DNA of 23,965 nt from an uncultured Caldimonas sp. GTDB lineage: Bacteria; Pseudomonadota; Gammaproteobacteria; Burkholderiales; Burkholderiaceae. The stretch lies in the NCBI RefSeq assembly GCF_946480305.1, contig NZ_CAMLJQ010000056.1, forward strand, positions 1 to 23,965. The letters are read 5' to 3'. Below the pieces are notes generated by a model, which made no database searches, had not been told where the DNA came from, and was given only the letters and a program-made list of their open reading frames with translations. This document shows, piece by piece, positions 1 through 23,965 of this stretch (the stretch's first letter is position 1; each line of letters starts with the position of its first letter). The position numbers and the translations under genes are program-made.

Positions 1-36
1 TACCCGCCCGCCGGGGCGGACTCCCGGCGCGAAAGA

Positions 37-125
37 GCAGGCTTGCGCAGCGCCCGCCCCCGCGGCAGCGGGCAACGCCAGCAGGCTCGCGCAGCGCTCA
101 CCCCCGCGGCAGCGGGCAACAGCCA
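37..125. repeat. tandem direct repeat, two near-identical 44/45-base units
   Basis: Two adjacent copies are visible, at 37-80 and 81-125. They differ at only a few positions and both begin GCAGGCT and end in GGCAAC followed by a short tail. Each copy contains a CCCGC-GGCA-GCGGG stem-loop. The repeat lies just beyond the 3' end of kynB, which is read on the minus strand, so it could act in transcript termination or simply be an intergenic duplication. No gene was supported in 1-173. Confidence 0.75.
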
Positions 126-173
126 GCGGCCCGCCGACAGCAGCGGCAGCAAGCCAACACAGCCTGAAGCCAT

Positions 174-800
174 TCAAAGCTCCCTCAACACCGCCCGAAC
201 CGGACTCGCATCCGCCTCAACCAGCCGCAACGGCAGCGCAATCAACTCATAGTCCCCCTCGGCCACCTCGTCCAACACGAGGTTCTCCAACACCCGCAGG
301 TCGTGCCTCAACAGCACCTGATGCGCATCGAGCGTCTTGCTCGCCGCCGGATCGACCGACGCGGTATCGATCCCCACCAGCCGCACGCCTCGCTGTGCCA
401 GCCACTCCAGCGTCTCGGGCGCAAACGCCGTGAAGTCGTCCACCCACCGGTCCACCGGTGCCCGCACATGGGTGCGCACCAGCACCCGCGCCGGCAGCCC
501 GGCCTCGACGCGCGCCAGATGCTCTGGCAGCACCAAGGGCCCGACACCGAGGCAATGCACCACGCGGCACGGCCCGAGGAAGGCATCCAGCGGCACCGCA
601 CCGATCGGCGCGGCACCGTCGGCGTAATGCAGCGGCCCGTCCGCATGCGCGCCGGCATGCGGCGACAAGGTGATCTCGCTGACGTTGACCGGGCAGCCGG
701 GCCCGATCGTGGCGGCCCAGCGTTGCCGGTACGGCGTGTCACCCGGGAAGACCGGGCTGCCGTTGAAAAGGGGCGGGGAAATGTCCCAAAGGCGCTTCAT
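174..800 (-). CDS. kynB: kynurenine formamidase (arylformamidase), cyclase family
   Basis: This enzyme hydrolyses N-formylkynurenine to kynurenine and formate in tryptophan breakdown, in the cytoplasm. The protein of 208 residues matches the usual KynB length and begins [11 protein letters not shown], typical of the family. The metal-binding motif is seen as HAGAHAD (H48, H52, D54), corresponding to the family HxGTHxD with Ala for Thr. A second conserved block, [10 protein letters not shown], is present near residue 145. I chose the ATG at 800; an in-frame TTG at 821 would add seven residues but fits the family less well. No other kynurenine-pathway gene is in view. It is probably unrelated to the pigment cluster. 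Confidence 0.9.
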
Positions 801-903
801 GAAGTTCGGCTCGAACGTCAAGGAGCGCCGTTTCTAGCATCGGGAAAAAAGCCATGGTGTCGGTTATTTCCAACGGGCAGTGCTTTCCCCGATGCAGCGT
901 CGA

Positions 904-2643
904 TCAGCGGCTGATGGCCACCGGCGCGCCATCTCCACCGCGCGCGAGTTGCGCCGCGCGCTGCGCCAGTTCGACGAACTCGCGGCGCTGGCCGTGCGGG
1001 TCGCGTCCGAGGCTGCGCTCGGCCATGGTCAACACTTCGCGCCAGCCGAAGTCGTGCAGGTGGGGCGAGCCTTGCAACAACTGCCCGTAAGCGGCGACGG
1101 CGGTCGCGAAGCGAAAGTCCTCGCTTGCCTGCGCCATCGACACCGGCTCCTTCGACAGGGCCTGTTCGATGAGCCGGCTGCGGCTTTCGTCGGGCAGCTT
1201 GTAGCGGATCTTCAGGAAGCCGAGTTCGTCATCGCGGCCATCGGCTTTCGCGGCAGGGCGGTTGGCCGGGTAGCGCTCCTCGTCGTGCAGGCCGCGCTGA
1301 CCGTGCAGCGTGACTTCATAGAGGGCCGTCACGCGGTGACCCGCGCCCACGTCGCCGGCATCGACCTGGTCGTTGTTGAAATCCTCGCGCGCGAGCTGCC
1401 GGTTGTCGTAGCCGATCAGCCGGTACTCCTTCACCACGGCGGGGTTGAACTCGACCTGCAGCTTCACGTCGCGTGCCACCGTGGCGAGCGTGGAGGTGAA
1501 TTCGTCGACCAGCACCTTGCGGCCTTCCGCGGCGGTGTCGAGAAAGGAGTATTTGCCGTCGCCCACGTCGGCGATCTGCTCCATCAAGGCGTCGTTGTAG
1601 CTCGCATGCCCAACGCCGAGCGTCGACAGGCCGATGCCTGCTTTGCGCTCGGACGCGACGATCTCCTTCAACTGGTCGATGTCGGTCACGCCGACGTTGA
1701 AATCGCCGTCGGTGGCCAGCAGGATGCGGTTGATGCCGCCTTCGATGTAGCCGCGGCGCGCCTGTTCATAGGCGAGGCGCAGGCCCGACGCACCGGCGGT
1801 GCTGCCGCCGGCCTGCAGCGAGGTGATCGCCCGGCGGATGACGTCCTTGCGGTCACCGGGCACCGATTCCAGCAGCACGCGGGTCGCGCCGGAATAGGTG
1901 ACGATGGAGACGCGGTCTTGCTCGCGCAACTGTTCGACGAAGCCGAGCAGCGACTCCTTCACCACCGGCAGGCTCTGCGGAATGCTCATGGAGCCGGACA
2001 CGTCGACCAGGAACACGAGGTTCGCGGGCGGCAGCGATTCCTTGGCCGGGTCGGCCGCCTGGATGCCGATCTTCAGCAGGTGGTTCGACGGATTCCAGGG
2101 TGCCGGCGCCAGCTCGGTGTGGACTGCGAAAGGCACGCCTGATGCGGCAGCCGGCCGTGCGTAGTCGTAGCTGAAGTAGTTGAGCATCTCCTCGACGCGT
2201 ACCGCGTCCCTGGGCACCGAGACGCCTCGGCGCAACAGGCCGCGCACGCTGGTGTAGGAGCCCGTGTCGACGTCGATCGAGAAGGTCGACACCGGCTCGA
2301 CGGCGACGCGCTTGACCGGATGGGCCATCGCGCCCCGGGTCGTGATGTGGGTGTAGGGCGCGTCCTGCGCCATCTGCCCCGCGGGGGCGACGGGGGCGGG
2401 CATCAACGGGGTCGCGAGCGCGACCGAGGGGGCAGGCGCGGGTGCGGCGGTGGAGGCCGCCTCGCGCTGCAGCTCGCGACGGGCCGCGACCTCGGTATCG
2501 GCCGCGGCTTTGGATCGGGCCTCGCGCGACTCGGCGGCCGGTTCGGGGCGAGGGGCGGAGCAGGCGCCGAGCGCCAACGCGAGGGCCGCGCAAAGCAGCC
2601 GGACGAATTGGCCCTGCGCCGGGCGGTGGAGCGGACGATCCAT
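904..2643 (-). CDS. YfbK-like von Willebrand factor type A lipoprotein
   Basis: This is a 579-residue envelope protein of unknown exact function. It starts with a lipoprotein signal ending in LALALGAC (predicted lipidated Cys28), followed by an Ala/Pro/Arg-rich linker to about residue 95. A conserved N-terminal block (FSIDVDTGSYTSVR, 121-134) precedes the VWA domain, whose metal-ion-dependent adhesion site is complete: DVSGS (D214, S216, S218), Thr282 and Asp312. The C-terminal third matches the DUF3520-type extension of YfbK proteins. A GAGG ribosome-binding site lies about seven bases before the ATG at 2643. It is a single gene, separated from its neighbours by about 100 bases on each side. 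Family assignment is firm; the ligand is unknown. Confidence 0.88.
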   Translation of the reverse strand: MDRPLHRPAQGQFVRLLCAALALALGACSAPRPEPAAESREARSKAAADTEVAARRELQREAASTAAPAPAPSVALATPLMPAPVAPAGQMAQDAPYTHITTRGAMAHPVKRVAVEPVSTFSIDVDTGSYTSVRGLLRRGVSVPRDAVRVEEMLNYFSYDYARPAAASGVPFAVHTELAPAPWNPSNHLLKIGIQAADPAKESLPPANLVFLVDVSGSMSIPQSLPVVKESLLGFVEQLREQDRVSIVTYSGATRVLLESVPGDRKDVIRRAITSLQAGGSTAGASGLRLAYEQARRGYIEGGINRILLATDGDFNVGVTDIDQLKEIVASERKAGIGLSTLGVGHASYNDALMEQIADVGDGKYSFLDTAAEGRKVLVDEFTSTLATVARDVKLQVEFNPAVVKEYRLIGYDNRQLAREDFNNDQVDAGDVGAGHRVTALYEVTLHGQRGLHDEERYPANRPAAKADGRDDELGFLKIRYKLPDESRSRLIEQALSKEPVSMAQASEDFRFATAVAAYGQLLQGSPHLHDFGWREVLTMAERSLGRDPHGQRREFVELAQRAAQLARGGDGAPVAISR

Positions 2644-2736
2644 GGAGCAACCTCACTTTCGTTGTTGTGGGCCGGCTCCGCGAAAGGGGCGATGGGAGCC
2701 GTTGTGACCATGAACGGCGACAACGGCGCAACGGGG

Positions 2737-3090
2737 TTAACCAGTTTCTTCCCCGAGTGGCGGCAGGCCGTGGCGTGCCCTTGCACGCGCGCAGGCGTCG
2801 TCACCCACGCCGACCGACGCCCATGCGCCGAATTCACGGCACGGTGACGGGCGCCACTCGTAGATGCCGCAATAGGCGCGTTCGCCCACCGTGCCGACGA
2901 GCGCCGCGCAGCGGGGGCGCGCGTGGTCGGTGCCGCGCATGCGGCAGGTGTGCTCGGTCACTTCCACCGCCAGGCCGGAAGGCACGCGGCCCCCTTCCTC
3001 GTCGAGCTCCTCCCGCGCGAAGTCGACGCGGAAGCTGGCGCAGCACGCGCCGCAGCTCAGGCACGGGTTGTAGCTCGGCGCGGTGCTCAT
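2737..3090 (-). CDS. YkgJ-family cysteine cluster protein
   Basis: A small soluble protein (117 residues) with the YkgJ/UPF0153 pattern: CxxCxxCC near the N terminus (C10, C13, C16, C17), then C49, C61, C74 and C84, the last in the typical RPSPCREF context. The cysteines are thought to bind zinc or an iron-sulfur cluster; the family has no settled function. The start codon overlaps the stop codon of the upstream HD-domain gene by four bases (ATGA), so the two are translationally coupled. Confidence 0.85.
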   Translation of the reverse strand: MSTAPSYNPCLSCGACCASFRVDFAREELDEEGGRVPSGLAVEVTEHTCRMRGTDHARPRCAALVGTVGERAYCGIYEWRPSPCREFGAWASVGVGDDACARARARHGLPPLGEETG

Positions 3091-3755
3091 GCCCCGGCTC
3101 CCTGCAATGCCGTCAGCGCCCGCTGCAGGTTGGCGCGCGCTGTTGCTTCATAGCGGTCGTGGAAAAGGTCGGTGGCATACAGTCGCGGGCGATCCAGAAA
3201 GCTCCGCAGCACCTTGCCGCGCCCGGCCACATAGGCCGAGTGCGGCACCCAGCGGTATTCGTGCCGCACGCCTTCTTCGAAGAGGTCGTAGACGTGCGGC
3301 GGCTGACCGAGGATGGCGAGGTCGATGTCGACGACCCAACGGTCGTCGCCGGCGAGCGCGCCATCGTGATGCTGGGTCGCCATGATGTGCTGCTCCACGC
3401 GGCGAGCCAGTTCGCCGGCGCGCTCGCCCGGCAGGCCGCAACCGAGGATGAAGCGCCGCGCCCAATCGGCGCTGCGGCGCTCGTTGTTCCTGGCCCAGGG
3501 CCAGTAGACCGCATCGTGGAACCACAGGGCCAGTGCCACGGCCTGCGGGTCGTCGCAGTGCGGTGCCACTTCGCCGGCGTGCCGCACGCAGGCGAGCAGG
3601 TGGGTGGCGTCGTGGTAGCGACGCGGCCAGCGGCTCCAGGTGTGGATGAGGGTCTCACCCATGCCGGTGGCGGCCGCGCCGGCGAGTCCGAGCTGCGCGC
3701 ACAGGGCGCGCCAGTGGGCGACGAGTTCCTCATGTTGGGCGGGGGAAAGGCGCAT
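3087..3755 (-). CDS. HD-superfamily predicted metal-dependent hydrolase
   Basis: A 222-residue cytoplasmic protein. The visible metal-ligand motifs are YHDATH (H48, H52), LWFHD (H80-D81) and a later Asp in VDIDLAILG (about 147-150), as in HD-domain phosphohydrolases. Close relatives are annotated as predicted metal-dependent HD phosphohydrolases, and some carry the misleading label of an NMDA-receptor-like subunit. The substrate is unknown. It is the first gene of a two-gene unit with the downstream YkgJ-type gene. It faces the DUF2784 gene with only 37 bases between start codons, so their promoters must overlap or lie within coding sequence. Confidence 0.82.
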   Translation of the reverse strand: MRLSPAQHEELVAHWRALCAQLGLAGAAATGMGETLIHTWSRWPRRYHDATHLLACVRHAGEVAPHCDDPQAVALALWFHDAVYWPWARNNERRSADWARRFILGCGLPGERAGELARRVEQHIMATQHHDGALAGDDRWVVDIDLAILGQPPHVYDLFEEGVRHEYRWVPHSAYVAGRGKVLRSFLDRPRLYATDLFHDRYEATARANLQRALTALQGAGA

Positions 3756-3792
3756 GCCGCGAGGCTACCGCAAGCGAGGTACGCTCGCGCAC

Positions 3793-4173
3793 ATGGTCTA
3801 CCGACTGCTGGCCGACGCGCTGGTGCTGCTGCACCTGGCTTTTGTCGTGTTCGTGGTGGCCGGGGGGCTGCTGGTGCTGCGTTGGCCGCGCGTGGCCTGG
3901 GCGCACCTGCCAGCAGCCGCATGGGGTGTCTGGATCGAGTGGAGCGGCGGCATCTGCCCGCTGACACCGCTTGAAAACCGGCTGCGAACCGCCGGCGGCG
4001 AAGCGGGCTATGCGGGGTCGTTCGTCGAGCACTATGTGATGCCCGTGCTCTACCCCGTGGGACTGACCTCGACGGTGCAGGTTGCGCTGGGGGCTGCCGT
4101 GCTGGTGCTCAACCTCGCGATCTACGGGTGGTGCATGAGGCGCCGAGGCGATGCGCGCACACGTCGGCAATAG
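3793..4173 (+). CDS. DUF2784 family membrane protein
   Basis: A 126-residue protein with three hydrophobic segments: near residues 5-27, around 35-48 (including the GVWIEW stretch) and near 95-117. The sequence ICPLTPLEN in the middle is characteristic of DUF2784 proteins, an inner-membrane family without known function. An open frame continues upstream to 3640, but that part is antisense to the HD-domain gene, so I start at the ATG at 3793. The C terminus is basic. Confidence 0.82.
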   Translation: MVYRLLADALVLLHLAFVVFVVAGGLLVLRWPRVAWAHLPAAAWGVWIEWSGGICPLTPLENRLRTAGGEAGYAGSFVEHYVMPVLYPVGLTSTVQVALGAAVLVLNLAIYGWCMRRRGDARTRRQ

Positions 4174-4229
4174 TGGGCAACTGGCGGCCGTCCCTCTTCT
4201 AGGGGGCGTTCCGCCAGAGGGGCCCACGC

Positions 4230-4235
4230 TAGAAT
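4230..4235 (+). promoter_or_regulatory. candidate -10 element for the halogenase-chorismatase operon
   Basis: TAGAAT in the context GCTAGAATCC matches the sigma-70 -10 consensus at five of six positions and lies in the only sizeable gap (4174-4323) before the plus-strand operon. The -35 region is weak, so this is a suggestion, not a proven promoter. Confidence 0.4.
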
Positions 4236-4243
4236 CCCGCCTC

Positions 4244-4261
4244 GTGCCGGACTGCCGGCAC
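4244..4261 (+). promoter_or_regulatory. leader hairpin upstream of the halogenase gene
   Basis: A perfect 7-base stem (GTGCCGG / CCGGCAC) with an ACTG loop. If the TAGAAT at 4230 is the -10 box, this hairpin would form at or very near the 5' end of the message, about 60 bases before the start codon. It could protect the transcript or be an operator. It has no U-tract and is not a typical terminator. Confidence 0.45.
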
Positions 4262-4323
4262 ACCCATCCCTACACATGCACAGGCGCTGCCTTGCACAGG
4301 CCGGCGGCCCTCCGACAGCTCTC

Positions 4324-5652
4324 ATGGATTCGACTTCCTCTTCCAACGCACCGGAATTGATGCAGTGCGAGGTGCTGATCGTCGGCGGCGGCCCGGCAGG
4401 GTCGACGCTCGCCACCTTGCTGGCCCGCCGCGGCCGCGATGTGGTGGTGCTCGAGAAGGAGCACCATCCGCGCTTCCACATCGGCGAATCGCTGTTGCCC
4501 GCCAACGTGGCCTTGTTCGACGAACTCGGCGTGCGCGACGAGCTGGAGCGCATCGGCATGCCCAAGTGGGGCATCGAGTTCATCTCCGAGGAGCACGAGC
4601 ACCGCAGCTACCTCGAGTTTGCCGACGCGTGGGACAAATCCATGCCCTATGCCTGGCAGGTGCGCCGCTCGGTGCTCGACGAGATGCTGTTCCGCCATGC
4701 TGCGAAGGAAGGTGCCCGCACCTTTGAAGGCCACAAGGTGCGCAACGTCAGCTTCGATGCGGAAGGCGCGACGGCCGAGGTGCAGCTCGAAGACGGTCGC
4801 CGCCAGACCTGGCGCGCCAGGTACTTCGTCGACGCGTCGGGCCGAGACACGCTGCTCGCGAACCAGTTCAAGTGCAAGCACAAGAACCCCAAGCACAACA
4901 GCTCGGCGCTGTTCGGCCATTTCCGCAATGCGCGGCGGCTGGAGGGCAAGCGAGAGGGCAACATCAGCATCGCGTGGTTCCCGCACGGGTGGTTCTGGTT
5001 CATTCCGCTGGCTGACGGCACCACGAGCGTGGGCGCCGTGTGCTGGCCGTACTACCTCAAGTCCCGCAAGAAGCCGCTGCCGGAGTTTTTCCGCGACACG
5101 ATCGCGATGGTGCCCGAGCTGGCCGACCGGCTGAAGGACGCCGAGCTGATCGACGAACAGGTGCACGCCACCGGCAACTATTCGTACAGCGCGTCGCACG
5201 CCAGCGGCGAGCGCTACGTGATGCTCGGCGATGCGTTCGCGTTCATCGATCCGGTGTTCTCGTCGGGCCTGTACCTGGCCATGCGCAGCGCGTTCAACGC
5301 GGTCGACGTGGTCGAAACCACGCTGGACCGCCCGCACGAGGCGGCCGCCGCGCGCAAGCGCTTCGAGAAGATCATGCGCTTCGGGCCGAACCAGTTCTCG
5401 TGGTTCATCTTCCGCGCCACATTGCCGACGATCCGCGAATTCTTCATGTTCCCGCGCAACCCGCTGCGCATGAAGGAGGCGCTGCTGTCGCTGCTGGCCG
5501 GCGACATCTACGGCAAGACGCCGATCTGGACCTCGCTGCGGCTGCTCAAGGCGGTGTACTACACCGAGTCGCTGCGGCATTTCAAGCGTTCGTGGCACGC
5601 CTGGCGACAGCGCAAGATCGCGATCCGCGATGTCGAGGTGGCCGGCCAGTGA
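4324..5652 (+). CDS. flavin-dependent halogenase-like FAD oxidoreductase of the aryl polyene cluster
   Basis: A 442-residue cytoplasmic flavoprotein. The FAD Rossmann motif GGGPAGS is at 21-27, followed by the HIGESLLP block (52-59) seen in halogenases acting on phenolic or carrier-bound substrates. KWGIEF (K81, G83, F86) fits the halogenase KxGxxF signature, with Lys81 as candidate catalytic lysine. GWFWFIP (W223, W225, I227, P228) matches the WxWxIP signature of flavin-dependent halogenases. GDAFAFIDPVFSSG near 302-315 is the second FAD motif. Xanthomonadins are brominated aryl polyenes, so halogenation of the hydroxybenzoyl head is the likely job, but halide and site are inferred. I start at the ATG at 4324; another in-frame ATG at 4276 would add 16 unlike residues. 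First gene of the operon; its stop overlaps the chorismatase GTG. Confidence 0.85.
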   Translation: MDSTSSSNAPELMQCEVLIVGGGPAGSTLATLLARRGRDVVVLEKEHHPRFHIGESLLPANVALFDELGVRDELERIGMPKWGIEFISEEHEHRSYLEFADAWDKSMPYAWQVRRSVLDEMLFRHAAKEGARTFEGHKVRNVSFDAEGATAEVQLEDGRRQTWRARYFVDASGRDTLLANQFKCKHKNPKHNSSALFGHFRNARRLEGKREGNISIAWFPHGWFWFIPLADGTTSVGAVCWPYYLKSRKKPLPEFFRDTIAMVPELADRLKDAELIDEQVHATGNYSYSASHASGERYVMLGDAFAFIDPVFSSGLYLAMRSAFNAVDVVETTLDRPHEAAAARKRFEKIMRFGPNQFSWFIFRATLPTIREFFMFPRNPLRMKEALLSLLAGDIYGKTPIWTSLRLLKAVYYTESLRHFKRSWHAWRQRKIAIRDVEVAGQ

Positions 5653-6689
5653 AGCAAGCGCAGTGGGCGGGTGCCGTGGCGCCGCCGTCACCGCTGGTGT
5701 TCCGGCGGCAAGGGGCTGAGCCTGAGTCCGCAGAGCCGGACGCGGGGCTGCACCTGCTCGTCCGACGGACTCACCTCACCAGCGAAGGCGGATCGCTGGC
5801 CGCCCCGCCGCTGCTGTTGCCGCGCGAGCCGCTGGCCGAAGCATGGCTGGTCACGCAGCCGGTGCACGAGTTCGCGCATGGGTGCCTGAGCTACAGCACC
5901 GATGGCGAATGGCTGCATGGCACGGCCCATATCGACGAGCGCTCGCTCGCCGGTGGCCTCGAGGCGGCAGCGTTCGAGGTCTATTCCGCGCTGTTTTCGT
6001 TGCTGGCCGATAGCGGCTGCCCGCACTTGCTGCGGCTGTGGAACTACGTGGCCGACATCAACGTCACCGGCGACGGCATGGAGCGCTACCGGCAGTTCAA
6101 CGCCGGGCGGCAGCGAGCCTTCCTGGCCGCCGACCGCAGCGCCTTCGTCGGCGCACCGGCCGCGTGTGCGCTGGGGACCCGGCAGGGTGGGCTGACGGTG
6201 CATTTCCTGGCCGGGCGCGTGGCGCCGCTGGCCGTCGAGAACCCGCGGCAGGTCAGCGCCTATCACTACCCCAGCACCTACGGCCCACGCAGCCCTACTT
6301 TCTCGCGTGCCGCGCTGGCCGACCTTGGTGGCGGCCGCGAGGTGCTGTTCATCTCCGGCACCGCGAGCATCGTCGGCCACCAGACCGTGCACGTCGGCGA
6401 CGTGCGTCGGCAGACCGAAGAAACGCTGGCCAATCTGCAAGCCGTGATCGACGCGGCGCGCCCGCAAAGCCGGGCCGCCACGGGTTACGCATTGAGCGAA
6501 CTGGACATGACGGTCTACGTTCGCCACGAAGGCGACCTGCCTGCCGTTCGCGAAGTGCTGGTACAGCAGCTCGGTGAGGGGGCTGCGGCCGTCCGTGGCG
6601 CCCTGTACCTGCGTGCGGACATCTGTCGCGCGGACCTGCTCGTCGAGATCGAGGCGCAGGCGATCGCGCATGTGAAGGAATCTCCATGA
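5649..6689 (+). CDS. xanB2: chorismatase, XanB2/Hyg5-FkbO family (3-hydroxybenzoate synthase)
   Basis: Family members hydrolyse chorismate; XanB2 and Hyg5 give 3-hydroxybenzoate (XanB2 also 4-hydroxybenzoate), whereas FkbO makes a dihydroxycyclohexadiene carboxylate. The 346-residue protein has the conserved blocks LWNYVADIN (130-138), ENPRQVSAYHYPSTYGPRSP (197-216), FISGTASIVGH (234-244) and the C-terminal ADICRADLLVEIE. The Cys in that last block fits the Hyg5-type branch as I remember it, so 3-hydroxybenzoate is favoured. The GTG start at 5649 overlaps the halogenase stop (GTGA) and has a GAGGTGG site about eight bases upstream; the frame is open further 5' but that part overlaps the halogenase. 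It should supply the aryl starter of the polyene. Confidence 0.88.
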   Translation: MKQAQWAGAVAPPSPLVFRRQGAEPESAEPDAGLHLLVRRTHLTSEGGSLAAPPLLLPREPLAEAWLVTQPVHEFAHGCLSYSTDGEWLHGTAHIDERSLAGGLEAAAFEVYSALFSLLADSGCPHLLRLWNYVADINVTGDGMERYRQFNAGRQRAFLAADRSAFVGAPAACALGTRQGGLTVHFLAGRVAPLAVENPRQVSAYHYPSTYGPRSPTFSRAALADLGGGREVLFISGTASIVGHQTVHVGDVRRQTEETLANLQAVIDAARPQSRAATGYALSELDMTVYVRHEGDLPAVREVLVQQLGEGAAAVRGALYLRADICRADLLVEIEAQAIAHVKESP

Positions 6690-7564
6690 CGCTCACCCGC
6701 CGGACGGCCGGCGTCCTGCCGGCGTTGTCGGCACTCGTATGCCTGACGGTTGCTCCTGCACACGCTCAGGGCGGCCCCGCTCCCTTGCCGCCAGCCCGCA
6801 AGGTCGAGCGCCCGCTCTGGGAAGTGGGCCTGGGCGTCGGTGCGTTGACGCTGCCCGACTACCGCGGCGCTGCCGATCGCACCAACTACCTGCTGCCGAT
6901 CCCGTACGTCGTCTACCGCGGCGAATGGCTTCGTGCAGACCGTGAAGGTGCGCGCGCCGTACTGCTCGACGCGCAGCGGCTCGAGGTCGACCTCAGCGTC
7001 AATGCGTCGCCGCCTTCGCGCAGCGACAGCCGCGGCCCGCGTGCCGGCATGGACGACCTGCCCGCCACCGTGGAACTGGGCCCCAACGTCAACTACACGC
7101 TGTGGCGTGCCGCGTCGGGCCGCGCCAGGCTCGACCTGCGCCTGCCGGTGCGGGCGGTGATGACGCTGGAGCGCTCGCCGCGGCACATCGGGGGAGTGTT
7201 CGCGCCGCACGTCAACCTCGACCTGACCGATCTGGCCGGTGGTTGGCGCCTCGGCCTGCAGGCCGGGCCGCTGTTCGCCACGCGGCGCTACCACCACCAC
7301 TTCTATGGCGTCGACGCCGCCGATGCCCAGGCAGGTCGACCGGCATACCGCGCCAGCGGGGGCTATGGCGGCTGGCAGGCACTGGCCGCCGTGTCGCGCC
7401 GCTTCGAGCGCACGTGGGTCGGGGCCTTCCTCCGTTACGACCATCTCGGCGGGGCCGCGTTCTCCGACAGCCCGCTCGTCGAGCGCCGTCATGGCGTGAC
7501 GGCCGGCGTGGGAGTGTCGTGGGTGCTGATGAGTTCCGAGCGCCGGGTCCTGGTCGAAGAGTAG
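6686..7564 (+). CDS. MipA/OmpV family outer-membrane protein
   Basis: A 292-residue protein with a clear Sec signal peptide (Arg-rich start, hydrophobic core, cleavage predicted after AHA at about residue 27). The mature part alternates polar and hydrophobic residues as in a beta-barrel and includes LGVGALTLPDYRGA, LLPIPYVVYRGEWLR and a glycine-rich C-terminal strand, typical of MipA/OmpV. Family members are outer-membrane proteins, one reported to scaffold murein enzymes. The ATG overlaps the chorismatase stop by four bases and has an AAGGA site six bases upstream, so its expression is tied to pigment-head synthesis. A role in anchoring or exporting the polyene is inference. Confidence 0.85.
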   Translation: MTLTRRTAGVLPALSALVCLTVAPAHAQGGPAPLPPARKVERPLWEVGLGVGALTLPDYRGAADRTNYLLPIPYVVYRGEWLRADREGARAVLLDAQRLEVDLSVNASPPSRSDSRGPRAGMDDLPATVELGPNVNYTLWRAASGRARLDLRLPVRAVMTLERSPRHIGGVFAPHVNLDLTDLAGGWRLGLQAGPLFATRRYHHHFYGVDAADAQAGRPAYRASGGYGGWQALAAVSRRFERTWVGAFLRYDHLGGAAFSDSPLVERRHGVTAGVGVSWVLMSSERRVLVEE

Positions 7565-7572
7565 CCCCGCGC

Positions 7573-8304
7573 ATGGTGCTGGTCCGCGCATTGCTGGCGC
7601 TCTGGCTGTACGTCCTGCTGCTGTGGCTGGGCCTGATTTCGCTCGGCTGGAACCTGATCGCGTTCGCCATCTACCCGCTGTTTCCTCGCCGCATCGGGCA
7701 GCGGATCGGCCGGGGCGGCATCGCCTATGGCTACCGCTTCTACTGGTGGTGCGCACGCCTGAGCGGTTTGATGCGCATCGACGCCCGCGCGCTGCAGGCG
7801 CTGCGCTCCGAACCCGGGGGCCTGATCATCGCGGCCAATCACCCGACCATGCTCGACGCGCTGCTGATCGTCGCGCAACTGCCGCGTTCGGTCTGCATCA
7901 TGAAAGCTTCGTTGATGCGCAACGTGTTCCTGGGGGCCGGTGCGCGGCTGGCGCGCTACATCCGCAACGATTCGCCACGCAAGATGATCCGGCACGCGGT
8001 GGCGAGCCTGCGTGAAGGTGGGCAGCTGGTGCTGTTCCCAGAGGGCACCCGCACCGAGGGGGCGCGGCTCAACTGCTTCCGCCCGGGCATCACGGTGATC
8101 GCCCAACGAGCCGGCGTGCCGATCCAGACCGTCATCATCGAAACCGACACGCCCTATCTCGGCAAAGGCTGGCCGCTGTGGCGCTGCCCACCGCTGCCCA
8201 TCGTGTTCAAGCTGCGACTCGGCCAACGCTTCGAGCCGCAGGACGACGCGGCGCACACGCTCGGTGAGCTGGAAGCGTATTTCAGGAAGGAACTCGGATC
8301 GTGA
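7573..8304 (+). CDS. PlsC-type 1-acyl-sn-glycerol-3-phosphate acyltransferase family protein
   Basis: A 243-residue membrane-associated acyltransferase. An N-terminal hydrophobic segment (about 5-37) is followed by motif I NHPTMLD (H90, D95, the HX4D catalytic pair) and motif III FPEGTR (155-160). Aryl polyene clusters usually carry a PlsC-type enzyme thought to pass the polyene acyl chain to a glycerol or glycerophospholipid acceptor; that role is inferred here. The ATG at 7573 lies eight bases after the MipA stop. The frame is open further upstream but runs antiparallel to sense inside the MipA gene. The stop overlaps the next gene's GTG. Confidence 0.87.
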   Translation: MVLVRALLALWLYVLLLWLGLISLGWNLIAFAIYPLFPRRIGQRIGRGGIAYGYRFYWWCARLSGLMRIDARALQALRSEPGGLIIAANHPTMLDALLIVAQLPRSVCIMKASLMRNVFLGAGARLARYIRNDSPRKMIRHAVASLREGGQLVLFPEGTRTEGARLNCFRPGITVIAQRAGVPIQTVIIETDTPYLGKGWPLWRCPPLPIVFKLRLGQRFEPQDDAAHTLGELEAYFRKELGS

Positions 8305-9089
8305 TCGCTCCCGCCGCCCCGCGCCATGCGGTCGTCATCCCAAGCTACAACCCGGGCCCCAAGGTCTACGAGACGGTGCGCGCCGCGCGCGAACAGTGGG
8401 CCCCGGTGTGGGTGGTCGTCGACGGCAGCACCGACGGCACGGCCGAAGGCCTGCAACGTATGGCGCAGGACGATCCCAACCTGCACGTGATCGTGCTGCC
8501 GCGCAACAGCGGCAAGGGCGCTGCGGTGCTGAGCGGCTTTGAGGCGGCTCGCGCGGCCGGCTATACGCATGCGCTGACGATGGACTCCGATGGCCAGCAC
8601 CCGGCGGACCTGATTCCGCGCTTCATGCAGGTCTCGGCCGACCACCCGGATGCCATGGTGCTCGGCCAGCCGGTCTTCGATGCCTCCGCGCCCTTGCTGC
8701 GCGTGCGCGGCCGGCGCATCTCGAACGGCTGGACCAATCTCGAAACGCTGGGTGCCGGCATTGCCGACTCGCTCTACGGCTTTCGCGTCTATCCGATCGA
8801 CGAACTGATCGCGGTGATGCGGCGCCAACCGTGGATGCGGCGCTTCGACTTCGATACCGAGGCGGTGGTGCGGCTGGCTTGGCGTGGCGTGGCGCCGCTC
8901 AACCTGCCGGCACCGGTGAAATACCTGCGGGCCGACGAGGGTGGCGTGTCGCACTTCCGCTATGGGCGCGACAACGTGCTGCTGACGTGGATGCACACGC
9001 GGCTGGTGCTGGAGTTCCTGCTGCGCCTGCCACTGTTGCTGTGGAAACGGCTGCGGGGGGCGCCGCCGTTTCAGTACCGGGGGCGGTGA
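8301..9089 (+). CDS. family 2 glycosyltransferase
   Basis: A 262-residue GT-A fold glycosyltransferase. It shows VVIPSYNPG (11-19), VVDGSTDGT (39-47) and the DxD-type nucleotide-sugar and metal site MDSDGQHP (D95, D97), followed by the YGFRVYP and RRFDFDTE blocks. The tail (about 235-250) is hydrophobic and may touch the membrane. The donor and acceptor are unknown. In E. coli-type clusters a GT2 domain is, as I recall, fused to an LpxL-type acyltransferase; here the two activities are encoded separately, on opposite strands. The GTG start overlaps the acyltransferase stop (GTGA). It is the last gene of the plus-strand operon. Confidence 0.87.
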   Translation: MIAPAAPRHAVVIPSYNPGPKVYETVRAAREQWAPVWVVVDGSTDGTAEGLQRMAQDDPNLHVIVLPRNSGKGAAVLSGFEAARAAGYTHALTMDSDGQHPADLIPRFMQVSADHPDAMVLGQPVFDASAPLLRVRGRRISNGWTNLETLGAGIADSLYGFRVYPIDELIAVMRRQPWMRRFDFDTEAVVRLAWRGVAPLNLPAPVKYLRADEGGVSHFRYGRDNVLLTWMHTRLVLEFLLRLPLLLWKRLRGAPPFQYRGR

Positions 9090-9121
9090 AGGGTTTTAGT
9101 GCGTTGTGGCGGCGCGTGGGG

Positions 9122-9212
9122 CGGCAGGGCGCGCAGGCGCGGGACTGTCCCCCGGCGCCGGGCCTGTGGCCGCCACCTCCTCCTTGACGTCCCGCGCCTG
9201 CGCGCCCTGCCG
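9122..9212. terminator. large inverted repeat between convergent operons, likely bidirectional terminator
   Basis: Arms 9122-9145 and 9189-9212 are perfect reverse complements over 24 bases, separated by 43 bases that include a 12-base palindrome CCCGGCGCCGGG at 9151-9162. Two further G-C pairs extend the stem beyond a G-T wobble. The element fills most of the 168-base gap between the glycosyltransferase and the convergent lipoprotein gene, where a terminator serving both strands is expected. There is no U-tract, as is common in such GC-rich genomes. Confidence 0.65.
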
Positions 9213-9257
9213 TCCGGGGTGGCGCTGCTTTCTGGGGCGCGGGCCGGGTTCGGGGGC

Positions 9258-9791
9258 TCAGCGCAGCTTCAACTCACCGGCGATCTGCTGGCAGACGGCT
9301 TCGATCTGCTTGCTCGTCATCGCGGAGAAGATGCCTTCCCAGGCGCTCGATGACGTGTTGTAGCTGCGCTCGCCGAAGTCGGTGCCGTTGCGCAGGTCGG
9401 CGAAGCGCACCTTGGCGTCGATGAAGGCGTTGCCCGTCATCACGCCGAGGCCGAAACGGGCGCCGGCCGAGACGTAGCGGTAGTCGTTGACGTTGACGAC
9501 GACGAGCGTGCCGGTGTCGCCGGTATGGCGGGGCGTGCCGTCCTGGAAGCTCAGCTTGGCGCCGGATTGCGCCACCGCCGTTTGCATCGCCTCGTGCCAC
9601 TCCTGCTTGAACTGCGCCCAGTCCTTCGAGGACGTCGCGGTGCTGCTGCCTGTGACGTTGAGCACGACGTTCTTGGTTGCCGAAACGGGCACGCGCAGCG
9701 GGTTGTTGTCGGCGGTGCCGGTCTTGACCGAGGCGGCACAGCCACCGAGCAGAACCGAGAAGGCCAGAAGGGCGGAAGTGAGAGCTTTCAT
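9258..9791 (-). CDS. lipoprotein of unknown function, DUF4410-like
   Basis: A 177-residue protein with a lipoprotein signal and lipobox LLGGC (Cys18). The mature part contains the stretches VVVNVNDYRYVS and MTGNAFIDAKVRFADL, and a conserved-looking SYNTSSSAWEGIFSAMT block; I recall such sequences as DUF4410-type lipoproteins of Burkholderiales, but I am not certain. The ATG at 9791 is supported by the signal peptide; upstream in-frame sequence overlaps the antiporter in another frame. It follows the antiporter after 86 bases, so it may be the last gene of the long minus-strand operon or have its own promoter. E. coli-type aryl polyene clusters also contain a small lipoprotein (ApeN), but homology cannot be shown here. 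Confidence 0.78.
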   Translation of the reverse strand: MKALTSALLAFSVLLGGCAASVKTGTADNNPLRVPVSATKNVVLNVTGSSTATSSKDWAQFKQEWHEAMQTAVAQSGAKLSFQDGTPRHTGDTGTLVVVNVNDYRYVSAGARFGLGVMTGNAFIDAKVRFADLRNGTDFGERSYNTSSSAWEGIFSAMTSKQIEAVCQQIAGELKLR

Positions 9792-9847
9792 GAGACCGTC
9801 CAAGTGAAAGAAGGGGCAGTGTAGACAGGCGGCTCGTGCTCGGCTGC

Positions 9848-9861
9848 CCCTCGAAAGAGGG
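9848..9861 (-). terminator. short hairpin after the antiporter gene
   Basis: CCCTC and GAGGG form a 5-base stem around a 4-base loop, 16 bases past the antiporter stop and before the lipoprotein start. It has no U-tract, so it may be an RNA-processing or weak termination site. Confidence 0.3.
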
Positions 9862-9877
9862 ACCGACCCGGGCAAGA

Positions 9878-11182
9878 TCAAGCCGGGCCGGCCACCCGTT
9901 GCTCGGTGGGTGTGTCGGCCCCCCGGGCCGCGGGCAGCCACCAGCGCAGGCAGGGGCTGGTGATGACGGTGCTGACGATCGCCATCAGCACCAGCATCGT
10001 GAACATCTGGCTGTTGATGACGCCGAGGTCGTAGCCGACGTTCAGCACCACCAGTTCCATCAGGCCGCGGGTGTTCATCATCGTGCCGAGGATCTTGGCC
10101 TGCGGGGAGTTCATGCCGGCGGCTCGTGCGGCGAGATAGCAGCCGCCGAACTTGCCGAGCGTCGCGATGCCGATGATGGCTGCGCACCACATCCACGCCT
10201 GCGCGTCGGCGAGCGAGCCGATGTTGGTGCGCAAGCCGGTGTAGGTGAAGAACACGGGCATGAAGAACACGCCGACGATGTGGCCCACGCGTTCCTGCCA
10301 GGCCTTGGCGAAGGCCGGCCGGTCGTGCAGCAGCACGCCGAGCATGAAGCCGCCGAAGATCGCGAAGATGCCGAGCTGGTAGGTGGCCATGCCGGCGGCG
10401 AAGATGCAGGCCAGCACCACGCCCATCAAGGTGCCGGACATGCGGGCGTCGCGCGCGATCTCGCGGTCGACCCAGCGGCCCAGCAGCGGGCGCACGACCC
10501 ACCAGCACAGCGCGGTGAACGCGAACAGCCCGAGCACACGCAGGCCGAGGCCGGCACCGTCGAACTGGGCAGTGGCGAGCGCGGTGACGACGGCCAGCGC
10601 GAGCCAGCCGAACACGTCGTTCATGGCCGCGGCGCCGATGGCCACCACACCGATCGGGGTGCGCGTGAGTTCGAACTCCAGCATGATCCGCGCGAGCACC
10701 GGCATGGCGGTGATCGATAGCGCGGTGGCAAAGAACAGTGCGAACACGGTCGGGTTGCCCGAGCCTGCATAGGCCGACGGGATGAACCCGGCCGACACGA
10801 GGCCGAGCACGAAGGGCACGATCACGCCGACCGCCGCCACCCACACCACCGCGCGCCGGTTGCGCCGCTCGCCGAAGTGGGCGAAATCCGATTCGAGCCC
10901 GATCTGGAACATCAGCAGCAACAGGCCGATCTGCGCCAGGATGTTGAGCGGCAGTGCGGGTGCCGACTGGAACACGTAGCTGAAGGTCTGCGGTGCCAGC
11001 GCGCCGAACAGCGAGGGCCCGAGCAGGATACCGAGCACGATCTCGCCGACCACGGCGGCCTGGCTCACGCGCCGGGCCAGCCAGCCGCCGGCGCGGCCGA
11101 CGAGCACGATCACCGCGAGCTGCAACAGCACGAAGAACAGGATCGCCTCGGTGGCATGCACCTCGGAATGCCCGGCCGCCAT
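9878..11182 (-). CDS. CPA-type cation:proton antiporter
   Basis: A 434-residue inner-membrane protein with about 12 hydrophobic segments, matching Na+/H+ or K+/H+ exchangers (KefB/NhaP-like). Conserved blocks are GEIVLGILLGPS (46-57), LLLLMFQIGLE (87-97), SITAMPVLARI (156-166) and AAAMNDVFGW (184-193), with the ion-binding pair Asn188-Asp189. The length equals the membrane domain alone; there is no C-terminal RCK/TrkA-N domain. The ion is unknown. The start ATG shares one base with the ketoreductase stop (TGATG), so the gene is translationally coupled to polyene synthesis. An antiporter is not a standard aryl polyene gene that I know of. The in-frame extension to 11599 is a shadow of the ketoreductase. 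Confidence 0.87.
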   Translation of the reverse strand: MAAGHSEVHATEAILFFVLLQLAVIVLVGRAGGWLARRVSQAAVVGEIVLGILLGPSLFGALAPQTFSYVFQSAPALPLNILAQIGLLLLMFQIGLESDFAHFGERRNRRAVVWVAAVGVIVPFVLGLVSAGFIPSAYAGSGNPTVFALFFATALSITAMPVLARIMLEFELTRTPIGVVAIGAAAMNDVFGWLALAVVTALATAQFDGAGLGLRVLGLFAFTALCWWVVRPLLGRWVDREIARDARMSGTLMGVVLACIFAAGMATYQLGIFAIFGGFMLGVLLHDRPAFAKAWQERVGHIVGVFFMPVFFTYTGLRTNIGSLADAQAWMWCAAIIGIATLGKFGGCYLAARAAGMNSPQAKILGTMMNTRGLMELVVLNVGYDLGVINSQMFTMLVLMAIVSTVITSPCLRWWLPAARGADTPTEQRVAGPA

Positions 11183-11916
11183 CAGACCATGCCCCCGTTG
11201 ATGGAGATCACCTGGCCGCTGATGTAGCCCGCTTCCTCTCCGGCAAGAAAGCCCACCAGAGCCGCCACTTCCCGTGGCGTGCCGGCGCGCTTGGCGGGCA
11301 CCATCTGGGCGATGGTGGCGGCGTCGAACACCGCGTCGGCCATTGGCGACGCGATGATGCCCGGCGCGACCGCATTGACGGTGATGCCGCGGCTCGCCAC
11401 TTCGAGCGACAACGCCTTCGTGGCGCTGTTGAGCGCGCCCTTGGCGGCAGCGTAGTTGACCTGGCCCCGGTTGCCCGCCACGCCGGCCACCGACGAGATG
11501 TTGATGACGCGGCCCCAGCGGGTGCGGATCATCGGCATCATCAGCGGCTGCGTCACGTGGAAGAAGCCGTCCAGCGAGGTGGCGATGACGCGCTGCCACT
11601 GCTCTTCGCGCAGCGCCGGGAACACGGCGTCGTCGTGCACGCCGGCGTTGTTGACCAGCACCTGCACCGGACCGCCTTCGAGCAGCTTCTCGAGCGCCGC
11701 ATGCGCGGTTGCGCGGTCGGTCACGTCGAAGGCGATCGGCTCGGCGCTGCCGCCTGCGGCCTTGATCTCTTCGGCCAGTGCCGCCGCGGCGTCCAGCCGG
11801 GTGTTGGCATGAACGATCACATGCAGGCCGTCGCCGGCCAGCCGGCGGGCGATGGCGCTGCCGAGTTCGCCGCTGGCACCGGTGACGAGTGCGCGCTTGA
11901 GGGTGGGATGGGTCAT
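11182..11916 (-). CDS. fabG: 3-oxoacyl-ACP reductase (FabG/ApeQ-like ketoreductase)
   Basis: A 244-residue short-chain dehydrogenase that reduces the beta-keto group of the growing polyene on the carrier protein with NAD(P)H. It has the cofactor motif TGASGELG (12-19, Glu-Leu where Gly-Ile is common), NNAG (89-92), catalytic Ser142, Tyr155 and Lys159 in YAAAK, and the PG block after the active site. It ends ISGQVISINGGMV, the usual FabG tail. The ATG overlaps the stop of the upstream dehydratase by four bases and the stop overlaps the antiporter start. Context makes it the cluster ketoreductase and not the housekeeping FabG. Confidence 0.9.
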   Translation of the reverse strand: MTHPTLKRALVTGASGELGSAIARRLAGDGLHVIVHANTRLDAAAALAEEIKAAGGSAEPIAFDVTDRATAHAALEKLLEGGPVQVLVNNAGVHDDAVFPALREEQWQRVIATSLDGFFHVTQPLMMPMIRTRWGRVINISSVAGVAGNRGQVNYAAAKGALNSATKALSLEVASRGITVNAVAPGIIASPMADAVFDAATIAQMVPAKRAGTPREVAALVGFLAGEEAGYISGQVISINGGMV

Positions 11917-12374
11917 GGCAAGGCCAGCGGTGTGTTCAGCACGACGGCGGCGCGGCCTTCGGCCACGGGCTCACCTGCATGCGAGACGGTGAAGGCATAG
12001 AGGATCTGCTGCGCGTCGCCGGCCAGGCGCTCGGCGCTCACGTCGAGCGGGCCGGGGATGTCGTCGAGGCGCAGCCGGTGCAGCGTCACGCCGCGTGCGC
12101 TGGCCAGATACCCGGGCTGGGCCCAGGTGCCGGCCGCACGTGCCAGCAGCGCGCCATGCAGGGCCATTGCCTGCGCGCCGTATTCGATCGCGCAGGCGGC
12201 AAGCAGGCCGCTGGCGCTGCGCAGCGGGTTGTCGGGCCGCAGGTGCGTGCGCGTGGTGCAGCGGATGTGCTGTTCGTCCCACCCCAGCAGTGCTTCGAGC
12301 AGGCACATGCTGCCGCTGTGCGGCACCAGTTCGGCGATGCCGGCGTGGTCGAGTTGCTGTGGTTGACCGTTCAT
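11913..12374 (-). CDS. ApeP-like 3-hydroxyacyl-ACP dehydratase (hotdog fold)
   Basis: A 153-residue hotdog-fold protein. The N-terminal block ELVPHSGSMCLLEALLGWD carries the expected catalytic His19, and AIEYGAQAMALHG carries the acidic partner (Glu64), matching the ApeP family of FabZ-like dehydratases. It would remove water from the 3-hydroxyacyl intermediate so that double bonds accumulate. The ATG at 12374 overlaps the stop of the upstream ketosynthase-like gene (ATGA), which fixes the start; an upstream in-frame region to 13202 is a shadow. It sits between the chain-length-factor and ketoreductase genes. Confidence 0.85.
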   Translation of the reverse strand: MNGQPQQLDHAGIAELVPHSGSMCLLEALLGWDEQHIRCTTRTHLRPDNPLRSASGLLAACAIEYGAQAMALHGALLARAAGTWAQPGYLASARGVTLHRLRLDDIPGPLDVSAERLAGDAQQILYAFTVSHAGEPVAEGRAAVVLNTPLALP

Positions 12375-13174
12375 GAAGCAGTGACGCGCACGCGCAGACG
12401 CAGTGATGGCTGGTAGTCGAGCACCAGCTCGGCGGATCGTGCCGCGGCGAGCGCTTCGAGCAATGGCAGCGCGCGCGCAGCGGGGATTGCACGCCGCAGC
12501 GCTTCCACGGCGGTGGCGGAGCAGGGCGTTGCCTCTGCCGTGCCGGTGTCGGGCTGCACAGCGAGGCGGGCGATGGCCTGCGGTGCGTCGCCCGGCGCAA
12601 GCACCAGCGCCACCCCCAGGCTGTCGGGCAGCGGTCTCGTCGCATGCAACGGCTCGGGATAGGGCGTGTCGCTCGCCACCAGCAGCACGGCCTGCCGGTG
12701 TGACTGCACCTGCGTGACGGCTTCCACGAGCCCGGCGCCGAAGCTCGCGTCGTATGCGCACAGGCTCGTGGAGGTCTGGCGCCCGGCCACGGCGATGTGC
12801 CAGTAGCCGGCCGACGCGTTGTGCACCGAGTTCGTGAAGCGTGTGGGCGAGATCAACCGGTCGGCGCCGGCCAGCATCTCGCACAGCGCATGGCAGTTGG
12901 CGCCATCGCCGCTCGACGACGTGAACACCGTGACAAGTTGCGCGGGCTCGGCCAGGGCGTGCGCGCAGGCCTCGTCGGCCACCGCAAGCGCCACCTTGAT
13001 CGCGGTGCCGGCGCGACGACGCTCCGCGGGCGGCAGGCGAGCGGGTGCCTGCACCACGGTGGCCGCCGGCGCATACGGCTGGCTGCCGGCAAGCACTGCT
13101 CGCGAAGACGGCCAGCCCGCAAGCCCGGGCCCGAGCAGCCCGATGCCCAGCACGCTGATCTCGAGCTGGCTCAT
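12371..13174 (-). CDS. chain-length-factor-like beta-ketoacyl synthase (ApeC-like)
   Basis: A 267-residue protein resembling only the N-terminal part of a ketosynthase. The block SPTRFTNSVHNASAGYWHIA (109-128) is the hallmark of the beta-ketoacyl synthase-like family that includes ApeC. No Cys sits in an active-site setting (the aligned region reads TSSSGD, about 85-90), so it is not a condensing enzyme by itself. ApeC-type proteins pair with a catalytic ketosynthase and probably set chain length. The adjacent full-length ketosynthase, with ATGA overlap, is the natural partner. The ATG at 13174 is set by that overlap. Confidence 0.85.
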   Translation of the reverse strand: MSQLEISVLGIGLLGPGLAGWPSSRAVLAGSQPYAPAATVVQAPARLPPAERRRAGTAIKVALAVADEACAHALAEPAQLVTVFTSSSGDGANCHALCEMLAGADRLISPTRFTNSVHNASAGYWHIAVAGRQTSTSLCAYDASFGAGLVEAVTQVQSHRQAVLLVASDTPYPEPLHATRPLPDSLGVALVLAPGDAPQAIARLAVQPDTGTAEATPCSATAVEALRRAIPAARALPLLEALAAARSAELVLDYQPSLRLRVRVTAS

Positions 13175-14352
13175 GAGGCCCTCCCGAGCACCAGGCTGGC
13201 ATTGGAGCCGCCGAATCCGAAGGAATTGCTGAGCACCCGTTCGAGGCGGGCCGCGCGGTTTTCGGTCTGGTAGTTGGCTTTCAAGGCCGGGTCGCGTTGC
13301 TGCACGTGCAGCCCGCCCGGGATGAGCCCGTGCTCCAGCGCCAGCAGCGACAGTGCCGCCTCGACCGCGCCCGCGGCGCCCAGCGTGTGACCGGTGGCGC
13401 CTTTGGTCGAACTGCACGGCGTCGACGGGCCGAACACGGCTGACACGGCCTGGTCCTCGGCGGCGTCGTTGTTCGGTGTCGCCGTACCGTGCAGGTTGAT
13501 GTAGTCGATCTGCTCAGGCGTCAGCCCGGCATCCGCCAGGGCCATGCGCATCGCCGCTACCGCGCCTGCACCTTCGGGGTGGGGCGAACTCATGTGGTAG
13601 CCGTCGCTGCTCTCGCCACAACCGAGCAACCAGCCGGCGGGCTGGTCGGCCTCGCGCTCGAGCAGTGCAAACGCGGCGCCTTCGCCGAGCGACAGGCCTT
13701 TGCGTGCCGCGTCCCAGGGGCGGCAGATCTCGGGCGAAAAGAGTTCGAGCGAGTTGAAGCCGTATAGCGTGGTGAGGCACAGGCTGTCGACGCCGCCGAC
13801 GAGCGCTGCATCGACCCACCCGGCCTCGATGAGGCGGGCGGCGGTGGCAAACACCTTGGCACTCGACGAGCACGCGGTGGACACCACCATCGCCGGGCCT
13901 TCGAGCTGCAGCGCGGTGCTGACGAAGGCAGCCAGCGAGTGGGTGTTGTGGCTGCCGGCGTAGTCGAAATCGGCGGGCAGCGCACCGGTGGCGCCGCGGC
14001 GGCGGTAGGCCAGTTCGGTCTGCAGGATGCCGGAGGTGCTGGTGCCCAGCAGCACGGCCACGCGCGTTGCGCCCCACCGCTGGCGGGCGGCATGCACGGC
14101 GGCGACGAAGTCGTCCTGGTGCAGCGCCAGCCATGCGAGCCGGTTGTTGCGGCACTCGAAGCGTGCGAGCGGGGCCGGCAGGTGGGCGGCGTCCACGCCC
14201 GCCACTTCGCCGACGTAGCCGGGCAGGTGCACGTCGTCGAACGCGCACGGCGCGAGGCCGGTGCTGCCCCGCTGCAGCGCCGCGGTGTGGGCATCGCGCC
14301 CGCGCCCGAGTGCGGTCGTCAGCGTGAACTGCGAAATCGCGAGCGGCTTCAT
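13171..14352 (-). CDS. beta-ketoacyl-ACP synthase, catalytic subunit (ApeO/ApeR-like)
   Basis: A 393-residue FabF-type ketosynthase that condenses malonyl units onto the aryl starter. The Cys-His-His triad is complete: STACSSS (Cys161), NLHGTATPNND (His288, with Ala for the usual Gly of HGTGT) and KGATGHTLGAAG (His322). The C terminus SFGFGGSNASLVLG is typical. It is the only catalytic ketosynthase in the window, while E. coli-type clusters have two. The start ATG overlaps the methyltransferase stop by four bases. ApeO versus ApeR orthology cannot be decided by eye; adjacency to the ApeC-like gene favours the ApeO role. Confidence 0.9.
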   Translation of the reverse strand: MKPLAISQFTLTTALGRGRDAHTAALQRGSTGLAPCAFDDVHLPGYVGEVAGVDAAHLPAPLARFECRNNRLAWLALHQDDFVAAVHAARQRWGATRVAVLLGTSTSGILQTELAYRRRGATGALPADFDYAGSHNTHSLAAFVSTALQLEGPAMVVSTACSSSAKVFATAARLIEAGWVDAALVGGVDSLCLTTLYGFNSLELFSPEICRPWDAARKGLSLGEGAAFALLEREADQPAGWLLGCGESSDGYHMSSPHPEGAGAVAAMRMALADAGLTPEQIDYINLHGTATPNNDAAEDQAVSAVFGPSTPCSSTKGATGHTLGAAGAVEAALSLLALEHGLIPGGLHVQQRDPALKANYQTENRAARLERVLSNSFGFGGSNASLVLGRAS

Positions 14353-15116
14353 GCGACGGCTCCTGCGGCTTCATGAACGGCGGCAGCGGCACCAGCCGGG
14401 CGCTGCGCGACGAGCAACACGTTGGCGAACGGCGTGCCCTCGCTCATCGGACGTGGCTCGACCGTGAAGCCCAGCGCCTGCAACTGCGCGATCCACGCAG
14501 CGAGCGGGCGGCCGAAGGTGGGCGGCACCCGGTGGCCCCGGATGCGGGTGACCACCCGGTCGACCCATTGGCTGATCGCGAAGCCGCGCGGCTGTGCGGC
14601 GTCGCCCACGCGCAGCAGCAGACGGCCGCCGGGCGCGAGGGCAGCGTGCACTCGGGCGAGGACGGCGTCCTGCTCGGCATGCGTCACGTAGTGCAGCACG
14701 TCGAGGATCACGACCGCATCACATGCCGGGTAGGGCACCGAGCGCATGTCGCCGCAGATGAACTGGGCAGCGTTGCCGAGCGCGGCGCGTGCGCGCTCCA
14801 CGTCACGCGGCATCAGCTCGATGCCGGTGACCCGCACGCCCTGCGGCGCGGCGGGCCATTCGGCAGGCCAGTCGCCGGCGGCGGGGCTGGCGCGGCCGGC
14901 CGCCAGCAGCAGGCTGGCCAGCAGGCCCTGGCCGCAGCCGATGTCGAGCACGTGCCCGTGCCGCGGGATGAGCCCCTGGCTCAGCAGGTGGCGGAAGACC
15001 GGGTCCATACCCAATTTGCCGCGCGCGAAGTGCCATGCGAACCGGCCCGCGGCACGGTAGGGCGCGCAGGCGGCGTCGAGCAGGCGGCGCCAGGCGGTGT
15101 CGGTGGAGTGCGTCAT
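14349..15116 (-). CDS. class I SAM-dependent methyltransferase
   Basis: A 255-residue methyltransferase with motif I VLDIGCGQGLL (56-66), GIELMPRDVERAR (98-110) as motif II, DMRSVPYPACDAVVILDVLHY (123-143) and LAPGGRLLLRVGD (160-172). Between motifs I and II is an Ala/Pro/Trp-rich insertion. The substrate is not evident; aryl polyene clusters often have a methyltransferase that modifies the aryl head, so O- or C-methylation is plausible. The ATG at 15116 overlaps the deacetylase stop (ATGA). The in-frame upstream extension is antisense-frame noise over the deacetylase. Confidence 0.85.
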   Translation of the reverse strand: MTHSTDTAWRRLLDAACAPYRAAGRFAWHFARGKLGMDPVFRHLLSQGLIPRHGHVLDIGCGQGLLASLLLAAGRASPAAGDWPAEWPAAPQGVRVTGIELMPRDVERARAALGNAAQFICGDMRSVPYPACDAVVILDVLHYVTHAEQDAVLARVHAALAPGGRLLLRVGDAAQPRGFAISQWVDRVVTRIRGHRVPPTFGRPLAAWIAQLQALGFTVEPRPMSEGTPFANVLLVAQRPAGAAAAVHEAAGAVA

Positions 15117-15979
15117 GAGTGGGCTTCCCGCAGCGCGGCCTGCGCCGCGCCGGGAGGGTCGAGTGCTTCGGGCAAGGTGACGAAACGCAGCCCGGCGTCG
15201 TCGCAGTGCTGCAGCAGGGCGGGCAGCACCTCGAGCACGACCGGCCGGCCGTCGCGGGTGAGCGCGGCATGGCCGTCGTGCAGCAGCAGGATGTCGCCGC
15301 CGCGCAGGCCGTCGGTGAGCCGCGCCAGCACGCGGGCGGGGTCCGCTTCGCGTGTGTCGAAGCCGCGCCGCGTCCAGCTCACCAGCGTGAGGCCGAGGTG
15401 GTGCAGCACGGGGGCGAGGAAGGGGTTGCGCAGGCCGGCGGGGGCGCGGAAATAGCGCGGTGCGGTGCCGCAGATCCGCGTGATCGTGTCGCGCCCGGCC
15501 GTGATCTCGCGCTCGAAACCGCGCGGGCCCGACAGCGAGAACCGGTGCGAGTGATGCTGCGTGTGGTTTTGCACGCTGTGGCCGCGGCGCACGATCTCGC
15601 GGGCGAGATCGGGGTGTCGCTGCACGCGCTCGGCGATGCAGAAGAAGGTCGCGCGCACGCCGGCGGCGTCGAGCAGGTCGAGCACGGCGGGCGTCACCTG
15701 CGGCTCGGGGCCGTCGTCGATCGTCAGTGCGATCTCGCCGCGTTGTACCGAAGGCTGGGGCAGCCGCGTGACGTTCTTGCCGAGCCAGGTGGAGCGTGGC
15801 CACAGCCCCACGGCGGTGATGAGCGCGTGGTTCGCCGCCACGGCAAGCAGGGTCCAGGGCCACCAGGCCGGTGCAGCGAGCACGGCCGCAAGTGCCCCCA
15901 CGTGACACACCGCGCTGGCTTTCAGCAGCGGTGGCACGGGCCAGGGCGTCGCGGCTGGGGCGGGCGGCGTCGGGGTCAT
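15113..15979 (-). CDS. polysaccharide deacetylase (NodB-homology) family protein
   Basis: A 288-residue protein. Residues 22-60 form two hydrophobic stretches, so it is probably anchored in the inner membrane. The NodB domain has all main motifs: TIDDGP (86-91, D88 and D89), HTQHHS (H139 and H143, the metal ligands in place of HSxxHP), RAP (178-180), SWTRRGFD (201-208) and LLLHDG with His234. An active zinc-dependent deacetylase is therefore likely. The substrate is unknown; with a glycosyltransferase in the partner operon, an acetylated sugar on the polyene or its carrier is one option. It starts 84 bases after the MMPL gene, the largest gap before the antiporter, and overlaps the methyltransferase by four bases. 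Confidence 0.85.
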   Translation of the reverse strand: MTPTPPAPAATPWPVPPLLKASAVCHVGALAAVLAAPAWWPWTLLAVAANHALITAVGLWPRSTWLGKNVTRLPQPSVQRGEIALTIDDGPEPQVTPAVLDLLDAAGVRATFFCIAERVQRHPDLAREIVRRGHSVQNHTQHHSHRFSLSGPRGFEREITAGRDTITRICGTAPRYFRAPAGLRNPFLAPVLHHLGLTLVSWTRRGFDTREADPARVLARLTDGLRGGDILLLHDGHAALTRDGRPVVLEVLPALLQHCDDAGLRFVTLPEALDPPGAAQAALREAHS

Positions 15980-16063
15980 GGATGGAAGGCGGTCGCGTCG
16001 TCGGCAGTTCGGGCGGGGAGCGCCGTGTTCGCGGAGGGTGACAGCCGGCGACGCCTACGGAAA

Positions 16064-18466
16064 TCAGCGGCCGGATTGTCCCACAGGGGGATTGTTTGAC
16101 ACCCCCCTAGAAGGAGCGATGAAGGCGGCTGCCAGCAGCAGGCTCAGCAAGGCGCCGGGCGCCACCACCTGGCCCACGGCGGCGAGTGCCGGCACCTCGG
16201 AGGTGGCGAGCAGCCCGAATGACGCGACCGTCGTCAGATTGGCCAACAGCAGCGAGGCCAAGGTCTCTTCGTCGGCATGGCCGGTGTGCCGCAAATGGTC
16301 GAAGAACAACGAGTAGTTGGAGCCGACCGCCGCTACCAGCAGCAGTCCCACGAGGTGGAGCACGCCGAGTGCTGCGCCGGCGGCAGTGAGCCCGGCCAGC
16401 ACCAGCACGACACTGGCGGCCAGTGGCAGCGCGACGTGCGCCAGCCGGCGCAGCGAGCGCAGGTGGGCGTAGAGCAGCACCAGCACCGCGCCGGCACCGA
16501 GCAGCGCCTGCCAGACCGCTTCGCGCAGGTAGTGCGCGTAGAGCGCGTCGAGTTCCGGCTGGATCTGCACGACCCGCGTGCCCGGCACGCCAGCCAGCAC
16601 GGTGCGCAGGCGCTGCACGTCGAGCGCCGGCGCTGCGTCGCCCTGCGGTGCGCGCAGGGTGAGCAGGGCCGTCCAGGGGCGACCGTCACGACCCTCGACG
16701 AGTTGGGCCTGCAGTGCGCTGGCGAGCGGCGTGTTCTGCAGGCTGGCGCGGGTCACGAGCGGAGCGGCGCGTTGGCGCTGCACGTCGGCGACGAAGGGTT
16801 CGAGCTTGGCTGCGGGCAACGGGCCGGCGGCCGTGGCCTGCTGCAACCTGGCGCGCAGATCGGCCTGCGCCGGCAGTGCGGCCTGGCGCAGCGCCTGCAG
16901 CGCGGGGCTGGGCAACAGCTTCGCGGGCGACTCGTAGCCGAGCAGCACACCTTCGTCCACCAGGACGTCGAGTTGCCGGCCGGCTTGCTCGGCGCGTTCC
17001 AGCGCGGCGGCTTCGTCAGGGGCTTCGATGGCCACCAGCGTGCCGCCTTCCAGTGCACCCAGGTCGGCGCGTAGTGAAGCATCGAGTGCCAGGGCTTCGG
17101 CGGGTACCGGGCTCAGTGCGGCCAGGTTGCCGCGCCATGCGCTCGGTTGCATGCACAGCCACGCGAATGCGAGGCCGGCGAGCGCGGCCAGCGGCCAGCC
17201 AAGCCGCGGCAATGCAGCGGCGACCCGGGCGGTGGCACGGCCGAGCGGGCGGCGCAGGCCCAGCCCATGCGCGCCATCGGGCGCCAGGCACGGCAGCACG
17301 TAGCGTGTGGTGGCAGCCGCAGCCACCAGTCCCGCGATCGAAAACACGCCCAGCTGCGCGAGACCTCCAAAGCCGGAGAACGCGAGCGCCGCAAAGCCGG
17401 CGATCGAGGTCCACAGACCGAGCCGCACGGCGCGCCAGTTCTGTGCATGCCAGCGCTGCCAGCCGCGCTGGTCGTTCGCCGCACCGGCAGCAGGGCGGGC
17501 TTGTACCAGGTAGTAGATCGCGTAGTCGACCGCTTCGCCGATCAGCGTGGTGCCGAACCCGAGCGTGATGCCATGCACCTGCCCAAAGCCCAGGCTCACC
17601 GCGGCAATGCCGGCCAGTACGCCGCTGGCCACGGGCAGGAAGGCGATGCCGAGCGACTTCAGCGACCCGAACGCGACCAGCAGCAGGGCCGTCATCGCCA
17701 CGGCACCCAGCGTTGCCAGGCGCTCGACCTCGGACTGGATCTGGCTGCGTGACTGCACGCCCATCACGCCGGGGCCGGAGAGTTCGAGCACCAGCCCGCG
17801 GTCGGCCCACGGCGCAAACGCCCGGCGCACGGCGTCGAGCGCGCGGGCCTGGCCGTCGAGGTCGGAGCCTTCGGCCCGGGTGTTGCCGACCAGCACGGCG
17901 CGCGGGTGCTGGCGTGACACCCACACGCCTTGCTCCAGGCGCGGCGCATCGGCCGGCAGCATCGCCTCGGCCATCCGCACGGTTTCACCGGTCGGGTCGC
18001 GCCACAGCACCGGCTTGATCAGAGAGCCGGCCGGTGTGCCGAGCAACGAGAGCGTTTCGTCGATGGCCGCCTGCAGTCCTTCGACGGTGAAGCGCTCGGC
18101 GGTAACGGCCGGACTCAGCAGGTAGCGGTGCTCGAAGAGGAACTCGCCGGCGGACTGCCACGCTCCCTGGTCGCCGTTGTGCACGGCTTCGAACTCGCCG
18201 CTTTGGCGCAGGCTGGTTGCGAGGGCACGCGACGCGTCTGCTCGCTGCGTGGCGTCGCCCCCGCGCACGCCGATCAGCACCACGCGCGAGGTGGCGCCGC
18301 TGCGCAGCTGCTCGAGCAGCACCCGCTGCTCGACGGTGGGTGCCGACGGCAGGAAGGCGGAGAGGTCGGCGACGTAGGGCGTGCGGATGGCGACCACGGC
18401 GGCAAGGCTCGCGAGCGCGAGCCAGATCCACAGCGCGGTGCGCCGCACGGTGGTGGCGGCGCTCAT
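16064..18466 (-). CDS. MMPL/RND-family exporter (ApeM-like)
   Basis: An 800-residue inner-membrane transporter with two repeated halves. Each half has one N-terminal membrane helix (about 11-28 and 420-440), a large periplasmic domain and a block of five or so helices (about 255-400 and 640-790). IGEAVDYAIYYLVQAR in the first half and GSNYSLFFDHLRHTG in the second are the matching helix-4-type segments with acidic residues, as in MMPL transporters that move lipids. In aryl polyene clusters this gene works with a LolA-like protein to take the pigment from the inner membrane. The ATG overlaps the LolA-like gene stop. The C terminus (GVSNNPPVGQSGR) is polar and spans a hairpin with a C6 tract, so its exact end could differ. 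Confidence 0.9.
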   Translation of the reverse strand: MSAATTVRRTALWIWLALASLAAVVAIRTPYVADLSAFLPSAPTVEQRVLLEQLRSGATSRVVLIGVRGGDATQRADASRALATSLRQSGEFEAVHNGDQGAWQSAGEFLFEHRYLLSPAVTAERFTVEGLQAAIDETLSLLGTPAGSLIKPVLWRDPTGETVRMAEAMLPADAPRLEQGVWVSRQHPRAVLVGNTRAEGSDLDGQARALDAVRRAFAPWADRGLVLELSGPGVMGVQSRSQIQSEVERLATLGAVAMTALLLVAFGSLKSLGIAFLPVASGVLAGIAAVSLGFGQVHGITLGFGTTLIGEAVDYAIYYLVQARPAAGAANDQRGWQRWHAQNWRAVRLGLWTSIAGFAALAFSGFGGLAQLGVFSIAGLVAAAATTRYVLPCLAPDGAHGLGLRRPLGRATARVAAALPRLGWPLAALAGLAFAWLCMQPSAWRGNLAALSPVPAEALALDASLRADLGALEGGTLVAIEAPDEAAALERAEQAGRQLDVLVDEGVLLGYESPAKLLPSPALQALRQAALPAQADLRARLQQATAAGPLPAAKLEPFVADVQRQRAAPLVTRASLQNTPLASALQAQLVEGRDGRPWTALLTLRAPQGDAAPALDVQRLRTVLAGVPGTRVVQIQPELDALYAHYLREAVWQALLGAGAVLVLLYAHLRSLRRLAHVALPLAASVVLVLAGLTAAGAALGVLHLVGLLLVAAVGSNYSLFFDHLRHTGHADEETLASLLLANLTTVASFGLLATSEVPALAAVGQVVAPGALLSLLLAAAFIAPSRGVSNNPPVGQSGR
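16085..16108. repeat. inverted repeat in the 3' end of the exporter gene
   Basis: AGGGGG (16085-16090) pairs with CCCCCT (16103-16108) across a 12-base loop, about 20 bases before the stop of the MMPL gene. It lies just upstream of the 84-base gap leading to the deacetylase gene and could reduce read-through into the second half of the operon. Confidence 0.4.
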
Positions 18467-19053
18467 CGCGACGCTGGTGCCACCGGCTCGATCTGCATCA
18501 CCGAGCGGTCACCGTCGGTCATCAGGATCCGCACCTCACTGACCGCCGCTCGCTGGCCGCTCAATGCCACGCGAGCCACCTGGCCACGCAAGCGGGCGTC
18601 GCGCGGCACGAGTTCCAGTGTCCAGCGCGCCAGCGTGCCGTCGAGCTGCACCGTGAAGTGACGCTCCAGCACCTCGCGGTTGCCGGTCAGCGTGCCGCGG
18701 ATGGCTTCGACGATGACCTGGGCCTCGGGCGTTGCGTCGAGCGCCACCGTGCGGCGCCGGCTGCCCTGACTCATCGTCACCGTGTTGCCGGTGACCGCGA
18801 GCTTTTCCTGCCGTGGTTTCAGTGTTTCGCGCACGAAGGTGTCGGGCGCGGTGAACGACAGGCGGCCGGACGACACCAGCGTCTGATCGAGTTGCAGCAC
18901 GTGGCGCTGCTCGGTGAAGCGGGCTTCGCCCGAAGGGATCGCAGCCAGCGACGCCATCAGCTCTTCGAGCTGCAGTGTCGACGCATGGGCCCAGGCGCTC
19001 ACCAGCCCCAGGGCGATCCATGCAGTTTTGGCGAAAGTTCTCATGGCATTCAT
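18463..19053 (-). CDS. LolA-like outer-membrane lipoprotein carrier family protein (ApeL-like)
   Basis: A 196-residue periplasmic protein with a signal peptide, cleavage predicted after AHA at about residue 24. The mature part resembles LolA: a start with GEARFTEQR, the GRLSFTAPDTFVRETLKP strand pair and a C-terminal half of beta strands. It is thought to carry the hydrophobic polyene product across the periplasm, working with the MMPL exporter coded just downstream with a four-base overlap. The ATG at 19053 overlaps the stop of the upstream acyltransferase (ATGA); a second ATG three codons later is possible. Confidence 0.85.
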   Translation of the reverse strand: MNAMRTFAKTAWIALGLVSAWAHASTLQLEELMASLAAIPSGEARFTEQRHVLQLDQTLVSSGRLSFTAPDTFVRETLKPRQEKLAVTGNTVTMSQGSRRRTVALDATPEAQVIVEAIRGTLTGNREVLERHFTVQLDGTLARWTLELVPRDARLRGQVARVALSGQRAAVSEVRILMTDGDRSVMQIEPVAPASR

Positions 19054-20024
19054 GCAGCAAGCCGGGGGCCGTCGTCGGATTGCGGCGCGGGCACCGGAGG
19101 CTCGGCAGCGACGGGCGCCCAGAAATCGAAGAAGTTGAACCAGTTGTACGGCGTCTCGCGGCACAGGTCCTCGAGGATCTCGACGTAGCGCGCCATCGCG
19201 CCGTGGATGGCCGCGTCCACGGCAGCGGTGCCGCGCGGCCGCGCGCGAAAGTCCGCCACCGGCAGGAAACGCAGCTCGTAGCGGTTGCCGCCATGGTAGA
19301 TGCCGGCCATGAACACCATCTGCCGGCGCAGCAGCGCAGCCAGCCGGAAGGGGCCATCGGAGAAGGGTGCCGGCGCGCCGAGGAAGGGCAGCAGGTGCAG
19401 CCCCGAGCGCTCCGACTGTCCGGGCAGCGTGCGGTCGGCCAGCAGGCCGGCGACGCCGCCCGCGTCCAGCCACTCGCGCAGCGCCAGCATCGACTCCATG
19501 CGCCCGAGCGGGATGATGTGCAGCTCCGCGTTCGGTGCCACGGCCTGCAAGGTGGTGTTGATCAGCCGGGCGTTGTCTTCGTACATCACCATCGCGACCT
19601 TCAGGCCGCGCCAGCCCTGGCCCAGCGCGCGCAGCGCCTCGAAGCTGCCGACGTGGGCGCCGACGAGCAGGGCGCCACGGCCATCGGCCAGGACCGCGTC
19701 GAGGTGCTCGACGCCGCTCAACTGCACATCGAAGCCGTCGAAGTGTTCCTGCAGCAGGTACACGCGGTCGAGCACCGTGGCGGCAAAGTGATGGATGTGC
19801 CGGTAGCGCTCGCTCCAGCGGGGTGTGCGCCCCAGCGCGCGTTCGAGGTAGCGAGCCGATTGGCGTGCGGCGGTGCCGCCGAACAGCATGAAGTACAGCG
19901 TGATCGGGTGCAGCACGCAGCGTGCGACGCGGCGCCCGAGCCGGGTCGCGATCCAGCGCATGAGCTGCAGCGTGCGCAGGTTGCTGCGCTCGCGCTGCTC
20001 GCTCCAGGAGGTGGGCCCGCTCAC
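19050..20024 (-). CDS. LpxL/HtrB-type lysophospholipid acyltransferase
   Basis: A 324-residue membrane-associated acyltransferase. LLVGAHVGSFEALRALG contains the HX4E catalytic pair (His124, Glu129) of the lipid A late-acyltransferase family. GLKVAMVMYEDNARLIN, GGVAGLLADRTLPGQ and the C-terminal YNWFNFFDFW are also typical. In aryl polyene clusters this family is proposed to move the polyene acyl chain from its carrier to a lipid or sugar acceptor. I chose the GTG at 20024 because it overlaps the ApeI-like gene stop (GTGA); the frame stays open upstream only as a shadow of that gene. No GT2 domain is fused to it, unlike some family members. Confidence 0.86.
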   Translation of the reverse strand: MSGPTSWSEQRERSNLRTLQLMRWIATRLGRRVARCVLHPITLYFMLFGGTAARQSARYLERALGRTPRWSERYRHIHHFAATVLDRVYLLQEHFDGFDVQLSGVEHLDAVLADGRGALLVGAHVGSFEALRALGQGWRGLKVAMVMYEDNARLINTTLQAVAPNAELHIIPLGRMESMLALREWLDAGGVAGLLADRTLPGQSERSGLHLLPFLGAPAPFSDGPFRLAALLRRQMVFMAGIYHGGNRYELRFLPVADFRARPRGTAAVDAAIHGAMARYVEILEDLCRETPYNWFNFFDFWAPVAAEPPVPAPQSDDGPRLAA

Positions 20025-20341
20025 GGTGTGGCGGCGGGCTCGAAATGCCCGCTCGCGGCCAGCACTTCGTTGCCGGCTTCCAGTTTGCGCACCTCGAACT
20101 GCACGCGGGTGGCCGAGGTGTGCCACTGGACGCGGATCTCGCAGCCAGGGGGAACGGCAGAAAGGAACTTGGCCGCGCCGATGCGGCAACCCGACGCGAA
20201 CTGCGCCGCGGTGCCCTCGTCGGCCAGCACGGCCTCCATCACTTCGGTCAGCAGCACCACGCCCGGCAGCACCGGCCGGCCGGGGAAGTGCCCGGCAAAG
20301 GAGGGGTGGTCCGGCGGAATGTGGCGGGAGACGACCTGCAC
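20021..20341 (-). CDS. ApeI-like hotdog dehydratase
   Basis: A 106-residue hotdog protein. HPSFAGHFPGRPVLPGVVLLTEVME (12-36) contains the FabA/FabZ-like GHFPG..PVLPG signature, with His18 as likely catalytic residue. It matches ApeI, one of the two dehydratases of aryl polyene synthesis. The start is a GTG at 20341, supported by an AAAGGAG ribosome-binding site five bases upstream that overlaps the stop of the ligase gene. There is no ATG in a suitable place. The C terminus overlaps the acyltransferase start. Confidence 0.83.
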   Translation of the reverse strand: MQVVSRHIPPDHPSFAGHFPGRPVLPGVVLLTEVMEAVLADEGTAAQFASGCRIGAAKFLSAVPPGCEIRVQWHTSATRVQFEVRKLEAGNEVLAASGHFEPAATP

Positions 20342-20352
20342 GCGTGCTCCTT

Positions 20353-21720
20353 TCAGGCGAGGTCCGCCGTGGCGTCCGGTTGCAGCCACTGCACCGCGAA
20401 CTGCTCGAGCCGCGCAGCCGGCAGCTTGCCGGTCGGGTCGCGTGGCAACGAGTCGACCTGCACGATGCGCCGCGGCAGCAGCACCGGGTCGACGCGCCGG
20501 CGCAGCTCGGCCAGCATGTGGTCGCGCGGCACGTCGGGCGCCACGACGAACGCGACCAGCCTTGCCACGCTTTCGACCGACTCTGCCGGGGGCAGCCAGA
20601 AGGCGCCGTCCTGCACGCCGTCGATGCTGTTCAGGTGGTAGTTGAGGTGCGACAGCGAGCTTCGCTTGCCCGCCACGTTGATCAGATCGTTCGAGCGGCC
20701 GAGCAGGCGGAACGTGGTGGGCGAGAGCACTTCCAGCACGTCGGCCAGGGGCGTGGGTTGCGGCACGTGGCCGCCGCTCACGACAGCCTGCTCGCCGTCG
20801 CCGGTGAGCACGAGGCCGCGGTAGGTCCGCCATTCGGGCCCGGCGGTGGTGCGACGGGTGGCGATCTGGCCGGCCTCGGTGCAGCCGTAGATCTCCATCA
20901 GCGGTGCGTCGAAGGCGGCTTCGGCCCGCGCCGCCATCTGCGGCGACAGCGGCGCGGTCGCGCAGACCACCAGGTCGACCGGCGGCAGCGCCAGCCCTGC
21001 GTCGAGCACGGTCTTCAGATGGAAGGGCGTGGTGACCAGTACGCGCGGACGGGGCAGTTGCTCGAGCACTTGCACCACGTCGGCCGGGAAGAACGGTCGC
21101 TCGGCCGCGAACGAGGCGCCGCCGAGCATCGCGATCAGCACCGTCGATTCGAAGCCGTACATGTGGTGCGGCGGCACGGTGCCGCAGATGGCCACGCCGG
21201 CCAGGTCCGCTCGGCCCATGTGCTCGGCGATGCGCTGGGCCTCCGCGCCGATGTTTTCGACCAGTCCGCCCCAGTGCTTGGCGTGGCTGCTTGGCGTGCC
21301 GGTGGAGCCGGAGGTCAGCACTTGTGCCATCACCGTGTCGGGTGTGAAGGCGGGCAGCGTTGCAGTCGCGGCAGGGGGCAGCCCTTCTTCCGCGAACCCG
21401 CACGCCGGCAGGTCGACCACCGGCCCACCGGGCTCGACCAGCGCATAGGCCGCGGGGAACATCGCCTGCAGGCGGCCCACCATGTCGGGCGTGTGATTGG
21501 GGGGCAGCAGGCTCGATTGCCCGCGCAGCACCGCGGCACCGAGTGCGAGCGCGAACCGGTAGCGGTCCGCCGTCAATGCGAGGACTGGCCCGCCCGGCGG
21601 CAGTTGCCGGGCAAGACGGTCCACGTCGCCCAGGTATTGCTGCCGGCTGATCGGCCGACCTGCCCGCCATGCGAGCGGTGCATCCAGCGGCGCGCCGGCG
21701 AGCAGCGTCGAGGCGGTCAT
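20353..21720 (-). CDS. AMP-dependent aryl-acid ligase (ApeH/XanA2-like)
   Basis: A 455-residue acyl-adenylating enzyme. It has the phosphate loop TSGSTGTP (136-143), PPHHMYGFE (a switch before the A4 region), YGCTEAGQIATR (A5), LGRSNDLINVAGKR (A8) and DPTGKLP with the catalytic lysine at about 432 (A10). It should activate 3-hydroxybenzoate with ATP and load it on the carrier protein. The ATG at 21720 is chosen; an ATG at 21735 would add five residues and overlap the upstream gene by eight bases, and has an equally good GAGAG upstream. The ATG at 21792 lies deep in the upstream gene and is unlikely. Confidence 0.88.
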   Translation of the reverse strand: MTASTLLAGAPLDAPLAWRAGRPISRQQYLGDVDRLARQLPPGGPVLALTADRYRFALALGAAVLRGQSSLLPPNHTPDMVGRLQAMFPAAYALVEPGGPVVDLPACGFAEEGLPPAATATLPAFTPDTVMAQVLTSGSTGTPSSHAKHWGGLVENIGAEAQRIAEHMGRADLAGVAICGTVPPHHMYGFESTVLIAMLGGASFAAERPFFPADVVQVLEQLPRPRVLVTTPFHLKTVLDAGLALPPVDLVVCATAPLSPQMAARAEAAFDAPLMEIYGCTEAGQIATRRTTAGPEWRTYRGLVLTGDGEQAVVSGGHVPQPTPLADVLEVLSPTTFRLLGRSNDLINVAGKRSSLSHLNYHLNSIDGVQDGAFWLPPAESVESVARLVAFVVAPDVPRDHMLAELRRRVDPVLLPRRIVQVDSLPRDPTGKLPAARLEQFAVQWLQPDATADLA

Positions 21721-21727
21721 TTCGTGC

Positions 21728-22384
21728 TCACGCATTGCGCTCTCGCATGCCGGCAGTGAGTGGCTCGTAGCTGGCATAAGCGCGTATCGCATCGACCATG
21801 CGGATGCGCTCGAACTCGGGGTGCAGACGATAGCGCAGCAGATGCTCGCCGCAGAACATCGCGACGGCCGACAGCGGTGTCAGCACGTTGGCGAACAACG
21901 ACCACGCCGAAAACGGCGCCGCGGCGTACAGCACGAGCGAGACGATCGTCATCGCGACGAAGTAGACCGTCCAGGCGACGGTGACCGAGCGGGTATAGCG
22001 CGCCATCGTCGGCTGCAGGCCATGATGCACCCGCTCCGCGAGATGCGAGATCAGTGGTTGGCGCCCCTTCAGGAGCGTGCTGCCGAACCACACGCCCAGG
22101 CTCAGGTGCACGCCCGCGTGCTGCGCCAGATAGAGCCAGTGAGGCGGAATGCGCCCGCCGTCGGCCGCGTGCACTGCGGCGGCCAGGGCCATCAGGCCCA
22201 TGCCTGCAGCCAGCCAGCGCCGGCCGCCTTGCCACAAGCCAAACAGCGCCAAGCCTGCGACGGGACCCAGCACGGCGGCCAGCGCCAGCGGCGAGCCCGG
22301 TGCCCGCGTCATCAACTGGTGGGAAAGAACTGCGTAGGCCGCGCCGGCCGCCGCTCCCAGGAGGTAGCGGGTGCGCGTGCCCAT
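21728..22384 (-). CDS. COG4648-type predicted membrane protein (ApeG-like)
   Basis: A 218-residue inner-membrane protein with five to six hydrophobic segments: near 8-24, 30-50, 57-72, 80-103 and two between 130 and 180. The sequence HAGVHLSLGVWFGSTL and the C-terminal MFCGEHLLRYRLHPEF fit COG4648, a family found in aryl polyene clusters without an assigned reaction. It begins three bases after the carrier-protein stop, and the ligase begins at or just before its own stop, so all three are cotranslated. Confidence 0.83.
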   Translation of the reverse strand: MGTRTRYLLGAAAGAAYAVLSHQLMTRAPGSPLALAAVLGPVAGLALFGLWQGGRRWLAAGMGLMALAAAVHAADGGRIPPHWLYLAQHAGVHLSLGVWFGSTLLKGRQPLISHLAERVHHGLQPTMARYTRSVTVAWTVYFVAMTIVSLVLYAAAPFSAWSLFANVLTPLSAVAMFCGEHLLRYRLHPEFERIRMVDAIRAYASYEPLTAGMRERNA

Positions 22385-22387
22385 GGC

Positions 22388-22657
22388 TCAGAGCGTGCGG
22401 TGGCTGGCGACGTGGTCCGCCAGGTTGGACAGCGACGCGAAGATGCGCTTGTTGTCGGCATCGTCGGAGCGCAATTGAAAGCCGTACTTCTTCGAGACGA
22501 CCAGCGCCACTTCGAGGATGTCGATCGAATCGAGCCCGAGGCCTTCGCCGTAGAGCGGTGCCTGCGGATCGATCGATTCAGGCGCAATTTCGAGGTTCAG
22601 CGCTTCGACCAATAGCGCGGCCACCTCGAGTTGCAATTGCTTGTCGGCCGAACTCAT
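22388..22657 (-). CDS. acyl carrier protein of the aryl polyene cluster
   Basis: An 89-residue carrier protein. The phosphopantetheine site is GLDSIDILE, with Ser44 as attachment point. It would carry the 3-hydroxybenzoyl starter and all polyene intermediates. It is the first gene of the long minus-strand operon, with a purine-rich AGGCAAG site before the ATG at 22657. It is the only carrier protein I see, as in the xanthomonadin cluster (XanC); E. coli-type clusters have two. Confidence 0.9.
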   Translation of the reverse strand: MSSADKQLQLEVAALLVEALNLEIAPESIDPQAPLYGEGLGLDSIDILEVALVVSKKYGFQLRSDDADNKRIFASLSNLADHVASHRTL

Positions 22658-22966
22658 TCTTGCCTGTCCTGTCGTGTATTTTTTGGCGGGCCCGCATGCG
22701 CGATGTGTGTCGCGCCCTCACCTGGCGGGCGGCAACCGGCGCTGCTGCGGAACTGCCATGCATCAGCATCCTGTGGCTTCTTGTCGTCGGCCCGGGGAAG
22801 CAACTGGCGTCGCCATGGGGCCGTTCGTCGAAAACAGGCCGCGAGTTTACCAAACGGTTGCAATGCGTATTCGGCCATTGTTGGCCCCCTCGTGACGCAT
22901 TACCATTGCGCGGACCTATGAAGCCCGGGCATGTGTGTGGGCGACAACAGCCGGTGACTTCTCGCA
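22658..22966. promoter_or_regulatory. divergent promoter region between carrier-protein and methyltransferase genes
   Basis: A 309-base gap between two divergent start codons, and locally less GC-rich than the genes. It must hold the promoter of the long minus-strand operon and that of the UbiE-like gene. Visible elements are a near-palindrome ACCAAACGGT at 22849-22858, and an inverted repeat AATGCGT (22862-22868) / ACGCATT (22895-22901) enclosing two GGCC blocks. No convincing -35/-10 pair was found by eye on either strand. I saw no supported gene here; short open frames lack family features. Confidence 0.55.
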
Positions 22967-23740
22967 ATGATCCAAAGAACCCCGTCCCCTTCGCACGGCC
23001 CGCACGTGCATCTGCCCCACGGCCCGCTCCCCGAGTACTACGGCGACGGCGATGACGCCGCCCGCGAGCGCTTCCTGCGCGCCACGTTCGACGACACCGC
23101 GGTCGACTACAACCGGCTCGAGCGCATCCTCGGCTTCGGCACCGGCTCGTGGTATCGCCGCCAGGCGCTCATCCGCGCGGGGCTGAAGCCCGGCATGCAG
23201 GTGGTCGACGTCGGCATGGGCACCGGGCTCGTGTCGAAGGAGATCCTGCGCATCACCAACGAGCCTCAGCGTCTGATCGGCGTCGACCCGAGCCCCGGCA
23301 TGATGCGGGAGGCCTCGCTGCCGGAAGGCGTGGTGTGCCGCATCGGCCGGGCCGAAGAGATCCCGGCCCCCGATGCCAGCGCCGATTTCGTCGTGATGGG
23401 CTACGCGCTGCGGCACATCGAGGACTTCTCCTCCGCGTGTGCCGAATTCCGCCGCGTGCTGAAGCCGGGCGGCACCTTGCTGATCCTGGAAATCACGCGC
23501 CCGGAAGGCCGCGTGTCGACGGCGCTGCTCAAGGCCTACATGCGCGGCGTCGTGCCGCTGGTCGCAAGGGTCGTGTCCAAGGCGCAGGCCACGCCGATGC
23601 TGTGGCGCTACTACTGGGACACGATCGAAGCCTGCATCCCGCCCGCCCAGGTACTCGCCAGCCTGCGCGACGCCGGCTTCGCCAACGCCGACCGCCACGT
23701 CGAACTGGGCATCTTCTCCGAGTACCGCGCCCGCGGCTGA
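22967..23740 (+). CDS. UbiE-like class I SAM-dependent methyltransferase
   Basis: A 257-residue methyltransferase with motif I VVDVGMGTGL (79-88), RLIGVDPSPGMM, a SADFVVMGYALRHIEDF block and LKPGGTLLILEITRPEG, the last two strongly like UbiE/COQ5. A longer N-terminal region (1-50) and the C-terminal AQATPMLWRYYWDTIEACIPP differ from housekeeping UbiE. The divergent position next to the carrier protein suggests a pigment role, such as methylating the aryl head, but a separate quinone-type role cannot be excluded. The ATG at 22967 is the first in frame after the promoter region. Confidence 0.83.
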   Translation: MIQRTPSPSHGPHVHLPHGPLPEYYGDGDDAARERFLRATFDDTAVDYNRLERILGFGTGSWYRRQALIRAGLKPGMQVVDVGMGTGLVSKEILRITNEPQRLIGVDPSPGMMREASLPEGVVCRIGRAEEIPAPDASADFVVMGYALRHIEDFSSACAEFRRVLKPGGTLLILEITRPEGRVSTALLKAYMRGVVPLVARVVSKAQATPMLWRYYWDTIEACIPPAQVLASLRDAGFANADRHVELGIFSEYRARG

Positions 23741-23836
23741 GCGAGCGGGTCTCCGCGCAGCGAGGAAAATCGAGTGACGCCGGGGAGCCGGCTCCGCCGG
23801 TCCGCTGGCACCGCCCCTTGGGGGGCTGAGCCCGGA

Positions 23837-23914
23837 CACGAACAGTCCCCGCGGACTGTTCGTGCCTGGCGAAGAGCCTGACCGTCCCGGTCAGGCGCGG
23901 GCTGCAAGCCCGCG
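23837..23914 (+). terminator. three consecutive strong hairpins after the methyltransferase
   Basis: Hairpin 1 is CACGAACAGTCC (23837-23848) with GGACTGTTCGTG (23853-23864), a perfect 12-base stem with a CCGC loop. Hairpin 2 is GCCTGACC (23876-23883) with GGTCAGGC (23889-23896), loop GTCCC. Hairpin 3 is CGCGGGCT (23896-23903) with AGCCCGCG (23907-23914), loop GCA, sharing one base with hairpin 2. They lie about 100 bases past the stop and probably end transcription or stabilise the message. The region 23741-23965 has no supported gene. Confidence 0.6.
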
Positions 23915-23965
23915 AAGCGCGTAGGGGTGGGCCTTTACCCAATCCGCCCCAGCAACAAGAACTCC

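Follow-up and report, generated by a model that had tools for sequence, protein, structure and literature searches.

A very probable complete aryl polyene cluster of the xanthomonadin/arcuflavin type in a Sphaerotilaceae-like betaproteobacterium

The window, that is, the whole stretch of 23,965 nucleotides analysed, carries a complete aryl polyene (APE) gene set in two convergent gene runs at 4324-22657, and, divergent from these, a gene for a UbiE-like methyltransferase at 22967-23740. We consider it very probable that this is a complete xanthomonadin/arcuflavin-type APE cluster of a Sphaerotilaceae-like betaproteobacterium, with the pathway proposed below. The genes, their order and the kinship of the cluster are as given here, and the motifs were intact where checked. 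The cluster belongs to an already known type, since 18 of the 22 genes arcA-arcV of the arc loci of Azoarcus sp. BH72 (arcuflavin, PMC3949708) have a counterpart here, by annotation and not by sequence; the kind of pigment (yellow, protective, membrane) is described in related bacteria, and the case is an ordinary one. The genes are as follows.

4324..5652, +: flavin-dependent halogenase-like enzyme, ArcA-like by annotation (Pfam Trp_halogenase 2.9e-33; best PDB match 5buk, FADH2-dependent halogenase, 3.7e-56)
5649..6689, +: FkbO/Hyg5/XanB2-family chorismatase, ArcB-like (Pfam PF21168 5.6e-39; PDB 5ag3 3.8e-51; TIGR04444 8e-73, its 245 bits lying under the curated cut-off of 325)
6686..7564, +: MipA/OmpV outer-membrane protein, ArcC-like (PF06629 3.2e-46)
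7573..8304, +: PlsC-type acyltransferase, ArcD-like (PF01553 9.5e-18 in a longer frame; NHx4D and EGTR present)
8301..9089, +: GT2 glycosyltransferase, perhaps a polyprenyl-phosphate-sugar synthase, ArcE-like (PF00535 1.6e-23; best NCBIfam PpgS, 49.2 bits, far under its cut-off of 370)
9258..9791, -: DUF4410 lipoprotein-like protein, cluster membership unsure (PF14366 21.5 bits, under the cut-off of 26; homologue in L002 only, among the related loci compared)
9878..11182, -: CPA2 cation/proton antiporter, ArcG-like (PF00999 1.8e-51; match in 2 of 5 related genomes)
11182..11916, -: FabG-type 3-ketoacyl-ACP reductase, ArcH-like (NF004200 353 bits, above the cut-off of 273)
11913..12374, -: putative dehydratase 2, hot-dog, ArcI-like (homologue in 8 of 9 loci compared, with His and Glu retained in those 8; no Pfam match, scanned only within a longer open frame)
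12371..13174, -: chain-length factor, ArcJ-like (PF13723 8.2e-28; PDB 6qsp_B 5.8e-08)
13171..14352, -: catalytic ketosynthase, ArcK-like (NF006618 551.8 bits, above the cut-off of 407; PDB 6qsp_A 2.2e-78; Cys-His-His present)
14349..15116, -: class I SAM methyltransferase, ArcM-like (PF13649 3.3e-14)
15113..15979, -: NodB-type polysaccharide deacetylase, ArcN-like (PF01522 4.1e-30; DDGP and HxxxH retained in 8 of 8 homologues)
16064..18466, -: MMPL/RND exporter, ArcP-like (PF03176 1.2e-07)
18463..19053, -: LolA-like periplasmic carrier, ArcQ-like (PF19574 1.9e-16)
19050..20024, -: LpxL-type acyltransferase, ArcR-like (PF03279 3.4e-09)
20021..20353, -: dehydratase 1, hot-dog, ArcS-like, likely GTG start at 20341 (PF07977 2.9e-07)
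20353..21735, -: aryl-acid AMP ligase, ArcT-like (PF00501 1.6e-16)
21728..22384, -: putative membrane protein, perhaps ArcU-like (homologues in the same place in L001, L003, L004, L009 and L011; Pfam scan without a match)
22388..22657, -: acyl carrier protein (ACP), ArcV-like (PF00550 2.5e-08; DSI serine present)
22967..23740, +: UbiE-like methyltransferase, divergent, cluster-associated (PF01209 1.1e-24)

All genes that an earlier note on this DNA had named were recovered, most with a Pfam match. The dehydratase at 11913-12374 and the membrane protein at 21728-22384, which have none, were assigned through their homologues and their position in related clusters. The ACP, aryl-acid ligase, ketoreductase and two dehydratases all lie within the cluster, as do the MMPL exporter, the LolA-like protein, two acyltransferases and the glycosyltransferase. 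The list itself was incomplete: nine genes inside its coordinates had gone unnamed, namely the halogenase, MipA, GT2, the DUF4410 lipoprotein, the antiporter, the methyltransferase at 14349-15116, the deacetylase, the membrane protein at 21728-22384 and the UbiE-like methyltransferase. A ketosynthase (KS) with a short chain-length factor (CLF) of the ApeO:ApeC type is present, according to PDB matches, KS tree and motifs; the best PDB matches of the two are the two chains of a single solved complex, 6qsp, which we take to be ApeO:ApeC. In the KS tree the window falls within a 26-row APE group with support of 99/98, and it stands beside MAG.507 and Leptothrix with support of just 93/74. For this tree, rows with fewer than 240 aligned query residues and L013 were removed, and long branches led to both of its E. 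coli-type KS rows; rows of the KS and motif sets were merged only when identical, and overlapping loci can enter one gene twice. The relative of highest KS identity is MAG.507 (L004; 77%). With a Burkholderiaceae MAG, Sphaerotilus, Leptothrix and Methylibium as the nearest KS rows, the assignment to a betaproteobacterium stands, and family matches, KS tree and gene-set comparisons together bear out the xanthomonadin-type identity.

The comparison with known clusters was made by sequence for E. coli, by annotation for Azoarcus and by published gene lists for Xanthomonas and Lysobacter. The gene set is not due to chance, because the Leptothrix contig L001 contains homologues of 19 of the 25 window genes searched, in identical order. 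Gene order, convergence and the UbiE-like flank are as in the window in both Sphaerotilus hippei DSM 566 (L003) and Leptothrix sp. C29 (L001). L001 differs in lacking the antiporter, and the DUF4410 position at the junction is taken in both by a lipoprotein-like gene. The plasmid cluster of Azospirillum ramasamyi (L009) has the core order of the window, convergent with GT2-PlsC-halogenase; chorismatase and antiporter are absent from the 33 kb seen, where the MipA and UbiE-like genes occupy other positions. The Azoarcus counterparts comprise halogenase, chorismatase, MipA, acyltransferase, glycosyltransferase, antiporter, ketoreductase, dehydratase, CLF, KS, methyltransferase, deacetylase, exporter, LolA, a second acyltransferase and dehydratase, ligase and ACP, with the hypothetical arcU as a likely 19th. 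The Azoarcus genes are in two unlinked loci and those of the window in a single one; arcF, arcL, arcO and the regulators arcW/arcX were not seen in the window, and the UbiE-like methyltransferase and DUF4410 are absent from the Azoarcus Table 1 (PMC3949708). The Lysobacter enzymogenes yellow pigment/xanthomonadin clusters share, by published list, KS-CLF, two dehydratases, ketoreductase, ACP, acyltransferase, XanB2 homologue, exporters and LolA-like protein; the halogenase is present in the Xanthomonas clusters, as in the window, but absent in Lysobacter (PMC3691225). A literature search did not find 'Sphaerotilus' and 'aryl polyene' together.

The E. coli-type cluster (PMC8253772) has homologues of KS, CLF, ketoreductase, ACP, ligase, dehydratase, membrane protein, two acyltransferases and glycosyltransferase, and exporter, at 24-47% identity. 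The difference that the earlier note had drawn from this type holds: chorismatase, halogenase, deacetylase and antiporter were unmatched in the E. coli stretch, and so were both methyltransferases of the window. GT2 and LpxL-type acyltransferase are fused in a single ORF in the E. coli type and are separate genes in the window. Beyond these, Table 1 of PMC8253772 names a thioesterase, an additional KS and a second ACP for this type, whereas the window has one ACP and one catalytic KS, with thioesterase unmatched in the frames scanned. Thus the E. coli-type features (ApeB-like methyltransferase, second ACP, thioesterase, fusion of glycosyltransferase and acyltransferase, ApeR) were not found in the window.

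The frequency of these genes was surveyed in 300 genomes of the order holding Sphaerotilus and Leptothrix, drawn from a larger group, with E-value limits of 1e-90 (KS), 1e-20 (chorismatase), 1e-60 (halogenase) and 1e-20 (UbiE-like); absences in this survey may be gaps, since genome completeness was not given. The convergent layout was found in 20 of the 37 genomes with both chorismatase and KS, equivalent to 20 of the 31 with the two on one contig and at most 30 kb apart. It is therefore the commonest layout, and the suggestion that the split into two operons is unusual was discarded. Nor does the split separate head supply from polyene assembly, as the chorismatase run also contains halogenase, MipA, PlsC and GT2. 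In the three stretches scanned for regulatory sites, no promoter-like site and one terminator-like site each were found (shuffle means 0.2 to 0.5 terminators); the Rfam search gave no match at gathering score, and no tRNA was found.

Every reaction of the proposed pathway is inferred by analogy with studies of Azoarcus, Lysobacter, Xanthomonas and E. coli. The chorismatase would convert chorismate to 3-hydroxybenzoate, possibly also to 4-hydroxybenzoate, and the AMP ligase would load 3-hydroxybenzoate onto the ACP. KS and CLF would elongate it with malonyl units, each of which would yield a double bond through ketoreductase and the two dehydratases, and the aryl head would be decorated by the halogenase and one or both methyltransferases. 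The polyene acid would then be joined to a lipid or sugar-lipid anchor by the PlsC-type and LpxL-type acyltransferases, GT2 and perhaps the deacetylase, and the MMPL exporter and LolA-like carrier would transport the product to the outer membrane. Disruption of KS or ligase in Azoarcus gave colourless strains (PMC3949708), and a secondary source describes ApeJ as attaching some aryl polyenes to N-acetylglucosamine. Alternatively, dar genes elsewhere in the genome could supply a dialkylresorcinol to which the polyene acid is ester-linked, giving a hybrid of the arcuflavin type as in Azoarcus BH72. APE and dar clusters are combined in Azoarcus, Dechloromonas, Variovorax and Sideroxydans, and the anchoring genes do not settle the question since Azoarcus has the same ones; no family match among the window genes scanned indicated dar genes. 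We regard such a hybrid as somewhat unlikely.

The enzyme at 4324-5652 has every motif checked and is, by GxGxxG, WxWxIP and a conserved Lys, which we take to be the motifs of the family, a probable flavin-dependent halogenase, its activity being predicted. All 49 motif rows keep Lys81 and WxWxIP (rows covering less than 75% of the query were removed here and for the chorismatase). It is unlikely, more so than the hybrid, that the enzyme is instead a hydroxylase or other oxidase: this reading could draw on Azoarcus, whose arcuflavin was found unbrominated even though the halogenase gene arcA is present (PMC3949708), and on Lysobacter, where a ring hydroxylase is among the enzymes missing from the cluster and the chorismatase homologue was allowed for the step (PMC3691225), but the best PDB matches are halogenases, the invariant residues argue against it, and a medium without bromide could account for the unbrominated pigment.

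The plain 3-hydroxyphenyl head put forward in the earlier note was not supported: that note had missed the halogenase and two methyltransferases in or beside the cluster, so the end group of the pigment is probably decorated. The head is more probably methylated than bare, and possibly halogenated. The polyene part in Azoarcus bears a methionine-derived methyl group (PMC3949708), and the methyltransferase of the Lysobacter pigment was called unknown (PMC3691225). In L001 and L003 the UbiE-like gene adjoins the cluster, and of the 21 KS genomes in the survey that have this gene, 16 carry it close to the cluster. Its homologues are not the housekeeping UbiE, because in 3 of 3 genomes tested a separate UbiE scored above the cut-off and the cluster copy below.

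The gene at 5649-6689 is the dedicated chorismatase claimed earlier, XanB2-type to the level of the FkbO/Hyg5/XanB2 family, with its product predicted. The residues of the CH-II/Hyg5 type are Gly173, Gly240, Cys327 and the catalytic Glu334 in Hyg5 numbering (PMC7170507; that source uses Nat-hyg5 numbering, which was shifted by 9, as its Glu325 is Glu334). Gly237, Cys326 and Glu333 of the window retain the last three, and the signature is incomplete, with Ala174 at the Gly173 place in 34 of 34 rows; Cys326 and Glu333 are kept in 33 of 34, the remaining row being gapped at both. CH-III/XanB2 enzymes form both 3- and 4-hydroxybenzoate. According to PMC3949708, alignment alone does not allow an accurate prediction of the reaction. 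The chorismatase, which the earlier note had called a feature of Xanthomonas pigments, is not confined to Xanthomonas, being present in Azoarcus BH72 and in 37 of the 54 KS-positive genomes surveyed; the other 17, and MAG.507 (L004), have the cluster without it. That it serves mainly ubiquinone synthesis, making 4-hydroxybenzoate in place of UbiC, with the pigment a co-user, is quite improbable: XanB2 of Xanthomonas does serve both (PMC3949708), and UbiC was unmatched in 4 of 5 genomes of the first loci, including Leptothrix G001 and Sphaerotilus G003, both with chorismatase, but this hint of a UbiC stand-in was rejected by the survey, in which UbiC occurred in 28 of 41 genomes with chorismatase vs 156 of 259 without (Fisher p 0.39) and 37 of those 41 also had KS. 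The XanB2-homologue mutant of Lysobacter lost ~90% of its pigment, not all (PMC3691225).

The 54 KS genomes had chorismatase and halogenase (23), halogenase only (10), chorismatase only (14) or neither (7). Scored over 39 tips of a quick KS tree, chorismatase required a minimum of 9 changes, halogenase 7 and the UbiE-like gene 11. States were taken from ~33 kb each for L009, L011 and L012, from MAG records for G002, G004 and G005, and by genome search for G005 and L002; the UbiE-like gene of L004 is on a different contig, and two stateless rows were left uncounted. In a paired test on the tree, the pairs were too few for significance, so neither dependence nor independence of chorismatase and halogenase was shown. 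Tentatively, and with low confidence, the head genes may be an exchangeable module attached to a constant polyene core, the window being the fullest form (chorismatase, halogenase, ArcM-like and UbiE-like), with a halogenated, doubly methylated head and an amino-sugar anchor made by GT2 and the NodB-type deacetylase. Head supply of the XanB2 type is widespread in the order to which Sphaerotilus and Leptothrix belong, and the genes for head supply and halogenation were gained or lost repeatedly while the polyene core stayed constant. This turnover offers a test set for the role of each head gene, and the UbiE-like methyltransferase at the flank of the cluster gives a specific candidate for methylation of the pigment.

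The frames were chosen by length and third-position G+C content and were then compared with Pfam and NCBIfam; all the genes that the earlier note had named for a complete xanthomonadin-type aryl polyene (APE) cluster were found, together with putative head-decorating genes (a halogenase and two methyltransferases, one of them UbiE-like) which it had overlooked. The genes were arranged as follows:

174-3755, minus strand: flank genes for a cyclase-family protein, a YfbK-like VWA lipoprotein, a CxxCxxCC protein and a 222-aa protein
plus-strand run: halogenase (4324-5652), chorismatase, MipA, PlsC-type acyltransferase, GT2 glycosyltransferase
from 22657 downward, minus-strand run, convergent with the plus-strand run: acyl carrier protein (ACP), membrane protein, AMP ligase, dehydratase, LpxL-type acyltransferase, LolA-like protein, MMPL exporter, polysaccharide deacetylase, methyltransferase, ketosynthase (KS), chain-length factor (CLF), second dehydratase, FabG-type reductase, CPA2 antiporter, DUF4410 lipoprotein
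from 22967, divergent, beyond the minus-strand run: UbiE-like methyltransferase

Neighboring cluster genes mostly overlapped by 4 bases or were at most 12 bases apart; the deacetylase and DUF4410 genes are preceded by larger gaps (85 and 86 bases). Each of the two runs would form one operon. The G+C content was 66-74% in each kilobase, and no tRNA gene was found in the window. Since the four flank genes had no match in twelve cluster loci (including 7.6 kb past the halogenase in Sphaerotilus and 9.2 kb in Leptothrix), the cluster edge was placed near 4300; the 222-aa protein had no Pfam match. Gene order and layout were common to the window and the Leptothrix sp. C29 (L001) and Sphaerotilus hippei (L003) contigs. 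At the convergent junction, where the window has the DUF4410 gene, a lipoprotein-like gene was observed in Leptothrix (L001 13324-14328) and Sphaerotilus (L003 15344-16333).

Motifs were compared with eight cluster loci of other proteobacteria and one Pseudoalteromonas locus, some of which had no homologue of some genes; the check covered proteins other than the CLF, MMPL, LolA-like, MipA and antiporter proteins. The Cys-His-His of the KS, the ACP serine, the Ser-Tyr-Lys of the ketoreductase, SGSTG and the C-terminal Lys of the ligase, NHx4D of PlsC, Hx4E of LpxL, DDGP and HxxxH of the deacetylase, and SAM motifs in both methyltransferases were all found. The best PDB matches of the KS and the CLF were chains A and B, respectively, of 6qsp, known as ApeO:ApeC. 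A phylogeny with the KS outside aryl polyene clades would, by the earlier note, have refuted its reading; the window KS fell within the APE side (42 rows) of the 46-row tree, for which four other ketosynthase rows served as the outgroup: it clustered with those of Burkholderiaceae MAG.507, Leptothrix, Sphaerotilus and Methylibium (support 100/99 for these five), nested in a 26-row group (99/98). The APE side also takes in an APE-type ketosynthase (53%) on a Variovorax paradoxus VAI-C plasmid record (L010 15989-17194), which stands apart from any other cluster genes: no further one was matched within 16 kb of it, except unrelated-looking reductases.

The cluster is real, complete and an ordinary member of a published kind, and the core reading of the earlier note was right. 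Table 1 of the Azoarcus BH72 arcuflavin paper (PMC3949708) gives nearly the same gene list, as compared by annotation, split over two unlinked loci; the KS mutant and the ligase mutant are colourless, and the polyene part takes up 4-fluoro-3-hydroxybenzoate and labelled methionine. Studies on Lysobacter (PMC3691225) and E. coli (PMC8253772) supplied the wider frame for comparison.

The stress laid on the chorismatase and on the convergent layout was not borne out by a survey of 300 genomes from the order of Sphaerotilus, in which the KS was found in 54, the chorismatase in 41 and UbiC in 184. The KS co-occurred in 37 of the 41 chorismatase genomes, that is, 37 of the 54 KS genomes also have the chorismatase, and the two genes were convergent in 20 of these 37, divergent in 6, on the same strand in 5, on different contigs in 5 and more than 30 kb apart in 1. 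No association was found between chorismatase and UbiC (p 0.39, 300 genomes). The window chorismatase matched PF21168 and the Hyg5 and FkbO structures, and scored below the curated TIGR04444 cut-off. Three residues are given for Hyg5-type chorismatases in PMC7170507; two were kept and, because all 34 rows have alanine at the third place, the enzyme is not of Hyg5 type by this test, as judged from sequence. Its product may be of XanB2 type, a point that sequence does not predict, as PMC3949708 also states for the Azoarcus chorismatase. Among the KS relatives, identity was highest for MAG.507, where about 195 bases separate the halogenase and MipA matches (L004 16895-17090) with no chorismatase between them; its genome also gave no match to chorismatase or to UbiC. 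An aromatic amino acid ammonia-lyase gene was observed inside the Pseudoalteromonas APE cluster (L135 9472-11016), perhaps an alternative route of aryl head supply.

The GT2 was nearest among NCBIfam models to PpgS, a polyprenyl-phospho-N-acetylgalactosaminyl synthase, with a weak match below the cut-off, and this, with the NodB-type deacetylase in the cluster, suggests a possible amino-sugar anchor. The halogenase matched tryptophan halogenase models and halogenase structures, and Lys81 and WxWxIP were kept in 49 of 49 rows; against this reading, arcA of Azoarcus is annotated as a halogenase, yet the pigment is unbrominated (PMC3949708). Residue 316, in the FSSG(V)xLAM stretch, was Leu in the window and Val in the other 48 of the 49 rows. 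Among the 54 KS genomes, 23 had both chorismatase and halogenase (on the same strand and at most 1 kb apart in 19), 10 the halogenase only, 14 the chorismatase only and 7 neither. The UbiE-like gene was found in 24 of 58 genomes searched, and its homologues differed from the housekeeping UbiE in all three genomes compared. It occurred in 21 of the 54 KS genomes of the survey: in 16 it shared a contig with the KS, chorismatase or halogenase at a distance of at most 30 kb, and in 5 it did not. These head-decorating genes are the part of the cluster which would alter the predicted product.
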